Under the pieces are notes generated by a model. The model saw only the letters and a program-made list of their open reading frames with translations. It did no database searches and had not been told where the DNA came from. A stretch of DNA of 64,000 nt, from the NCBI RefSeq assembly GCF_900167975.1, contig NZ_FUZU01000003.1, positions 682,001 through 746,000 on the forward strand, read 5' to 3'. The translations under genes were made by a program, and so were the position numbers. The number at the start of each line of letters is the position of its first letter. Positions within the stretch are counted from its first letter, which is position 1. Source of the DNA: Ohtaekwangia koreensis (lineage in GTDB: Bacteria > Bacteroidota > Bacteroidia > Cytophagales > Cyclobacteriaceae). Positions 1 to 64,000 of this stretch are shown one piece after another.

Positions 1-926
1 GAAATATCTTTGCGGGCAATGGTAATGAGTCCGTCTTTGTTGACACCTGCAAATCGTTGGCTCATCTTAAGCAACGCATTGGCTACGCGCTGCCTCACCG
101 ATTGGTATGCTATATCAAGTAACCGGTTCTCCATCTCCTCGATATTATTAGAAAGCATCTTAATAAATTTCCTGGCGACATCTTTACTAGAATATATTAA
201 CGTGATGAAATCTGTTTTCGGAATAATCGTTATTTTAGAATCCTCCTGCACCTCGGCATTTTCATTGTAGGACTTATCCTCAAGAAGCGGAACAAATCCC
301 AGGAAATCCCCTTCCCGGTGTATACCTGTAATTAACTCCTTACCATCATAATTGACTTTGTAAGTCTTCACCTGTCCCTTCTCAATGAAATATAGGTCGC
401 TGGGAGTTTGTCCCTCCATAAAAACCAGTTCCTTTTTCCGGAAGCACCGCTGGGGTCTATTTTCAGAGAGTCGCTGAAAATCTTTCAGCTCACGTGTTTT
501 ACTAAAAAAGGCGCTTACATCCTGAGGGTTATTCCCGAAAGCACTTTTGATTAACTCATTTTTTTTAAGTCTCGTTTCAATTACCCTCAATAAGTCGACC
601 CCATCGAAAGGCTTGGTTATATAGTCGTCTGCTCCCAGATTCATCCCGGCTCGAAAATCTGTTTTATCTGCTTTTGCTGTCAGGAAAATAAACGGAATAC
701 TTGCGGTCTCTGTTTCTTTGTTCAAAATATGAAGTACACCATAACCATCAAGCTCCGGCATCATGACATCACATAATATAAGATCCGGATGATTTCGCTG
801 GGCCAGATCTACACCAATCTTGCCATTCAGCGCATGTATAACATTGTATTTTGCTAGTTCCAAAATACTGGCGATGTTATCGGCCATCTCCAGGTTGTCT
901 TCAATTAGCAGGATACTGTAAGCCAT
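1..926 (-). CDS. Response regulator fused to a cyclic-nucleotide-binding (Crp-like) domain, 3' end outside the window
   Basis: The reading frame starts at the ATG at 926 and stays open to the window edge (308 codons seen). Residues 1-125 are a CheY-like receiver: acidic pair E9-D10, phosphoacceptor D53 in LCDVMMPELDG, and the conserved lysine in YITKPFDG. Residues from about 145 form a cyclic-nucleotide-binding beta roll (motifs DLYFIEKGQVKTY and HREGDFLGFVPLL). The last residues seen (QRVANALLKM, then ITIARKDI) are where a Crp-type HTH normally begins, so the DNA-binding helices are cut off. It is probably a phosphorylation-controlled transcription factor. No partner kinase is adjacent; the nearest is the PAS kinase at 6267-7796. 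Confidence 0.88.
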   Translation of the reverse strand, partial: MAYSILLIEDNLEMADNIASILELAKYNVIHALNGKIGVDLAQRNHPDLILCDVMMPELDGYGVLHILNKETETASIPFIFLTAKADKTDFRAGMNLGADDYITKPFDGVDLLRVIETRLKKNELIKSAFGNNPQDVSAFFSKTRELKDFQRLSENRPQRCFRKKELVFMEGQTPSDLYFIEKGQVKTYKVNYDGKELITGIHREGDFLGFVPLLEDKSYNENAEVQEDSKITIIPKTDFITLIYSSKDVARKFIKMLSNNIEEMENRLLDIAYQSVRQRVANALLKMSQRFAGVNKDGLITIARKDI

Positions 927-1340
927 ATATATGAGGTTGGGGGTTTGTAACAATATATTGAATTATCAAATGCACTCATGCTACCTAGCGGTAGCGGAAT
1001 AAAATCGGCCAAAGAAGCCATAGTATATCCATCAGCAAAAATACAAGCGTTACTGTTGTTGATATTTTATTGGTGCTGAAAGGCATACATACATTTAACC
1101 GACGTGAAACGGTATATACTTTCATTTTGATTCATTTAGAAGTACAAGGTTCCTATCCTAAAGGACTATACTAAAGTAATTACTCTATTAAATGTACTTT
1201 ATGAGCTCTGTCAATGGGAAAAATGATTTATGTCAGAATCAAAAAGCGCTGGGATACAAATCCCGGTGGCGCTATAACCAGTTTCTGGTGGGTCAGCTAT
1301 ACATCCGGCCACTGACATTGTTAAAGTCACTAAGCGCAGC
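927..1340. other. Gene-free spacer upstream of the response regulator
   Basis: No open frame with coding character is visible on either strand. The stretch is AT-rich and should hold the promoter of the minus-strand response regulator, but no convincing TAnnTTTG element was recognised. The part at about 1260-1340 may be decayed 3' sequence of the neighbouring Usp pseudogene, because the frame beyond its TGA still reads a few plausible residues before further stops. Confidence 0.5.
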
Positions 1341-1547
1341 TCATGCCAGAGCCAGTTTTCGTAGTTCCTGAAGTTCTTCTTCCTCGAAAGATAGCACGGG
1401 CATTAACACCGTGTCATGCAGTAGCGGAAGATCAATAATGTGCAGTAAATGAATTTCCGCAGACGAAGTCTTCTGCCACTGAACTGCAAACTTAAAGGCA
1501 TTAAGAGACTACTCTGAAAAATCGCATGGGACGAGTATATGTTTCAT
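1341..1547 (-). pseudogene. Broken universal stress protein (UspA) gene
   Basis: Read on the minus strand from the ATG at 1547, the frame gives MKHILVPCDFSE, an in-frame TAG at codon 13, then SLNAFKFAVQWQ and IHLLHIIDLPLLHD, ending at a TGA at 1341-1343. This closely parallels the first 65 residues of the intact Usp at 1718 (MKKILVPVDFSQQSNEAYTVALDWAQ), including the strand-helix start and the HVL/HII strand. It lacks the rest of the domain, including the ATP-binding GxxG...GS motif. It is too short for the ORF criteria because of the internal stop. It is best read as the 5' fragment of a former Usp gene divergent from the intact one. Confidence 0.8.
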
Positions 1548-1635
1548 GTTGCTTTGTTCGGAAAGGTATACCTGTACTAAAAAAGTCTTTATAACGCTAG
1601 CATAATAAAGGTGATGATTTACCTCTGCACGGCGT

Positions 1636-1649
1636 ATGATGAAAATCAT
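1636..1649. promoter_or_regulatory. Fnr/Crp-type dyad upstream of usp
   Basis: ATGATGAAAATCAT is a perfect inverted repeat with 5-base arms and a 4-base spacer (ATGAT-GAAA-ATCAT), the geometry of Fnr-family sites (consensus TTGAT-N4-ATCAA). Its centre is about 75 bases upstream of the Usp start at 1718. The same dyad type recurs upstream of several island genes. Confidence 0.6.
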
Positions 1650-1717
1650 CCCCGGACAAAACTAATTTCATTCTTTAAACCCTTTCAAGCAAGTAGCTTA
1701 GTTTTAAAATTTTAGTT

Positions 1718-2554
1718 ATGAAAAAGATACTTGTACCAGTTGACTTTTCCCAGCAGTCCAACGAAGCATACACGGTTGCGCTTGACTGGGCACAAAGCAC
1801 AAAAGGAGAAATAGTTCTTGTCCATGTGCTCGTACCTCCTGGCCCTTACGTTGGATTGGCTGGTGAAACAATTGCCTATGATATGACCTATTTTACCCAG
1901 ATGGAAGCAGATATAAAAAAGGCATTGCAAAAAATGAAAGAACGTGCAGGTTCAGTACCGGTGACGACTGACATCGTTTATGGTGACCTGGTATCGGGTA
2001 TATCAAATGTTATCGAAAAAAAAGAAATTGACTTTATTATAATTGGCACTTCGGGTGCCTCCGGTCTTACAGAAACTTTCATTGGCTCCAATACCGAAAA
2101 GGTTGTGAGGTTCTCAACCGTACCGGTGTTGGCAGTGCGAAAATCGATCGCTATAAAATCAATAAAAAATATACTATTACCTTCAACGTTGAATCTTAAC
2201 CAGACAGATTTCATCCAGAAGCTAAAGTCGTTGCAAAAATTGCTTCACGCAACCTTGCACATACTACTGATCAATACACCACTGCATTTCAGACGCGATG
2301 CTGAAGCAAACGAAGCGCTAGGGGACTTTGTCAGACATTATGGGCTTACAAACTACAAGCTTTACTTTAGAAGCTATACACATGAACAAGAGGGCATACT
2401 GAATTTTGCATCAGTGGAAAAGATGGATCTTGTAGCCATGGCAACACACGCCCGTAAAGGACTTGCCCATCTTTTCAACGGCAGCATTACAGAAAATGTA
2501 GTGAATCATACTGACGCTCCCATCTGGACTTATAGACTTAAAGACCACGTCTAA
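1718..2554 (+). CDS. Universal stress protein, tandem UspA domains
   Basis: A 278-residue cytoplasmic protein with two UspA folds (about 1-143 and 148-278). Domain 1 has the nucleotide-binding pattern GTSGASG...GSNTEKVV followed by VPVLAVR, so ATP binding is plausible. Domain 2 keeps GSITENVVNHTDAPIW but has MATHARKG in place of the GxxG loop. Tandem Usps of about 280 residues are common in Bacteroidota and are linked to starvation, hypoxia and envelope stress. The gene is followed after 8 bases by the MgtC-like gene, so they are probably cotranscribed. An Fnr-type dyad lies 75 bases upstream. A second intact copy lies at 13718, and a broken one just upstream on the other strand. Confidence 0.93.
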   Translation: MKKILVPVDFSQQSNEAYTVALDWAQSTKGEIVLVHVLVPPGPYVGLAGETIAYDMTYFTQMEADIKKALQKMKERAGSVPVTTDIVYGDLVSGISNVIEKKEIDFIIIGTSGASGLTETFIGSNTEKVVRFSTVPVLAVRKSIAIKSIKNILLPSTLNLNQTDFIQKLKSLQKLLHATLHILLINTPLHFRRDAEANEALGDFVRHYGLTNYKLYFRSYTHEQEGILNFASVEKMDLVAMATHARKGLAHLFNGSITENVVNHTDAPIWTYRLKDHV

Positions 2555-2562
2555 CATCGCTC

Positions 2563-3849
2563 ATGCCAGATAGCATCGGTGCTTTTCTTACGCCTTATCT
2601 ACTTTCGTTAATTGTATCAACAGGTATAGGATTAATCATTGGCTTGGAGCGTGAGTTCCGGAAGGTAAGCGATAAAGATCATTTTGCAGGAATAAGAACT
2701 TTCCCTTTGGTCTGCATATTAGGTTGTATTGTTACTTATATAGGGCGCGATATTTCGATATGGATTATCGTTGCAGCAGTTATCGCATTTATAGCTTTCA
2801 TTGCCGTTACCTACTATGTACGATCGACAAAAGGCCATCAAGGTATAACCACGGAAATCTCATTAATTATAACCTTCATATTGGGAATGATGACCTCCCA
2901 GGAGCTCATTAAAGAATCTCTGGCCGCCACTGTGATAACGACTACGTTACTTACATTGAAAGGACAGTTTCACTCATTTGTTTTAAAGATCACCGAAGAC
3001 GAACTTCTTGCATTTATCAAATTCATCGTCCTTAGTCTTCTTCTCTACCCTTTTTTGCCAGATCGTTATTATGGTGTAAACGGCATATTTAACCCGCAGG
3101 AGACTGGATTTATTGTGATTGTTGTTTCATCCATCAGCTTTGTGGGCTATCTGCTTATCAAATATACCGGTACAAATAAGGGTATATTACTGACGGCATT
3201 GTTAGGCGGCATTGTTTCAAGTACAGCTGTTGCCTGGACATTTGCTTCGAGAAGCAAAAAGTCTGGCCCATCACAATCTGCGTTATATGCTGCTGGTATA
3301 ACACTTGCGTCGTCTATCATGTATCTGAGGGTTGTTGCTGTGGCAATGATCTTTAACCGTTCATTCGCTGCATTACTAATATTGCCCTGCGCAACCATGT
3401 TTATCCTGGGACTGATTTTCTCTCTGACTTTCATCAAGCAGAACAACACCACGATTGATGCTGCTAAGCCTATTCAACTTGGCAACCCGGTGAATATTCT
3501 GAATGCCTTTGGATTTGGTCTCCTCTACATTGCTATAGCTTACCTCGTATACTACAGTGAAAAACTTCTCGGTAACAAAGGCTTGATTCTTTCGGGTTTC
3601 ATTTCTGGACTCGCAGATGTGGATGCCATTACAATCAATATCGCTAAACTATCACAAGACCATATTGCCCGTCATTCTGCTATGGCTGTTCTGCTAGCAA
3701 CATTCAGCAATACCTTGATGAAAACTCTTATTGCATCACTGCGGGGAACTCCGGAATTAAGGAAGAAAGTAACACTTGCGATGGGTTCCATCATGGCGAC
3801 AGCTATCCTGTTTATTATATTCTTCACGTTATGGCCTGACACTTTGTGA
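2563..3849 (+). CDS. MgtC/SapB family membrane protein with C-terminal DUF4010 domain
   Basis: A 428-residue polytopic membrane protein. The N-terminal 140 residues carry the MgtC signature GLIIGLEREFRK followed by FAGIRTFPLVCILGC and several transmembrane helices. The remainder (about 170-425) matches the DUF4010 type, with helices around GYLLIKYTGTNKGILL and GNKGLILSGFISGLADVDA. Members of this combined family are inner-membrane proteins of uncertain function; MgtC proteins are tied to Mg2+ limitation and control of ATP synthase. It starts 8 bases after the Usp gene. It converges with the PfkB gene; the 75-base gap holds only a weak AT-rich dyad. Confidence 0.88.
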   Translation: MPDSIGAFLTPYLLSLIVSTGIGLIIGLEREFRKVSDKDHFAGIRTFPLVCILGCIVTYIGRDISIWIIVAAVIAFIAFIAVTYYVRSTKGHQGITTEISLIITFILGMMTSQELIKESLAATVITTTLLTLKGQFHSFVLKITEDELLAFIKFIVLSLLLYPFLPDRYYGVNGIFNPQETGFIVIVVSSISFVGYLLIKYTGTNKGILLTALLGGIVSSTAVAWTFASRSKKSGPSQSALYAAGITLASSIMYLRVVAVAMIFNRSFAALLILPCATMFILGLIFSLTFIKQNNTTIDAAKPIQLGNPVNILNAFGFGLLYIAIAYLVYYSEKLLGNKGLILSGFISGLADVDAITINIAKLSQDHIARHSAMAVLLATFSNTLMKTLIASLRGTPELRKKVTLAMGSIMATAILFIIFFTLWPDTL

Positions 3850-3924
3850 CGTGTAATATATAGTTCAGGAAAATTTATATAGCTCCAGGAAAAGCCTATA
3901 TATACCTTAACGATCCGTGCGATC

Positions 3925-5112
3925 TTACTCATGCCGGTGAGCGAATACATGCTGCCGGGACAGTTCATTTTTTTGCAGTAGCTCAGCCATCCATATATCA
4001 AGATATTGTAGGATTCCCTGCAGATCAGCACTGAAGCCATTTTCGACATACGCACCAGATACTGCCATCCCAAGTAACATACATTGTGCAGATGAAAACC
4101 CTAAAAGCATTCCAAGGCAGTAGCCTGCATTGAGGTTGTCTCCTCCGCCCGTTAACACTTTCGGTTTGAGTACCAGTCGGCCATTGAGTTCATTTGCCTC
4201 ATGCTGGTGAAAAAGAATACAGCGATCAACAGGATGCACCAGCAGGGCATCAATGTTCATGGATTTATATAGGGAATCGCCTGCCTGTTTTACCGGAGGT
4301 AGCCCGGGGCTGTCGGTTATATAGTCAATTCCGCGTAAGGCTGCATAGATCTTGAGCGTTTCATTTTCATTTAGGCCCAGCGTTACTTTTCCATAGCAGG
4401 AAAAAGAACTGACCAGGTCAAGAACCTCATCAATTTGCTCGGTAGTTTTCTTTGATGGATCACACAAGTCAAAGAAGAATAAGTAATCCTTTCGCTTCGA
4501 TGGCTTAATAATATCTTCAAGCATACCTTCCCAAATATTACTGGCATGTGGCAGGTTCGCCCAATCCACAAATGCAATCAATGTACTGTCAGAAATTGCT
4601 TTATGAATTGCCTCTATACCTGCAATTTTTATTATGTATTCCCATGTATACTGATCAAAGACTTCGAGCTCCGAAAATATAAGTTTACCATCGCTAAATT
4701 CGATAGCATCACTTTGCCCCGGATTTAAAACGCTGATCGTTTCACTCCGCGGATTCATACCAGAGAACACTTGATGCAGCTGCGGGTATCCCATACTTCC
4801 CAGGCAGTATGTTTGTATTCCCAATCGACCAAGCGTATCCGCCAGAATTGGCGCGTTTCCTCCAAATTTGACGCGCTGTGTATCCATTTGAATCTGACCG
4901 CTCTTTCCACATGCAAGAAGGATTCTATTGGCAAAATCCCGAATCGAGTCGAAATATAGTGTGCGCGTATTCTGCTTTTCCATGACCGCCCGCTTGATCT
5001 TATCGACAAATCCATCAAATCCTACAAACACCTTTTTGCTCGCTGCGGAGTTGTGCTGTGAGCTTCGCAGCAACTCTTGCAATTCCGACAAAGCAGAGAT
5101 CGTGGTATCCAT
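3925..5112 (-). CDS. PfkB-family carbohydrate kinase
   Basis: A 395-residue cytoplasmic ribokinase/PfkB-fold protein, longer than the usual 300-340 because of an N-terminal helix (1-25) and insertions. The FDGFVD strand and KFGGNAPILADTLGRLG correspond to the PfkB signature 1 region. The C-terminal GGGDNLNAGYCLG corresponds to the catalytic GAGD motif; the first G-A is G-G here, while the aspartate is kept. The substrate is not clear; PfkB enzymes phosphorylate fructose-6-phosphate, ribose, adenosine and others. It lies directly downstream of hsp20 on the same strand, but a strong hairpin separates them. PfkB next to hsp20 and usp recalls the mycobacterial Rv2028c-Rv2031c cluster. Confidence 0.85.
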   Translation of the reverse strand: MDTTISALSELQELLRSSQHNSAASKKVFVGFDGFVDKIKRAVMEKQNTRTLYFDSIRDFANRILLACGKSGQIQMDTQRVKFGGNAPILADTLGRLGIQTYCLGSMGYPQLHQVFSGMNPRSETISVLNPGQSDAIEFSDGKLIFSELEVFDQYTWEYIIKIAGIEAIHKAISDSTLIAFVDWANLPHASNIWEGMLEDIIKPSKRKDYLFFFDLCDPSKKTTEQIDEVLDLVSSFSCYGKVTLGLNENETLKIYAALRGIDYITDSPGLPPVKQAGDSLYKSMNIDALLVHPVDRCILFHQHEANELNGRLVLKPKVLTGGGDNLNAGYCLGMLLGFSSAQCMLLGMAVSGAYVENGFSADLQGILQYLDIWMAELLQKNELSRQHVFAHRHE

Positions 5113-5156
5113 ATAGTTATATATATATACTTATTTATCTATCACATCAATCTGGT

Positions 5157-5189
5157 AAACAAAGGGCGGTACAAGTCCACCCTTTGTTT
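5157..5189. terminator. Hairpin between hsp20 and the PfkB gene
   Basis: Perfect 10-base arms AAACAAAGGG / CCCTTTGTTT enclose a 13-base centre that can pair further (GG with CC). A T-run follows on the plus strand. It sits just after the hsp20 stop at 5200 and before the PfkB start at 5112, so it probably ends or attenuates hsp20 transcription. Confidence 0.65.
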
Positions 5190-5199
5190 TTTCTCCTGC

Positions 5200-5655
5200 T
5201 CAAGACACGGCAACCTTTTGTGTCGGTCTCGCCGGAGTTTCTTTCTCTTTAGGAATTGACACCTTCAGAACACCGTTCTCATACTTAGCATCGATGCTTC
5301 CCTCTTTTACATTGTCAGGTAAACTGAAGGATCGTATAAAGGAATTGAATGAATATTCTCTCCGGGAATATTCGCCATTCTTCTCCTTCTTTTCTTCTTC
5401 TTTCTCGGCGCTGATTCTCAGCACATGATTCTCGACTTCGACGTTAAAATCTTTCCGTTCCAGTCCTGGAGCTGCAAGCTCGAGTTTAAATTCTTTGGAC
5501 GTTTCAGTCACGTTTGCCGTTGGTATATTTATACCCAGGCGTGAAGGAAAAAGATCGCTTTCCAAATCTATGAAATCACGATCGAATAGTGGTGTGCCGA
5601 AGAAATCGGAAACCAGTGCGGGAAGACCTCCATTTTTTTTTACTGTTAAGTTCAT
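5200..5655 (-). CDS. Small heat-shock protein Hsp20 (alpha-crystallin family)
   Basis: 151 residues from the preferred ATG at 5655. The alpha-crystallin domain (about 45-140) contains ELAAPGLERKDFNVEVENHVL, an Arg-rich strand around GEYSRREYSFNSFIRSFSLP, and the family's A-x-x-x-N-G-V-L-x-V signature as AKYENGVLKVSIPK. The tail has no IxI motif. It is an ATP-independent holdase chaperone. A longer frame opens at 5697 (14 more residues), but a perfect AAGGAGG six bases before 5655 decides for the shorter start. A TGAC-N4-ATCA dyad lies 58 bases upstream and a -7-like TACTTTTA lies between, consistent with activation by an Fnr-type regulator. Confidence 0.95.
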   Translation of the reverse strand: MNLTVKKNGGLPALVSDFFGTPLFDRDFIDLESDLFPSRLGINIPTANVTETSKEFKLELAAPGLERKDFNVEVENHVLRISAEKEEEKKEKNGEYSRREYSFNSFIRSFSLPDNVKEGSIDAKYENGVLKVSIPKEKETPARPTQKVAVS

Positions 5656-5660
5656 ATTTA

Positions 5661-5667
5661 CCTCCTT
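5661..5667 (-). promoter_or_regulatory. Strong Shine-Dalgarno sequence of hsp20
   Basis: The minus strand reads AAGGAGGTAAATATG. This is a full anti-16S match with ideal spacing and it fixes the hsp20 start at 5655. Most genes in this window, as usual in Bacteroidota, have no such sequence. Confidence 0.8.
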
Positions 5668-5676
5668 GTTTTTTCT

Positions 5677-5684
5677 TAAAAGTA
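5677..5684 (-). promoter_or_regulatory. Candidate -7 element of hsp20
   Basis: The minus strand reads TACTTTTA, one base off the Bacteroidota -7 consensus TAnnTTTG. Its centre is 33 bases downstream of the Fnr-type dyad at 5708-5719, the spacing expected for a class II activator site near -41. Confidence 0.4.
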
Positions 5685-5707
5685 TACCTCTACGCACTAT
5701 TCACCGA

Positions 5708-5719
5708 TGACAGCCATCA
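5708..5719. promoter_or_regulatory. Fnr/Crp-type dyad upstream of hsp20
   Basis: TGACAGCCATCA fits TGAY-N4-RTCA, with one asymmetric base between the half sites. The centre is 58 bases upstream of the hsp20 ATG and 33 bases upstream of the candidate -7 element. On its own it is a weak call; it gains weight from the other sites in the island. Confidence 0.45.
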
Positions 5720-5907
5720 GCACTGTCCAAGATTTTTGTCGTCTTATATCAACATAAAATACAACCGGAAGTCGGAAACAACATTAACCAAGCACAATAT
5801 TAAAACAGATGTATATATTGTTTAAGTACTCAAACAGGCACCTGTATGACAAGGGTATATTTTCCAGTACTCTTATTTGCTATAATCCGGGGTTGGAGCC
5901 AGATTTG

Positions 5908-6270
5908 TTATTCAACACATGTATTAATCAACTGTACAAGTTCATCAACATCAAACGGCTTGCGGATATACCCATAAGCGCCCATGTCCATGGCCAGTTT
6001 TACCTCGCTCTTTTCACAACTGGCAGTAATGTATATAAAGGGGATGGACGCTGTTAGCGGGTTCGCTTTCAATTCCCTGATAACCTGATAACCATCTATA
6101 CCGGGCATCATAATATCACATAATATAACATCAGGTTTTGAATCAACCGCCAGCGTAATTCCATGACGGCCATTGTCCGAACTGAGAACGGTAAACCCGG
6201 TGAGTTCCAGAATTTCCCCAGTGTTTTCCCTGATCTCCAGGTTGTCTTCTATAATTAATACAGTTTTCAT
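5908..6270 (-). CDS. Single-domain response regulator (CheY-like receiver)
   Basis: 120 residues made of one receiver domain and no output domain: acidic pair E8-D9, phosphoacceptor D52 in LCDIMMPG, YITAS with the switch Thr, and the lysine in YIRKPFDVDELV. Its ATG overlaps the stop of the upstream PAS kinase by four bases (ATGA), so it is translationally coupled and is the obvious phosphorylation partner. It probably passes the signal to another protein by binding or phosphotransfer. It resembles the receiver at the start of the window (ILELTGFTVLSSDNG versus ILELAKYNVIHALNG), suggesting a shared origin. Confidence 0.93.
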   Translation of the reverse strand: MKTVLIIEDNLEIRENTGEILELTGFTVLSSDNGRHGITLAVDSKPDVILCDIMMPGIDGYQVIRELKANPLTASIPFIYITASCEKSEVKLAMDMGAYGYIRKPFDVDELVQLINTCVE

Positions 6271-7796
6271 GGGTAGATAGCTTTCGGTATTTTTACTGTG
6301 AAGGTCGTTCCCTCTTCCTGTTTGCTTATGCAGGAAATCTCGCCTCCCATCACTTCAACATATCTTTTCACAATCGTTAACCCGAGACCTGTTCCCTGTA
6401 TATTGCCCGTGTTCTTAGCTCTGAAAAATTTACTATAGAGATATTTCTGTTCCTCTTCCGGAATCCCTATCCCGCGATCTGCTACCGCTATAATAAGGGC
6501 GTCCGGATTGAGAGTCGATGTCACTGTAACAACAGACGCCTCGGGAGAATATTTCATAGAGTTCGACAGCAGGTTCACTAATATATAGCGAAGTTTCTTC
6601 TGATCCACTGTTACATTGGTATCCCCTTCATGCAGAATCAATACCTGTTGATCTTTCCTGCGTGTAGCCTGAACATCCTCTACTACTTCGTTCATAAACT
6701 GCCCTATATCAATTGTATCGTATTCCGTTTCAACCTTACCCTGATCAAGTTTATCAAGAGAAAGAAAATCATTGAGGATATTCGTAAGATTACTAACCGA
6801 TGACTTGATACGGGTGAGGTGCTTTTGAATACGTTCGTCATGTTGTAATGCTACGTATCGTTCAATAAGTGACGTACTCGACAGAACAATACTCAAGGGT
6901 GTTCTGAACTCATGGGATGCCATGGATACAAAACGGGATTTGAGTTCGCTCATTTCCTTCTCACGGTCTAGTGCCCGATAGAGTTCAGCGGTTCTGGTTT
7001 GCACCAATTGTTCAAGTTCTTCCTGCATCATACGCTGGTCGTGTATATCAGAACAAGAGCCTATAAAACCGGTAAATATATTATCAATGTAGGTTGGCTT
7101 TCCTACATCCTGAATCCACCGATACTGCCCATCATGACGGCGCAGTCTATACTCCATTACAAAGGATTGTCTTCTATCAAATGCGTTCGTATAGGTGAGC
7201 ATACATTGTTCGAGGTCTTCAGGAAGAATTCCCGTTGCCCATCCGCTACCAAGCTCTTCTTCAATTTGTCTGCCTGTATAACCAAGCCAGGTATTATTAA
7301 AGTAAGTACAATTTTTATCCAAGCCGGAAACCCAAATCATAACCGGCGAATTTTCTGCCATACTCCTGAACCAGGCTTCGCGTTCGGCGACAAGTTTTTT
7401 GGTTTTAACTTGATCCGTTATATCTGTTACAAATGCAACTGCTAAAGTTTCACCATCTAACTCGTAATGTCCAAGGCTTATTGCAACCGGAAATACCTCT
7501 CCATTTTTTTTACGCCCGTAAAGCTCCATCCCCAATCCCATGGGTCGCGTTTTGGGCTTAGCGAAATACCCGCTGCGATGATGTGCATGGCGAGCCCGAA
7601 GGTCATCCGGTAAAAGAACCTCAATGGGTTGACCTATTAACTCAGCAGGCGAATATGCAAAGAGCCCCTCAGCACACGGGTTTGCAAGCCCAATACTTCC
7701 TTGTTCATTAATAACCAATATACTGACGGTAGCACACTCAAAGAGAACACGGAAACCAGCCTCACTTTCAAGAGAAATGACCTTTTGTTCCACCAC
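6267..7796 (-). CDS. PAS-PAS sensor histidine kinase
   Basis: 509 residues with no membrane helix, so a cytoplasmic sensor. PAS1 (about 14-130) is of the FixL-like type with RARHAHHRSGYF and RPMGLGMELYGRKKNGE. PAS2 (about 140-260) ends with the PAC segment WIQDVGKPTYIDN. A coiled-coil linker leads to HisKA with the phosphoacceptor in SMASHEFRTPLS, then HATPase_c with N box NLLSNSMKYSP, G1 box ADRGIGIPEEE and G2 box GTGLGLTIVKRYVEVMGG. The start is GTG at 7796; an in-frame TAA lies five codons upstream and no ATG is available. Haem or other cofactor binding cannot be judged from sequence alone. It is coupled to the receiver at 5908. Confidence 0.93.
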   Translation of the reverse strand: MVEQKVISLESEAGFRVLFECATVSILVINEQGSIGLANPCAEGLFAYSPAELIGQPIEVLLPDDLRARHAHHRSGYFAKPKTRPMGLGMELYGRKKNGEVFPVAISLGHYELDGETLAVAFVTDITDQVKTKKLVAEREAWFRSMAENSPVMIWVSGLDKNCTYFNNTWLGYTGRQIEEELGSGWATGILPEDLEQCMLTYTNAFDRRQSFVMEYRLRRHDGQYRWIQDVGKPTYIDNIFTGFIGSCSDIHDQRMMQEELEQLVQTRTAELYRALDREKEMSELKSRFVSMASHEFRTPLSIVLSSTSLIERYVALQHDERIQKHLTRIKSSVSNLTNILNDFLSLDKLDQGKVETEYDTIDIGQFMNEVVEDVQATRRKDQQVLILHEGDTNVTVDQKKLRYILVNLLSNSMKYSPEASVVTVTSTLNPDALIIAVADRGIGIPEEEQKYLYSKFFRAKNTGNIQGTGLGLTIVKRYVEVMGGEISCISKQEEGTTFTVKIPKAIYP

Positions 7797-7936
7797 TGTA
7801 AGATTTTGTTAAACGAAGCTAACAAAAAACAGTATGAAAAGCATCTTGGGTTTAACAACACTCTTATGAATGAATGCTCGATATCCCCCAAGTAAAAAAA
7901 TAATACACTTTACATCTGGGGTAATTCCGGACAAGG

Positions 7937-9373
7937 TCATTTCAAAGATACGCTATATAGTTTATGAGTCATTCGGTGGTCCACCATATATATATCTTTG
8001 TAAACATGGAACTGGTTATCCCGGAAATCACATGTATAGTAACGGATATAAATAGGTATAGGATCATACAGGTTTATTGTATGGCGTGATTCTTCCTTCA
8101 GATAACGTACAATCTTCGGAGACTTTTTATTCAACTCACCTGTAACCAGATAATGTGAAAGTTCAATTGCTTTTTCGAGGCGAACACAACCGTGACTAAA
8201 AGCTCTCACCTCACTGTTGAACAATTTCTTGGCGTTGGTGTCATGCAAAAAAATAGCGTATGGATTATCAAAAACGAATTTTACAATTCCCAGAGAATTC
8301 TCCGTTCCCTCGCGTTGTCGCAGCAGCACGGGAAAATGGTTTTTGCTAAACCTATACCAGTCAACACTATCGGGATTTAGCAAGGTCCCATCTTTATTAA
8401 GGACATCGATATGGTTTCGCGTTATAAAGGAAATGTCTTTTTGAATTACCGGCAGGTATTCCTCGGCCGCTATTTTGCGCGGTATGTGCCAATAGGGATA
8501 GGTTACCAAGCATTCAATTCTGCTGCTTATTTCGGGTGTGGGAGTCTTGGGAGTACCCACAATAACCTTTGATTCAAATATCACCGAGTCGTCTTCCACC
8601 AAGTAAAGCATAAAGGCCGGAATGTTGATGAATATATACCGGCGGCCTGTCATATGCTCCAGTCTCCACCGCTCGAGATTAACTTCCAGTGTTTGCAATA
8701 CTTTATTCGTTTGCTCCGGTATATCTGCCAAATGCAATAACACAGTTTCATGCTGGTTTCCTGGGAGGGAATCAATCAATAATCGAATTGCCTTTTTTAG
8801 TGAGCGATAACCAAAGTGTGCAGGCTCAAATCTTGAAATTCCGTCAATAACATTCCCATCCACGGAGACTTGCTCAAGAGAGGACAATGACAACGAATCA
8901 GTCCGGAAAGTTGCAACGGCTGTTTGACCGCTACCTATATGCTGTACAATGGAAATATAGGCATCTGTCAAAAGCGACTCCATGCGAGTAAAATCGCTCG
9001 GGGTAAGCAATCTATTCTTTAAATTTTGTATTTCACCGCTGTGATACCGATCAGGATACAATCCATGATACCGTGCATGGTTAATAAAGTAAATAAGAGA
9101 ATCTGCGGCAGGCTGTAACTTGTCATGCGAGCACCAAAAGAGTTCCTCCCTTCGTTTTTCATAAAAACCTCTGATGAGTTGCACCTTGAGTCCGGCATAA
9201 CATGCATCGGCTGTATCCGTTGGCATTGTAGTATGATGTACTTGAACAAAGCTGATTACTTCACTTGCCTCACTTGCAGAGGAAGACTTTTGGCTTGTGG
9301 TTTTACTGCAACCTGATAAAGCCATTCCGGCAAGCGGTATAATGATAGCTATGAATAAAAAATTGACTCTCAT
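7937..9373 (-). CDS. L,D-transpeptidase lipoprotein (YkuD domain, YcbB/LdtD-like)
   Basis: 478 residues. The N-terminus is a lipoprotein signal with lipobox LSGC at about 18-22, so the enzyme is anchored in the envelope. Residues about 60-250 form the helical scaffold region typical of YcbB-type enzymes (FEKRREELFWCSHD, YHGLYPDRYHSGEI). The YkuD catalytic domain (about 250-420) contains VGTPKTPTPEISS, an IFLHDTN segment and the active-site motif SHGCVRLE with the nucleophilic Cys at about 395. It makes 3-3 peptidoglycan cross-links, which strengthen walls under stress. An ATGAC-N4-GTCAT dyad is centred 58 bases upstream. Confidence 0.92.
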   Translation of the reverse strand: MRVNFLFIAIIIPLAGMALSGCSKTTSQKSSSASEASEVISFVQVHHTTMPTDTADACYAGLKVQLIRGFYEKRREELFWCSHDKLQPAADSLIYFINHARYHGLYPDRYHSGEIQNLKNRLLTPSDFTRMESLLTDAYISIVQHIGSGQTAVATFRTDSLSLSSLEQVSVDGNVIDGISRFEPAHFGYRSLKKAIRLLIDSLPGNQHETVLLHLADIPEQTNKVLQTLEVNLERWRLEHMTGRRYIFINIPAFMLYLVEDDSVIFESKVIVGTPKTPTPEISSRIECLVTYPYWHIPRKIAAEEYLPVIQKDISFITRNHIDVLNKDGTLLNPDSVDWYRFSKNHFPVLLRQREGTENSLGIVKFVFDNPYAIFLHDTNAKKLFNSEVRAFSHGCVRLEKAIELSHYLVTGELNKKSPKIVRYLKEESRHTINLYDPIPIYIRYYTCDFRDNQFHVYKDIYMVDHRMTHKLYSVSLK

Positions 9374-9424
9374 GATTTAAAATTGACCCTACGTGAAAGT
9401 TCGTTGAATAAAGTACCTCTAACC

Positions 9425-9438
9425 ATGACCAGGGTCAT
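9425..9438. promoter_or_regulatory. Fnr/Crp-type dyad upstream of the L,D-transpeptidase
   Basis: ATGACCAGGGTCAT is a perfect inverted repeat, ATGAC-CAGG-GTCAT, centred 58 bases upstream of the start at 9373 and between divergent genes. It has the same geometry as the other island sites, with TGAC/GTCA half sites. Confidence 0.55.
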
Positions 9439-9530
9439 ACTCGTCCATGATGTTTATCGCATGGCGAGTAGCCTTCGAGTGTTAACGCATATAGGATCAC
9501 CGCAGCTATGGAGCCTATATAATATTTACC

Positions 9531-9542
9531 TGACTTTAATCA
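9531..9542. promoter_or_regulatory. Fnr/Crp-type dyad upstream of the 9620 gene
   Basis: TGACTTTAATCA fits TGAY-N4-RTCA and lies inside the longer dyad CCTGACTTTAATCAGG (9529-9544). The centre is about 83 bases upstream of the plus-strand ATG at 9620. Confidence 0.4.
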
Positions 9543-9619
9543 GGAATGTAGAGAACTTTTAACATTGTATTACGCAGATATAGCTGGTAGCTTGACTATA
9601 TATTTTAAAGTTCAAAACT

Positions 9620-10033
9620 ATGATATCCCCTATCGCAACAACAAAAAATTATATCCTCCAGCCTTCATTACTTGCCAAACACATGAAAACTCTGGAGTGG
9701 CTATCGGCAACTGCCTTCTGGAAAAAAGAGATGCTGTTCTTTCGGAAACTACTCGATGAGTATGCCGGCAAGTTTACGGCAGATGATGATCATAAGAAGG
9801 TGCATCATCTCCAAAATATCGTCACCTACTATAAGGATGAGTTAATTGACAGCCTTGCCGCCAAGCTACGACTTCATGAAAAAAAGCTTGCCGACATGCT
9901 GGAGACCAAAGATGAGTTGAATACGGTATACATTAAAGAACACATAGCACTTATGCAGGAACTACAATCCGCCAACGACCAGGTGAGAGACTATAAAGAG
10001 GAGTTATTTTGCCTAATTGAAAAAGCAATGTAA
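9620..10033 (+). CDS. Small coiled-coil hypothetical protein
   Basis: 137 residues, not recognised. After a short variable N-terminus, residues about 25-135 are almost wholly helical and highly charged with heptad-like spacing (ELIDSLAAKLRLHEKKLADM, HIALMQELQSANDQVRDYK), suggesting a dimeric or bundled coiled coil. No signal peptide or Cys pairs are seen. An internal ATG (MKTLEWLSATAFWKKEMLFF) is an alternative start that removes 21 residues. It stands alone between the divergent transpeptidase and the convergent flavodoxin, with an Fnr-type dyad upstream, which suggests it belongs to the same stress response. Confidence 0.65.
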   Translation: MISPIATTKNYILQPSLLAKHMKTLEWLSATAFWKKEMLFFRKLLDEYAGKFTADDDHKKVHHLQNIVTYYKDELIDSLAAKLRLHEKKLADMLETKDELNTVYIKEHIALMQELQSANDQVRDYKEELFCLIEKAM

Positions 10034-10198
10034 CCAGAATAAAGCCTGACCCAAGCGGCTGACATCACAAAGACAAAAGGCAGCAGCATGTGCAGAACTA
10101 CAAACGTATACCCGAGGGTAAAGGGCTTCGACACAAATAAATTATCAATCAATTGCTGAGAGCTATAGAACGGATAGGAATACACAACATCAGAAATT

Positions 10199-10750
10199 CT
10201 ACCCGGCCTTTCTTTCGCGTGCATCCGATGCTTTTCCACCACGCAGAAAATCATCGATTGCCACGTTAAACTTTATCATATCATCCGATTGAATTCTGTA
10301 GCTGGAAGTATATTTCATTGTATTTTTCTTATCCCCGGAAAGAAGGTTATTTATGGAGAGTTCTTGTACCAAACTTGGCTCATGACCTAAAATTTTAGTC
10401 AGATTCGTTACCAGCTTTTCTTTTTGATCAGTTTGTCCCCCACAGATTGTAATAAATGAATAATCACTTATATAAAATCGCTCTTCAACTAAAAAAGTTT
10501 TTAAGGGTGAGGCAATTTTACCTGCCCATATAGGAGCAACAAATATATACCGATCATACGAACCCACATCGAACAGCCGTGGCTTGATTTTAGGAATTCT
10601 GTTGAATACCAGGTCTAACATGATTGCAAAAGCATTTCGCTTCTTCACCTCTTCGATTTTAAAAATATCACATTTTAGTTTTTCCTGAAGTACGTTGGCA
10701 AGCACTTCGTTGTTATGGGTATACGAATAGTAAACAATCAGCGTTTTCAT
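10199..10750 (-). CDS. Flavodoxin-family protein
   Basis: 183 residues with a flavodoxin fold. The N-terminal LIVYYSYTHNNEVLANVL is the phosphate-binding loop of FMN-binding flavodoxins (usually S/T-x-T-G-N-T, here altered to SYTHNN). IFVAPIWAGKIASPLKTFL is the typical second FMN loop, followed by FITICGGQ. It is probably an FMN electron carrier or quinone-type reductase in the cytoplasm. It is monocistronic; the plus-strand 9620 gene converges on it. The region upstream contains two dyads (10885 and 10913), both more than 130 bases away. Confidence 0.85.
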   Translation of the reverse strand: MKTLIVYYSYTHNNEVLANVLQEKLKCDIFKIEEVKKRNAFAIMLDLVFNRIPKIKPRLFDVGSYDRYIFVAPIWAGKIASPLKTFLVEERFYISDYSFITICGGQTDQKEKLVTNLTKILGHEPSLVQELSINNLLSGDKKNTMKYTSSYRIQSDDMIKFNVAIDDFLRGGKASDARERKAG

Positions 10751-10884
10751 ACTTTGCTATTTAGGTATATACTTCTCATTAATTATACATCACAATACAA
10801 ACTATGGAAAATTATCAAAACCATGCATGCAGGTTTAGTCATCCATAACAATGATAAAGTAACGGCACAAACAAAATACTCGGG

Positions 10885-10898
10885 GTGATGAAAATCAC
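10885..10898. promoter_or_regulatory. Fnr/Crp-type dyad GTGAT-N4-ATCAC
   Basis: GTGATGAAAATCAC is a perfect repeat with the same GAAA spacer as the site upstream of usp at 1636. It is 142 bases upstream of the flavodoxin start and about 300 bases upstream of the MCE operon, so its target is unclear. Confidence 0.5.
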
Positions 10899-10912
10899 GA
10901 TAATGAAAGAAT

Positions 10913-10930
10913 ATTATCACAGGTGATAAT
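10913..10930. promoter_or_regulatory. 18-base dyad ATTATCAC-AG-GTGATAAT
   Basis: Perfect 8-base arms with a 2-base spacer. The half site GTGATAA is in the opposite order (TCAC before GTGA) to the Fnr-type sites, so a different regulator or a nested arrangement is possible. It is 15 bases from the 10885 dyad. Confidence 0.45.
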
Positions 10931-11118
10931 TCTATTATCGCATCACGAGAAGTCAAAAGACATCTATAGCATGTAAAAAGTTAATATACTCCATACCGGT
11001 ATGATAACTGCTACAGGAACTCAACGTCGCAAGGAATTACAGACTTCATCAAAAGTAGTATAGTGGACAATATGGCAAACACATAACTGCTGGTGTGGGA
11101 TATATACTTCCAGAATGA

Positions 11119-11136
11119 GTATGATAATTATCATAC
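11119..11136. promoter_or_regulatory. 18-base perfect palindrome containing an Fnr-type dyad
   Basis: GTATGATAATTATCATAC is its own reverse complement. Its core ATGAT-AATT-ATCAT (11121-11134) has the Fnr geometry and is centred 57 bases upstream of the MlaE start at 11185. It is the best candidate operator for the lipid-transport/Usp/kinase operon. Confidence 0.6.
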
Positions 11137-11143
11137 AACCACA

Positions 11144-11157
11144 TTGACAATCGTCAG
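11144..11157. promoter_or_regulatory. Second Fnr-type dyad before the MCE operon
   Basis: TTGACAATCGTCAG reads TTGAC-AATC-GTCAg, with one mismatch at the outer base. It lies eight bases after the palindrome at 11119, on roughly the same helix face two turns away. Confidence 0.4.
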
Positions 11158-11184
11158 TAGTTCCCAATAGTCCATGAGGCATAT

Positions 11185-11976
11185 TTGACTAATAGAAATA
11201 TAATTAACGTGGCATCGCAATCAAACACCAAATTCCTTACCGAAACCGGAGACACCGCAAGATTTGCTGTCAGGTTTTTCAAGGAACTATTTAAACAACA
11301 CCAGGAAGTTGATGAATTTCTCAGGCAATGTTTTTGGGTTGGGTACAAGTCCTTGCCATTGGTGGTCACCACTGCTTTCATTATGGGGTTGGTGCTGACA
11401 ATTCAATCCAGACCCACATTGGTTGAATTTGGAGCAGAATCCCTGTTGCCGGCTATGGTTGCCGTCTCGCTGGTACGTGAGATCTCACCCGTCATTACAG
11501 CTCTTATCTGCGCAGGCAAAATAGGTTCTGGGATGGGTGCGGAATTAGGTTCTATGCGAGTAACCGAGCAGATCGATGCGATGGATGTATCCGGCACAAA
11601 TCCCTTTCGATATCTTATCGTTACCCGCATACTGGCAACCACGCTCATGCTTCCTATACTATCAAGCTTGTCTAATGCTGTATCGCTATATGGCGGCTAC
11701 CTCGGAGTAAACATCCGAGGTGAGGTTAGTTGGCATCTATACTGGACGCAAGTCTTCAATGCTCTGAGTTTTGGCGATGTACTTCCATCGTTGATCAAAA
11801 CATTTTTCTTTGGATTTGCTATAGGAGTTATCGGATGTTATAAGGGGTATAATTCTAAAAAAGGAACTGAGGGAGTTGGCAGATCGGCGAACTCTGCGGT
11901 CGTTGTCGCCTCGCTACTTGTATTTATCATTGACCTGATTGCCGTTCAGATCACAGATCTTCTCGGCTTAACCTGA
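11185..11976 (+). CDS. MlaE-type ABC transporter permease
   Basis: 263 residues with the MlaE permease fold: an amphipathic N-terminal helix (residues about 18-40), five or six membrane helices, and conserved EFGAESLLPAMVAVSLVREI and CAGKIGSGMGAELGSMRVTEQIDAM. It exchanges phospholipids between membranes with the ATPase and MCE protein encoded next. No ATG is available; the start is TTG at 11185 or GTG at 11209, while the first internal ATG would delete a membrane helix. It begins a tight operon (6-, 2-, 11-, 30- and 65-base gaps) running to the PAS protein at 16767. Confidence 0.92.
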   Translation: MTNRNIINVASQSNTKFLTETGDTARFAVRFFKELFKQHQEVDEFLRQCFWVGYKSLPLVVTTAFIMGLVLTIQSRPTLVEFGAESLLPAMVAVSLVREISPVITALICAGKIGSGMGAELGSMRVTEQIDAMDVSGTNPFRYLIVTRILATTLMLPILSSLSNAVSLYGGYLGVNIRGEVSWHLYWTQVFNALSFGDVLPSLIKTFFFGFAIGVIGCYKGYNSKKGTEGVGRSANSAVVVASLLVFIIDLIAVQITDLLGLT

Positions 11977-11982
11977 ATCGTC

Positions 11983-12717
11983 ATGAATAAGGCTGTCATC
12001 AAAGTAAATAAGTTGAATAAATCTTTTGGAGATAACCACGTATTGCGTGATTTAAACTTGACTTTATTGAATGGCGAGACGCTGGCCGTGCTGGGAAAAT
12101 CGGGGTCGGGCAAATCGGTTTTGATCAAGTGTATTATTAGTTTAATAGAACCCGACGATGGAAAAGTAATCGTACTTGACAACGATGTTAATGAGATAAA
12201 TCAGGATGAGCTGGATATACTTCGCGCCAGAGTAGGTTTTCTTTTTCAGAGCAATGCACTATATGATTCAATGACGGTGCGGGAAAATCTGGAATTTCCG
12301 CTGCGAAGACATTGGGAGAAAGGTATGCGAGAAACCAAGGCGGAGGCTGCAGTACAGGAGGTGCTTGAGGATGTCGGTTTGGCGCATACCGTGGATATGA
12401 TGCCAGAGGAACTTTCGGGGGGCATGCGTAAGCGAATTGCACTGGCGCGAACCTTAATTCTGCGACCTTCGATCATTCTCTATGATGAACCTACCACTGG
12501 TCTGGATCCTGTTACAGCGCGCGAAATAAGTGAGCTCATTGTTGAGGTTCAGAAAAAGTATAACACTTCATCTATAGTTATATCACACGATATGCATTGT
12601 ATTAATACAACGGCAAATCGGGTCGTCATGCTAATCGATGGCAGGTGTTATGCTGAGGATACCTATGAAAATCTTCAGCTCTCTATGGATCCAAGAATCA
12701 GGGAATTTTTTGAATAG
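11983..12717 (+). CDS. MlaF-type ABC transporter ATP-binding protein
   Basis: 244 residues, a single ABC ATPase domain. Walker A is GKSGSGKSVLIK, the Q-loop is FLFQSNALYDSMTV, the ABC signature is LSGGMRKR, and Walker B with the catalytic Glu is ILYDEPTTGLDP, followed by the H-loop VISHDM. The LSGGM variant and SNALYDSMTVREN are characteristic of the Mla/Mce ATPases rather than other importers. It powers lipid transport with the permease (6 bases upstream) and the MCE protein (2 bases downstream). No MlaB-like STAS protein is encoded nearby. Confidence 0.94.
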   Translation: MNKAVIKVNKLNKSFGDNHVLRDLNLTLLNGETLAVLGKSGSGKSVLIKCIISLIEPDDGKVIVLDNDVNEINQDELDILRARVGFLFQSNALYDSMTVRENLEFPLRRHWEKGMRETKAEAAVQEVLEDVGLAHTVDMMPEELSGGMRKRIALARTLILRPSIILYDEPTTGLDPVTAREISELIVEVQKKYNTSSIVISHDMHCINTTANRVVMLIDGRCYAEDTYENLQLSMDPRIREFFE

Positions 12718-12719
12718 CC

Positions 12720-13706
12720 ATGAAAAATAAAACCGTCGATAACGCCAAGGTCGGACTATTTGTAGTAGCGGGAATTATATTCCTGGTATTCACGCTATAT
12801 ATGATCGGCAAAAACCGTAACCTGCTGGGGACCACATTTATCATAAAGGCAATTGTGAGTAACGTTAATGGGCTTGTGCCCGGTAATAACGTTCGCTTCA
12901 AGGGTATAGATGTAGGCACTGTCAAATCCGTCAGCGTGGAGAATGATACGGCCATTGTCGTTACGATGCTCATCGATGAAAAACTGAAATCGTTTATAAA
13001 GAAAAATGCAATTGCTTCCATTGGTACCGATGGACTGATGGGGAACAAGCTTATTAATATAAATTCACAACCAGGCCATGCGGAACCGGTACACGAAGGA
13101 GACATAATCTTCTCCAGAAAAGCTGTGGAGACAGATGAGATGTTGAGAACACTGAATACAACCAACGACAACATCGCCAGGATTTCAACCAACCTGTATG
13201 AGATCACTGAAAAACTTAACCGCAGCGAGAGCCTGTGGACATTGCTGTCGGATACAGTCATTACGCAAGATCTTCGTTTAGCTGTGCACGACTTCAGAAT
13301 TGCAGGCAAAAGCACCGCTTCATTTACCAGAAACGCCAACGGTATTGTTGAAAAATTTCAAAGCGGTGATGGCCTTATCAACCGACTCTTTATGGATACA
13401 ACACTTGCCGGTCAGTTGAACTCTTCACTGCAACAAATTCAGGATGCCAGTGTGAAGACTTCAGAAATGATGAAAGACTTGCGGCATGTAGTTGAGGACA
13501 TGAAGGAAGGAGAAGGCACAGCAGGATTAATACTCTCTGACACACTTTTACGCGAGAAACTTTTCAAAAGTGCCTCCAACATCGAACAAGGTACAGAGCG
13601 ATTTAATGAAAACATGGAAGCCCTCAAACATAACTTTCTGTTTAGGTCCTATTTTAAGAAAAAGGAAAAGCAACAAAGAGACAGCACACAGGCCAATAAA
13701 AACTAA
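12720..13706 (+). CDS. MlaD-family MCE domain protein
   Basis: 328 residues. One N-terminal membrane helix (VGLFVVAGIIFLVFTLYMIG) anchors a periplasmic MCE domain (about 38-115) with VNGLVPGNNVRFKGIDVGTV and a following loop ending NININSQPG-like sequence. The rest is helical with coiled-coil character (SLQQIQDASVKTSEMMKDL), and the extreme C-terminus is Lys-rich. MCE proteins form hexameric lipid channels or tunnels across the periplasm. Together with the two preceding genes it makes a complete three-gene core; MlaA and MlaC partners are not in the window. Confidence 0.93.
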   Translation: MKNKTVDNAKVGLFVVAGIIFLVFTLYMIGKNRNLLGTTFIIKAIVSNVNGLVPGNNVRFKGIDVGTVKSVSVENDTAIVVTMLIDEKLKSFIKKNAIASIGTDGLMGNKLININSQPGHAEPVHEGDIIFSRKAVETDEMLRTLNTTNDNIARISTNLYEITEKLNRSESLWTLLSDTVITQDLRLAVHDFRIAGKSTASFTRNANGIVEKFQSGDGLINRLFMDTTLAGQLNSSLQQIQDASVKTSEMMKDLRHVVEDMKEGEGTAGLILSDTLLREKLFKSASNIEQGTERFNENMEALKHNFLFRSYFKKKEKQQRDSTQANKN

Positions 13707-13717
13707 ACCTGAATGTC

Positions 13718-14545
13718 ATGAAAAACATAAAGAATATACTTTGTCCGACCGACTTCTCCCCAGCCGCGCAGAATGCTATAGCATATGCTGCTAAACTTGC
13801 GCAGATCGTTCAGGGAGATCTGACTTTACTCCATGTTCAATCTGTATTTGACTTTACCCCGGCATCCCTGGTGTCAGGAAAAAAAATCCTCCTTACCAAT
13901 GCTGTCGAGCAATTAGAAACACAATGCACAGAAGTGAGTCGTGCCTTTAAGATATCCTGTTACCCTGAAGTTGAATCCAGTGCGAGCAAGCTGAGCACTG
14001 TAATCCACGAGAAGGCAAAAAACTTTGATATCATTGTTATGGGCACCGATGGAGCCGATGATTGGTATCAATTCTTCGGTGGAAGCAACACCTATAATGC
14101 CATCGCCCGAAGTGAAACACCTCTCCTGCTTATACCGTCAGGCTATATCTTCAGCGAGATCAAAACCATGGTATATGCATTCGACTATTTAAAAGAAAGA
14201 CATCTCCCCATAACCCATCTGCTTCCTATTGTCAAGGCTCTCAACTGTAAGCTAACGATTCTTCAAGTGATCGAAGAAGCGTATAGCCAGGACGTTGAAG
14301 ATGATTTAAAAGAGCTCCAATATATCATTGGCAATTTTTATGGCGAGGACCTACATTTTGATTACAGTACGATCCGATCTAACGATGTTGCCCAGGCAAT
14401 AAACAGCTATATAGTACGAAATCAACCCGACTCATTGGTCTTATGTTCAGTTCACAGAAACATTATCCAACGCTTGTTTCACAACAGCCTCATCAAGAAG
14501 ATTACTGCCTTTTGTAATTATCCTTTATTTGTAATTCACTCCTGA
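13718..14545 (+). CDS. Universal stress protein, tandem UspA domains
   Basis: 275 residues with the same double-Usp layout as the protein at 1718 but clearly diverged. Domain 1 (1-145) has ILCPTDFSPAAQNAIAYA and the binding-loop region IVMGTDGADDWYQFFGGSNTYNAIA, where the final Gly-Ser is kept. Domain 2 ends with HRNIIQRLFHNSLIKKITAFC and lacks an intact GxxG loop. It sits 11 bases after the MCE gene and 30 before a sensor kinase, so it is in the same operon. Linking a Usp to envelope lipid transport fits an energy- or oxygen-limited survival response. Confidence 0.92.
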   Translation: MKNIKNILCPTDFSPAAQNAIAYAAKLAQIVQGDLTLLHVQSVFDFTPASLVSGKKILLTNAVEQLETQCTEVSRAFKISCYPEVESSASKLSTVIHEKAKNFDIIVMGTDGADDWYQFFGGSNTYNAIARSETPLLLIPSGYIFSEIKTMVYAFDYLKERHLPITHLLPIVKALNCKLTILQVIEEAYSQDVEDDLKELQYIIGNFYGEDLHFDYSTIRSNDVAQAINSYIVRNQPDSLVLCSVHRNIIQRLFHNSLIKKITAFCNYPLFVIHS

Positions 14546-14575
14546 GTAGAAAAAAAACATTTTGAAAACTACTTT

Positions 14576-15679
14576 ATGTCTATGACTAAACCACTCAACA
14601 GGCTAAAGCTGGATAAAATCAATCTGGAAAAGGTTTTCAACTTCCTACCATACCCTTTGCTTGTATCGGAATTAATCAATGGCGTTCGTCAGAATATATT
14701 TGTGAACAAAGCCTTTGAGGAAGAAATTGGTTTTCCCCTGTGTGAAATTCCTACGATCGATAGTTGGTTTGAAAAGGCCTATGCCGATACCGCATACAGG
14801 TCTCTGATTATCTCGGAATGGAAGCAACAGGAAAGTATGGCAAATCATTCCGGAGCTGATGCCATTGTCATGCAGGCGAAGATTAATACAAAATCTTCCG
14901 TAGACCAATGGTATGAGGTAAAAGCAACCATCCACGGAGAGATACAATTTGTTGCCTTCATGAACATCGATAAAGAGATTCGCAAGGAGGAAGAAATGGA
15001 AAAGCTGATTGAAAATAAAGATCGCATACTGTCAATTCTAAGTCACGATCTTCGCTCGCCCCTTGGCAACTTATCTAGTGTGATTCAGCTCGCGCTGGAC
15101 GGTAACCTTACCGATGATGAGCGTAACAGTATCCTTTTAAAATTAAATCACCAGATTTTTCAGATGCAAGAATTTTTAGACACAACCTTGCATTGGAGCA
15201 GATCTTCGTTTGAAGAAACGAAAATAGTATATAGGCAAGTATATAGTAGTTATAGAATCAACAGCATTCTATCCCTTTACAATGACACGATTGAGCGTAA
15301 ACACATCCGGGTCACTATTGAGCTACGCAACCAAGTTATTTTAACCGATGAGGGTATATTTACTATCGTAATCAGAAATCTCATATCGAATGCCATCAAG
15401 TTCACACCGGTTGGAGGTGAGGTTATCATACGTGAATATCAGCAAAACGATTGTTCCATTGTCGAAATTCAAAACTCTGGCATCGGTATCGGAAATGCAA
15501 AAATTAGTGCTATTCTCTCCGGTGACTACATTTCAGAAAAGGGTACACAGGGAGAGAATGGTCTCGGGTTAGGCTTGAAATTATGCCTGCAACTTCTCAC
15601 AAAGCTGCAAGGCAAAATGAGCATTGAAAGCTCAGCGGGGCACTCTACTTTCCGTGTTCATTTACCCTACAAAGGGTAA
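14576..15679 (+). CDS. PAS-containing sensor histidine kinase
   Basis: 367 residues, cytoplasmic. Residues about 20-140 are a divergent PAS domain (LPYPLLVSELINGVRQNIFVN, then WYEVKATIHGE). HisKA follows with the phosphoacceptor in SILSHDLRSPLGNL, then HATPase_c with N box NLISNAIKFTP, G1 IQNSGIGIG and G2 GENGLGLGLKLCLQLL. The D-x-G of the G1 box is N-S-G here, a change that can weaken ATP binding. No response regulator is adjacent; the single-domain receiver at 5908 is the only free one in the island. Cotranscribed with the Usp 30 bases upstream. Confidence 0.9.
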   Translation: MSMTKPLNRLKLDKINLEKVFNFLPYPLLVSELINGVRQNIFVNKAFEEEIGFPLCEIPTIDSWFEKAYADTAYRSLIISEWKQQESMANHSGADAIVMQAKINTKSSVDQWYEVKATIHGEIQFVAFMNIDKEIRKEEEMEKLIENKDRILSILSHDLRSPLGNLSSVIQLALDGNLTDDERNSILLKLNHQIFQMQEFLDTTLHWSRSSFEETKIVYRQVYSSYRINSILSLYNDTIERKHIRVTIELRNQVILTDEGIFTIVIRNLISNAIKFTPVGGEVIIREYQQNDCSIVEIQNSGIGIGNAKISAILSGDYISEKGTQGENGLGLGLKLCLQLLTKLQGKMSIESSAGHSTFRVHLPYKG

Positions 15680-15744
15680 CCAGAAAGAGTAGCATGAAAC
15701 ATATAACCAGAGTATAAGTTTATAAGTATATATCATGATGTCCT

Positions 15745-16767
15745 ATGAGTGATCAATCTGTGCAGAAGATATCATCGCCGTTGCTATACCTGGCGGATGC
15801 ATTGCCAGGGGTAACCTACCAGATAACGCTTCTTCCCCACATAACCATCAGTTATGTGAGCAAAGGTGTCACTACACTTCTGGGGGTACCCCCGGACGAA
15901 TTGCTATTTAAACCCACAGCTTTTTATCGTCAATTTTTGGCCCCAGCGGACAAACAGATCATAGACCACAAGATCGAAATTGCGCAGCACTCTCATAAAC
16001 TCGAAAAACTTCAATTACAGATAATCGATATCTTTGAGAAACCTCGTATTGTTGACGATTGGTTTGTTGGCGTGTTTAATGACGATAATGAGTTGACTGC
16101 TATTGAAGGATATATAGCAGAGAGTAAACGAACACCAACAGAATGGAATTTGCTAAACCAACTGAAAGCATACCGGAATGCGATTGATGTAAATATTATT
16201 TCTTCTATAACCGATACCCACGGCGTGATAACCTATGCGAACGAAAATTTTCAGAGGGTCTCCAAATATAACCAGGAAGAGCTTGTTGGACATAATCACA
16301 GCGTGGTACGATCAGGGTACCATTCAAGAGAATTTTTTAAAGAACTCTGGCAAACTATATCTTCCGGCAAACGGTGGAGCGGTGAGATTCTAAACCGTGC
16401 AAAAGATGGCACGCTCTACTGGGTTGATACAGTAATAATTCCCATTTTCAACGAAGAGCGCGTCATCACCAGTTATCTTTCTCTGCGTACGTTAATCACG
16501 GACCGTAAAAATGCAGAGCTGCAGAAGGATGGCTATATACGGGTGTTGGAAGACATTGCGCACATCGTTGCCCACGATGTGCGGGGTCCGGTATGCAGTA
16601 TTATAGGGTTAACCAATCTTATACAAACCTATACTAATGTCCCAGACACGCTGCGTCAACCGCTGGATTATCTCAGACTTGCCACCAATCGCCTCGATGA
16701 TCTTACCCATAAGTTGTCGGACAAAATATACTCCACTGAAATGGATCTTCGGGCCAAAGACAAATAA
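15745..16767 (+). CDS. PAS-PAS-HisKA protein lacking the kinase ATPase domain
   Basis: 340 residues. PAS1 (about 10-125) is followed by PAS2 (about 140-265: ITDTHGVITYANENF, VRSGYHSREFFKELWQTI, the PAC-like GTLYWVDTVIIPIFNE), then a HisKA-like helical hairpin with AHIVAHDVRGPVCSIIGL near residue 275. The chain stops about 50 residues later, so the HATPase_c domain is absent. The stop is followed by 55 bases and a convergent gene, with no continuation of kinase motifs in other frames. It may act as a phosphoacceptor partner or dominant dimerisation subunit for another kinase, possibly its operon neighbour. Confidence 0.8.
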   Translation: MSDQSVQKISSPLLYLADALPGVTYQITLLPHITISYVSKGVTTLLGVPPDELLFKPTAFYRQFLAPADKQIIDHKIEIAQHSHKLEKLQLQIIDIFEKPRIVDDWFVGVFNDDNELTAIEGYIAESKRTPTEWNLLNQLKAYRNAIDVNIISSITDTHGVITYANENFQRVSKYNQEELVGHNHSVVRSGYHSREFFKELWQTISSGKRWSGEILNRAKDGTLYWVDTVIIPIFNEERVITSYLSLRTLITDRKNAELQKDGYIRVLEDIAHIVAHDVRGPVCSIIGLTNLIQTYTNVPDTLRQPLDYLRLATNRLDDLTHKLSDKIYSTEMDLRAKDK

Positions 16768-16821
16768 ATGGAATGAAATTAAAGCACGAACCGCTGAAGA
16801 TTGTCCAGGTATATACATAGC

Positions 16822-17397
16822 TCAAAAATAAAATCGGATGCCGTTACTAAAAACAAAACCATTGCTATAACGAGGGCTGTTTTCAAGCTTGTCTGCATAG
16901 GCATCTGCATAATTAATTCCTATACCAAAGTTATAGCAAAGGTTAGTGTTACCGGTTTGGAGTAAAAACACCTCAATTCCAACCAAGGCATTTACTCCTG
17001 TTATTACTTTCTTTTCAGAAACTCCCGATTGAGGAATAATAAGTACGGGCCCTAAATCTATATACAAACGGCTCCGTTCATTGATATGGGAGTAGACAAC
17101 AACACTAGAGCTCAACATTGAAAACACTCCCCATCTATCAAATTGCACCTTGTAAGCTTCCAACCAATGCACACTACTTGTAATCCTCACGCCTACGCGA
17201 TGATGCATGACAGGTAACGTGACTTCCAGACCAATCCAGGAATTATCGGTCAGCTGACCCGCTGAAACACCTACCGAAAAATGTTTTATATCTTCCCTGG
17301 TATATGCATTATCCTGAGTAAACACTGGAGTATACGCCACTACCATAGCCATGGTCATGATGAACATCAACCCGGAAAATCTTAAAGAGTCATGCAT
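16822..17397 (-). CDS. Predicted secreted outer-membrane-type beta protein
   Basis: 191 residues, not recognised. A hydrophobic signal peptide (residues about 9-27, ending PVFTQ) is followed by alternating strands with aromatic residues (FSVGVSAGQL, WIGLEVTLPV, RVGVRITSSVHW) and a final strand SNGIRFYF ending in Phe. This is the pattern of a small outer-membrane beta barrel. Start ATG at 17397. It is single and convergent with the PAS-HisKA gene. An ATGAT-N4-ATCAT dyad is centred 58 bases upstream, and a TAGTTTCG element (-7-like) lies 33 bases from that centre, so it is probably a member of the Fnr-type regulon. Confidence 0.7.
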   Translation of the reverse strand: MHDSLRFSGLMFIMTMAMVVAYTPVFTQDNAYTREDIKHFSVGVSAGQLTDNSWIGLEVTLPVMHHRVGVRITSSVHWLEAYKVQFDRWGVFSMLSSSVVVYSHINERSRLYIDLGPVLIIPQSGVSEKKVITGVNALVGIEVFLLQTGNTNLCYNFGIGINYADAYADKLENSPRYSNGFVFSNGIRFYF

Positions 17398-17448
17398 AGC
17401 AAAAATTGATTGGGAGATCGAAACTATATAGAGCTAACCGCATGTATT

Positions 17449-17462
17449 ATGATGTCGATCAT
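17449..17462. promoter_or_regulatory. Fnr/Crp-type dyad ATGAT-N4-ATCAT
   Basis: ATGATGTCGATCAT is a perfect repeat between divergent genes, centred 58 bases upstream of the outer-membrane protein start at 17397. Confidence 0.6.
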
Positions 17463-17470
17463 CGAAAGAG

Positions 17471-17484
17471 TTGATTATGATCAT
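17471..17484. promoter_or_regulatory. Fnr/Crp-type dyad TTGAT-N4-ATCAT
   Basis: TTGATTATGATCAT matches the Fnr consensus TTGAT-N4-ATCAA at nine of ten defined bases. It follows the 17449 dyad by eight bases and may serve the hibernation factor at 17620 (centre about 142 bases upstream) or act with its neighbour. Confidence 0.55.
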
Positions 17485-17619
17485 GACCGAGGTGCGCATA
17501 TCAAAAAAGACTAAAATCATTGGCGTTAGAGACATTGGTCATTACATAAGATATAGTGAGGATATATCTTTAATACCACGACAGTTCAACGACTAAAGCA
17601 CTTGATAATTGGATACTCC

Positions 17620-17895
17620 ATGAAACTAACAATTCAGACACCGCATTTCGATGTACAAGAAAAACTTCTAAATTTTGCAGAAGAACATATCCGGAAACTT
17701 CATCTCTTAAATGATAGAATTCTGGAAGCACAGGTGTGCATGAAACTTGACAAATCAGACAGAGGAGACAACAAGGTCTGTGAAATTAAGCTCATCGTAC
17801 CCGGCAATGATTTGTTTGCATCTAAGCGATGCAACTCATTTGAGGACGCAATCCTGAAGTCAGTGTCTGCGCTCAGACACCAGCTTGAACGGTGA
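17620..17895 (+). CDS. hpf: Ribosome hibernation factor, short HPF/RaiA type
   Basis: 91 residues of the S30AE family: MKLTIQTPHFDVQEKLLNF, the basic segment around LHLLNDRI, and an EDAILKSVSALRHQLER C-terminal helix. The length fits short HPF/RaiA; there is no C-terminal dimerisation domain as in long HPF. It binds the 30S subunit in stationary phase or energy limitation and blocks or pairs ribosomes. A TTG at 17602 opens the frame six codons earlier, but the ATG at 17620 gives the family N-terminus. Two Fnr-type dyads lie upstream. Confidence 0.92.
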   Translation: MKLTIQTPHFDVQEKLLNFAEEHIRKLHLLNDRILEAQVCMKLDKSDRGDNKVCEIKLIVPGNDLFASKRCNSFEDAILKSVSALRHQLER

Positions 17896-17944
17896 GAAAC
17901 AGCGCACAGCCAGCATACCGAAAACACGCCTAACCCAAATACTT

Positions 17945-18439
17945 ATGGAAACTGATTATACATCTACCCCCTATATTATCACCAACATAATTGCGATCTT
18001 CACCGCTATCATATCCATGATACGGCCGAATATAGGGCGTGTGCTTTTAAGTGGTATATTTATAGGAGCAGCGGCTTTCAATGGTTTTACAGCCTGGAAA
18101 AATCCTGACTTGTACTTACTGTTTGGCGAGTTAACCACCAGCGGCCTTTACCGCTCTATAATACTAGGTCCGTTCAGCAGGCACATCGAGCTCTATATAT
18201 CTATACTTGTATGCTATCAGGTCCTTGTCGGGGCATTCCTGCTCTATAACGGCAAGCTAATGAAGGCAGCCATGCTTGCAGGTACTATTTTCCTGTTGGG
18301 CATTGCCCCACTGGGGATAGGCTCTGCATTTCCTGCCCCGCTCATCCTGGCAACATCATTAATAATACTTATTCGCAGGAAAATTGAATATAGTATATAT
18401 GAAGGCATGGGGCGAAAAATAAAGCACTTCCCTCACTAA
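17945..18439 (+). CDS. Small polytopic membrane protein, function unknown
   Basis: 164 residues from the ATG at 17945; a TTG-started frame from 17885 would overlap hpf and add a non-hydrophobic leader, so it was not used. Four or five hydrophobic segments: YIITNIIAIFTAIISMI, VLLSGIFIGAAAFNGF, LYISILVCYQVLVGAFLLY, AMLAGTIFLLGIAPLG and LILATSLIILI. The loop TAWKNPDLYLLFGE resembles DoxX-like or unnamed Bacteroidota membrane proteins, but I do not assign it. It follows hpf by 49 bases and may be cotranscribed. Confidence 0.7.
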   Translation: METDYTSTPYIITNIIAIFTAIISMIRPNIGRVLLSGIFIGAAAFNGFTAWKNPDLYLLFGELTTSGLYRSIILGPFSRHIELYISILVCYQVLVGAFLLYNGKLMKAAMLAGTIFLLGIAPLGIGSAFPAPLILATSLIILIRRKIEYSIYEGMGRKIKHFPH

Positions 18440-18455
18440 CACCCGGTTACTTCGT

Positions 18456-18665
18456 CTAAGGGATATTCCTCACTTTCTTATTCTTGCGTATATAGGAATA
18501 TTTCCGATCGGTAAGCGTAATGAGTATTGCAAACCAAGGAGACTTTTCTGGTCCAGAATCTTGGATCTTTTTAAAACCATGATTGCCTGGGCCTTGTTGA
18601 CATGTTTTGTCGTCCCTGCGCGTTCCCTTATCCATCGAATCAAAATACAATGGCACCGCTTCCAT
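18456..18665 (-). CDS. Possible small basic protein downstream of the Crp/Fnr gene
   Basis: 69 codons from an ATG at 18665, four bases after the stop of the Crp/Fnr gene. The product is strongly basic (TDRKYSYIRKNKKVRN) without a recognised domain. Position favours translation in an operon with the regulator; the low-complexity charged composition and lack of known relatives argue for caution. Confidence 0.3.
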   Translation of the reverse strand: MEAVPLYFDSMDKGTRRDDKTCQQGPGNHGFKKIQDSGPEKSPWFAILITLTDRKYSYIRKNKKVRNIP

Positions 18666-18669
18666 CGAA

Positions 18670-19407
18670 TTATGGAATGTTGCTTCGTGATTTTTTTTGA
18701 TTGAGTCCCAACAAGTTTGCTTCTTTTATAATTCGCTTCCGATCGACAATACGAATTGTTTTATCCGTCTTGTCAATGATTCCCTCCCGTTTAAACTCTT
18801 GTAGTTGTCGTACCAGCGTTTCTTTAGCGGTACCCACCAAGTTAGCAAGATCTGTTCGGGACAACTGTATATCACTTGCTATATCTGACTGTTTTGACGA
18901 ATTAAATTTCATGTCCAACAGCAAGAGGTTAAAAGCAAGTCGCTCTCTTACCGATTTCGTTCTGAGATTTGTTATACTGTTAATAAACAAGCTAAACTCA
19001 TGACCCAGCGCCTTTAGTAATGCATTCGACAACGTAGCGGAGCTGCGCAGGACTTTCACAAAATCATCCTTGGGAATGAAGGTGATCTGCGAATCAATAA
19101 TGGTAGCGGCTGAGTCGGAGTATAACTCCTCTCCCAGCAGGGCGTGATATCCGATTAACTCCCCCTCACCACATAAATAGAAGATTTGCTCCCCTCCTTT
19201 GGCAGTTGTTTTAAACTTCTTTACAACACCAGACCTTATGTAATATATACCTGTGGGAATACCTCCATCGCGAAAAAGCATTTCGCCTTTTTTATACACA
19301 TGTGTAACGCCAGGCCCTAAGAGCGCTTCTTGCTCCTGAACGGTCAGTTGTTCAAAAAGCTGATCGGTTTTAAGGCGGGAGTTTCCTGATAAAATTTTCG
19401 TGATCAT
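18670..19407 (-). CDS. Crp/Fnr-family transcriptional regulator
   Basis: 245 residues from the ATG at 19407; a TTG at 19428 would add seven. A cyclic-nucleotide-type beta roll (about 20-130: YKKGEMLFRDGGIPTGIYYI, GEGELIGYHALLGEE) is followed by the long dimer helix and a winged HTH with RTDLANLVGTAKETLVRQL. The recognition helix keeps the Glu and Arg (KETLVR) that contact TGA half sites in Crp/Fnr proteins. There is only one Cys (FYLCGEGE), so no FNR-type iron-sulfur cluster; the effector is unknown. A TTGAT-N4-ATCAT dyad lies upstream, suggesting autoregulation, and it is the best candidate to bind the island's dyads. Confidence 0.92.
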   Translation of the reverse strand: MITKILSGNSRLKTDQLFEQLTVQEQEALLGPGVTHVYKKGEMLFRDGGIPTGIYYIRSGVVKKFKTTAKGGEQIFYLCGEGELIGYHALLGEELYSDSAATIIDSQITFIPKDDFVKVLRSSATLSNALLKALGHEFSLFINSITNLRTKSVRERLAFNLLLLDMKFNSSKQSDIASDIQLSRTDLANLVGTAKETLVRQLQEFKREGIIDKTDKTIRIVDRKRIIKEANLLGLNQKKSRSNIP

Positions 19408-19440
19408 TACCGTAATTCTTTCGCCCAATTTAATTTTTAT

Positions 19441-19474
19441 AAGTCAATGTCTCCATTGACTTATATCAATGGAG
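19441..19474 (-). promoter_or_regulatory. Overlapping alternative hairpins in the leader of the Crp/Fnr gene
   Basis: Two inverted repeats share bases and cannot form together: AAGTCAATG (19441-19449) pairs with CATTGACTT (19454-19462), and CTCCATTGA (19451-19459) pairs with TCAATGGAG (19466-19474). Both have perfect 9-base arms, with 4- and 6-base loops. They lie 34-67 bases upstream of the ATG at 19407. They could be a two-state RNA switch or overlapping operators. Confidence 0.55.
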
Positions 19475-19477
19475 GCG

Positions 19478-19491
19478 TTGATCTTTATCAT
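19478..19491. promoter_or_regulatory. Fnr/Crp-type dyad upstream of the Crp/Fnr gene
   Basis: TTGATCTTTATCAT reads TTGAT-CTTT-ATCAT, nine of ten defined bases of the Fnr consensus. The centre is 77 bases upstream of the regulator's ATG and next to the alternative hairpins, fitting autoregulation. Confidence 0.55.
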
Positions 19492-19654
19492 TATACGATA
19501 ATCAAATCGTATCTATCTTGTTGCAATATATATCAACATTATTTTTTTGAATGGAAGCTTAATGCCTGAAAATCGCAAACAAGACCAAATAGGCTAAAAC
19601 AAAGCAATTATTAATGTATCCATAACATTGAATCGGCACTGCAAAAAACATATT

Positions 19655-19685
19655 ATGGTGTATTGTTGTTTTCTCCATACACCAT
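19655..19685 (+). promoter_or_regulatory. Hairpin just upstream of the 19699 gene
   Basis: ATGGTGTAT and ATACACCAT form perfect 9-base arms around a 13-base loop, ending 13 bases before the ATG at 19699. If transcribed with that gene it would lie in the ribosome-binding region; as DNA it could be an operator. Confidence 0.4.
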
Positions 19686-19698
19686 ATAAGTAACTCTC

Positions 19699-19953
19699 AT
19701 GTTACATTTAAAACAGACACTCCTCCACCAGATTAAATCGGCTACCAATGAAAGAGAAATTGAGATTATCATCTGCCATACTATATACCATTTGAGAGCA
19801 AAGGGAATACCTGCTGACATTATTTTCCGATTTATAATCGGTATGAATAAAAACCTCGCAAGGGTTTTAAAAGAGGTGGATTCCAACAGAGAAGAAAAAA
19901 ACATAACCGTAGCGATTATGGTATTGAGAAAAATCCAGAAACCTCAAGACTGA
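19699..19953 (+). CDS. Small hypothetical protein upstream of the sigma factor
   Basis: 84 residues, unrecognised. Helical and charged with a hydrophobic central part (IPADIIFRFIIGMNKNLARVL), no signal peptide and no membrane-length segment. It lies 60 bases upstream of the RpoD-like gene on the same strand and has a hairpin directly before its start. A role with the sigma factor is possible only by position. Start ATG is the only good one in frame. Confidence 0.5.
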   Translation: MLHLKQTLLHQIKSATNEREIEIIICHTIYHLRAKGIPADIIFRFIIGMNKNLARVLKEVDSNREEKNITVAIMVLRKIQKPQD

Positions 19954-20013
19954 TAGATCCCTCTATCTGTAGAGCATTAAGTATACAGTGTCTATAAAAT
20001 CCGTAAACCCGTA

Positions 20014-20877
20014 ATGAGACAACTCAAAATTATTAAACAAATTACCAACCGTGAAAGTCAATCGTTGGACAAGTATTTACAGGAGATCGGAAAAATCGGC
20101 CTCATCACATCCGATGAAGAGGTCAACCTGGCAAAACGTATTCGTGAAGGCGACCAGGCAGCTCTTGAAAAAATGGTAAATGCCAATCTACGGTTTGTTG
20201 TATCGGTTGCCAAACAATATCAAAACAATGGTCTTAGTCTAAATGATTTAATTAATGAAGGCAATGTAGGACTTGTAAAAGCCGCGATGCGTTTTGATGA
20301 AACACGCGGGTTTAAATTTATTTCCTATGGAGTATGGTGGATACGCCAGTCCATTATGCAAGCCCTTGCCGAACAGTCAAGGGTTGTTCGCCTTCCGTTA
20401 AACAGAATAGGAAATCTGAACAAACTCAATCGAACCTTCTCCTCACTCGAGCAAAAATTTCAGCGTGAACCATCGGCAGATGAACTTGCTGAAGTTATGG
20501 AAATAGCAATTGAAGAAGTATTGGAGACTGCGCGTATGGGAAGTCGTCAAATATCACTCGATGCACCCTTTGTACAGGGAGAGGAAAATGGATTGCTGGA
20601 TACACTGTTTGATGAATCGCATGACACTCCGGATTCAAAGCTTATTGGAAATTCGCTGTGTATGGATATACAGCGAAGTCTGTCCATTCTTACCGAACGA
20701 GAAGCAAATGTGATATCACTCTACTATGGACTCAATGGACAATCTGCCATGACGCTAGATGAAATCGGATTTAAATATAGCCTCACGCGTGAACGCGTAC
20801 GACAAATAAAAGAAAAGGGAATTAAGCGACTGCAGCAAACATCCAAAAGTAAATCATTAAGGCACTACCTGGGTTAA
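20014..20877 (+). CDS. RpoD/SigA-type sigma-70 factor, likely a paralogue of the housekeeping factor
   Basis: 287 residues, the length of Bacteroidota primary sigma factors. Region 1.2 [16 protein letters not shown], region 2 [19 protein letters not shown] and [16 protein letters not shown], region 3 [16 protein letters not shown], and region 4 [17 protein letters not shown] with the -35 helix [14 protein letters not shown]. Compared with what I know of the usual Bacteroidota RpoD, it differs at normally invariant spots (SYGVWW where SYAVWW is usual, short acidic linker, [12 protein letters not shown]). Its stress-island setting also suggests an alternative copy rather than the primary factor, but this needs the genome to settle. 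Confidence 0.9.
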
Positions 20878-21199
20878 CTTCATATATATATATTACTATT
20901 ATCTGAAGGACATTCTCCAAACAAGAGGTGCTGTTTTATGTACTAAATGAAGTATGCCGGACCTGAAAGGAAATTATTCTTCAGAACCCCTCTAAACAAC
21001 ACTACAAAATAATGTGTATGGGCAAATAGCAGCAAGCTCGTCAAGAAAACATCGGTACATTCATATTATATACCTTTGCAAGGTGCATCGTTACTTTATG
21101 TAAAGATGATCAAAATCAGGTAACAGGAACGGTTTTTATCAGTGCGAAATATATAGCAAAGTAAATATTTTGCAACGCACCTGTTTCAAATGTAAGAGT
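20878..21199. other. Intergenic region between the sigma factor and the helical-repeat gene
   Basis: No coding frame is seen. It is AT-rich with a run of TA repeats at 20883-20893. It holds an Fnr-type dyad (21106-21119) and a -7-like TATTTTG at about 21164, whose TTG could be mistaken for a start codon at 21170. Confidence 0.5.
21106..21119. promoter_or_regulatory. Fnr/Crp-type dyad upstream of the helical-repeat gene
   Basis: ATGATCAAAATCAG reads ATGAT-CAAA-ATCAg, with one outer mismatch. The centre is 87 bases upstream of the ATG at 21200. Confidence 0.45.
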
Positions 21200-21715
21200 A
21201 TGAATTCTGAGTTGAGTCATCTATTGATCGGCAGAGATATTCGCACCAACCAGCGCAACCAGGAAGTAATCAAGCGGATAAAAGATCAAGCAGCATTCAA
21301 TGAGCTGTTTGCATTTTTATTTCATCATGAACGTGCTTTGGTTATGCGCGCTGCTGAAGCTATCGAAAAAATCACACGCCAGCATAAAGAGTATATACAA
21401 TCGCACAAAGCACATCTGCTTAGCCTAATGCAGACCTCCGATCATGTGGAACTGAAGTGGCATATTGCACAATTACTGCCACGATTAGAATTATCAAATT
21501 CCGAACTCACTGTTGTCTGGCATAAATTATATTACTGGGCAATGAACCCAAACGAAGGGAAGATTGTGCGTATAAATGCTCTGCAAGGTCTTCATCAATT
21601 ATCTCTACTGCATCCATCATTAAAGGGTTCGCTCGGCGAGGTACTCACCCAGCTGGGATACGAAAAAACACCTTGGCTTCGGGCATCCATTCGTAAGTTA
21701 CAAAAACGGCTGTAA
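21200..21715 (+). CDS. HEAT-like helical-repeat protein
   Basis: 171 residues from the ATG at 21200; a TTG at 21170 would add a Cys-containing decapeptide that overlaps promoter-like sequence. The protein is all-helical with paired helices: FNELFAFLFHHERALVMRAAEAIEKI, ELKWHIAQLLPRLEL and RINALQGLHQLSLLHPSL, the pattern of HEAT/Armadillo-type repeats. Such proteins are usually protein-binding adaptors. No catalytic motif or signal peptide is seen. Preceded by an Fnr-type dyad, so probably part of the stress regulon. Confidence 0.7.
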   Translation: MNSELSHLLIGRDIRTNQRNQEVIKRIKDQAAFNELFAFLFHHERALVMRAAEAIEKITRQHKEYIQSHKAHLLSLMQTSDHVELKWHIAQLLPRLELSNSELTVVWHKLYYWAMNPNEGKIVRINALQGLHQLSLLHPSLKGSLGEVLTQLGYEKTPWLRASIRKLQKRL

Positions 21716-21842
21716 CGAAATAAACATTGCTTCATTGAAAGCAAACGTCGGCATACTAAACGATATATACTGTATTTATTTAGTCAAATCATTACAAATT
21801 CAGAATCTATCCAGAATGATGTTGTTTATTCGTACAATTAAC

Positions 21843-22220
21843 ATGAGAAAGATTACTGCTATCGTCTTCTTATTTCTTTATCTGTCAGCCAATACAGAAT
21901 TAAAACAAATATTTAAGCTCCCTGTATTTGTAGCGCATTACTTGGAGCACAGGCAAAACGACCGAAATATAGGTCTAGTCGATTTTATTGTTCTTCATTA
22001 TTTTAGTGGAGATATAAAGGATGCAGACTTTAACCGCGATCAGCAGTTGCCCTTCAAACGAATTTGTTGTACTGTATATATATTTCTTGCGTTGCCTGCA
22101 GATAATTCTGCTGTGCTTCACCATATATTATTTCAAGAGGAAACGGTCTCATTTACCTTTTCGCCCCAATTTACTTCTTCCTCCTTTCATCTTTTAATCT
22201 GGCAGCCTCCCAAAGCCTAA
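21843..22220 (+). CDS. Small envelope protein at the head of the metal efflux operon
   Basis: 125 residues from the ATG at 21843, giving an N-terminal signal-like helix (MRKITAIVFLFLYLSANTEL). A frame from 21735 would put 36 residues before it. The body has LPVFVAHYLEHRQND, IVLHYFSGDIKDADFNRDQQLPFK and a C-terminal LIWQPPKA. This layout is familiar in Bacteroidota as an unnamed protein encoded just before CzcA-type pumps. The His/Asp-rich middle could bind metal, but that is inference. It lies 194 bases before czcA. Confidence 0.72.
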   Translation: MRKITAIVFLFLYLSANTELKQIFKLPVFVAHYLEHRQNDRNIGLVDFIVLHYFSGDIKDADFNRDQQLPFKRICCTVYIFLALPADNSAVLHHILFQEETVSFTFSPQFTSSSFHLLIWQPPKA

Positions 22221-22230
22221 AGATATAGTT

Positions 22231-22246
22231 TGACCATCGCTGGTCA
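22231..22246. promoter_or_regulatory. Inverted repeat TGACCA-TCGC-TGGTCA before czcA
   Basis: Perfect 6-base arms with a 4-base loop, 11 bases after the stop of the small envelope gene and 169 bases before czcA. It could be a terminator or attenuator stem, or an operator for a metal-responsive regulator. No T-run follows. Confidence 0.35.
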
Positions 22247-22414
22247 GGCAAAGTCTTCCTGAACGTCCTTGTATTTTCTGGTAACTATTTTATTAACAGA
22301 AGCTAATCGATGCTGCTTCACACAGATCCTTGTCTTTGACAATTCAGTTTGTGTTTAGTCGCCAGGCTTTGCCTATAGTTCTTAATTAATGAGGTATTCA
22401 AATTATTAAGCATT

Positions 22415-25400
22415 ATGCTCCATTCCATCATTCAATTTTCAATACACCACAAGCTTGTTGTAGGCTTATTTATACTGGCGCTCATCGGTTGGGGAAGTTA
22501 TTCAGTTACCCAGCTTCCCATTGATGCTGTACCCGACATTACCAACAATCAGGTGCAAGTGTTAACGATTGCTCCATCACAGTCCGCCTTAGATATAGAG
22601 CGACTGGTTACATTTCCGATCGAGCAAACCATGGCTACTATACCGGGTATACAAGAGGTTCGATCGTTTTCCAGATTTGGATTATCCGTTGTCACGATTG
22701 TATTCTCTGATGAGACGGATATATACTGGGGGCGACAACAGGTGAGCGAAAGACTCACTGAAGCCAGGAAACAAATTCCAACAGGCACAGGAACGCCTGA
22801 ATTGGCGCCCATGACCACAGGTCTTGGTGAGATCTATCAATATATCATTAAAGTAAAGCCTGGCTATGAGCGTAAATATTCCTTGATGGAGCTGCGTACC
22901 ATCCAGGATTGGATTATCCGAAGACAATTGCTAGGGACTAAAGGTGTAGCAGATGTGAGCAGTTTTGGGGGCCACCTGAAGCAATATGAAATTGTTCTTT
23001 CTGCGGAGAAATTAAAGAGTCTGAACCTTTCGATCACCGAAGTTTTCGCGGCACTGGAAATGAATAATCAGAACACAGGGGGTGCGTATATAGAAAAAAA
23101 TATCAGTGCTTATTTCATTCGTAGTGAAGGCTTGGTAAAATCCATTGATGACATCGGTAATATCGTTATCCGATGTTCCCCTACCGGGTTGCCTTTGCTC
23201 ATCCGCGATGTAGCTTCAGTTAAATTAGGCAAAGCTATACGCTTCGGGGCCATGACACAAAACGGGAAAAGTGAAACCGTTGGTGCGGTGGTGATGATGC
23301 TAAAGGGCGCCAACTCGTCCGAGGTTATAAGAGATGTAAAAGAACGGATTGCCAGCATTCAGAAGACTTTGCCAGAGGGTATAATGATTGAGCCGTTTCT
23401 GGATAGGACCAAACTTGTTAACAACGCCATCGAGACCGTAACCCGAAACCTTGCCGAGGGTGCACTGATAGTCATTTTTGTTTTGGTTCTTTTACTCGGG
23501 AATCTGCGCGCAGGTTTGGTGGTGGCTTCAGTCATTCCACTGGCCATGCTTTTCGCCATCATCATGATGAACCTATTCGGCGTATCCGGTAATCTCATGA
23601 GCCTTGGGGCGATCGATTTTGGGCTGATTGTAGACGGTGCTGTCATCATTGTTGAAGCAACGCTTCATTACATAATGACTGCCACCAACCCACACACCTA
23701 CAAACTTACACAGCAACAAATGGACGAACAGGTTGGATCTTCTGCGCGCAAAATGATGAGTGCTGCAGCATTCGGACAAATCATTATCCTGATCGTATAT
23801 CTTCCTATTCTTTCGCTGACGGGCATAGAAGGAAAGATGTTCAGGCCAATGGCACAGACGGTCATCTTTGCAATCATTGGTGCATTCATATTGTCGATAA
23901 CGTATGTGCCGGTAGCCTCTGCGTTGTTTTTAAGCAAGCATCGTGTTTATAAAAAGAACATGTCCGATCGCATCATGCATTTTTTGCAAAGTATATATTC
24001 TCCGGCGTTGGTCTGGGCGTTGCATAAAAAGACAATAGTTCTAAGTATTTCTGCCGTATTGCTAATAGTCAGTATAATTATTTTCTCAAGGCTGGGTGGT
24101 GAGTTTCTTCCTGAACTTGACGAAGGCGACTTCGCTGTAGATACTCGTCTGTTTACAGGAAGTAACCTATCCTCTACTACACAAGCTACACTTCAAGGAG
24201 AAGAGGTATTGTTAAAGAATTTTCCGGAGGTAGAAAAAGTGATTGCCAAAATCGGATCAGCCGAAATCCCTACTGACCCAATGCCCATCGAAGCGGCTGA
24301 TATGATGGTTGTCATGAAAGATAAGTCTGCTTGGGTAAGTGCGCGAACCAAGGATGAGATCATCCAAAAAATGCAGCATGTACTAAGTGAAAATGTACCT
24401 GGCGTATGGTTTAGTTTTCAACATCCCATCCAAATGCGTTTTAACGAATTGATGACAGGTGCTCGCCAGGATGTTGTGGTAAAAATATACGGTGAAGATT
24501 TGGATCAACTCACAGCCTATGCATCACAGGTAGGCAAGTTGGTAAACACAATCAATGGTACAGAAAGTCTTTTTATTGAAAACATTACTGGCCTCCCTCA
24601 GATTATTATTCGTATAAAATTCGATGAGCTCGCCCGCTTCAACCTTCGTGTACAGCAGGTCAATGAAGTAATCAATATGTCGATGGCCGGGCAAAGTGCC
24701 GGGTCATTATTTGAAGGGGAAAAACGATTTGATATGGTTGTGCGCCTGGATCAGAAAGAGCGGCAGTCCATTGAAGATATTCGTAATCTTTCCATTACTA
24801 CCTCGAACGGCATGCAGATTCCGCTATCGCAAGTAGCGGATGTTGGGCTTGAGGTTGGGCCGAATCAAATCCAACGCGATAATACAAGACGAAGAATTGT
24901 AGTTGGCTTTAATACCGTTGGTCGCGATGTTGAAAGTATAGTGGAAGAACTACAGACGCAGATTGATGCTCATATTAAATTACAACCTGGATATACTGTG
25001 ACCTATGGAGGAACCTTCGAGAACCTGAAAGAAGCAAGAGCACGCCTGGCAGTAGCCGTTCCCGTCTCACTCATCCTTATCTTCATACTTCTGTATTTTG
25101 CCTTTGGTTCAATCAAGCAGGGGCTACTGATTTACACCGCCATTCCGTTGTCTGCTATAGGAGGTATATTTGCGTTATGGTTGCGTGACATGCCCTTCAG
25201 CATTTCAGCGGGAATAGGCTTTATTGCACTTTTTGGTGTGGCTGTTCTAAATGGCATTGTACTCATTGCCGAATTTAACCGTTTACGAAGTGATGGAGTT
25301 GGTGACCTGACAGCGATCATACTAAAAGGAACAGCAACTCGTCTTCGTCCCGTCATCATGACGGCCACAGTAGCTTCCTTGGGATTTTTACCGATGGCTC

Positions 25401-26122
25401 TATCGCATGGCAACGGAGCAGAAGTACAAAAACCGCTGGCTACCGTTGTGATCGGTGGACTCTTCAGTGCGACATTACTTACCCTGATTGTTTTACCTGT
25501 ACTATACCTGGTTACAGAGCAATTCTCTCTGCTTATTTCAAAATCAAAAATACTTTTCCTTGCGAGCCTCGGTGCAGCAAGTATCGGCACACAGGTGCAG
25601 GCGCAACCTGGCAAAGTATATATTTTTAAAACCGAGCATGAGTTCGTTCATAATATTCCTTCCAGAATTTTTACTACCGTTGATTCTGAAGCCGTCAGAT
25701 TGAAACCAAATGCTGACATCGTTATTCATTCGATGGAGGGAATCGAGCTCTTTAATTACGAAAGTGTATACGGCTATACGAATAATACCAACCGGTACAG
25801 AGCCTTTGGTAAAAAAGGGATTCTTTCGTTCTATGGTTACTACAAAATAATTGATACTACTGGTATTGTTTTATACTCCAGGAAAATATACCATCGAAAA
25901 GGCGGACCAGCGGAGAACTACTTCTTTAGCAAAAGTATACATGACCAGGTGTATCCGCTTACACTGCGTAAACTCAAAAAGACGTTTCAAGGTAATCCAA
26001 CCTTTATTGGAAAAATCAGACCTGTGTTTCGTGTTCCCCGTTCTGCACTTATCGAAAAAGATAGTACCGGAAAGACAAGACTTAATAAAATATACCTTGA
26101 TTCAACTCAAAAATCGTTATGA
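22415..26122 (+). CDS. czcA: CzcA-type heavy-metal RND efflux pump with an extra C-terminal domain
   Basis: 1235 residues. Residues 1-1035 are a full HME-RND transporter: GVPDITNNQVQV-type start, TM4 motif GAIDFGLIVDGAVIIVE with both essential aspartates (the pattern of pumps for divalent ions such as Co, Zn, Cd or Ni rather than Cu/Ag), and porter domains with VVKIYGEDLDQL. After TM12 a second hydrophobic stretch that looks like a signal peptide (ASLGAASIGTQVQAQ) leads to about 190 residues of unknown fold (GKVYIFKTEHEFVHNI onwards). Many Bacteroidota CzcA proteins carry a fused TolC domain here; this one does not, and the channel is encoded separately with a 4-base overlap. Confidence 0.92.
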   Translation: MLHSIIQFSIHHKLVVGLFILALIGWGSYSVTQLPIDAVPDITNNQVQVLTIAPSQSALDIERLVTFPIEQTMATIPGIQEVRSFSRFGLSVVTIVFSDETDIYWGRQQVSERLTEARKQIPTGTGTPELAPMTTGLGEIYQYIIKVKPGYERKYSLMELRTIQDWIIRRQLLGTKGVADVSSFGGHLKQYEIVLSAEKLKSLNLSITEVFAALEMNNQNTGGAYIEKNISAYFIRSEGLVKSIDDIGNIVIRCSPTGLPLLIRDVASVKLGKAIRFGAMTQNGKSETVGAVVMMLKGANSSEVIRDVKERIASIQKTLPEGIMIEPFLDRTKLVNNAIETVTRNLAEGALIVIFVLVLLLGNLRAGLVVASVIPLAMLFAIIMMNLFGVSGNLMSLGAIDFGLIVDGAVIIVEATLHYIMTATNPHTYKLTQQQMDEQVGSSARKMMSAAAFGQIIILIVYLPILSLTGIEGKMFRPMAQTVIFAIIGAFILSITYVPVASALFLSKHRVYKKNMSDRIMHFLQSIYSPALVWALHKKTIVLSISAVLLIVSIIIFSRLGGEFLPELDEGDFAVDTRLFTGSNLSSTTQATLQGEEVLLKNFPEVEKVIAKIGSAEIPTDPMPIEAADMMVVMKDKSAWVSARTKDEIIQKMQHVLSENVPGVWFSFQHPIQMRFNELMTGARQDVVVKIYGEDLDQLTAYASQVGKLVNTINGTESLFIENITGLPQIIIRIKFDELARFNLRVQQVNEVINMSMAGQSAGSLFEGEKRFDMVVRLDQKERQSIEDIRNLSITTSNGMQIPLSQVADVGLEVGPNQIQRDNTRRRIVVGFNTVGRDVESIVEELQTQIDAHIKLQPGYTVTYGGTFENLKEARARLAVAVPVSLILIFILLYFAFGSIKQGLLIYTAIPLSAIGGIFALWLRDMPFSISAGIGFIALFGVAVLNGIVLIAEFNRLRSDGVGDLTAIILKGTATRLRPVIMTATVASLGFLPMALSHGNGAEVQKPLATVVIGGLFSATLLTLIVLPVLYLVTEQFSLLISKSKILFLASLGAASIGTQVQAQPGKVYIFKTEHEFVHNIPSRIFTTVDSEAVRLKPNADIVIHSMEGIELFNYESVYGYTNNTNRYRAFGKKGILSFYGYYKIIDTTGIVLYSRKIYHRKGGPAENYFFSKSIHDQVYPLTLRKLKKTFQGNPTFIGKIRPVFRVPRSALIEKDSTGKTRLNKIYLDSTQKSL

Positions 26123-27351
26123 AATACCTCATGCTAATATTTATAACACTGTGTGTGGTTTTCCCCATAACTGCACAAGAGACAATCCTTTCGATGGATA
26201 AGGCAATCAAACTCGCCTTGGAAAGAAATCCAACCATACAGGCTGCTGCCCTTGAAACTTCAAGACAATATACTTTAAGAAAAGCCTGTATTGATATACC
26301 CAAGACGGAAGTAATGCTGACTTCTGGCCAGTATAACAGCATTCGGAAGAATGACAACCATATAGCAGTATCGCAAGGCATTCCTTTCCCCTCTTTTTTT
26401 TATGCTCAACGCGCACTGAATAAAGCATTAATTACTTCAGCTAAGTTTAAAGAAGCTGTGGTGCGCAATGAATTGATCCTCGAGATAAAGCAGACGTTCA
26501 ATCAGCTGCTATATCTGAAAGCGCGACAACGCACACTCCTTCGGCACGACAGTCTGCTCACGGATCTGGCAAACATCAATACGCTACTCTACACAACAGG
26601 AGAAGGAACGTTGTTGGCAAAAACTGCCGGTGACACACAACTGCTTGAGATTAAAAATTTAGTTGCCAGGAATCAATCCGATGTAAATACCACACTGAAT
26701 CGTCTTGAGATGTTATGCCAGTTCTCGCCCATCAGGGATGTTGAAGGATACCTGGAGACATTGGTAGCTCCGGATGAAATCAATACGTCCGCTCTTTCTG
26801 AAAGCCCTTCCCTTGCATTTGCTTTACAACAAGTGGAAGTATCAAGACGCAGGCAAAAAGAGGAAGTCTCTCGCATGCTGCCGGATTTGCGTGTCGGATA
26901 TTTTAGTCAGACTCTGATTGGATCGCAAAATATAAATGGCCGGGATGAATTTTTCGGATCAGGCAAACGCTTTTATGGTTTCCAGGTAGGTATATCTGTT
27001 CCATTATACATGGTATCGCATTCGGCAAAAATAAAGGCAGCCAGCCTGGCAACAGATGCAGCTCAGAAGCAAAGCGATGCTTTCCATTTGACTCTTGCAC
27101 AGCAATATAATGAAGCTATTCAGGAATTGTATAAAAACAAGGCTAGTGTAAACTACTACAAAGAGTCTGCGCTTCCTACGGCAGCTCATTTAACTAGTCA
27201 AAGTAACAAAGCGTATCAAAGCGGAGAGCTGAGTTATGCAAATCACATCATGAATTTACGACAGGCGCTCAGCGTGGCAGAAGGATATCTTCTTGCTTTC
27301 CAACAATACAATCAAAGTATCATCATCATTGAATTCTTAAATGGCAATTAA
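26119..27351 (+). CDS. czcC: TolC-like outer-membrane efflux channel (CusC/CzcC type)
   Basis: 410 residues with a Sec signal peptide (cleavage after PITAQ at about 20). Two outer-membrane-factor repeats: ILSMDKAIKLALERNPTIQAAALE starts the first, and ALQQVEVSRRRQKEEVSRMLPDLRVGYFSQTL lies in the second. Long alpha-helical segments and VGISVPLYM are family hallmarks. It forms the trimeric outer-membrane exit duct of the pump. Its ATG overlaps the czcA stop (ATGA), so it is translationally coupled. It is shorter than canonical CusC (about 460) and lacks a lipobox. Confidence 0.92.
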   Translation: MKYLMLIFITLCVVFPITAQETILSMDKAIKLALERNPTIQAAALETSRQYTLRKACIDIPKTEVMLTSGQYNSIRKNDNHIAVSQGIPFPSFFYAQRALNKALITSAKFKEAVVRNELILEIKQTFNQLLYLKARQRTLLRHDSLLTDLANINTLLYTTGEGTLLAKTAGDTQLLEIKNLVARNQSDVNTTLNRLEMLCQFSPIRDVEGYLETLVAPDEINTSALSESPSLAFALQQVEVSRRRQKEEVSRMLPDLRVGYFSQTLIGSQNINGRDEFFGSGKRFYGFQVGISVPLYMVSHSAKIKAASLATDAAQKQSDAFHLTLAQQYNEAIQELYKNKASVNYYKESALPTAAHLTSQSNKAYQSGELSYANHIMNLRQALSVAEGYLLAFQQYNQSIIIIEFLNGN

Positions 27352-28489
27352 CAAAATGAAAAATATAATTATGGCTATAGTATGCATGGTATCACTTACA
27401 GGGTGCCGTGATAGCATTACTAAAGAGAAACAGGAAGTTACTACAATGTCTGATTCAATGGACTTTGTCAGGCTCACCCCAGCCCAATACAATGCGGCAA
27501 ACATCACATTGGGTAAAATTAGCAGGAAGGCCATCGGGTCATCGCTTCGGGTCAACGGAAAGCTCGATCTACCGCCATACGACATGGTAACCATTGCAGC
27601 CCCGATGGGAGGCTTTGTACGATCAACAGCACTCCTACCCGGAATGAAAATCCATAAAGGAAGTATATTGGTAACTTTGGAAAATCAAGAGTATATACAA
27701 TTACAACAAGACTATCTCGACAATTATAGCAAGCTACAATTCCTGGAGGCAGAGTATAACCGTCAGGCAGAACTTGCGCGCGAAAATGTGAATGCTGTGA
27801 AGTCGCTCCAACAATCCAAGTCTATATTTGAAAGCTGCAAAGCTGTTCTTGAGGGCCTTGAAGCAAAGCTGATTATGATTAATATAGATCCTTCATCTGT
27901 CAGAGCAGGAAGAATTAAATCTACCATTAATCTTTACGCTCCCATGGATGGATTTGTTTCTCAGGTAAATGCTAATGTTGGCCAATTTATAAACGCAACA
28001 GACGCACTATCCAAAATTGTAAATCTCGATCACATCCATGCTGAGTTGCAGGTATATGAAAAAGATATCAATAAAATAGCAGTAGGACAAAAGGTAACTT
28101 TTCAGACAACCAATACACATGCAAAGTATATGGCTGAAGTGTACCTCATTGGAAAAGAAATCAATGGAGATCGAACTATTGGTGTTCATTGTCATTTAAA
28201 TAAACAAGATACAGGCTTGCTCCCGGGAATGTTTATTACGGCAAGCATCGATACTGCGGTATACGAAACAGACGTAGTGCCGAATGAAGCTATCGTTAAT
28301 TTTCAGGGACAAGATTATATTTTTGTATCTTCCGGAAGTCGGCAGTTCAAAGCTATTCCCATTGCGACAGGAAATAGTGTCGGCCAATTTACCTCTGTAG
28401 CCTTCGGAAACAGGATCGATAGAACAACCGATGTTGTTCTATCAGGTGCGGGTAATTTGATCGGTCTGTTAAAAAACAAACCAGAATGA
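27341..28489 (+). CDS. czcB: Periplasmic adaptor lipoprotein of the RND pump (CzcB/CusB type)
   Basis: 382 residues; the ATG at 27356 (MKNIIMAIVCMVSLTGCRDS) gives a clean lipoprotein signal with lipobox LTGC, five codons into the longer frame. A barrel-sandwich/lipoyl domain (VTIAAPMGGFVRSTALLPGM), a helical hairpin (about 115-175), the return lipoyl strand INLYAPMDGFVSQVNANVGQ, and a beta-barrel with IGVHCHLNK follow. It links the inner-membrane pump to the channel. The N-terminal metal-chaperone Met/His motifs of CusB are not evident. It overlaps the channel gene, so the operon order is czcA-czcC-czcB. Confidence 0.93.
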   Translation: MAINKMKNIIMAIVCMVSLTGCRDSITKEKQEVTTMSDSMDFVRLTPAQYNAANITLGKISRKAIGSSLRVNGKLDLPPYDMVTIAAPMGGFVRSTALLPGMKIHKGSILVTLENQEYIQLQQDYLDNYSKLQFLEAEYNRQAELARENVNAVKSLQQSKSIFESCKAVLEGLEAKLIMINIDPSSVRAGRIKSTINLYAPMDGFVSQVNANVGQFINATDALSKIVNLDHIHAELQVYEKDINKIAVGQKVTFQTTNTHAKYMAEVYLIGKEINGDRTIGVHCHLNKQDTGLLPGMFITASIDTAVYETDVVPNEAIVNFQGQDYIFVSSGSRQFKAIPIATGNSVGQFTSVAFGNRIDRTTDVVLSGAGNLIGLLKNKPE

Positions 28490-28498
28490 GATGTATTA

Positions 28499-31000
28499 AT
28501 GGAATCCGCCACAACAGAATACGCAACACAAGGCCTCACCTCAGAGCAGGTACTTCAAGCACGTGCTCAATATGGGCGCAATGAAGTGATCAAAAGGGGA
28601 AACCCATTACTCAAGAAACTAAAAAGTATACTCCTGGATCCCATGTTTATACTATTGTTGGTGGCCGCTGTTATATATTTCGTTAACGGGGAAATTGGCA
28701 ATGGTATATTTATGATCATTTCCATCGTCTTCATCACCGGTATATCTTTATATCAGGAATCGAGGAGCCACAGCGCGCTCTCTGCACTCAAAGAGCTTAC
28801 ACAGCCTATGTGTACGGTAATTCGTAATGGAGCACGAATCAAAATTAAAAAAGAAGAAATTGTTATAGGGGACTATATGGTCGTTGAAGAAGGCACGTCT
28901 GTGCCTGCCGATGGCATTATACTTCAATCCAATGATTTTTCAGTTAATGAATCTATACTCACCGGCGAATCTTTACCGGTGAGTAAATCAAAAGAAGGAG
29001 AAAACAATAAAGTATTTCAGGGAACAACTATAGTTGGAGGTTTGGCTATCTGCCGGGTAGAAGCGATTGGAATATATACTGCACTTGGCAGAATTGGGAA
29101 GAGCCTTGAATGGATTGAAGAAGAAGAGACACCGCTGCAAAAACAGATACGCAACTTTGTAAAAAAAATGGCTCTGGCAGGTGCTCTCATTTTCTTTATA
29201 GTATGGGGAATCAATTTTACTCAATCCCGTGAGGTATTAGCAAGTCTGCTCAAGGCACTCACGCTGGCAATGAGTATACTCCCCGAAGAGATACCAGTAG
29301 CCTTCTCAACTTTTATGGCCTTAGGTGCCTGGCGTTTGATGAAGTTGGGAGTCATTGTTAAGCATACTGGAACGGTGGAAACACTGGGCAGCGCCACCGT
29401 AATCTGCACCGATAAAACCGGAACGATTACAGAAAATAAAATGAGCTTGGCAAAAGTACTAGCCTGGCCTACCAGACAGATTACATCGTTAGAAAACTTT
29501 GGCGACCCGGAGAGAGAATTAGTAACGTGGGCCATGTGGGCAAGCGAACCCATTCCTTTTGACGCTATGGAAATCGCATTGCATGATGTCTATCGAACAA
29601 CCACTAGATCAGATGAAAGGTTACACTATAAAATGGTCCATGAATACCCATTGAGTGGGGTCCCTCCTATGATGACACACGTTTTTGATAATGGCACAGG
29701 ACACAGGATTATCGCAGCTAAAGGAGCACCGGAAGCACTGATGAAAGTGTGCGCATTCTCGAACGAAGATAAGGTTGTTGTTAATGATGCCCTGCAAGCA
29801 TTAACGTCCGAAGGATTCCGTGTTTTAGGTGTAGGAATTTCCGATTATACCGGAAAAGATTTTCCTGCCACTCAGCAACAGTTACCATTTGTTTTCAAGG
29901 GTCTTGTGGCCTTCTATGATCCTCCCAAGAAAAATATAGGTGAAGTATTTCAGTCGTTCTATAATGCAGGAATTCAGGTAAAGATCATCACAGGAGACAA
30001 TGCTGCAACGACCTCTACCATTGCAAACCAGATTCATTTCAGAGGTACCGATAAAACATTGACTGGTGAAGAATTGACACAGCTTACAGATGAGGCGTTT
30101 TCTAAAAAGGTAATGGAGGTGAATATATTCTCGCGCATGTTTCCTGATGCTAAACTTAAAGTATTAAATGCGCTTAAATCGAATGGCCAAATTGTGGCCA
30201 TGACGGGCGATGGCGTGAATGATGCCCCGGCATTGAAAGCGGCACACATTGGTATTGCTATGGGAAAAAGAGGTTCCGAAATTGCCAAAGAAGTTTCCTC
30301 ATTGATAATTTCCGATGATGATCTGGCCAAAATGGTTGATGCCATTGCTATGGGAAGAAGAATATATACCAACTTAAAAAAAGCTATTCAATATATCATT
30401 TCCATTCATATTCCAATTATACTCATGGTGTTTATACCCTTAGCATTGGGGTGGGTCTATCCTACTATTTTTTCTCCCGTACATATCATTTTCCTGGAGT
30501 TGATCATGGGACCGACCTGCTCAATCATTTACGAAAATGAGCCATTGGAAAAAAATGCCATGCAGCAAAAGCCCAGGCCCATTACCAATACTTTCTTTAG
30601 CCTTCAAGAGCTAAGTATAAGTATTATTCAGGGTCTGGTGATTACTATAGGTATACTTTTAATTTATCAATATGCTGTTCAGCATCACTACAATGAGGCC
30701 ACGACCCGAACTATGACTTTTGTGACGCTTATTGTTTCCAACGTGTTTCTCACACTTGTCAACCGTTCATTTTACTATTCAATTTTCAGTACGATCCGCT
30801 ATAAGAATAATCTAATTTTGATCGTCATTGCAATCACCATTATACTGACAGCGTCGCTCCTATATATACCGGCATTGATGCGCCTTTTCAAATTTGAAAC
30901 TCTTGCTATATTTCAGCTATCGATCTCCTTACTCATGGGGTTTACTTCAGTGATCTGGTTCGAAGGACTTAAAGCGATAAAAAGAGTTAGCGATGCTTAA
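28499..31000 (+). CDS. Cation-translocating P-type ATPase (P2-like)
   Basis: 833 residues. It starts with a short cation-ATPase N-terminal domain, then TM1-2, an actuator with TGES at 155-158, TM4 with ILPEEIPVAF (the PEGLP position of SERCA-like pumps), phosphorylation site D305 in CTDKTGTITENK, the hinge GDGVNDAPAL, and a C-terminal membrane domain of about four helices. The absence of CPC or heavy-metal-binding repeats argues against a P1B pump; Ca2+ or Mn2+, or a monovalent ion, is more likely. It starts nine bases after the adaptor gene and so probably joins the efflux operon. CtpF in the DosR regulon is of the same broad class. Confidence 0.92.
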   Translation: MESATTEYATQGLTSEQVLQARAQYGRNEVIKRGNPLLKKLKSILLDPMFILLLVAAVIYFVNGEIGNGIFMIISIVFITGISLYQESRSHSALSALKELTQPMCTVIRNGARIKIKKEEIVIGDYMVVEEGTSVPADGIILQSNDFSVNESILTGESLPVSKSKEGENNKVFQGTTIVGGLAICRVEAIGIYTALGRIGKSLEWIEEEETPLQKQIRNFVKKMALAGALIFFIVWGINFTQSREVLASLLKALTLAMSILPEEIPVAFSTFMALGAWRLMKLGVIVKHTGTVETLGSATVICTDKTGTITENKMSLAKVLAWPTRQITSLENFGDPERELVTWAMWASEPIPFDAMEIALHDVYRTTTRSDERLHYKMVHEYPLSGVPPMMTHVFDNGTGHRIIAAKGAPEALMKVCAFSNEDKVVVNDALQALTSEGFRVLGVGISDYTGKDFPATQQQLPFVFKGLVAFYDPPKKNIGEVFQSFYNAGIQVKIITGDNAATTSTIANQIHFRGTDKTLTGEELTQLTDEAFSKKVMEVNIFSRMFPDAKLKVLNALKSNGQIVAMTGDGVNDAPALKAAHIGIAMGKRGSEIAKEVSSLIISDDDLAKMVDAIAMGRRIYTNLKKAIQYIISIHIPIILMVFIPLALGWVYPTIFSPVHIIFLELIMGPTCSIIYENEPLEKNAMQQKPRPITNTFFSLQELSISIIQGLVITIGILLIYQYAVQHHYNEATTRTMTFVTLIVSNVFLTLVNRSFYYSIFSTIRYKNNLILIVIAITIILTASLLYIPALMRLFKFETLAIFQLSISLLMGFTSVIWFEGLKAIKRVSDA

Positions 31001-31161
31001 TGCGCCAGAATCATATTGGCAATCGCGGTTACACCAGAAAACTGGTATATAGATTTTAAGTACTTATACAAAATCAACTTGTCCTTTCGCCAGGGAAGCT
31101 TGACCTCCGTAGCATAGGATTCCATCATGTTGCAGAGCACACCAATTTTATAAAAGTCAAT

Positions 31162-31183
31162 CAACACCAGCGAACTGGTGTTG
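31162..31183. terminator. Hairpin between convergent ATPase and rhodanese genes
   Basis: CAACACCAG and CTGGTGTTG form perfect 9-base arms with a CGAA tetraloop. A smaller hairpin with the same stem core, ACCAG-AAAA-CTGGT, lies at 31033-31046. Together they probably end transcription from both sides. Confidence 0.65.
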
Positions 31184-31234
31184 TTAACTTACTTAGATAT
31201 TTTGTGTTTCTCCTCTGTATACACTTTCAACAAG

Positions 31235-31546
31235 TCATTTAACCTTTCCTTCGAGGCTCCTCCAGCCACCTCCATTATGCGCAGTAAATCCATGTGATTG
31301 AAGTATACCTTTTGCTGAAGCACTGCGCATTCCGGATGCGCAGCATACGATAACCGTTTTATCTTTTCTTAGTTTATTGAGGTTCCTATTGAGCTCTGGC
31401 AATGGAATATTAATACTACCGGTCAAATGACCGGAAGCAAATTCCTCCCGTGATCGCACGTCTACTACTTGTGCACCATCTTTAACTAATGATGCCAAAT
31501 CTTGATCACTTCCCTCACCGAAAATTTTCTTTAGTTGATCGAACAT
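31235..31546 (-). CDS. Single-domain rhodanese (sulfurtransferase)
   Basis: 103 residues, one rhodanese domain. VVDVRSREEFASGHLTGSINIP is the family entry motif, and the active-site loop is VCCASGMRSASA with the catalytic Cys in C-A-S-G-M-R. It moves sulfane sulfur between persulfides, glutathione and acceptors in the cytoplasm. It follows the persulfide dioxygenase gene on the same strand with a 77-base gap, a usual arrangement in sulfide detoxification loci. The unusual double Cys (CC) may let one residue resolve the persulfide. Confidence 0.92.
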   Translation of the reverse strand: MFDQLKKIFGEGSDQDLASLVKDGAQVVDVRSREEFASGHLTGSINIPLPELNRNLNKLRKDKTVIVCCASGMRSASAKGILQSHGFTAHNGGGWRSLEGKVK

Positions 31547-31623
31547 ATAATTTTTGTTGTTTTATTTTCTTGTGCAGCACTCGCGAAATTCCACTTACAA
31601 TCGCTCCGTAGATTTTTGTAAGA

Positions 31624-33045
31624 TCATAGCATCGTTGTAGGACAGACGAATTCCGATAGCTCAAAACGTTTACTCTCCTTTATAGCTGTGACCCCTCCTT
31701 CTATATCGATGAGGTTCTCGTAACCGTTCGATTTCATCACCGAAGCAAAGATCATTGAACGATAGCCACCGGCGCAGTATATATAGTATGTTTCTGTTTT
31801 GTCAATAACCTTCGCACCGTCCTCAATGTAATTCAATGGCGTATTAATCGCTCCGATGATGTGTTCAGAATCAAACTCGCTCTTTTTCCTAACATCCAGA
31901 ATTTTAACACCTCTCGTCTTGTGCAGTACAGCAAAATCTGCTACGGATATAGAAGGGATACAATTAATTTCAAATCCACCGTTTTGCCATGCTTCAAAAC
32001 CACCCTCTAAATATCCGACTGCATTATCGTAACCCACGCGCGCTAATCTGGTAACAGACTCTTTCTCCCGACCTGTATCGGATACGATAACAATTTTTTG
32101 TTTGATGTCTTTTATCAGTGTCCCAACCCAAACCGCAAAACTTCCATCAAGCCCGATATTCCAGGATCCTGGTATGAATCCTTTTTTAAAAATGGAAGGA
32201 TCGCGCGTATCAACAACCAGTACATGATTCTCGTGAATAAGCCGTTGGAATTGGTGAACATTCAATGCCTTTGTTCCTCGTTGTAACACTTCGTCAACAT
32301 TTTCATAGCCCTTGATATTCATTAAGACATTTTTAGGGAAATACGCTGGTGGCGGAGTTAAACCTGCAAGTATTTCTTTTACGAACTCTTCTTTTGATAG
32401 ATTTCCTCGTAAGGCATAGTTCGTCTTTTTCTGATTACCCAACGTATCACTCTTTTCCTTACCCAAATTCTTACCACATGCAGATCCTGCACCGTGAGCC
32501 GGATAAATGACGAGATCATCGCTTAGAGGCATGATCTTGTTTCGCAGCGAATCATAGAGCATGCCCGCCAACTTCACCGCTGTGAGCTCTGCAATGACGT
32601 GCTGCGCCAAGTCTGGCCTTCCTACATCTCCGATGAAGAGTATATCACCTGTAAAGAGAGCCTTCTCCTTACCAGACTCGTCTATCAACAGATAGCAAGT
32701 GCTCTCCAATGTATGACCGGGTGTATGTATGGCTTTGATCTTTGCCCTGCCAAGATTGAAGACCTGATGATCGTGCGCAATAAGCGCATCGAACCCGGTT
32801 TCCATTTCCGTTGGTCCATATACAATGGGAGCTCCGGTTTTTCGAGACAGGTCAACATGGCCGGAGACAAAATCGGCATGAAAATGCGTCTCAAAAATAT
32901 ATTTGATCGATGCCTTTCTTTCCCCAGCGAGCTGGATGTATTGATCAACCTCGCGCAACGGGTCAATCACAGCAGCTTCCCCATCGCATTCTATATAATA
33001 AGCTCCTTGAGAAAGACAGCCCGTATAGATCTGTTCAACTTTCAT
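31624..33045 (-). CDS. Persulfide dioxygenase fused to two rhodanese domains
   Basis: 473 residues. The metallo-beta-lactamase fold (1-240) has ETHFHADFVSGH, HTPGHTLES and YPAHGAGSACGKNLG, the iron-site layout of ETHE1-type persulfide dioxygenases. Rhodanese 1 (about 265-360) has SDTGREKE where the catalytic loop should be, so it lacks the Cys and is structural. Rhodanese 2 (about 370-465) keeps YCAGGYRS with the active Cys. The layout is like CstB. It oxidises glutathione or CoA persulfide to sulfite and transfers sulfur. Its ATG overlaps the stop of a sulfite-exporter remnant by four bases (ATGA). Confidence 0.92.
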   Translation of the reverse strand: MKVEQIYTGCLSQGAYYIECDGEAAVIDPLREVDQYIQLAGERKASIKYIFETHFHADFVSGHVDLSRKTGAPIVYGPTEMETGFDALIAHDHQVFNLGRAKIKAIHTPGHTLESTCYLLIDESGKEKALFTGDILFIGDVGRPDLAQHVIAELTAVKLAGMLYDSLRNKIMPLSDDLVIYPAHGAGSACGKNLGKEKSDTLGNQKKTNYALRGNLSKEEFVKEILAGLTPPPAYFPKNVLMNIKGYENVDEVLQRGTKALNVHQFQRLIHENHVLVVDTRDPSIFKKGFIPGSWNIGLDGSFAVWVGTLIKDIKQKIVIVSDTGREKESVTRLARVGYDNAVGYLEGGFEAWQNGGFEINCIPSISVADFAVLHKTRGVKILDVRKKSEFDSEHIIGAINTPLNYIEDGAKVIDKTETYYIYCAGGYRSMIFASVMKSNGYENLIDIEGGVTAIKESKRFELSEFVCPTTML

Positions 33046-33248
33046 AAGTATCTGTCAGTTATTTTAAAAGTTTTGTAATGTGTATTGTTGAAATACATTT
33101 TCGATGCAATCACAACAAGCAACCCGGCAATGCTTTTCTTCCGAATCTTGTCGGGCATATAGGTGGCAAGCCTTGCACCTAAGTAACTCCCCCATAAAAA
33201 ATGGAATTCCGAAAATGATTGCCGCTTGACATCGACTAACGTCTTCAT
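33042..33248 (-). pseudogene. 3' remnant of a TauE/SafE-family sulfite exporter
   Basis: A 68-codon frame whose central part FLWGSYLGARLATYMPDKIR followed by SIAGLLVVIASKMYF matches the last two helices of TauE/SafE membrane exporters, which normally have about 250-270 residues and eight helices. Nothing of the first six helices is found upstream (33249-33444). Its TGA overlaps the dioxygenase ATG, as in an operon where exporter and dioxygenase were translated together. So the exporter that should remove the sulfite seems lost here by a 5' deletion. Confidence 0.7.
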
Positions 33249-33444
33249 AATATAATTTTATGACAAAAGTACTCCTGATTAATTGCCATTGTCGGTGACA
33301 AATGTTACACTTCTATCATGATTTTTATCTGTTTCAGAAATATGGAACCTCTCCAGAAAGTGAAGTGAAGAAATATGGGACCGTAAATCTTTTTGTATTG
33401 GGAAATGATTGTTGAAAGTCACTGAACGTATTAGATCGCAGAGC

Positions 33445-33846
33445 TTAACTCATCGAACTTCTATACTCCAACGGAGTCACTCCTGTGTGCTGCTTAAAGA
33501 CTCGCGTAAAATGCTGAGGATATTTAAAACCCAACTCATAGGCTATTTCACTCACTGACTTATTTACATCGATTATCTTCGCTTTCGCTATATCAACAAG
33601 TTTCAGATGAATATACTCGTTGGCTGATCTACCAGTTTCCTTTTTAAAAAGATCACCAAAATAGTTGGCAGAAAGATTTAATTCACTTGCACAGTAAGCT
33701 ACAGATGGCAATCCAACTTCCTGTGGTTTATCGGACGTGAAGAAATCATTGAGCAATGTTTCAAAGCGTTCGAGTATTCCTTTGTTCACATTGTCCCGGG
33801 TTATGAACTGTCGGTCGTAAAATCGTACGCAGTAGTTCAGAAACAA
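33445..33846 (-). pseudogene. N-terminally truncated AraC-family regulator
   Basis: 133 codons from a TTG at 33846 directly after in-frame TAG and TAA; there is no ATG. The frame keeps the linker (FYDRQFITRDNVNKGILERF) and the complete two-HTH AraC domain (LNLSANYFGDLFKKETGRSA, then ISEIAYELGF-like VSEIAYELGFKYPQHFTRVF). Bacteroidota relatives have about 290-300 residues with a cupin-like sensor domain in front, which is missing. The EthD gene starts only 38 bases beyond the break on the other strand, so a rearrangement probably replaced the 5' half. Confidence 0.75.
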
Positions 33847-33883
33847 TTACTAACTTCCTTAAATTGAACAAAAAAAACAGCCT

Positions 33884-34312
33884 ATGAAATATAGCATCAT
33901 CATATCTTTTTTACTTCTGACGGTATGTCTTACTGCATTTGGTCAAGAGAAGCAATCTCGTAAATCTAAAAACCCCAATTCGGCTGCTGCTGAAAAAGGA
34001 CTAATCAAAGTATCCGTCATGTACCCTTTCGCTGAAGGCAAGACCTTCAATATGGAGTATTATGAAACTAAACATATGCCGATGGTCGCAGGTTTTCTAG
34101 GATCAAACCTGGTTAAATATACTATAGAGAAAGGTCTCGCGAGCGGTATTCCCAACCAACCATTACCCTATATGGCGGTCGGAACATTCTATGTAAAGAG
34201 CCTTGATGAATATCAGGCGGCAATCGCTCCGAATAGAGATGCTATAAGAGCTGACTTCGCGAATTACACGAATGTAGCTCCAGTAATTTTAGTTAGTGAA
34301 GTGGTGAGGTAA
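33884..34312 (+). CDS. Secreted EthD-domain protein
   Basis: 142 residues with a Sec signal peptide (residues 1-20, cleavage after LTAFGQ). The EthD fold, a dimeric alpha/beta barrel, covers about 45-140: VSVMYPFAEGKTFNMEYYET, KHMPMVAGFLG, and YMAVGTFYVKSLDEYQAAI. EthD relatives are best known beside ether-degrading P450 systems, but most are of unknown function. An exported form is less usual. Start ATG is clear, and the gene begins 38 bases from the broken AraC gene on the other strand. Confidence 0.82.
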   Translation: MKYSIIISFLLLTVCLTAFGQEKQSRKSKNPNSAAAEKGLIKVSVMYPFAEGKTFNMEYYETKHMPMVAGFLGSNLVKYTIEKGLASGIPNQPLPYMAVGTFYVKSLDEYQAAIAPNRDAIRADFANYTNVAPVILVSEVVR

Positions 34313-34387
34313 TTCTCTATTGTAGGTAGGGTGAGAACTTGTTTACACTGGGAAACTGCAAGGGAGATTTGTCCGAAAGAAAAGTGA

Positions 34388-34987
34388 TTAGCGTGGTACT
34401 TTATATACCATGCCATACTTCTTTTCCGTAGCTGCATATTCTTCTTTAGTCCTTGTTTTCATTGGCTCACCCACTGCTGTACCATTTTCCACGAAGTATT
34501 CTTCGAACCCTGCCGGAGTATACTGGAAAACCATGCGAATATTTTCTGTTCCGGGATTTTCCAATCCGTGCCAAACTCCTCTGGGAACAAATACAACTGT
34601 TCCTGTCTTTACATCTATTGTTTTTTCATCTAAGGTTAATATCCCTGCTCCACTTTGAATAAATATAACCTCGTCATTGTACAAATGTTTATGAACCGGC
34701 ATCTTCCGCCCGGGTACTATATCCTCGGTGCAAAATGAAGTGCTTTCAATTCCATGATCTGCAGCTGAAAATTTTATAGTCATTAGCGCCTTGCTGCGTC
34801 CCATAATGATATGTTTCCCTTCTTCTTCATGCACTACTATAGCTTTGTCATTTTTGATGGGAGGCTTCGCGAATGTATGTTTAAATAAACTCAGGGAAAG
34901 CGCGGCGGTTATACCCGCGAATCCAAATTTGAGGAAGCCCCTTCGCGGGTTTTCGATATTGCTCATTGCACGTTGTGATACTTTCAT
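34388..34987 (-). CDS. Exported cupin-domain protein with a Tat-like signal
   Basis: About 200 residues. The start is uncertain: ATG at 34987 or 34966, or GTG at 35023. The N-terminal NPRRGFLKFGFAGITAALSL is a twin-arginine signal. The single cupin barrel (about 85-165) has motif 1 PVHKHLYNDEVIFIQSGAG with the metal-binding His and Glu, and motif 2 FVPRGVWHGLENPG with the final His. It is probably a metal-binding periplasmic cupin of unknown substrate. Tat export fits folding with metal in the cytoplasm. It stands alone. Confidence 0.8.
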   Translation of the reverse strand: MKVSQRAMSNIENPRRGFLKFGFAGITAALSLSLFKHTFAKPPIKNDKAIVVHEEEGKHIIMGRSKALMTIKFSAADHGIESTSFCTEDIVPGRKMPVHKHLYNDEVIFIQSGAGILTLDEKTIDVKTGTVVFVPRGVWHGLENPGTENIRMVFQYTPAGFEEYFVENGTAVGEPMKTRTKEEYAATEKKYGMVYKVPR

Positions 34988-35160
34988 TACTACTTGAATG
35001 TAACGAAAAGATAGCGAAAGCACTAACGTAAAGATTTTACGGACACGCTAATCGCGAAACCATGAAGTATAGCAGTGAATTTATTGAAGTAAACTTTATA
35101 GCAGTAGTAGTGGAAAGCGCAGTCCCAACTTTTACGTTGATGCATCTCCACAAACCAAAG

Positions 35161-35634
35161 TTATTTCACGTACTCAATTTTGGTAACATGCCAGATAAAT
35201 TCACCTGCATCTGTTTTCACTACTGCTTTATCGCCCACTTCTTTTTTCATCAGCGCCTGTGCCATAGGTGAGTCTATCGAGATGTAGTCTTTGGTATCAA
35301 AAATCTCATCATACCCGACTATACGGAAGCGTTTTTTTGCGCCCTTGTCATTTTCAATTTCTACCCATGCACCAAACAATACTTTGCCTTCCTGGAAAGG
35401 TGAATAGTTAACAACTTTCAAGTCATCAATACACTTGCGTAAATAGAGCACACGCCGATCTATTTCGCGAAGGCGCTTTTTATTATAATGGTAATCTGCA
35501 TTCTCAGAACGATCTCCAAGGCTTGCAGCCCAGGCTACTTTTTGCGTAGTCTCGGGCCGTTCAACACGCCACAGGTGATCCAACTCAGCTTTTAATTTTT
35601 CTAAACCTTCAGGAGTAATTAAGGGCGTTTTCAT
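35161..35634 (-). CDS. greB: Transcription elongation factor GreB
   Basis: 157 residues with the Gre layout: an N-terminal coiled coil (1-75) with LGDRSENADYHYNKKRLREI, whose acidic tip rescues backtracked RNA polymerase, and a C-terminal FKBP-like domain (FRIVGYDEIFDTKDYISIDSP, ALMKKEVGDKAVV). ENADYHYNKKRLREIDRRV is the GreB pattern rather than GreA. A TAAATTTG -7 element lies 58 bases upstream. Confidence 0.93.
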   Translation of the reverse strand: MKTPLITPEGLEKLKAELDHLWRVERPETTQKVAWAASLGDRSENADYHYNKKRLREIDRRVLYLRKCIDDLKVVNYSPFQEGKVLFGAWVEIENDKGAKKRFRIVGYDEIFDTKDYISIDSPMAQALMKKEVGDKAVVKTDAGEFIWHVTKIEYVK

Positions 35635-35691
35635 GATTCATTAATCACGGAGCAATGCATCCGACTTTCGCTATACAATGTATTTAATCCT

Positions 35692-35699
35692 CAAATTTA
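35692..35699 (-). promoter_or_regulatory. -7 promoter element of greB
   Basis: The minus strand reads TAAATTTG, an exact match to the Bacteroidota TAnnTTTG element, 58 bases upstream of the greB ATG. The -33 TTG partner is weak. Confidence 0.55.
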
Positions 35700-35806
35700 T
35701 CGAAATAATTGAGGTATACATTGTGAGGCAAGCTAGTTGAAACAGGAACCAGTAACAAAACACGAAAATAGCATCAAATATCCATCATGTCCTTAAGGAT
35801 ATAAAT

Positions 35807-35832
35807 ACAATGAACCCATAAGGATTCATTGT
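35807..35832. terminator. Hairpin after the GH97 gene
   Basis: ACAATGAA and TTCATTGT form perfect 8-base arms, with inner CC/GG pairs around CATAA. It lies 44 bases beyond the GH97 stop and upstream of greB, on the same strand. Confidence 0.55.
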
Positions 35833-35875
35833 CGACAAGTATATATCTGCGAGAGACGTTTACACAGCATTGTTT

Positions 35876-37801
35876 TTATCGGACTGGCTTTAACGAAGCG
35901 GCAAAACCTCCGCGTCTAAGGAGCTTAACTTCTACTGTACTGCTTTTATCAACTACCAGATACTTCGATGCTAAAACCTTATCGTGATCGCCATCAGATA
36001 TAAGCATAAGTATATATTGCTTACCCTCGGGCAGGAAATCAAAAAGAATTGATTGTCGCTTTTCCTTAAGCTCAGCGTTAATACATGCTATATACCAGTC
36101 CTCACCTTTTCTTCGTGCAAGGGTCACATCTCTTCCGGGGTATCCCGTCAGCAACCTGGTATCGTCCCATGCATTTGGCAGTTCACTAAGAAATTTTTTG
36201 GGTGCATCAGGCAATTGAGTATATCCTTCTGGCCTGTCCGCCATATGCTGGAGGGCAGATTCAAACAAGACGCTAAGCGCCAGTTCGTGCCCATAAGACG
36301 TAACATGTGGATGTTGTGAATTTGTAAATGTTACCGGAGTATAATCCATAGAGCCTACAACATTTCTTGTGAATGGCAGCACCGAATTGTGCTGAGGTGC
36401 TTCCATTGTAAAATCCGGAATGTTATTATACCATTCAGCTCCCTTCACAGCTTCATACGTCATGAGATTCGGATAGGTACGTGCCCATCCTCTAGGAACC
36501 AGACATCCATGGAAATATACCAGCATTTTAAACTTTGCAGCATCTTCTAAAATATCAAGATAGTACTGAATCATGTTCTGCTTCTCACTTTCAAAAAAGT
36601 CAACCTTAATACCAGCGACTCCCATTTTTTGAAGTTTTGTAAATTCCGCTGTCCTATTCTTATGCGTGACCATTCTATCCACTGGTGTTTCTGTAACCCA
36701 CGTATGGTTCCCTCCTGAGTTATACCAGAGTAATGGCTTCACTCCCTTTGAGCGGATATAGTTAACCGCATCGTTAAGATTACCACCGTTGCTCATCTTT
36801 TCCCATTCCCAGTCAAGTAAAGTATACGTCCACCCCATTTCAGCAGCGAGGTCTGCGAATTTACAAACCACCTGATAATCTCTGGTGCCGTGATTACTTG
36901 ACCAATAGTTCCATGAAACCAGTCCAGGCTTTATCCAACTTGTGTCCTCTATTTTAGACGGCGTTGATACATCATCTACCAATGTTGACTCTACTATATC
37001 TCCAAGACCACCAATAATAATTACTCGCCATGGAGATTTCCAGGGAAGCGTGATTGCAGGCGTTGACTTCCCTGTTCCTCTACCGTCATCCGGATTCGGA
37101 AACGTAAGCTTATACTTCGTTACATCAGCAATGTTACTTAACTTCGTTCCACAGTAATCTCCATTTACATCAGCTTCATGCAACAGAAACCAGCAAGAGC
37201 TATCACCGGCCTGAACCAAAGCAGGGTAACACCACTCCTGACTTTGTACCTGATCACCGTTCATCTCAATATAGGTTCTTTCATTTGCTGCATTCCAACT
37301 CTCCATCCAGCGTGTATTCTTTTTTGGAATTGAATATGCAGTGAACTCATCTTTTACCACAAATGAGCCTTTCGTCTCCGGAAATTCATAGCGAAAAGCA
37401 CAACCATCATTGTATGCGCGCAAGACTATATTAATTTTAGCATTCGCAGGTGTCTCAAAGGAGTAAACTATCTCCGTTGCTGTGTTGTTGCGCTTGGAGC
37501 GTTTACCATGTATAGCTGTATATTCATCCTTTACCAATTGAGGCTTGCCTGTTTTACGAAGGGCCAGGTTGTTTGAAAAATTCTGGTCATCGCGTAACAA
37601 CCCCACGTCTATACGGTTAAACACCTCAGACGTTTTTCCGTTATTCAAATAATATACTTTAAAATACCAGGCGCCGTAATCACCGGTTTTCGAATTAACT
37701 AAATCAATTTTTATTTTTTGATTGGGCGATACAACCGTTTTTGTCTGGGAGTAAACGGTGAATGAGATAAACGTTAAAAGTATTAGTATTCGCAGGTTCA
37801 T
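35876..37801 (-). CDS. Glycoside hydrolase family 97 enzyme
   Basis: 641 residues from the ATG at 37801 (MNLRILILLTFISFTVYSQ, a signal peptide); a frame from 37825 adds eight residues. The N-terminal beta-supersandwich (about 25-280) is followed by a TIM barrel (about 290-570) with LDWEWEK, GVKPLLWYNSGG and GVAGIKVDFFESEKQ, and a C-terminal beta domain. In GH97 the Asp of KVDF is the nucleophile of retaining alpha-galactosidases such as BtGH97b, whereas SusB-type inverting enzymes use a Glu base, so an alpha-galactosidase is more likely. It is not beside any SusCD pair here. Confidence 0.92.
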   Translation of the reverse strand: MNLRILILLTFISFTVYSQTKTVVSPNQKIKIDLVNSKTGDYGAWYFKVYYLNNGKTSEVFNRIDVGLLRDDQNFSNNLALRKTGKPQLVKDEYTAIHGKRSKRNNTATEIVYSFETPANAKINIVLRAYNDGCAFRYEFPETKGSFVVKDEFTAYSIPKKNTRWMESWNAANERTYIEMNGDQVQSQEWCYPALVQAGDSSCWFLLHEADVNGDYCGTKLSNIADVTKYKLTFPNPDDGRGTGKSTPAITLPWKSPWRVIIIGGLGDIVESTLVDDVSTPSKIEDTSWIKPGLVSWNYWSSNHGTRDYQVVCKFADLAAEMGWTYTLLDWEWEKMSNGGNLNDAVNYIRSKGVKPLLWYNSGGNHTWVTETPVDRMVTHKNRTAEFTKLQKMGVAGIKVDFFESEKQNMIQYYLDILEDAAKFKMLVYFHGCLVPRGWARTYPNLMTYEAVKGAEWYNNIPDFTMEAPQHNSVLPFTRNVVGSMDYTPVTFTNSQHPHVTSYGHELALSVLFESALQHMADRPEGYTQLPDAPKKFLSELPNAWDDTRLLTGYPGRDVTLARRKGEDWYIACINAELKEKRQSILFDFLPEGKQYILMLISDGDHDKVLASKYLVVDKSSTVEVKLLRRGGFAASLKPVR

Positions 37802-37825
37802 AGTGTTAAGAAAGTCGTTAATCAT

Positions 37826-38156
37826 TTTAGAATCTCCTAGGATGCTTGCAAGTGTGCACAGCCAGCACTTGATTTAGCTGGAAAGTAAAGGGTTCTCGCG
37901 CTCATGGAAGGGTTCGAAAGATCGCAGATTAGGACACCAAAGGTCTACGAAGGCAAGTATAAGTCGTAAACGACTAGTAAGATTATACTTTTTATCCGGT
38001 ATACATGTATAGCAACAAAGCAAGTAGAGTAGTCATACATTCAAACTCATTAAGCTGAGCATATTTTTGGATGCGTAAATGTCAGTACCTCAGACATGGC
38101 ACTTCCCTCCCACCAGTCCATTAGAACTTCAGGATAAAAAAATCTCAAAATTTATT
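37826..38156. other. Spacer between GH97 and the ArsR operon
   Basis: About 330 bases with no frame over 45 codons that shows coding character. It should contain the GH97 promoter, but no exact TAnnTTTG was found on the minus strand. No repeats of note. Confidence 0.45.
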
Positions 38157-38170
38157 TTGCGAAACCGATT

Positions 38171-38204
38171 AGTTGCGCATATATTTGCAACTGATTAGTT
38201 GCAA
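38171..38204. promoter_or_regulatory. Operator of the ArsR-type regulator (three half sites)
   Basis: TTGCAACT-GATT-AGTTGCAA (38185-38204) is a perfect 8-base dyad. A further AGTTGC at 38171-38176 forms a second dyad with the GCAACT at 38187-38192. The 10-mer GATTAGTTGC occurs twice as a direct repeat. The dyad overlaps the -7 element and ends 17 bases before the regulator's ATG, fitting repression of its own operon. Confidence 0.7.
38180..38187 (+). promoter_or_regulatory. -7 promoter element of the ArsR operon
   Basis: TATATTTG matches TAnnTTTG exactly. A TTTTG at about 38155-38159 stands 20 bases upstream as the -33 partner, the normal Bacteroidota spacing. Confidence 0.7.
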
Positions 38205-38221
38205 ATTAAACAACAGCGCAT

Positions 38222-38542
38222 ATGAGAAGAGATATTTTTCAGGCGATTGCAGATCCGACACGGAGGGCAATCATAACCTTAATTGCATTGCAGGCAATGA
38301 CACCGAACGCCATTGCTGACAACTTCAATACTACACGACAAGCAGTTTCCAAGCACCTGCGCATACTCACGGAATGCGAACTCGTAAAACAAGAACAACA
38401 AGGAAGGGAAATTTACTATTCACTTGAAATTGAAAAAATGAAAGAGATTGATAAATGGTTGAACCAATTACGGAAGATTTGGGAGACCCGATTTAATCAA
38501 CTTGATCAAGTATTATCAACCATGAAAAAACAAAAAAAATGA
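38222..38542 (+). CDS. ArsR-family winged-helix repressor
   Basis: 106 residues of one winged [22 protein letters not shown], recognition helix [20 protein letters not shown] and the wing [11 protein letters not shown]. No metal-binding Cys motif (ELCVCDL) is present, so it is the AHSA1-associated subtype rather than a metal sensor. Its ATG lies downstream of the overlapping promoter and operator, and its stop overlaps the next gene (ATGA). It probably represses its own four-gene operon. Confidence 0.92.
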
Positions 38543-39036
38543 AAAACAATTCACCATTTGATTTTACGCTAGACAAATCAACAAAGATGGTATCTATAAC
38601 CATGGAGTTTGATGCCGATCTTTCACTGGTATGGGATGCATTTACAATACCGGAAATTCTTGATCAATGGTATGCACCGAAACCCTATACCTCTAAAACA
38701 AAATCCATGGACTTCAAAGTTGGAGGTCGTAGGTTTTATGCTATGGTAAGCCCTGAAGGAGAAGAGCGCTGGGCCGTTCAGAGATATACTTCCATTAGTC
38801 CCAAAACTAATTTCAAGATGTTTAATGCCTTTTCGGACAAAGATGAAAATCTTCAGCTGCCAGGTTCTGATTGGAATTTTAATTTTAGTGAGGAAAACGG
38901 AGCAACAAAAGTATATATCAGTATATATAATGAATCCCTCGAACGATTGGAGATGTTGCTTGAAGGCTTCAAAATAGGAATGGCTATGACATTTGAAAAC
39001 CTGAAAGATCTATTGGCAACTTTATCAAAAAAATGA
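38539..39036 (+). CDS. SRPBCC (AHSA1-type) protein
   Basis: 165 residues of the START/Bet v1-like fold: [20 protein letters not shown], then QWYAPKPY and a C-terminal helix [23 protein letters not shown]1-type proteins have a deep hydrophobic pocket and are found very often directly after ArsR repressors of this subtype; the ligand is unknown. It overlaps the repressor gene and the next gene by four bases each. Confidence 0.9.
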
Positions 39037-39263
39037 TTTACGTTTTCAAAACTTCTGTCAAAACAAAAAATCAGGTTAAGAAACTCGAACCGCATATTAA
39101 TACTATACTTCCAAATGAGAAGTGGAATTTCGATGTTGAAGACTGCGACAAGATTTTGCGTATTGACAGTGAAGAAAATATAGCTTTGAAAATAATAGAC
39201 TTACTAAGGAATCAAAAATTTTGCTGCGAAGAATTGGACGAAGAAATAAAAGAAACAATTTAA
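39033..39263 (+). CDS. Small protein in the ArsR operon, function unknown
   Basis: 76 residues, unnamed. [35 protein letters not shown] and a helix with a CC pair ([12 protein letters not shown]). The fold suggested by the pattern is a small alpha/beta (ferredoxin-like) domain, similar to proteins next to AHSA1 genes in other Bacteroidota. The 4-base overlap with the gene before and the 12-base gap after support expression in the operon. Confidence 0.7.
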
Positions 39264-39275
39264 AAAATTAAAATT

Positions 39276-39701
39276 ATGGCACTTATCAATCCTTACATTC
39301 ACTTCAATGGAAATGCCGAAGAAGCATTTACATTTTACAAATCTATATTCGGCGGAGAATTCACAAAAATTATGCGTTACAAAGACCTGTCAAGTGCTGA
39401 GTATCCAATAGCAGAAAATGATGCCAATAGGCTTATGCATGTTGCTTTGCCCATCGGCAAAAGTAGTATGTTAACAGGTAGTGATGTTTTAGGAATTATG
39501 GGGGAAGTAACAGAAAACGACAACAGAAATACCATATCAATTAGTGCAGAAAGCCGCGAAGAAGCAGACAAATTATTCAATAGACTTTCAGAAGGAGGAA
39601 AAATTGAAATGCCAATTGCTGACGGCCCGTTCGGTGCATACTTTGGAATGTTTGCTGATAAATATGGTATTCAATGGATGGTGAACTTTACTGCTAACTA
39701 A
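39276..39701 (+). CDS. VOC-family protein (PhnB-like glyoxalase fold)
   Basis: 141 residues. INPYIHFNGNAEEAFTFYKSIFGGEFTKIMRYKD is the standard start of PhnB-type VOC proteins (quoted in parts: INPYIHFNGN, AFTFYKSIFGG). DGPFGAYFGMFADKYGIQWMV closes the domain. Family members are metal-dependent enzymes or antibiotic-binding proteins; here the metal ligands are not clear. Last gene of the ArsR operon, followed by a strong hairpin. Confidence 0.9.
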   Translation: MALINPYIHFNGNAEEAFTFYKSIFGGEFTKIMRYKDLSSAEYPIAENDANRLMHVALPIGKSSMLTGSDVLGIMGEVTENDNRNTISISAESREEADKLFNRLSEGGKIEMPIADGPFGAYFGMFADKYGIQWMVNFTAN

Positions 39702-39807
39702 AACTATATATATCCAAGCAATGAATAATCGCCTATATCATAGAGTGCGCTTTATCATTGCAGACTGAAGAACCTTCAATTTGGTTATAAGAAGAATAAG
39801 CTTGGTC

Positions 39808-39837
39808 GCTTTGTGCTGGCTGCTGTCAGCACAAAGC
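39808..39837. terminator. Bidirectional terminator hairpin between VOC and LysR genes
   Basis: GCTTTGTGCTG and CAGCACAAAGC are perfect 11-base arms with an 8-base loop, in the gap between convergent genes. Confidence 0.75.
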
Positions 39838-39914
39838 ATTAAGGTTCTCTTTGAATACCCTTGTATTAGAAGCGAAGTTAAAGAACATTGACAACGTTGG
39901 ATTACGGTGATTGT

Positions 39915-40805
39915 TCAGACGCTTCGTATTTCTCTGAATATTTTCAGGGAAAGCTCAATGTATTCTTTCAATTCCTCTTCTCTCTCCTTTGACCAAACAA
40001 ATCGCATTTCAACTTTTGCAGGTATATCTGCGAGCTCAAAATATTTTATATTCAAGTTCATTCCTTTCACAGCTGACTTCGCAATAATCGTTACGCCAAG
40101 GCCTTCGCTTACCATTTTCAAATTCGTTGATGCATTTGGTGATTGAAAAACTACCTTGGGAGTAAATCCATTTTTACGAAAAAGCCGATATAATACATCA
40201 CTATACATCTGCCCGTCTTCTCGGGCCGGTAAAATCCAATCAGCATTAGCCAAGGGTCTCAGGTCAGCACTTTTGAGGTTTACTTTCAAATTCCTGGGCA
40301 TCGCGACTACAAAATTTTCTTTATACAACATCGCAGATTCAATGCCATCAGGTCCAACTTCATTTGGTATTATTCCGAAGTCAAGTTCACGATCCAGTAT
40401 CTTCGTAAATATAATGTTACAAGAGTTTTCTAAAAGTCCAATCTTTAAATGAGGGTATGATGTTGTAATCGTCTTTAAAAAATAAGGCAACACAGAATAC
40501 ATAGCCGAGCTCACGTGTCCAATCATTATTTCTCCGGCTTCTCCCTTATGTATCTCGTTAGCTCTTTTTTGTGCGTGACCAAGCTGTTTAAGGATTCGCG
40601 TGACTTCATTTTTGAAGAATATACCAGCGGCAGTAAGCTTGATTTGTTTTTTTGTTCGATCAAATAATTCAGCACCAACCTCATCTTCCAGGTTTTTTAT
40701 CTGACGACTCAAAGCTGGTTGTGCTATATATATACTACTGCTTGCCCTATGAAAATTTAATACCTCAGCAACTGCGAGGAAGTTTTTTAATTGATCGGTT
40801 GTCAT
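39915..40805 (-). CDS. LysR-family transcriptional regulator
   Basis: 296 residues from the ATG at 40805, which places the HTH at the usual position; a frame from 40835 adds ten. The HTH is LKNFLAVAEVLNFHRASSSI with YIAQPALSRQIKNLE, then a coiled-coil linker and a substrate-binding domain (MIGHVSSAMYSVLPYFLKTI, KMVSEGLGVTIIAKS). The ligand is unknown. The 9-mer TTGATAACA occurs twice on the minus strand at 40823 and 40854, 31 bases apart, close to the start, which could be an autoregulatory site. Divergent from the GNAT gene. Confidence 0.92.
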   Translation of the reverse strand: MTTDQLKNFLAVAEVLNFHRASSSIYIAQPALSRQIKNLEDEVGAELFDRTKKQIKLTAAGIFFKNEVTRILKQLGHAQKRANEIHKGEAGEIMIGHVSSAMYSVLPYFLKTITTSYPHLKIGLLENSCNIIFTKILDRELDFGIIPNEVGPDGIESAMLYKENFVVAMPRNLKVNLKSADLRPLANADWILPAREDGQMYSDVLYRLFRKNGFTPKVVFQSPNASTNLKMVSEGLGVTIIAKSAVKGMNLNIKYFELADIPAKVEMRFVWSKEREEELKEYIELSLKIFREIRSV

Positions 40806-40973
40806 ATATACTGATGCAATAATGTTATCAATCAATGCAAATTAAGTATTTTTTGTTATCAAACAATTTCGCTTGCTTTAAGTATTGAAAGGATTTAGGA
40901 CATCTCTTCTATAGCACCGAATAAGGAACTACTGGATGCTTCTAGGAAACCTATATAAAGAATACTATTACAA

Positions 40974-41501
40974 ATGATTAGTAAAGCGTCACTACAACAT
41001 GCGGAAGTACTTAGCGAACTAGGTGCAGAAACTTTTTATAAATCGCACAAGGACAGTGCACCTGCCCATGAAATAGCTACTTACATGAAGAAAGTATACA
41101 GTCTGGATGCTATCAAAAAGGAATTGGCTAACCCTGTAAATATTTATCACATAATTCAACATGAAAATATAGTTGCCGGATTTTCCAAAATAGAGCTCAC
41201 TATGAAACATCCTGCAATTAAACCAGAGCATGTTTCAAAGATGGATCAAATCTATTTGCTGGATTCTTTTCATGGCCTTAAGCTAGGTGCTGAACTCATG
41301 AGTTATAATATTGACTACTCGAAATCACGCGGGCAAAACGGAATGTGGTTAGTGGTATGGATCGGGAATATAACGGCAATCTCCTTTTACAAAAAATTTG
41401 GTTTCCGAATAGTCGCCAAAGATGAATTTAATCTTACCGAAACTCACGTCAGCCCATGCCACATTATGTTGTTAGAATACAATTACAACAAAACAAGTTA
41501 G
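40974..41501 (+). CDS. GNAT-family N-acetyltransferase
   Basis: 175 residues. The acetyl-CoA-binding core is seen in MDQIYLLDSFHGLKLGAELM (the Q/R-x-x-G-x-G/A loop is degenerate here as GLKLGA) and WLVVWIGNITAISFYKKFGF, which is the usual beta5-alpha4 motif with N-x-x-A-x-x-F-Y-x-K-x-G-F. The substrate is unknown; close types include spermidine and protein acetyltransferases. It is divergent from the LysR gene, so a regulator-target relation is possible. Confidence 0.87.
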   Translation: MISKASLQHAEVLSELGAETFYKSHKDSAPAHEIATYMKKVYSLDAIKKELANPVNIYHIIQHENIVAGFSKIELTMKHPAIKPEHVSKMDQIYLLDSFHGLKLGAELMSYNIDYSKSRGQNGMWLVVWIGNITAISFYKKFGFRIVAKDEFNLTETHVSPCHIMLLEYNYNKTS

Positions 41502-41540
41502 TATATACAATGTTAGGACGAACCTTTAAATAACTAATCA

Positions 41541-41774
41541 ATGACAAATGCTTTAGGCTTTCTAGCACTTACTCTGAATTTAACATCGATGACGATGAAA
41601 GATATTCTATACCTGCGGGTTTTGTCGTTAGTGGCAAACACCATTTATATACTATATGGTTTGCTCATCGGTGCCGCACCCATTGTAACAGGGAGTTTTA
41701 TCGCGGTAGTGATTCATTCTGTTAGTATCTACAAACTTAAGCACCCGAAGCAAATTACGTTGTCTAAAAAATAA
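41541..41774 (+). CDS. Small two-helix membrane protein (YgjV-like)
   Basis: 77 residues with two membrane helices: an N-terminal one around ALGFLALTLNLTSM and LVANTIYILYGLLIGAAPIVTG; the segment LRVLSLVANTIYILYG resembles the YgjV family. No catalytic residues are seen. It starts 39 bases after the GNAT gene and ends 36 bases before the DinB-like gene, so all three may share a transcript. Confidence 0.65.
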   Translation: MTNALGFLALTLNLTSMTMKDILYLRVLSLVANTIYILYGLLIGAAPIVTGSFIAVVIHSVSIYKLKHPKQITLSKK

Positions 41775-41810
41775 ACTGATCGAATTCTCACAACTCCCAA
41801 ATCATGCTCC

Positions 41811-42308
41811 ATGAATAAAAACGATTTGAAACTCAGAATGGAAACTGTTTTTAACAATTTCGTTCATGCCATTCAGCAACACACGGATATAAATAAGAAC
41901 AGGGCTGATGGAGGTTGGTCGGTGGGGCAGATTGCCAACCATATTCTAAAAGGGACAGACACGAACTTAGGCTCTACTAAAAAGACAGAACGCCCCTACG
42001 ATAAAAATGCTGATTCGATCAAGATGCTCTTTTTGGATTTTGGTAAGAAGTTCTTCAATACACCAGATATTGAACCCGATGTAAAACAATATACAAAAGA
42101 AGATTTGGTCATCTCTTTATATGAATTACAGAAAGAAATTTTTCAAATGATTGACAACGAAGATTTAACTGAGACTTGTGTTGATTGGGAGTTGCCTGTA
42201 TGGGGAAATCTCACTAAATACGAATGTGTTATTTTATATGAAAACCATATTATAAGACACACAAAACAGGTAACTGACTTTCATAAAGTAACGGCACAAG
42301 AATTTTAA
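41811..42308 (+). CDS. DinB-superfamily protein
   Basis: 165 residues of a four-helix bundle: GGWSVGQIANHILKG at the position of the first metal-binding His, and a final helix with YECVILYENHIIRHTKQV carrying the H-x-x-x-H pair. This three-His pattern is typical of DinB/YfiT-like thiol-dependent metal enzymes. The actual reaction is unknown. Confidence 0.82.
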   Translation: MNKNDLKLRMETVFNNFVHAIQQHTDINKNRADGGWSVGQIANHILKGTDTNLGSTKKTERPYDKNADSIKMLFLDFGKKFFNTPDIEPDVKQYTKEDLVISLYELQKEIFQMIDNEDLTETCVDWELPVWGNLTKYECVILYENHIIRHTKQVTDFHKVTAQEF

Positions 42309-42392
42309 CAACGAAACCATTGAGACATCGTAACATGAATTGTTACAGCAGGAAGTTTCATAAAGATCGGTTTTACATAATAAGATTAACAA

Positions 42393-43031
42393 ATGCAGCC
42401 GAAAGAGAAAATAATAACAACCTATAATGCTACGGCTGAAAGCTATGCGGCTACCCGCATTGACGAACTCTCTAAGAAGCATTTTGACCGTTTGATTTTG
42501 AAAGAATTCGCGCGGCTCAATAAAGACAAAGGTATATGTGCGGACTTTGGCTGCGGCCCTGGACAAACTACAAAGTTTTTATTTGACGCTGGTGTAAAGA
42601 ATATAGTTGGTATCGATATTTCACCAGGAATGGTGAAGGTTGCCCGAGGAATTTTTCCATATATAGCGTTCGAGGAGGGCGATCTCCTTGTCTTACCTTA
42701 CAATGAAAGTCATTTTGCATCTGCGGTGGCATTCTATGCTATAGTGCATTTTGATTACAATCAGATTGGCCAAGCGTTTGCTGAGGTAAACCGTGTTTTG
42801 AAAAAAGGTGCCCATTTTTTATTCTCATTTCATGTGGGACAAGAGACCGTACATTTTGATAAGGCAAACGATATTGATGTTGATATTGATTTACACTTCT
42901 TGCAAACCGAGAGAATACAGGAGTTACTTTACAGTAACAATTTCAAAATAATTGATACTATAGAACGCTTCCCCTATCCAGATGTCGAGTATGCCACCAA
43001 GCGAGCTTACGTGTGGGCTGAAAAATTTTAA
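42393..43031 (+). CDS. Class I SAM-dependent methyltransferase
   Basis: 212 residues. Motif I ADFGCGPGQTTKFL, the acidic end of beta2 in VGIDISPGMVKVAR, motif II around EEGDLLVLPY and motif IV-type VLKKGAHFLFSFHVG define a Rossmann methyltransferase of the ubiE-like (Methyltransf_11/25) group. The substrate cannot be told. It lies 84 bases after the DinB-like gene on the same strand and converges with the ABC permease. Confidence 0.92.
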   Translation: MQPKEKIITTYNATAESYAATRIDELSKKHFDRLILKEFARLNKDKGICADFGCGPGQTTKFLFDAGVKNIVGIDISPGMVKVARGIFPYIAFEEGDLLVLPYNESHFASAVAFYAIVHFDYNQIGQAFAEVNRVLKKGAHFLFSFHVGQETVHFDKANDIDVDIDLHFLQTERIQELLYSNNFKIIDTIERFPYPDVEYATKRAYVWAEKF

Positions 43032-43069
43032 GCTGTTAATTCCATGAACAAACTTCGTTGGTATTACAA

Positions 43070-45487
43070 CTATTCGCTTTTCAAAATTTCGGCCGGGTTA
43101 CACTGAGCAGCCCGTATAGTCTGCGATCCAATCATGATGAACGCCATCGCCAAAACAGCCAGCAATCCACCAAACAATTCCACTATACCTATGCGATTGT
43201 GGAAAGGGAAATTGGTAAGCACTATATTTTCAAAGAATATATAGGTTATGGGAAGGGCTATCAGTGCAGATATAGCAAGCATAACCACGAATCCGTGACT
43301 TAGCAAGAGCACCAAGTTACCAGCGGTTGCACCTAATACCTTGCGTATGCTAATCTCCTTGATTCTGGTTTCAGTTGTGAATACAACCATCCCAAGCAGT
43401 CCCAATGAAGCGATCGAGATGGCAATGAATGAGAGGAAGCCGATAACTTTTATCATAGCAGAGAGTTCGTTGTAGGCATCCTCGATTGAGTCTTTATAAA
43501 ACTGGGCATCGAATGGATGAACAGGATCAACGCTCTTCCATACTTCCTGAATCTTTGCCATTGTCTCAATCGGGTTGTCGGTGTTAACACGTACATTCAC
43601 TAAGCCATCCCTCCCATCGCTTGTCAGAAATGCATCCGGTGTGAGGTATGTGAACACAACAGGTTCGATGTTTGAGTCGAGCTTGCTATAATGAAAGTCT
43701 TTTATGACGCCTACGATCGTAAGCTTTTTATTGTTTAAAAGTACTTCCTCTCCAATGGCCTTTTCCAAATCACCATTGCCAATGTTAAATTGCTTTAGTG
43801 TTTTTTCATTAACGATCAATTCGCTGGTAGCATCTTTCGTCACTGGTTTTGTAATAAAATTGTGACCCACGATTAGCTTGTAACCGTGCAGTGGTATATA
43901 ATTCTCATCGACTATATTTAACAACACCAAGGCCGAATCGCGCAAGCCTTTATATTTCAGGAAGCCGCCCCAGGCATTGCCGACACTGGTTAAGAGCCTG
44001 GACTGCGAAACTCCGGACACTTCCGGCATGGCTTTTAGTTTGTTGATTAGAACCTCCGGTTTATTTTTTTGAAGATTGATGTTGAGAATGTTTTCGGTAT
44101 TAAAGCCGAGATCGAAAGCAAGTATATCTTTATACTGAACATAACCAATGACTGTGCTGGTAATGAAGATCAATGTAAATGTATACTGAACCACCACCAG
44201 CGAGCGCCTGAAGCTAATGCCCTTGAATACCTTTATAGAAGACGCATCCTTCAGTGCATGCGTGATGTTGACTTTCGCGAAAAATATAGCAGGTAAGAAG
44301 CCAGCCACTATACCCACCACCATGGAAAAAGCAATAAACATCAACAGCATCGGCGATGTTATTTCGAGCTTTACTATTTTCAGAAGCTCAGGAGCGATGT
44401 CAATAAACTGCGGACGCAGCACCAGGAACATTGCGAAAGAAAGAACGAGACTTACAAACGATATGATCACAGCCTCAGCAAGGAACTGCATACATACCTG
44501 GCTCTTTCTTGCTCCAATCACCTTGCGTAAACCCACTTCCTTGTAACGTCTCATCGATCTGGCAATAGAGAGGTTGGTATAGTTGAAACATGCTGACAGT
44601 ATCACCACGAATGCTAATCCGCTAATGATCCACAGTACTACGCCAGGCATCGCAGGTCTTATTGAGTTTTCCAACTCCTCACCCACCATGATGTCGTACA
44701 AGGGAAGAAGCGTGAGGTATATCTCTGCTTCTTTGTCCAGTTTGTTTTCCTCGGCACAGATCGCATCGATTTGTGCCTGAAGGTTGGAAGCACTTAAATT
44801 CTTGGGGAGCAGTATATATACATAGTTTCTCTGCCAGACATTTCCCCACGTAAGAAGGTCTTGATCTTTTACAATGCGCGGTTCGATTGTGCTAAAGGAA
44901 ACAAGCGATTCAAATTGGATATGCGAAAAGAATGGAACATCCTTAAGGATGCCAGTGACTTTGTAATCGAGGTCGTTGATATGAATGGTCTTACCGAAAG
45001 CATCTTCGGCACCGAAAAGTTTTTTCGCCGAGGTTTCCGTAAGTACGATGGAATTAGGTGAATGAAGCGCGGTAGCAGCATCGCCTTTCAACATCGGTAA
45101 TGTAAAGATCCGAAGCATTGAAGGTTCAGCATATATACCCGTAAGCGGAATAACATTGCCGTTGATGTTTGCATCACCCGAGAATTCAGTTTGTAACTTC
45201 GTAGTCTCCTCAACACCGGATACTCTTTCCTGTATCAGTCTGTCAATTTTTATAGAGGTTGAGGCAAACTTACTGCTGTGGCCCTGCTTAAATTTAGCAT
45301 TCGAGGTAATGCGATATATACGGCTGCCTTTCTCGTTGAACCTATCGTATGACAGCAGGTCGTGCACGAAAGCGATGAGCAACAACCCCACCGACATGCC
45401 TATAGCAAGGCCAACGATATTGATTATGGAGAACAGCTTATTGCGCATAATACTGCGCACCGATGTTTTAATATAGCTTGCTATCAT
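43070..45487 (-). CDS. FtsX/MacB-type ABC transporter permease
   Basis: 805 residues with the duplicated Bacteroidota layout: TM1 (NKLFSIINIVGLAIGMSVGL), a MacB periplasmic core, a three-helix FtsX module (about 285-440), a second TM and periplasmic core, and a second FtsX module with the conserved IKEISIRKVLGATAGNLVLL. The matching GLRKVIGARKSQV is in the first half. These act with a separate ATPase as mechanotransducing exporters; no ATPase gene is adjacent. The LytTR two-component pair encoded upstream on the same strand is a plausible regulator. Confidence 0.92.
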   Translation of the reverse strand: MIASYIKTSVRSIMRNKLFSIINIVGLAIGMSVGLLLIAFVHDLLSYDRFNEKGSRIYRITSNAKFKQGHSSKFASTSIKIDRLIQERVSGVEETTKLQTEFSGDANINGNVIPLTGIYAEPSMLRIFTLPMLKGDAATALHSPNSIVLTETSAKKLFGAEDAFGKTIHINDLDYKVTGILKDVPFFSHIQFESLVSFSTIEPRIVKDQDLLTWGNVWQRNYVYILLPKNLSASNLQAQIDAICAEENKLDKEAEIYLTLLPLYDIMVGEELENSIRPAMPGVVLWIISGLAFVVILSACFNYTNLSIARSMRRYKEVGLRKVIGARKSQVCMQFLAEAVIISFVSLVLSFAMFLVLRPQFIDIAPELLKIVKLEITSPMLLMFIAFSMVVGIVAGFLPAIFFAKVNITHALKDASSIKVFKGISFRRSLVVVQYTFTLIFITSTVIGYVQYKDILAFDLGFNTENILNINLQKNKPEVLINKLKAMPEVSGVSQSRLLTSVGNAWGGFLKYKGLRDSALVLLNIVDENYIPLHGYKLIVGHNFITKPVTKDATSELIVNEKTLKQFNIGNGDLEKAIGEEVLLNNKKLTIVGVIKDFHYSKLDSNIEPVVFTYLTPDAFLTSDGRDGLVNVRVNTDNPIETMAKIQEVWKSVDPVHPFDAQFYKDSIEDAYNELSAMIKVIGFLSFIAISIASLGLLGMVVFTTETRIKEISIRKVLGATAGNLVLLLSHGFVVMLAISALIALPITYIFFENIVLTNFPFHNRIGIVELFGGLLAVLAMAFIMIGSQTIRAAQCNPAEILKSE

Positions 45488-45631
45488 GATCCAGTTATTT
45501 AATCAGTTCTGCTTCCTGTAGTTGACTTGTTATGTCAATACAAATTAGGATTGAGCATCGTAAGAAGAAAATAAGTTTTACCGGATACCAAAAGCTGAAT
45601 GCTGAATGACGTTTTTCAACACCTGAAGTTT

Positions 45632-46417
45632 TCAATCTTTACCCAGCCATTCTTTGAAGTGAGAAACCCTATCGCCACTAACGGTGACGTCTTGCTTTGT
45701 TTTTGGAACCAAGTCCAGCTTAAGTTTTCCAGCTGATATAGTGTGTATCATTTGAATCGAATTCAGCGATACAATGAATTGCCTGCTAACGCGAAAAAAC
45801 TGTTTAGGTTCGATGACCTGCATAAGTTTATCAAGGCTGTAATCAACGGGAAGAATGGTACCATCATTTGTAACCAACAAAACTGTTTTCTCCTCGAGAT
45901 GAAAATAGGCAATACTTTCAGTTTTGATGGATCTGATCTTCGTTCCAACCGTTACCATAAATCTGTCTTTGAACTGTGAATGATTTTGTTGGCTTAACTG
46001 GTTGATCAATGTCTTAATATATACTTGCGTTGATCCTGATTGCAATTCATGGTTGGATCGCAAGTACTTGAATTTAGTAAGCGCTGCAGCAAGTTCAGTG
46101 TCGTTAACAGGCTTAAGCAAGTAGTCGATGCTGTTGACCTTAAAAGCCTTGATCATATATTCATCGAAAGCGGTTGTAAAGATTATCGGAGTCGTTAAGT
46201 TCAATTGACTGACAATTTGAAAACTGTCACCATCTTCAAGGTGAATATCCATAAAGATAAGATCAACCGGAGTAGTCGGGTTTGTTGTGAACCATGCTAT
46301 CGCTTCTGCTACGGAAGAGATTTGAGCAAGCACATCGATTGAAGCATCATACTTCTTCACAAGCGAGATCAGTCGTTGAGCTGTCAGCCGCTCATCTTCG
46401 ATAACTACGACATTCAT
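45632..46417 (-). CDS. LytTR-type response regulator
   Basis: 261 residues. The receiver (1-120) has IEDER at the acidic pocket, the phosphoacceptor Asp in LIFMDIHLEDGDSF and the Lys in YLLKPVNDTEL. The C-terminal LytTR DNA-binding domain (about 155-258) has VGTKIRSIKTESIAYFH, FRVSRQFIVSLNSI and a final GDRVSHFKEWL. It overlaps the kinase gene by four bases. LytTR proteins bind direct repeats; the target may be the permease promoter in 45488-45631. Confidence 0.94.
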   Translation of the reverse strand: MNVVVIEDERLTAQRLISLVKKYDASIDVLAQISSVAEAIAWFTTNPTTPVDLIFMDIHLEDGDSFQIVSQLNLTTPIIFTTAFDEYMIKAFKVNSIDYLLKPVNDTELAAALTKFKYLRSNHELQSGSTQVYIKTLINQLSQQNHSQFKDRFMVTVGTKIRSIKTESIAYFHLEEKTVLLVTNDGTILPVDYSLDKLMQVIEPKQFFRVSRQFIVSLNSIQMIHTISAGKLKLDLVPKTKQDVTVSGDRVSHFKEWLGKD

Positions 46418-47517
46418 AACAGCGGAATTTTTACCATAAACAATTCTTCATCTTGTGTAATTTGTACAGGACTTTTGGTAAGAAGTTGATACCGGTTTTT
46501 AATATTTTCCAAACCAATTCCTGTTGATGTGGTTCTTTCAATTTCATTTCTGGGTCGTATAGGGTTTGTAACAACCAGGTAATTATCCTTAATCAAAATC
46601 GTGACAATCAAAGGTTCTTTTTGTGACATACGATTATGCTTAACACAGTTCTCAATCAGAAGCTGCAAGGTCAATGGAGCAATACGATATTTTTCAGCTT
46701 GCTCATCTGTTATATATATCTTCACATCAAACTTGCTCTCAAACCTGATCTTCAGCAGGAATGTATAAGACTCGAGGAAGTCTAATTCTGTCTTTAAGTA
46801 TACTGTATCGTTGTCCTTCTGCTCAAGAATATAGCGATATGCTTTTGAAAGTTGATCTATAAATTTTTCAGAAAGGTGTGGATCAACATGAACGAGAGAA
46901 GATAGTATACTCAGGCTGTTGAAAAGAAAATGGGGGCTAACCTGGTTCTTCAATGCTTCGAATTGGGCCATGGCATTTTCCCGTTTAAGTTGCTCCGTCT
47001 GAATTTCCATATAGCGCATTCTATAATGCGATTTGCGATTTAGTATCAGATAAAAAATGGAAATAGAAATGACAATAGTAAGCCCGGTGTTTGTTCGTCT
47101 CAAGGCATTCCACCATGCAAACTGAGGTGGCCTGTTACCGGGCCTGCGAATTTCCTCCTGACTCAAGGGCTCGGTCAACATTGACCAGAACTTGACATTG
47201 AGCTTAAAGAGAAGTTGTGATAACAATACTGCTACCAGGGCAACAACGATAGACAAAGCAATTGTCTTGATCCGCAACTCAAGCATACCTGGTCCTATGA
47301 TTTTTTCCGAATAATCAATAATGCGATCGATCGCTATAATAAGCAATGCATAAAATATGAAGTTCACAATCGCAGGGAATACAAGGAACTGTACATTCTT
47401 CCAATGTGCCAGGGGAATGTTGGCAGAAATTGTAATGGGATAATATATACATAGCACCGTTAGCGCCAGGTACATAGCCTGTTTAAAACTTATCTTTCCC
47501 TGCACCGGATCAGTCAT
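46414..47517 (-). CDS. LytS-type sensor histidine kinase
   Basis: 367 residues. Four N-terminal membrane helices (about 15-165) without an extracellular sensor domain, a short coiled coil, and the His_kinase domain with the phosphoacceptor in QVSPHFLFNSLSILSS, N box LLIENCVKHNRM and G box GIGLENIKNRYQLL. It phosphorylates the LytTR regulator whose gene it overlaps (ATGA). Confidence 0.94.
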   Translation of the reverse strand: MTDPVQGKISFKQAMYLALTVLCIYYPITISANIPLAHWKNVQFLVFPAIVNFIFYALLIIAIDRIIDYSEKIIGPGMLELRIKTIALSIVVALVAVLLSQLLFKLNVKFWSMLTEPLSQEEIRRPGNRPPQFAWWNALRRTNTGLTIVISISIFYLILNRKSHYRMRYMEIQTEQLKRENAMAQFEALKNQVSPHFLFNSLSILSSLVHVDPHLSEKFIDQLSKAYRYILEQKDNDTVYLKTELDFLESYTFLLKIRFESKFDVKIYITDEQAEKYRIAPLTLQLLIENCVKHNRMSQKEPLIVTILIKDNYLVVTNPIRPRNEIERTTSTGIGLENIKNRYQLLTKSPVQITQDEELFMVKIPLL

Positions 47518-47792
47518 ATAAATACTAATATACTATAACCAAAAAAATGAGTACGTTTCAACTCATACCTGGCATTCTGAGTTACGGAAATAGTTTGTTG
47601 AATGCCAATTTTTTAGGGTTGAATCGATTTAACAATTCTATTTGTCCAACCTCTTTCGAAATTTCAATCTTAACGTTCAAACCTTGCTTTTATCAAACCA
47701 TCGTCATACATTCAACTAAATTATTAGTTACTCATAATACTATATGTTTCCATTGATAAAACTTGTGAAGTGAGTAATCACAGACCACTGTT

Positions 47793-48692
47793 ATGAAAAA
47801 AATCAAATACATCATTTCCGTTATTGGGTTTCTATTCTACTCAATACAAATTAACGCACAGCCAACCGATATAAGATATCTCAACGAATCTCCGCCTGGT
47901 ACAACTCCTAAAGTATTTGCGCCCGGTAAGGTCTCAACAGAAAACGAATTTGAATTTGGAGCAGTTTTCTCCAATGACAACAACACATTTTATTACGGTG
48001 TTGAAATCAATGGCAAGGCAGAAACACGCATGATGAAATTTGAAAACGGAAGCTGGAATCAACCCGTTAAAATTCTTTTCCATGAGGTATATAACTACAA
48101 CGATCCTTTCCTGACGCCAGATAATAAAAAGCTGTTTTTCATTTCCGACAGACCCTTGACTGGTATAGGACCAAAAAAAGATTATGATATCTGGTTCATC
48201 GAACAGCAGGACGGAAAATGGTCTGAACCGAAAAATGCAGGTAAGAATATCAACTCTAGCAAGAATGAATACTACATTTCATTTACGAAAACGGGCAAGA
48301 TATATTTCTCATCCAATAGAGAAGACCATGAGAATAAGAACAATTACGACATCTATTCGTCTGAATTAAAAAATGGAGAATTTCAGCCATCCATTAAATC
48401 GAGTCCACAGATTAATACAGCTTTCTACGAAGCAGATGTCTTTGTGGCTCCGGATGAATCCTATATAGTATTTGCAGCAAATCGGCCCGGTGGATTAGGC
48501 AGCGGTGATCTTTATGTAAGCTTCCGCAAACAGGATGGAACCTGGACATCATCGAAGAGCTTGGGGAATGCAATCAACACAGAGACCGATGATTTCTGTC
48601 CGTATGTAACTGCGGACGGAAGCTATCTATTTTATGCAAGCCGAGGAGATATCTATTGGGTGTCCACTGATGTGATTAAAAAATTGAGATGA
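47793..48692 (+). CDS. Secreted PD40-repeat (TolB-like) beta-propeller protein
   Basis: 299 residues with a signal peptide (cleavage after QINAQ at about 23). PD40 blades are seen at NKKLFFISDRPL, TGKIYFSSNRED, ESYIVFAANRPGGLGSGDLY and GSYLFYASRGDIYW. The final blade lacks any additional domain such as OmpA, so the protein is just a propeller. Proteins like this are periplasmic or surface-exposed and bind peptides or sugars. Convergent with the 48794 gene across a strong hairpin. Confidence 0.87.
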   Translation: MKKIKYIISVIGFLFYSIQINAQPTDIRYLNESPPGTTPKVFAPGKVSTENEFEFGAVFSNDNNTFYYGVEINGKAETRMMKFENGSWNQPVKILFHEVYNYNDPFLTPDNKKLFFISDRPLTGIGPKKDYDIWFIEQQDGKWSEPKNAGKNINSSKNEYYISFTKTGKIYFSSNREDHENKNNYDIYSSELKNGEFQPSIKSSPQINTAFYEADVFVAPDESYIVFAANRPGGLGSGDLYVSFRKQDGTWTSSKSLGNAINTETDDFCPYVTADGSYLFYASRGDIYWVSTDVIKKLR

Positions 48693-48744
48693 AATTTTAT
48701 ATAAATTTAACTTGATCCATACAAGATTATCTTTTAATAAAATC

Positions 48745-48784
48745 AACTATATATCAGCATCTATAATAATACTGATATATAGTT
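48745..48784. terminator. Bidirectional hairpin between convergent genes
   Basis: AACTATATATCAG and CTGATATATAGTT are perfect 13-base arms with a 14-base AT-rich loop, ending 10 bases before the stop of the minus-strand gene. It is unusually AT-rich for a terminator. Confidence 0.65.
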
Positions 48785-48793
48785 AATGCCTCA

Positions 48794-50590
48794 TCACGCG
48801 GGAAGTTTATAGGCTACCAGCGATTCAACTTCTACTTCACAACGATTCAAAGCCTCGTTAAAAATATCTGCACGCTGCTGTAAAAAATCGGAAGATCGCT
48901 TTCTATAGTAGGCAATTCCGGCTAGTAAGTTATCTCCAAATGCGCGCAATTCCCGAATCGTTTTTTCATTCGCAGATGTCAGCTGCTGAAGCTGCTCCTG
49001 GAGATACGCTATATTAAGCGAGAGTTCTTTGATAAACATGTGCGGCCTTTCACCATCCACAATATTGCAACGACCATAAATATAGTCTACCATCTCCTTC
49101 AGGGAAACAATTTTATTGAAGTAAGCTACATTTGGTCCCGGGCACATGGTAATGCCTCGCATTTGTTTGAAAGGCGGTAATTTATAATGAGTAGTCACCG
49201 CATTGCTCAATCCAACGCACAAGCACTCTTTAGATACTATATCACGATATTGTTTCTCATATTCATCCGCTGGTAAATTCAGTGCTTGCAACTGTGCAAT
49301 TTTCATTTTCTGATATAGATGTGACGCTGTACAAATTGGCTTATCAGTAAACTCTGTGTTGGACACCAGGTGCTTTTCCGTACACGGGCTCCCTGGTTTG
49401 CCAGCACGGATGCGAGCCAACCTTTCCGTTTCTGAGCTTGTCCCTTTTAAATAATTAAAGCGTATACCCAATGGAGAATTCTTGCTGAGTAATATATCAT
49501 TCTCCCTCGCAGCACATAGTTGATGCAATGTAGAATCATCCACTGTAGTGGCTTCCGGGCAAAGTAAAAATGGTGTCCCCCATCCAGTACTGGCTACATC
49601 ATAATAGGACAATAGAAGATTCGCTTCTTCGGAAGTTCCTATACCTCCCTGTACTGTGATTTTCAAAGGATGTGGCTCCGGAAAAGTGGCAAGTCCTTTC
49701 TGTTGCATCACCGAATTGTAAAGTGTGTGCAATGAATCTTTCAATTCATCGCGTCTGATCCTGAATTCCTCCAATATAGGACCGAGCAAACTTCCGTCCG
49801 TGGCAAATGCATGGCCACCACAATTCAACCCCGATTCAATTCTGAATTCACTTACCCATATACCTTTCTTGGCTAAGTATTTTCCTTGAATGAGAGCGGA
49901 ACGAAAGTCGCTTACTTTTACGACAACACTCTTGTCAAATATACCCCAGCCCTTTGGACGAAAAGCCTGCAACGTCTCCAGGTAATTAAACAATCGAGGA
50001 TTAAGGCCTGCCGAGAATATCACAGCAGAATTCGTGAGATCACTGTTAGCATATCCCCGAAGTGCCGCAAGGGCGTCCGAGGAATCTGTGAGTATAGTAC
50101 CATCCGCATCATAATTATTTTTATCCACTTTCGTCATGATGTTAACATCGATACGCCCTGCACGTACCTGCTTTCGGAGGTAGTCGGCGAGCAACGACTT
50201 CCTGCTACTGTCATCACTGTGCATCATCTCAATATATAGCAGTCTAAGGCTATGCTCATCCGGTAACATTTCGAAATATTTGGATATTTCAGAGCCTGTT
50301 TCAAACGCTGCGGAAGCTAGTTTTTCCACTTGCTCTTTTACTATATCATCAATGAGATTTAAGTAATCCGTTATACGTCTGGCACGATAGTCATGTTCCT
50401 TCGGGGTGATCGGTATATAAGGTTTGTTCACTTCCTTATAATAATGCATACGCATTAGCTCAATGAGTTTGTCTTCGATGATAGAGATTACTGAATTTAT
50501 ACCATAGCGAGCTACCTTGACGGGAGAGTCAATAGTATACGCTAATCCCAGCACGGGGATATGAAAGGTGTGCAGCGGTGTATTGTTCAT
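48794..50590 (-). CDS. Large unrecognised protein with a flavin-barrel-like core
   Basis: 598 residues, no signal peptide. The middle third (about 170-400) reads like a nitronate-monooxygenase or IMPDH-type TIM barrel: SGLNCGGHAFATDG, KITVQGGIGTSEEANLLLSY followed by STGWGTPFLL, and a stretch with CPEATTVD. The C-terminal third has several conserved-looking cysteines (PCTEKH, PICTASHLY, KECLCVGLSN, GITMCPGPN) that could bind a metal or iron-sulfur cluster. The N-terminal 150 residues and the last 80 are helical. It is probably an oxidoreductase, but I do not recognise the family. It is divergent from the Kelch regulator. Confidence 0.75.
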   Translation of the reverse strand: MNNTPLHTFHIPVLGLAYTIDSPVKVARYGINSVISIIEDKLIELMRMHYYKEVNKPYIPITPKEHDYRARRITDYLNLIDDIVKEQVEKLASAAFETGSEISKYFEMLPDEHSLRLLYIEMMHSDDSSRKSLLADYLRKQVRAGRIDVNIMTKVDKNNYDADGTILTDSSDALAALRGYANSDLTNSAVIFSAGLNPRLFNYLETLQAFRPKGWGIFDKSVVVKVSDFRSALIQGKYLAKKGIWVSEFRIESGLNCGGHAFATDGSLLGPILEEFRIRRDELKDSLHTLYNSVMQQKGLATFPEPHPLKITVQGGIGTSEEANLLLSYYDVASTGWGTPFLLCPEATTVDDSTLHQLCAARENDILLSKNSPLGIRFNYLKGTSSETERLARIRAGKPGSPCTEKHLVSNTEFTDKPICTASHLYQKMKIAQLQALNLPADEYEKQYRDIVSKECLCVGLSNAVTTHYKLPPFKQMRGITMCPGPNVAYFNKIVSLKEMVDYIYGRCNIVDGERPHMFIKELSLNIAYLQEQLQQLTSANEKTIRELRAFGDNLLAGIAYYRKRSSDFLQQRADIFNEALNRCEVEVESLVAYKLPA

Positions 50591-50996
50591 AAACTATATT
50601 TGTATTGGCCGCAAAAGACCAGTATATACTCCTGGCATCCTATGACAAAAATCATAGAACAACAAAACTGAATATATTTTCCGTTGCAGATTTTCCATTA
50701 CAGATTTTACTACCAGAACAAAATTGCAAACTCAACGGTATGGATATGCTAAGAATGGTCACCGTGCACGTGTGGATATCCACGGGAAGCGATTAATCAA
50801 CTGTGCGTAATGCCGGTTCGTTTTTACCAATGCCGGTATTATGATTGAATTCTAGGGGCCGCATCTTCTACAATTCAATTGCACGCTGAAAAGATCACAT
50901 CCATCAAAAAAGCGACCGCTTAGATTCAAAATTAATTGGTGGATCAAATAGAATCCTCAAAGTCCTCATCGTTTTTTTTTATTTTGTCTCCCCAAA
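50591..50996. other. Divergent intergenic region before the Kelch regulator
   Basis: About 400 bases without a coding frame. A T-run and TATTTTG (about 50981-50988, near the -7 consensus) precede the Kelch regulator gene. CCCCA-AAA-TGGGG at its end forms a short dyad that includes the first possible ATG. Confidence 0.45.
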
Positions 50997-53588
50997 ATGG
51001 GGATAAACCTTATAATAAGTAGAATGCTAGGAGACGTGTGGAATTTGTTTCGGACCTTTGTATCAATGCTTTCATCCATAAAATTATATTGCTATGTACT
51101 CCTGCTTTTCGGTTTTATGCCTTTGCACGCATCACCACCGGGAGGATTAAAGTTTCACGGCAGTGAGCAACCCATAAATCAACGGACCTCATATAATGTC
51201 TTTGGAAATAACACGGCTGAATTCTCCGGTTACTTTGATATAGAGTTCAACCTTTCCCTATATCCCAGAACAGAATTCGGATATATTCTGCGGATCAAAA
51301 ACAAAGAAAGCAACAGGATCTATAATCTATTTTATGATGGTCAGGGCGGAAATCTCGTCTTCAAATTCAATGAAGAGGGCAAGAGTAATCTGATCGTTGC
51401 AAGCATGGACCGGGAAGAACTGCTCAACATGCATTGGTTTAAAATGAAGATTTCATTCGAGCTGAAAAGTGACTCCATAAAACTCACCATACATAATCAA
51501 ACCTTTGGAGCTGAAAATAAAAATCTTCCTGACACGTATCATCCAATTATTCTTTTCGGTAAAAGTGATCATATTATTGATGTGCCTTCCTTTGCTATAA
51601 AAGATCTGTCTATAGGCAGTCAGGAAAAGTACATGTTTGCATTGAATGAAAGTAAAGGCAATATCGTTTACGACATCGGCGGTGAAGCCATTGGTGAGGT
51701 TTCAAATCCGGAATGGTTAGTAAACGATGCATACCACTGGAGGTATAAAACTTCTTTCAAATCTAAATCGGTAGCGGGCGCTAACTATAATTCAGAGAAG
51801 AAAGAGATTTATTATTTCAACAGAGATTCATTGTACATATATAATGTACGATCGGGTAATACGAACATTAAAGTCTTTCAGGAAAAATGTCCCGTTAAAC
51901 CTATACTAGGCACCAACTTCATTGACGAGCAACACAACAAACTATATTCATATGAAGCTTATTATGCTCCCCCACAGGATGATTATGACGGGCCTACTGT
52001 AGCGAGTCTCGACCTGGATACCTATCAATGGACTCCCGAAAGTTCTGAACAGCTGACGAGTCCTCTGCATCACCATGGTTCGTACTTCAATCCCTCTACT
52101 CAGGATTATACTATATTTGGTGGCTTTGGAAAAATGCATTACAGTAAGGACTTTATCTCCTACGATTTGAATAAAAAGGATTGGAGTACTGTGGAAGGTT
52201 TTACAGGAGACTTTCTATCACCGCGCTACTTCTCCTCTGTAGGATATTATAAAAACACCAATTCCATATACATATTTGGCGGGATGGGGAACGAGTCAGG
52301 AGAGCAAACTGTCGGGAGAAAATACTATTATGATCTCTATAAAATAGATTTGAACACCAGGCATATTTCGAAGCTTTGGGAAATTCCATGGGAGCGCGAC
52401 AACGTAGTTCCTGTTAGAGGAATGGTTATACTTGACGATTCCTGTTTTTATACCTTATGCTATCCGGAACACTTTACCGAATCACTTTTAAAACTATACC
52501 GGTTTTCGTTGAAAGACGGCAGCTATCAAATACTAGGCGATTCAATTCCTATATTTTCCGATAAGATTACAACCAACGCCAACCTATACTATGACAGCAT
52601 GCTGAACAATATGTATGCGGTTGTTCAGGAATTTGATGATGACATCTCTTCAGACCTGAAAGTATACTCTTTGTCCTTCCCTCCTCTTACAGCGGAAGAA
52701 TTGGCAAATTATTCACGGGAGAAAAACCCCTATAGATGGGCCGTAATTATTCTTTCGTGCCTGTTGGCAACTGGGATTAGTTATGTTGTGTATAAAAGGG
52801 TAAGGCCTAAAAAACAGAGCAACGTTGAAGAAGACATTCAAAGTGAATCTATACCCGCCACGAAAACGGAGACAACAACGCTATCAAATGCTATATATCT
52901 ATTTGGAGAGTTCACCGTTCGCGACCGAAACAATCGGGATATTACTTATCTGTTCAGCGCGCAGCTGAAGCAAATATTTTGTCTTATACTCGAATATAGC
53001 ACTACGGAGGGCGGTATAGCATCGCAGCGACTCAGCAATATATTATGGCCAGACAAGCCTGCAGACAAAGTAAAGAATTCAAGAGGCGTTACGATAAATC
53101 ATTTGCGCAAAGTACTCAGCGAACTTGATGGAATAGAATTAATTTATGACAAAGGCTATTTCAAAATAGAGCAAACCGCAGAATTCTATTGCGACTATTC
53201 CCGATGTATGGAAATCATTTCTACAAGTGAGATTGAGACATATAGAGATGAACTGATTGAAATAGTATCACGTGGTAAATTCCTCCAGCTCTCTGATCAT
53301 CCCCTATATGATTCGTTTAAAGAAGAGATGGAAAAGAAACTCGAACCTGTGCTCCTGTTGGAAATGGAAAAAAGTTTTGAGGCTGAACTTTATCAGGCAA
53401 CTATTGCTTTAGCAGATGCCCTTACAAATATAGATCCGTTGAACGATGCAGCGTTGACTTTTCAGATTAAGGCGATGCAACGATTAAAGATGAACGATGA
53501 AGCCAGGCTCCGTTATCAGACTTTTATAGTAGAGTATAAAAAAGTAATGGGGACTGATTATCCCCATCCTTACAAAAGTATAAATTAA
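50997..53588 (+). CDS. Membrane-spanning Kelch sensor with winged-helix and BTAD output domains
   Basis: 863 residues. A start at 51066 is likelier than 50997: it gives a clean signal peptide (MLSSIKLYCYVLLLFGFMPL) and lies beyond a promoter-like TATTTTG. The order is a LamG-like beta domain (about 50-230), Kelch propeller blades (YTIFGGFGKMHYSKDFISYD, SIYIFGGMGNESG), one membrane helix at about 580-600 (WAVIILSCLLATGISYVVY), an OmpR/SARP-like winged HTH (about 640-725: LFGEFTVRDRNN, VTINHLRKVLSEL) and a BTAD helical repeat domain to the end. This is a one-component regulator sensing something in the periplasm and binding DNA inside. Its position suggests control of the facing glycan locus. 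Confidence 0.88.
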   Translation: MGINLIISRMLGDVWNLFRTFVSMLSSIKLYCYVLLLFGFMPLHASPPGGLKFHGSEQPINQRTSYNVFGNNTAEFSGYFDIEFNLSLYPRTEFGYILRIKNKESNRIYNLFYDGQGGNLVFKFNEEGKSNLIVASMDREELLNMHWFKMKISFELKSDSIKLTIHNQTFGAENKNLPDTYHPIILFGKSDHIIDVPSFAIKDLSIGSQEKYMFALNESKGNIVYDIGGEAIGEVSNPEWLVNDAYHWRYKTSFKSKSVAGANYNSEKKEIYYFNRDSLYIYNVRSGNTNIKVFQEKCPVKPILGTNFIDEQHNKLYSYEAYYAPPQDDYDGPTVASLDLDTYQWTPESSEQLTSPLHHHGSYFNPSTQDYTIFGGFGKMHYSKDFISYDLNKKDWSTVEGFTGDFLSPRYFSSVGYYKNTNSIYIFGGMGNESGEQTVGRKYYYDLYKIDLNTRHISKLWEIPWERDNVVPVRGMVILDDSCFYTLCYPEHFTESLLKLYRFSLKDGSYQILGDSIPIFSDKITTNANLYYDSMLNNMYAVVQEFDDDISSDLKVYSLSFPPLTAEELANYSREKNPYRWAVIILSCLLATGISYVVYKRVRPKKQSNVEEDIQSESIPATKTETTTLSNAIYLFGEFTVRDRNNRDITYLFSAQLKQIFCLILEYSTTEGGIASQRLSNILWPDKPADKVKNSRGVTINHLRKVLSELDGIELIYDKGYFKIEQTAEFYCDYSRCMEIISTSEIETYRDELIEIVSRGKFLQLSDHPLYDSFKEEMEKKLEPVLLLEMEKSFEAELYQATIALADALTNIDPLNDAALTFQIKAMQRLKMNDEARLRYQTFIVEYKKVMGTDYPHPYKSIN

Positions 53589-53589
53589 A

Positions 53590-53641
53590 GTTATCCGTTA
53601 AGAAGTCAAATGCGTTTATGCTTTTCACCTTAACGGATAAC
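53590..53641. terminator. Bidirectional terminator between the Kelch regulator and the PUL
   Basis: GTTATCCGTTAAG and CTTAACGGATAAC are perfect 13-base arms around a 26-base loop that can pair further. It fills the gap between the convergent stops at 53588 and 53652. Confidence 0.75.
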
Positions 53642-53651
53642 GATTCACTGA

Positions 53652-56153
53652 TCATTGCTTCTCCAGCATCTTAATGAAATAACCTCCCACTACCGAACGC
53701 GCTTGAAAGCCAACCTGCGTAGCATCCGGTGTTTCATACCAATCGCTCATCGGAACACGATCAGGTGTTTCCGTAACAAAGCCATATACCGGATCGATAA
53801 ACTTCTGAAACGTTGCAGTATCATTTGCCAATGTAGCAGTCCAAATTATCCAATCGGATTTGGTATAGGTTCTTCGGTTATCCAAAGGCAAACCATATTT
53901 GTTTTGCTTCGTAAGATAGTAAGCAACTTCTTTCTCTAAGACTTCTTTCGGGAAGACTCCAAGGTTTAATAACTTGTCCCAAACAAGATTATACTTCTGA
54001 CTCCACGTACCAGGCTGATCAAATGTTAATCGGAAGTGATCACCATCGCCAGCCATCTTTACCCACTCCTGTGCCATCTTCTTGGCTTCAGAAGTATATT
54101 TCGCTGCTATATCTTTTTTACCAAGCATTTCCGCCAGTTTACCATACCCTGCTATACCCATGATAGCTTTTGCAGAAAGGTTTACGTTGTGTGCAAAATG
54201 TCCAGCAAAATCATCCGTGCAAAGTTGATTTTCCGGATCAAGACCGTGTTCCAAAAGATAGTTAGCCCAGGTCGTCAGCGCTTCCCAATGCTTCTCTGCA
54301 TAGTCAGCTTTACCTTCTACATTGGCAATCGCCGTAGTAAGAATCAACATGTTTCCGCATTCTTCAACCGGCATATCACCACCATACGTTTGTCCATTGG
54401 CTTGTGGATATGTACCTACATCATGCGCAGCAAAGGGCTTGGTCCATTTACCACTTTCAGTATAGTAAAAGATCGGGTTCAGCATTCCCTTCAGTAACTC
54501 GGGATTATACTTCAGGAATAGCGGTGCAGAAGGATACGTGACATCCACTGTTCCAATAGAACCATTACTAAAATTCTCCTTCGACAGAAAGAGTGTATTG
54601 CCCTGATCATCTTTAACCAGCTTGTGCGCGGCTATAGCCTGGCGGTATGCCAGCAAACAAAGACGTGCATAGTTTTCACCACCCGCCTTCAGTGCATCAC
54701 TATATATCTTGCTGTCAAGTTCATCACAACGGGCTATTATCTTCTCATAGTCGGTAGCAGCAGTAGCCAGGGCGTTGTCAAAACTAACTTGCCCGCCTTT
54801 CGTCCACCATCCCTTCAGATTCTTTCCAAAGTACTGTATCGATTCAACATCATCATAGGCCAGCATCACATACCCCGCAGCCGGTGTTGAAGACACTTTT
54901 TTCAGGTTGTCAGTATAGGCAAGTACTGGCATTGTACTGGACAGAACAGCGGTGATCTTATCTTTTTCGGAATTTATTTTTCCGCTCTCTGTAAAAGATT
55001 TTTTAACAGTTGAGAAATCACCAATAGCCAATGCGTTGTTTTCAGATTCCTGTGAAGCGAGATAAAAGTAGCCCCAGTCTATCCGAACGTTGTCACCCTT
55101 CTTTTCTAAAACAGGCTGTTCTGTAGTTCCGGTCTTTGCGAAGTGAATGCCTCCTGTTTTTCCGATAGCAACTTCAACTTCCTGGTTCAATTCATTCACG
55201 GCCCATTCGGGTGTAGCCTCTAAATAAACCTGCACATCATGCGATTGACCATCGTTGGAGACTGCGCTATAGCTGATATAGTTTACAGGTCGCGAAAGCA
55301 AATCCAGGTCGTCCATCAACAAGGGCGATGCAAATTCGAGGTGTAGATCTATAGGACCGCAAGTGAAATTATACTTAGTTTGAGTCGCAGTAATCTTTAC
55401 ACTTTTCTGCACTGCAGTCTGCACAAAGATTGGTTTTTGACTACTCTCTGCGAAGAGACCGAAATCTACATAGGCCAAACCACCACGATCAAGACAATGT
55501 GCTGCTATAACATTTTTGCCATTGGTATTTAACAGGCTCTTATCAAGTTTAACGGTAACATTACTCTTGGCACGGTTACCCGTGTTTACGATCTGTGTTC
55601 CATTCAGGTATAATTCAAAATCATCATCGTGCGAATAGATCAGATATAGCTCACCTTCACTTGCAGGCAAGGTGAATTCTCTGCGCACCCAGATTTCTTT
55701 TGTTTGCCACGGTGTATTGGTTTCAAAAGTATTCGGTGTACCAAACCCTGCCTTACCAGTTTTCCACGATGCATCATTGAAGTCCGATTTCTCCCATCCT
55801 GTTGCGGGTTGACTCGTTATATATTTCCCTTCCCATGCGTCATATTTAGCATTGGGTAAAACAGGCTGCAATGGAATCTCTTCTTTTCCGAGGAACCGAT
55901 AAACCTGCCCGTCCACACGAACAGCTCCGATCATCGAATGATTCCTGCCTGTCCAGTGCTTTACCGGAGTATCAAACAGTTGATCAGAAGTTGACCACGC
56001 GCTGGTATACGGATCAATTGTTATTAAGGGATATGCAGGAGAACGGAATTCTGCACCAGCTTCATCTTCCTTTTTTGTTTCGGGCTGCGAGCAGGAAGCG
56101 AGGACCCCGGCTATAACAATGGGCAGTACTCTATTTAAATATATCTTGAACAT
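53652..56153 (-). CDS. DUF4965/glutaminase-A-type lipoprotein
   Basis: 833 residues with lipobox LASC (residues about 18-21), so a surface or periplasmic lipoprotein. After an N-terminal segment with PLITIDPYTSAWSTSDQLFD there is an inserted galactose-binding-like beta domain (WEKSDFNDASWKTGKAGFG), and then the DUF5127/DUF4965 region and a six-hairpin-like helical domain (LCLLAYRQAIAAHKLV, VEECGNMLILTTAIA, FAGHFAHNVNLSAKAIMGIAGYG). Relatives are called glutaminase A, but in Bacteroidota they sit in glycan loci and a glycosidase-like role is plausible. It is the last gene of the PUL. Confidence 0.88.
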   Translation of the reverse strand: MFKIYLNRVLPIVIAGVLASCSQPETKKEDEAGAEFRSPAYPLITIDPYTSAWSTSDQLFDTPVKHWTGRNHSMIGAVRVDGQVYRFLGKEEIPLQPVLPNAKYDAWEGKYITSQPATGWEKSDFNDASWKTGKAGFGTPNTFETNTPWQTKEIWVRREFTLPASEGELYLIYSHDDDFELYLNGTQIVNTGNRAKSNVTVKLDKSLLNTNGKNVIAAHCLDRGGLAYVDFGLFAESSQKPIFVQTAVQKSVKITATQTKYNFTCGPIDLHLEFASPLLMDDLDLLSRPVNYISYSAVSNDGQSHDVQVYLEATPEWAVNELNQEVEVAIGKTGGIHFAKTGTTEQPVLEKKGDNVRIDWGYFYLASQESENNALAIGDFSTVKKSFTESGKINSEKDKITAVLSSTMPVLAYTDNLKKVSSTPAAGYVMLAYDDVESIQYFGKNLKGWWTKGGQVSFDNALATAATDYEKIIARCDELDSKIYSDALKAGGENYARLCLLAYRQAIAAHKLVKDDQGNTLFLSKENFSNGSIGTVDVTYPSAPLFLKYNPELLKGMLNPIFYYTESGKWTKPFAAHDVGTYPQANGQTYGGDMPVEECGNMLILTTAIANVEGKADYAEKHWEALTTWANYLLEHGLDPENQLCTDDFAGHFAHNVNLSAKAIMGIAGYGKLAEMLGKKDIAAKYTSEAKKMAQEWVKMAGDGDHFRLTFDQPGTWSQKYNLVWDKLLNLGVFPKEVLEKEVAYYLTKQNKYGLPLDNRRTYTKSDWIIWTATLANDTATFQKFIDPVYGFVTETPDRVPMSDWYETPDATQVGFQARSVVGGYFIKMLEKQ

Positions 56154-56176
56154 AAAGTGTATATATGTTTAACTGT

Positions 56177-58462
56177 TTACTTTTCATTGGAGAAAGAATA
56201 CGGGAAGTCGGCTTTATCGATTCCTCGCTTTTTATCAGGTGAAGCGCTCATCGTAAAGTTAATCACTGCGCCTTTCATCAGGTCTTCGTGTGTCAAGTAA
56301 TTTTTGGTGTATACTTTACCATTTAACTTCATCTCCGATATATAGCGATTTTCTTTTGAATTATTGGCAGCTGCTATCGCGATCTCCTTCCCATTGTCAA
56401 GTTTGATTCTAACAGACTTGAACAAAGGCGACCCCATGATATATTCATTACTGCCCGGACATACCGGATAGAAACCTAGTGCAGAAAAAACATACCAAGC
56501 AGAAGTTTGTCCGTTGTCTTCATCACCGCAATATCCATCGGGTGTGGAAGCATAGAGTTTGTCCATGATCTCGCGCGCCCAGTACTGAGCCTTCCAGGGT
56601 TCGCCTGCATAGTTATACATATATACCATGTGTTGAATCGGCTGATTGCCATGTGCGTATTGGCCCATGTCCATCACTTGCATCTCACGCATTTCGTGAA
56701 TCATCGAACGGCTTTCCATCCCTCTTGACCCTGGAATAATAAAAACAGAATCGAGCATCGTTACGAATTGTTTTTGTCCACCCATCAGATCAATCAAGCC
56801 CTGGGGATCATGAAAAACAGACCATGAATAATGCCAGCTGTTTCCTTCTGTAAAATCGCGTCCCCAGTCGGTAGGTTTAAAAGCATCCGAGAAGGAACCA
56901 TTGCTTGCACGACCTGCCATGAGTTTGCGTTTGGCATCATAGAGGTTCTTATAGTTTAAGGCTCTCTTCCGATATACATCTATTTCCTTCTGTGGTTTGT
57001 GAAGCGCTTCCCCCAGGCGATATATAGTCCAGTCATCATACGAATATTCCAGCGTACGTGCTACATTCTGATCAACGTCTACATCGTTCGGTATATATCC
57101 GTATTTATTATAGAGTTCATACCCTTTTCTTCCTGAAGCCGAAACTTTAGGGTGTACATTATTGGCGCCATGCTTCAATGCCTCCCACAACGTTTCAATA
57201 TCATATCCACGCGCACCTTTCAGATAAGCATCGGCAACAACAGACGCTGAGTTATTACCAACCATGATGTCGCGATGTCCCGGACTGGCCCACTCGGGAA
57301 GAAATCCACTTTCTTTATATGCATTCGCAAGACCTTCCTGCATCTTTGCGTTCTCAGAAGGAAATAAAAAATTCAGGAATGGGAACAGGCTACGAAATGT
57401 ATCCCAGAAACCTGTGTCAGTAAACATATATCCCGGCAGTACTTTTCCATTATAGGGGCTGTAGTGCATTACTTTACCAGCAGCATCGATCTCAGAAAAA
57501 TTCCTCGGGAATAAAACTGATCTATAAAATGAAGAATAGAATGTTCGGATGTTGTCAATGTTATCGTCTTCAACTTTGATTTTTCCTAACACATCGTTCC
57601 AACGTTGTTTTCCTTTGCTTACAACTTTATCAAAATCGGCATCGCCTAATTCTTTCAAGTTGATCAATGCCTGCTCTTCACTTATAAAAGAAGATGCTAC
57701 ACGTGCATGTACCTGCTCACTGTCGGTCGTTTCAAAACCAATAATGGCTCCGGCATGATTTCCATTAAATTCCTTTTCACCTTCTGCAATTTTGCCATCC
57801 TTGACAGCAGCAAAATAAGAGAATGGTTTATCGAAGATGATCACAAAATAATTTTTGAAATTATCAGGAACTCCTCCGCTATTGCGCGTGGTATACCCTA
57901 TAATTTTTTTCTCTTCCGGTATAACTTTCACATAGGATCCTTTATCAAAAGCATCGGTAACAATAAACGAGTTTTTACTCGCAGGAAATGTAAAGCGGAA
58001 CATGGCTGCTCTTTCTGTTGGAGCAATCTCCGTGGTTACATCGTGATCAGCTAAATGTACCCGGTAATAATAGGGCTTCGCGATTTCTGCTTTATGCGAA
58101 AACCAGCTTGCCCTTTCATCTTCATTGAACACAGCTTTCCCGGTAAGCGGCATTAAAGAGAATTGTCCATAGTCATTCATCCACGGACTAGGCTGATGAG
58201 TTTGTTTAAATCCTCTGATCTTATCGGCCGTGTAGGTATACATCCAGCCATCGCCCATCTTACCGGTTTGTGGTGACCAAAAATTCATTGCCCACGGAAG
58301 AGCAACAGCAGGATATGTATTTCCGGTTGACAGCTCAAATTTTGAATTCGTTCCTACCAGGGTGCTTACATAACTCACGGGATCTGAAACCTGCGCATTT
58401 ACGTTCAGAATGAGACACCACAAAAACAATGTTTGTCCTAATAATCTAATCTTCTTCATCAT
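56177..58462 (-). CDS. GH92 alpha-mannosidase
   Basis: 761 residues with a signal peptide (cleavage after LNVNAQ). The N-terminal beta-sandwich is followed by the (alpha/alpha)6 barrel with GYMFTDTGFWDTFRSLFPFL, SVVADAYLKGARGYD, GNSWHYSWSVFHDPQGL and the Ca2+-linked GDEDNGQTSAWYVFSALGFYP. These are the family signatures of GH92, calcium-dependent inverting exo-alpha-mannosidases acting mainly on 1,2 or 1,3 links of N-glycans and mannans. Encoded 23 bases upstream of the DUF4965 gene, so cotranscribed. Start ATG at 58462 (or 58459). Confidence 0.95.
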   Translation of the reverse strand: MMKKIRLLGQTLFLWCLILNVNAQVSDPVSYVSTLVGTNSKFELSTGNTYPAVALPWAMNFWSPQTGKMGDGWMYTYTADKIRGFKQTHQPSPWMNDYGQFSLMPLTGKAVFNEDERASWFSHKAEIAKPYYYRVHLADHDVTTEIAPTERAAMFRFTFPASKNSFIVTDAFDKGSYVKVIPEEKKIIGYTTRNSGGVPDNFKNYFVIIFDKPFSYFAAVKDGKIAEGEKEFNGNHAGAIIGFETTDSEQVHARVASSFISEEQALINLKELGDADFDKVVSKGKQRWNDVLGKIKVEDDNIDNIRTFYSSFYRSVLFPRNFSEIDAAGKVMHYSPYNGKVLPGYMFTDTGFWDTFRSLFPFLNFLFPSENAKMQEGLANAYKESGFLPEWASPGHRDIMVGNNSASVVADAYLKGARGYDIETLWEALKHGANNVHPKVSASGRKGYELYNKYGYIPNDVDVDQNVARTLEYSYDDWTIYRLGEALHKPQKEIDVYRKRALNYKNLYDAKRKLMAGRASNGSFSDAFKPTDWGRDFTEGNSWHYSWSVFHDPQGLIDLMGGQKQFVTMLDSVFIIPGSRGMESRSMIHEMREMQVMDMGQYAHGNQPIQHMVYMYNYAGEPWKAQYWAREIMDKLYASTPDGYCGDEDNGQTSAWYVFSALGFYPVCPGSNEYIMGSPLFKSVRIKLDNGKEIAIAAANNSKENRYISEMKLNGKVYTKNYLTHEDLMKGAVINFTMSASPDKKRGIDKADFPYSFSNEK

Positions 58463-58531
58463 TTACTTTATTCTATTTCAACATTAAAATTTAATTCACA
58501 TCTATATCTTCACTATACCTATATACTTAAA

Positions 58532-60736
58532 TCACCAACTAATTTTTACATGTACACCATCCGGGTTGTTTTCAAACTTGAGAAAACAAGTTTTGCTCGA
58601 AGCGTCCCACGAAGACTCTGATACCAACGATTTGCCTGTAGCATCCGTCACTTCAATTTTGTTCGCCTTCGCAGGCAAGAGTATTCTCATTACGTTCGTA
58701 GTGTTCAATGGACTTTTCGCTATAAAAGAGTATCCGTTCTTCATTACCTTCTCTTCATAAACTCTTGCAGCAGCGGCCAGCACTTGTGGTGTCGCTGGAT
58801 TTTTAACACTGCTGATATTGTATAAAAATGCCTGCTCACCCGGCTTCACTTGCTTTTCATTTAATACTGGAATTTCGGGATCAAACAAATCAATAAGCTT
58901 CCCTCTCACAGTATAGGGAGATTGATCTGGATTTTCATCCACCACAGAAACGAGTTCGTAGGGTCCTCTTGTAAGCACGAAATGATTTTTAAACTCAAGC
59001 TTACCTCCTACTGCTTTTGCTTCGTATAACTTCTTTATTGTGTTTACAAATTCTTCATCGCTATTCCCTTTTAACACAAACTCCTTCGGGTCGTTGCGCA
59101 TGATATATACTTTCCCTTTGCCATAGCTATACTCGCCTGCTCCAAAGGGAGCTTTCAAACCAAGCTTCATAAACAAATGTTCTGACGGAGCTTTGAAAGT
59201 ATTTCCATTGGTATTCCACCACTCCTGCACGCCTTGAAAAGCATCTTCATCTCTGCCACAGTATAGAAGAACGCCACCGTTCTTTACCCAGTCAGCAAGG
59301 TGATCATGCGCTGCTTTATCCATTGGTTTCATATTGGAATAAGACATGATCAGAATTTTTATATCCTTCCAGGTTTTGGCGAACGATGCATTTTCTATAT
59401 GCACTGTCTTCACAGGAATGCCACGCTTTAACAAGGGCAGTGCTTGTCCATAGAAATTGGACAGCTGTGGGTCTTCATAGCCACTGTGTGTGGGGAAGCG
59501 CTGAAACATCAATGAATTGGACATGAGCACACCGATGCCTTGCGAACCACTTACTTTATTTTCAGATAGCGGCATGTTGTTCAATGTATTGATCATGACT
59601 TGCATCTGCGTAGAATAAAAACGCGGGATCTGTTCTTTCTTATCGCTGTTGGCGCTCGTGCGATAGTAACCCTCATATATACGGTCCGGCCAGGGCATCA
59701 CTTCGTAATCAGCAATCATCGGATAAAGCAATTGTGCAGTAAACGTTGCCTGGTAATTTTTCTTATAGTCTGCCCAATCGCGTGGCCAGTCTTCTATAGG
59801 ATCGGTAAGAAAAAACATCTTTCGTCCCGTTGGTGCCGTCATAGACTCCATCGATCCGTATTCGAGAAAAGCTGTTTCAAATACGCGTTCTTTCATTTGC
59901 CCATTAAAGTAATTCGGCTCGCGTGACGTGCCGGTCCAAACCTGTGCTATATATCCATCCACACATGGTAAAGACGCAAGGCTCGCTTCTGGACTGACGA
60001 TCATCCATTGCGAATAATTTACCAGCGAATGTGTTGGCACATAGCAACGGACATTCATTCCTTTACTCTTACCATAGGCTTTTGCATAAGTGAAACACTC
60101 ATTCAACGCCCGATAGTATAGATGGTATTTTAACTTATTGGACAAATATGTATTCTCGGCCGACTCGTGCTGAGGTCTCCAGTCGAATCCGTAGTAATCT
60201 TTCCACTCTCTTTTAAAAGCAGTGCTATAACCGGAGCGTGCCCAGAACTCAGGCTCTTCCAGAAATATAGCATCAATGCCTGCATCGATTACACGCTTGA
60301 TCACTTTCTCTTTCATATAGTTTATGAAATTCATAGAAGGCACGATATAGGGAACCATGAGTCCGTGCCACAACGTATCGCCCTTCTGTGTTACCTGCCC
60401 TTCATCGAGATGCTTCTTTCCATCCCATTCCCCGGTGAAATAATCCTGGTATTCTCCCCAGGCGATGCCGGTCATAAAATGTGTAGTATATCCTTTGTCG
60501 CGCCAGCTTTGAACACGGTGTTCAAAAGACATATTTCCTTTACCGTGATGATCTTTCACGCTATACACGATAGCAACATCTGCTCTTACATCCGTTACAG
60601 GTTTCCACGGATTGGAAGTCTGAAAAGTAGTTTTCTCATGGGACCGGGTTTGTGATTTCTTATCCTTTTGCTGAGACTGCGAATGTACCTGAAAGCAAAG
60701 CGTCAACAGGAGATAAAATATGATCGTTTTTTGCAT
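58532..60736 (-). CDS. Putative TIM-barrel glycoside hydrolase of unassigned family
   Basis: 734 residues with a signal peptide (cleavage near VHSQS at 20). The N-terminal 400 residues look like a TIM barrel: DVAIVYSVKDHHGKGNMSFE, GYTTHFMTGIAWGEYQDYF, and DAGIDAIFLEEPEFWARSGYS, where the Glu pair sits at the end of a strand like the acid/base of clan GH-A. Residues about 410-590 resemble the glutamine-amidotransferase-like second domain of GH42 enzymes (ILIMSYSNMKPMDKAAHDHL, VKNGGVLLYCGRDE). A C-terminal beta domain follows. I do not recognise a named CAZy family. Its PUL location supports a glycan role. Confidence 0.75.
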   Translation of the reverse strand: MQKTIIFYLLLTLCFQVHSQSQQKDKKSQTRSHEKTTFQTSNPWKPVTDVRADVAIVYSVKDHHGKGNMSFEHRVQSWRDKGYTTHFMTGIAWGEYQDYFTGEWDGKKHLDEGQVTQKGDTLWHGLMVPYIVPSMNFINYMKEKVIKRVIDAGIDAIFLEEPEFWARSGYSTAFKREWKDYYGFDWRPQHESAENTYLSNKLKYHLYYRALNECFTYAKAYGKSKGMNVRCYVPTHSLVNYSQWMIVSPEASLASLPCVDGYIAQVWTGTSREPNYFNGQMKERVFETAFLEYGSMESMTAPTGRKMFFLTDPIEDWPRDWADYKKNYQATFTAQLLYPMIADYEVMPWPDRIYEGYYRTSANSDKKEQIPRFYSTQMQVMINTLNNMPLSENKVSGSQGIGVLMSNSLMFQRFPTHSGYEDPQLSNFYGQALPLLKRGIPVKTVHIENASFAKTWKDIKILIMSYSNMKPMDKAAHDHLADWVKNGGVLLYCGRDEDAFQGVQEWWNTNGNTFKAPSEHLFMKLGLKAPFGAGEYSYGKGKVYIMRNDPKEFVLKGNSDEEFVNTIKKLYEAKAVGGKLEFKNHFVLTRGPYELVSVVDENPDQSPYTVRGKLIDLFDPEIPVLNEKQVKPGEQAFLYNISSVKNPATPQVLAAAARVYEEKVMKNGYSFIAKSPLNTTNVMRILLPAKANKIEVTDATGKSLVSESSWDASSKTCFLKFENNPDGVHVKISW

Positions 60737-60903
60737 GAATACTCGTTGTTATAATAAAACAAAAAATCCTTTCCGCCAGGAAGATGCTTATTATCAACGG
60801 CATGACTATACGCATGCTATGATAAGGATAAACATCTTCCATTTCGGAAAGGTTGGATTAAAGCCACCTCATTACAAGGTGACTCCAAACCTAACTCTAT
60901 ATC

Positions 60904-61719
60904 TTAAGGAATCAACAGTTGTACGGGGTCGTTATAATTCCATCTTCTCGTTCCGCTGCCTTTTGGTGTATCGTAGTTGATCCGTGCAGCAGCCCGAATA
61001 AAGACCACTCTGCCGGCAGGAATAGTACCGGTAGATTCAATCGTGATGGTTTCTCCCAACAATGAATTGAATGCCGATCCGGTATATTCGATCTTATTCG
61101 ACCAACGCTCATCGCGTGCGCGATACCCTACAGACGAAGAGTAACTAACAAACAACTGAATATCAGTAACGTTCTGGAAACTGTTGCTATAGCCGCCCAT
61201 GGGTTCGATCTTACTCCGAAATACTTCTTCTGATACGGCACGTGTAACACGCACTTTCGCTTTTACTTTACCATTGATGACTTCAGGTTCCCCCACCCAT
61301 TCTACTTTGAGAAACGGCTGTACTTCGAACTTCACTTTCGTGACGCCGTTGATCGCTACTACCTGAGATTCATCTGCAAGCGGAACACCACGCTCGTCTT
61401 CGCGCATGAGCGGAATGAAGGGTCCGTCAATACGAATGTGATACGTTCCCGGAAATAGTTTTGTATTCTGAAATTTCCCATCCGGCATACAAAAGAAGTC
61501 GGCATTCGGAGTTGCATTCTCGCCCCAGCTGTCTTCGGTTAAACGCACACGTATACCTTCGCTGCCCTGGTCTGTTAGTACCGGTTCGCCTGTTTCTATA
61601 TCTACCACTTCACCTTGCAACGTTTCTGCTGGAGCCTCCGCGTTGTCCATCTCAAATAGACTGCATGAAGTGAAAGAAAACAGCGCTATCACGGGTATAT
61701 AAAATGATATCTTTTTCAT
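60904..61719 (-). CDS. DUF3823 lipoprotein (surface glycan-binding type)
   Basis: 271 residues with lipobox FTSC (residues about 16-19). The first domain is a carboxypeptidase-regulatory-like beta sandwich (LQGEVVDIETGEPVLTD, FPGTYHIRIDGPFIP), and the second an immunoglobulin-like domain with FEVQPFLKVEW and IPAGRVVFIRAAARI. Proteins of this family follow SusD genes and probably hold glycan at the cell surface, like SusE/F. Directly downstream of susD (39 bases). Confidence 0.9.
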   Translation of the reverse strand: MKKISFYIPVIALFSFTSCSLFEMDNAEAPAETLQGEVVDIETGEPVLTDQGSEGIRVRLTEDSWGENATPNADFFCMPDGKFQNTKLFPGTYHIRIDGPFIPLMREDERGVPLADESQVVAINGVTKVKFEVQPFLKVEWVGEPEVINGKVKAKVRVTRAVSEEVFRSKIEPMGGYSNSFQNVTDIQLFVSYSSSVGYRARDERWSNKIEYTGSAFNSLLGETITIESTGTIPAGRVVFIRAAARINYDTPKGSGTRRWNYNDPVQLLIP

Positions 61720-61758
61720 CTTCTATAATTTCTTAATGGTCCAATAAATCGTTATTCA

Positions 61759-63816
61759 TTACCGGTTCGGTTGTTGATCAATCACCGGACTCTTTGATAC
61801 TTCACCACCGGGTATAGCAAAGTAGTAATCCACTATATTATACTCGAACGTCTTCAGGCTCACCCATTGGAACCGTGCATCGAAGAAGTACTTGCCACTT
61901 TGCGTGGAGAAGAATGGATATAGTCCGCGAAAGCGATAGCGTGCGTTGTTACTGAAAGCATCTTTCTCTCTATACTCACCCCAGAAGCCATCGCGTTCTT
62001 CATAGTGTTGTACTCTCCATCTGCGCAGATCCCACTTTGTTTTATGTTCGAGTGCAAGTTCCTTGCGGCGCTCTTTCCGAACCATGTTACGTCCTGCTAC
62101 ATCTGCTGATATACCTCCGACTAATGCTGTTGCTCCTGCCCTTTCACGAATTTCGTTTACTGCTGCTGTCGCTACTTGTAGCAGATCCGATCCATCGGGA
62201 GAAGCTTCGCCCGCCAATCGTAATTCTACTGCTGCTTCTGCTGCGTTCAATAACACTTCGGCATAGCGCATCAAAATAAAAGGCTGCGCAGATTTACCTT
62301 CACCTGCTTCAAAAGAAGGATCGGGGTTTAACCATTTGCGTCCATATAGTCCGGTGAGACAGCTTTCTCCATTATCGTAGAATGGACCGTTAGCACCGGC
62401 AGCCGTCATGTTTGTGCCTTCATATGAAACGATCTCCTGACCATTTCCTTCTCTCGGACTAAGATATAGTGTCTTTGATCCTTGCGTATGCGCTGACAAA
62501 TTCTGATACCGTGTTTCAGCAGATGCATACGTATAGTTGTTGAAGAACGGACTTACGGGTACAGGCCCGGTATATACTCCTGCGCGGATTTCGATTTCTT
62601 TTCCTTTGAATACATCCCCAGGGAAAATTACATACGCGCGGAGACGCGGCTCTGCATTTTCGAAGAAGTCCATAGGTGAATCGTACATCAGGTAAGTTCC
62701 GTCTGTATTCGTAGAACCCGTGGTAACTTTGATAGTACCATCGGAATAGCGATCGAATCCATCAAACAACTCGAGGAAATCAAGCGTTGGGCAGGTGCCG
62801 GATGCGAGTGGTGCTTTAAAAATAAACGGTGCACTATACGCATCATAACCGTGTGTGAATGTTGGGTACCCGTATTCTTTTACATATATATTCTCCGGGC
62901 TCGTCAGGTCACTAAACATGTCCACCATATTCTGATATTGTGCATTCGCATCGCCTGATGCCCATCTCTTTTTATAGAGCGAGTACCGGCCACTGCTGAT
63001 CACTTCGCGGGCCGCTATATATGCTTCCTTGAAATATTTTCTCGAAGCGCTTTGTGCCGACTCTGCAGAAAATCCCATAACACGCACACCGGTTTTCTGT
63101 CCTAGTCCGGTGAGTCTCCCGGTAACCGTCTCATTATACTTTGCTACACTGCCTGCATATAGCATCGCTTCGGATTTAAATGACAACGCTACATATTTAT
63201 TCGAGTATCCTCTCTCAGGACTGTTCGGTTGAAGTAACGCAATTGCCTGATCGTAATCTGCAAGCACCTGGTCCCATGTAGCTTCTTCAGTTGCGCGTGG
63301 TACTTCGAGCTCATCCTCATCAGCAGGATAACGTATAACTTTTGTTACCAATGGCACACCACCAAAGCGTTTTGCCATGGCATAGAATACGGTAGCCCGC
63401 ACAAAATAGGCTTCACCTAAATAATGGTTGTACGTAACCTCTGGAAAATTACTTTGGTAATCAGGCAAGGTTTCGATCAGGTAGTTTGCATCGCGCAGCA
63501 ACACAAACGCTTCTGTCCAATAAGGTGTTCTCTCACCTGTGAAGGCTGAGCATATTCCATCGCGGTTCAGTGCTTCCCCGGTACCTTCTATACCCATGGC
63601 GCCCAGCCATCCATTGTATTCGAAGCCCCATTGTGCCATATATTTGAAATCCTCAAATGGCATTCTGCTATACATCCGGGCCATGTAAACTTTCATACCG
63701 GATTCATTTGTAAAAAGCGTTTCATCGCCCACGACATTTGGAGGCGGTATATCCAGATCTGCGCAACCTGAGAAGGTTAATAGGCCGATCAGGAGTGTTA
63801 TATATATACTTTTCAT
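61759..63816 (-). CDS. susD: SusD/RagB-type nutrient-uptake lipoprotein
   Basis: 686 residues from the ATG at 63816 (MKSIYITLLIGLLTFSGCADL, lipobox FSGC); an ATG at 63831 adds five. Features of SusD: the TPR-like helices (YLGEAYFVRATVFYAMAKRF, GGVPLVTKV), PFILMRYAEVLLNAAEAAVE, and the C-terminal VRKERRKELALEHKTKWDLRR with the usual W-D-L-R-R motif. It forms the lid of the SusC transporter and binds the glycan. Longer than average (about 550), with insertions in the middle. Confidence 0.96.
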   Translation of the reverse strand: MKSIYITLLIGLLTFSGCADLDIPPPNVVGDETLFTNESGMKVYMARMYSRMPFEDFKYMAQWGFEYNGWLGAMGIEGTGEALNRDGICSAFTGERTPYWTEAFVLLRDANYLIETLPDYQSNFPEVTYNHYLGEAYFVRATVFYAMAKRFGGVPLVTKVIRYPADEDELEVPRATEEATWDQVLADYDQAIALLQPNSPERGYSNKYVALSFKSEAMLYAGSVAKYNETVTGRLTGLGQKTGVRVMGFSAESAQSASRKYFKEAYIAAREVISSGRYSLYKKRWASGDANAQYQNMVDMFSDLTSPENIYVKEYGYPTFTHGYDAYSAPFIFKAPLASGTCPTLDFLELFDGFDRYSDGTIKVTTGSTNTDGTYLMYDSPMDFFENAEPRLRAYVIFPGDVFKGKEIEIRAGVYTGPVPVSPFFNNYTYASAETRYQNLSAHTQGSKTLYLSPREGNGQEIVSYEGTNMTAAGANGPFYDNGESCLTGLYGRKWLNPDPSFEAGEGKSAQPFILMRYAEVLLNAAEAAVELRLAGEASPDGSDLLQVATAAVNEIRERAGATALVGGISADVAGRNMVRKERRKELALEHKTKWDLRRWRVQHYEERDGFWGEYREKDAFSNNARYRFRGLYPFFSTQSGKYFFDARFQWVSLKTFEYNIVDYYFAIPGGEVSKSPVIDQQPNR

Positions 63817-63863
63817 ATTTATATACTTCAATTTTATAACTCGTAGTTTCTCAGTATAGATTT

Positions 63864-64000
63864 TTAAAATCTGGCGGAAACGCCTATTGTATATGTTTTG
63901 TTGAGTGGATACAACCTTCCGAGATCATCGTCCGGATGTTCGGGGTCAACAAACTTCACTCCTGTTATCGTGAACATGTTATAGGCATTGGCAAACACAC
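63864..64000 (-). CDS. susC: SusC/RagA TonB-dependent transporter, C-terminal end only
   Basis: The last 45 codons are seen, ending NKTYTIGVSARF and stop. The final strand with a terminal Phe, preceded by FTITGVKFVDPEHPDDDLG and LYPLN, is the standard SusC C-terminus. It lies directly upstream of susD on the same strand, as in all Sus-type loci. The rest is outside the window. Confidence 0.93.
   Translation of the reverse strand, partial: VFANAYNMFTITGVKFVDPEHPDDDLGRLYPLNKTYTIGVSARF

Follow-up and report, generated by a model that had tools for sequence, protein, structure and literature searches.

FixL is a kinase with a haem-binding PAS domain that contains a proximal histidine, FixJ is a receiver with a LuxR/GerE-type output, and DosR is a NarL-type regulator. 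The FNR protein of E. coli, which has four cysteines for a 4Fe-4S cluster, reads TGA-N6-TCA half-sites and acts as a class II activator at -41.5, the classical class II place for both FNR and CRP. To our knowledge, regulation of the anaerobic switch is poorly mapped in Bacteroidota. The rhizobial cascade (hFixL-FxkR-FixK, FixLJ-FixK) is among the subjects of PMC7888657, and clustered, low-oxygen-induced Usp, Hsp20, BON, phospholipid and redox genes are reported for the DosR regulon and the lxa locus of Burkholderia cenocepacia (PMC6127331). The Bacteroidota -7 box spans -12 to -5 (PMC9723704).

The locus described here lies in a stretch of 64,000 nucleotides of the Ohtaekwangia koreensis genome (the window). 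With FixLJ-FixK it shares FixL-like PAS kinases, a receiver step, a Crp/Fnr-type activator, and hemN and cbb3 (fixNOP, fixG, fixI) genes as neighbours or targets; unlike there, the receiver and the Crp output are in one protein (REC-Crp) with no separate FixJ step, the operators are 22-bp tandems with a Bacteroidota -7 box, and the targets are mainly Usp, CBS and Hsp20 proteins. In gene content, with clustered genes for Usp, Hsp20, BON and phospholipid and redox functions, it resembles the mycobacterial DosR regulon and the lxa locus, but the regulator is Crp-type rather than NarL/LuxR-type, the phylum is another one, and induction at low oxygen would be a further likeness. As in the class II promoters of E. 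coli FNR, TGA-N6-TCA half-sites occur with an activator site centred at -41.5, whereas there is no fixed outer T of TTGAT, a second tandem site lies at -63.5 and the -7 box is TAnnTTTG. No receiver-Crp fusion or tandem operator of such kind is described in the titles and abstracts found among open-licence PMC papers, and in the same literature we found nothing relevant on tandem FNR sites.

We consider it likely that the dyads of this locus are operators of a positively controlled oxygen-limitation regulon, read by REC-Crp and by a sister, receiver-less Crp protein of the type encoded at 18670. In the proposed mechanism two Crp-type dimers would bind the same face of the helix at -63.5 and -41.5, separated by two turns (22 bp), and the proximal dimer would replace the -33 element and aid RNA polymerase at the TAnnTTTG box. 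The readers would be the REC-Crp fusions encoded at the window's left edge and beside the cbb3 genes, with the 18670-type Crp as a sister reading the same operator. The operator, its spacing, the -7 box, their conservation and the co-occurrence with REC-Crp come from the sequence computations; we infer the binding protein, its phosphorylation, activation, and the part of haem and oxygen: REC-Crp is probably activated through phosphorylation by neighbouring kinases, several with a FixL-like haem PAS, so that the genes would be on under oxygen limitation. The island genes concerned would include those for Usp, Hsp20, MlaE, L,D-transpeptidase, HPF and PEP synthase; hemN by the oxidase and the regulators themselves would be switched on as well. 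The system would be a counterpart of FixLJ-FixK in which a single protein does the work of J and K. We see about even chances that Bacteroidota share one phylum-wide oxygen-limitation system: a FixJ-type receiver and a FixK-type Crp reader would be fused in a single activator, on which a FixL-like haem kinase would act without an intermediate, and two dimers, paired through phosphorylation on 22-bp tandem operators at -41.5/-63.5, would turn on hemN and the cbb3 oxidase set along with a dormancy programme of Usp, CBS, Hsp20, HPF and PEP synthase. If true, this would name the operator, the promoter geometry and the likely master regulator with which a large and environmentally important phylum survives low oxygen; it would be testable gene by gene, and the receiver-Crp fusion would be a short cut of the FixL-FixJ-FixK cascade.

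The dyad pattern TGAYNNNNRTCA has 24 matches in the window; shuffled sequence gave a mean of 6.39, and none of 100 shuffles reached 24. The genome holds 714 dyads in 7.24 Mb, against 336 for the pattern read backwards; the first-pass annotation had expected one per 16 kb, which is correct at equal base frequencies, but the actual rate is one per 10 kb. With ORFs called mechanically, positions 1-21500 of the window contain 13 dyads in 3.19 kb of intergenic DNA and 4 in 18.3 kb of ORF, whereas 17 control stretches of this genome, 20 kb each, contain 4 in 34.5 kb and 30 in 305.5 kb, respectively. The intergenic density of the island is thus about 35 times that of the controls. The enrichment, which is real and not due to chance, is absent from both coding DNA and unrelated intergenic DNA; an equal density there had been named in the first-pass annotation as a refutation. 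All eleven dyads of shared geometry listed in the first-pass annotation exist, although nine were placed one base low; they start at 1637, 5708, 9426, 9531, 10886, 11122, 11145, 17450, 17472, 19479 and 21107. They are indeed intergenic, but the list omitted four of the 16 exact matches within 1636-21119, at 3425, 9042, 14059 and 17358, which are inside ORFs; also absent from it was the intergenic dyad 19457, partner of 19479.

Rather than one dyad alone, the unit of the regulon is a 22-bp tandem of dyads followed by a fixed -7 box. Eleven of 17 dyad pairs at most 60 bp apart are spaced exactly 22 bp, and in 59 genomes, among the matches listed, 38 of 111 pairs have this spacing, ten are at 23 and 63 are distributed over the other 27 spacings. 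Tandem pairs number 101, in 31 of the 59 family-set genomes, with a single one in the reversed-pattern control; class-wide they occur in 80 of 149 genomes (reversed control 0). The -7 box lies 23 nt downstream of the proximal dyad, exact in 17/71 cases and with at most one mismatch in 39/71, any other offset reaching at most 3, and the string dyad-N23-TAnnTTTG is found 195 times compared with 9 in reverse. With the box at -12 to -5, this offset centres the dyads at -41.5 and -63.5 relative to the predicted start sites, and the proximal one has the activator position of class II Crp/Fnr-dependent promoters. Several sites of the window that look single are accompanied in the model scan by a degenerate partner 22 bp away, and 16 of the 86 tandem pairs retrieved lie mostly within ORFs of at least 100 aa. 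Both the spacing scans and the cross-genome model reveal 22-bp tandems, and on these grounds a single-dyad regulon is ruled out as the full unit: the Fnr/Crp-type regulon proposed earlier was right in kind, as one regulon with sites conserved in relatives, and incomplete in its unit.

A promoter model trained on other genomes only gave 19 hits in a 35-kb island, whose edges were picked after the sites had been seen and which extends about 14 kb beyond the window's left edge; a palindromic pair is counted once per strand when hit on both, so these are 13 distinct sites. There were no hits in the remainder of the window or in the 17 control stretches (340 kb). At 74 further REC-Crp loci (80 minus six whose stretches were already in use), none matching the training loci with at least 90% identity (E 1e-50 or better), the model found 240 hits, or 144 distinct sites, in 63 of the 74, and one in reversed sequence, counts that are not independent across related genomes. 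The composite promoter is specific enough for regulon prediction from sequence alone.

Features of the island, in window coordinates; all promoters are predicted
Feature	Position	Strand	Remarks
REC-Crp regulator, 361 aa	1..953 (C4:681868-682953)	-	receiver + cNMP_binding + HTH_Crp_2 (PF00072, PF00027, PF13545); 3' end beyond the window's left edge
REC-Crp composite promoter	1171..1235	-	dyad 1224-1235, degenerate dyad 1202-1213 22 bp off, TACTTTAG 23 nt downstream; 29.4 bits; ~240 nt ahead of ATG 926
uspA promoter	1637..1701	+	dyad 1637-1648, degenerate proximal partner, TAGCTTAG; 15.5 bits, weak
Universal stress protein	1718..2554	+	Pfam Usp
Hsp20	5200..5655	-	Pfam HSP20; predicted +1 at 5672
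hsp20 promoter	5677..5741	-	proximal dyad 5708-5719, degenerate distal site, TACTTTTA; 25.9 bits
Single-domain response regulator	5908..6270	-	Pfam Response_reg; adjoins kinase 6267-7796
PAS-PAS histidine kinase	6267..7796	-	first PAS FixL/DosP-like with haem histidine (phmmer)
L,D-transpeptidase	7937..9373	-	Pfam YkuD
L,D-transpeptidase promoter	9395..9459	-	proximal dyad 9426-9437, degenerate distal site; 25.3 bits
Promoter of gene 9620	9531..9595	+	weak; 12.7 bits, under 5% quantile of training set
Flavodoxin-like gene promoter	10855..10919	-	dyad 10886-10897 proximal; 19.4 bits
mlaE promoter	11122..11187	+	two exact dyads 23 bp apart, CATATTTG 23 nt after proximal
MlaE permease	11209..11976	+	Pfam MlaE; start re-proposed as GTG 11209
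Promoter of outer-membrane-type gene 16822-17397	17419..17483	-	exact dyads 17450 and 17472, TAGTTTCG; 35.1 bits
hpf promoter	17508..17572	+	both dyads degenerate; 21.0 bits
Hibernation-promoting factor	17602..17895	+	Pfam Ribosomal_S30AE
18670-type Crp regulator, no receiver	18670..19407	-	Pfam; predicted +1 at 19421
Divergent promoters	19426..19521	crp on -, gene 19699 on +	common exact dyads 19457 and 19479; 28.9 and 32.2 bits

Dyads are conserved before orthologous genes in relatives. Exact dyads are found at a similar distance, in aligned columns, before uspA in G001, G002, G003, G004 and G006, and at 58-61 nt before hsp20 in G000, G001, G002 and G004, with a one-base variant in G003; both hsp20 sites are conserved in the alignment. 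The mlaE tandem recurs in G002, G003, G004 and G021, and the dyads and -7 box of promoter 17419..17483 in G001 and G004, two genomes in which the 10886 site is not conserved. The earlier inclusion of the dyad at 21107 in the regulon was not upheld: no model hit of at least 8 bits falls there, and the gene has no ortholog in the relatives' stretches searched.

As to the regulator, the first-pass annotation proposed the 18670 protein. It is one candidate, with exact dyads before its own gene as had been noted, but REC-Crp was overlooked, and this family is the better-linked one in genome comparisons: tandems co-occur and co-locate with it across the class. The tandem pair is present in 56 of 73 class genomes with REC-Crp and in 22 of 74 others (p 1e-8); it is absent from 17 of the 73 and from 28 of the 59 family-set genomes. 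The 22 genomes with a tandem pair and no detected REC-Crp indicate that other Crp proteins use the tandem too. Among the matches listed, 28 of 75 tandem pairs are no more than 40 kb from a REC-Crp or 18670-type gene, where about 1.9 are expected, and a second REC-Crp of the same genome is encoded beside cbb3 oxidase genes on contig C6. The co-occurrence of tandems with REC-Crp rules out 18670 as the sole regulator. Nor are the Glu and Arg, seen earlier as suited to TGA half sites, proof for 18670: both are there, but in our own reading of the alignment 11 of the 23 cNMP-domain proteins of this genome share them. Both regulators combine cNMP_binding with a Crp-type winged HTH, as in the CRP/FNR superfamily. 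The model cut-offs and the cysteines exclude 18670 as FNR proper (73.2 bits against 228 for NCBIfam Fnr; one Cys in the whole protein, in contrast to the Fe-S cysteine set of E. coli FNR) and as CRP proper (44.1 against 266 for the curated model). The curated Caulobacter-type FixK model scored 72.2 bits for the window REC-Crp and 47.6 for 18670, below its cut-off of 300, and the cNMP plus HTH_Crp_2 output sets REC-Crp apart from FixJ.

The division of labour might be the reverse, with the 18670-type Crp as the main reader in the island and REC-Crp controlling another site. The 18670 gene does lie inside the island amid tandem sites, with exact pairs before it, tandem pairs occur in 8 of 20 family-set genomes with an 18670-type gene and no REC-Crp (13 in one of them), and among the matches listed 11 of 75 pairs are within 40 kb of an 18670-type gene (approximately 0.7 expected). 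Against these observations, tandem pairs are present in 11 of 16 genomes that have REC-Crp but lack an 18670-type gene, the 74 further REC-Crp loci are rich in predicted promoters, and G002 has its mlaE tandem promoter close to REC-Crp, with the 18670 ortholog located on a different contig. We regard this reversal as rather unlikely, and keep REC-Crp as the principal reader.

The regulon probably switches genes on at low oxygen, as its kinases and targets suggest. By phmmer, the first PAS of kinase 6267-7796 matches FixL (6.9e-17), the E. coli haem PAS (1e-10) and DosP (1.7e-9); the FixL histidine is aligned, the Arg position is Met, and the full FixL model gives 120.2 bits at a cut-off of 850. 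A histidine kinase adjoins 35 of 41 REC-Crp genes (a stretch in G048, where no full-length ORF was called, is excluded here and from the cco count), 21 of the 41 with the FixL haem His and 16 with His and Arg, and cco (cbb3 oxidase) genes are present in 12 of the 41 stretches. Predicted tandem-promoter targets include Usp, Hsp20 and CBS proteins, hemN (above the model cut-off; own genome, G004, G015), ccoS (G033) and the small subunit of Ni-Fe hydrogenase (G014), and in the island also PEP synthase. It could be argued that the signal is general energy or redox stress or starvation, the oxygen-type targets being one branch: 14 of the 35 adjoining kinases do not have the haem His, the kinase following the window REC-Crp has no FixL match (the nearest FixL-like kinase is 5.3 kb away, none being directly adjacent), and there are general stress proteins among the targets. 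The recurrence of hemN, ccoS, cco neighbourhoods and FixL-like PAS kinases makes this doubtful, and we prefer oxygen limitation as the signal. That the dyads repress is very improbable; a Crp-type protein is capable of either action and some pairs are far from a start or in ORFs, but at -41.5, a position that is fixed with respect to the -7 box, class II activators classically bind. Chance or base composition, which the degeneracy of the pattern and its abundance in the genome might suggest, has next to no probability, being contradicted by the shuffle, control-stretch, reversed-pattern and model controls.

A GreA label for L010:13493-13987 was dropped, as neither Pfam nor NCBIfam supported it. 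Other details of annotation concern the promoter geometry. Transcription is predicted to start at about 9390 for the L,D-transpeptidase and 17414 for the outer-membrane gene. With a 17-nt leader the proximal dyad is 58 bases before the start codon, which agrees with the 57-58 bases reported earlier for hsp20, the L,D-transpeptidase and the outer-membrane gene (58). The 57 bases given for MlaE were measured from the distal dyad to the annotated TTG; this gene fits the others only with the GTG 11209 start, proposed because the predicted +1 is at 11192. Hsp20 probably starts at ATG 5655 rather than GTG 5697, and the 18670-type Crp probably at ATG 19407.

The window (G000:C4:682001-746000) holds 24 copies of the pattern TGAYNNNNRTCA, where shuffled sequences hold 6.39 on average; the whole genome of 7.24 Mb holds 714, compared with 336 for the pattern read backwards. 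Seventeen of the window matches lie in positions 1-21500, 13 of them intergenic (4.1 per kb) and four in ORFs; positions 21500-64000 hold seven, one intergenic, and in 17 control stretches of 20 kb, ORFs contain 30 dyads and intergenic DNA only four (0.12 per kb). The stretch directly left of the window (C4:662001-682000) adds ten, nine of them intergenic. These densities show that the dyad-rich island described in the first-pass annotation is real but wider on the left: its left edge lies about 14 kb outside the window, its right edge about 21 kb inside.

The functional unit is the tandem, two dyads 22 bp apart. The stretches fetched contained 17 dyad pairs at most 60 bp apart, of which 11 had exactly this spacing and two had 23 bp. 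When all gaps were scanned in the 59 genomes of the family set, the matches listed comprised 111 unique places, 38 at 22 bp, 10 at 23 bp and 63 spread over the other 27 spacings. The exact 22-bp tandem was found 101 times in 31 of the 59 genomes (reversed control, 1), and in 80 of 149 genomes sampled across the class (reversed control, 0). Two genomes, G015 and G022, carry 14 and 13 exact pairs and would be suited as models of the full regulon.

Sequence statistics show both the operator and the promoter geometry. Among 86 unique fetched pairs (82 at 22 bp, four at 23), 16 lay mostly within an ORF of at least 100 aa and 71 had an ORF start within 250 bp. In these 71 the exact -7 box, TAnnTTTG, stood 23 nt past the proximal dyad (the one nearer the box) in 17 cases, once each at 22 and 24 nt, and at no other offset up to 79 nt; with at most one mismatch it occurred at offset 23 in 39 cases and at any other offset in at most three. 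Because the available text of PMC9723704 places the Bacteroidota -7 box at -12 to -5, this offset puts the dyad centres at -41.5 and -63.5. The arrangement dyad-N23-TAnnTTTG occurs 195 times in the 59 genomes versus nine times reversed; since single dyads are among these matches, Crp-type sites across the phylum probably share class II spacing in general. The predicted leader is 17 nt for hsp20, the L,D-transpeptidase gene, the outer-membrane-type gene (OMP) and mlaE (start taken as GTG 11209), which together with 41.5 yields the distance of 58 bases noticed earlier.

Tandem and -7 box were combined in one weight matrix, derived from 63 promoters of genomes other than this one, some of them in its genus. 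In the 35.2-kb island it gave 19 matches of at least 12 bits, at 13 distinct sites; the remaining 42.5 kb of the window, the 17 controls (340 kb) and the stretches L009 and L011 gave none. The matrix uncovered degenerate partners for the seemingly single dyads 1224, 5708, 9426 and 10886, and saw those of 1637 and 9531 only weakly. Ten of the eleven dyads originally listed belong to predicted tandem promoters, counting the 11122/11145 pair, a 23-bp form outside the matrix; 21107 does not.

Among orthologous genes of relatives the dyad-to-start distance was nearly constant (Table). When the hsp20 and OMP promoters are aligned, their dyads are conspicuous amid diverged flanks, as is the OMP -7 box. 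The hsp20 gene of G003 has a one-base variant instead of an exact dyad, and the mlaE dyad position in G001 falls in an assembly gap. No dyad was found before OMP in G002, crp in G003 and G018, the flavodoxin gene and gene 9620 in G001 and G004, or uspA in G021, G022 and G030. The genes mgtC, RR, mlaD, HK2, PAS protein 15745, 17885 and rpoD were dyad-free here and in the orthologs examined. The RpoD-like sigma factor (287 aa) adjoins the crp gene, and an 80% ortholog lies in the stretch around crp of G002.

Table. Regulators and other features, with dyad-to-start distances in relatives
Feature	Coordinates	Strand	Distances
REC-Crp 1	C4:681868-682953 (window 1-953)	minus	
REC-Crp 2	C6:565571-566629		
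FixL-type PAS kinase	window 6267-7796		
RpoD-like sigma factor	window 20014-20877		
CusA-like RND pump ORF	window 22415-26122		
hsp20			58/59/61/60
mlaE (dyads to annotated start)			57+34 / 55+33 / 57+35 / 48+25 / 66+44
164-aa protein			45/45/45
uspA			75/77/76/82/82/82
OMP			58/61/46
crp			34/36/41

The genome encodes 23 cNMP-domain proteins, three of which form a close group: the 18670 Crp and two receiver-Crp fusions (REC-Crp; receiver, cNMP_binding and HTH_Crp_2 domains). Many short Crp-like proteins (~190 aa) in L034-L051 of this genome end at the recognition helix and have no wing. In the family set, tandem pairs occurred in 11 of 14 genomes with both REC-Crp and an 18670-type gene, 11 of 16 with REC-Crp alone, 8 of 20 with the 18670 type alone and 1 of 9 with neither. 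Among 147 class genomes, pairs were present in 56 of 73 with REC-Crp versus 22 of 74 without (p 1e-8, uncorrected for descent). Of the 75 pairs listed, 28 lay within 40 kb of either gene type (~1.9 expected). Across 74 REC-Crp loci of named genomes, 63 had matrix matches, at 144 distinct sites (reversed sequence, 1), and the plain dyad counted 338 versus 32 reversed. Co-occurrence, proximity and these counts therefore associate the REC-Crp group with the operator. The 18670 protein, earlier proposed as the regulator, does fall in the close group of three, but as a sister.

The 67 proteins encoded after tandem pairs include 12 Usp, four radical SAM (the three tested were hemN), three MlaE, two Hsp20 and two L,D-transpeptidases, besides PEP synthase, ccoS and hydrogenase. 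The 108 proteins from the 74 independent loci comprised 19 CBS, 18 Usp, 11 PAS kinases (seven matching the FixL model at 1e-40), five Hsp20, three REC-Crp itself, three metal P-type ATPases and one ccoN. As far as the available text of PMC6127331 describes them, the low-oxygen survival regulons DosR and lxa have a similar make-up. A same-strand kinase lies within 250 nt of REC-Crp in 35 of 41 loci, and 21 of these kinases carry the putative FixL haem His, 16 His and Arg; the window kinase at 6267-7796 has the His in its FixL-type PAS. ccoN, ccoP or ccoG was present in 12 of the 41 stretches. REC-Crp 2 starts 18 nt after a FixL-like PAS kinase gene and adjoins ccoNO, ccoP, ccoG, a P-type ATPase gene and hemN, the last with its own predicted tandem promoter. 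We conclude that these genes form an autoregulated regulon under tandem operators of the Crp type, most likely turned on via REC-Crp when oxygen is limiting; which protein binds, its phosphorylation, the direction of control and the nature of the signal are what we infer.

In the stretch C6:556001-576000, where REC-Crp 2 and its FixL-like kinase sit beside the cbb3 oxidase cluster, genes for a lone Usp and for a GAF-PAS protein lie just upstream. The RND pump ORF of the window (1235 aa) seemingly has an extra C-terminal stretch past the usual end.
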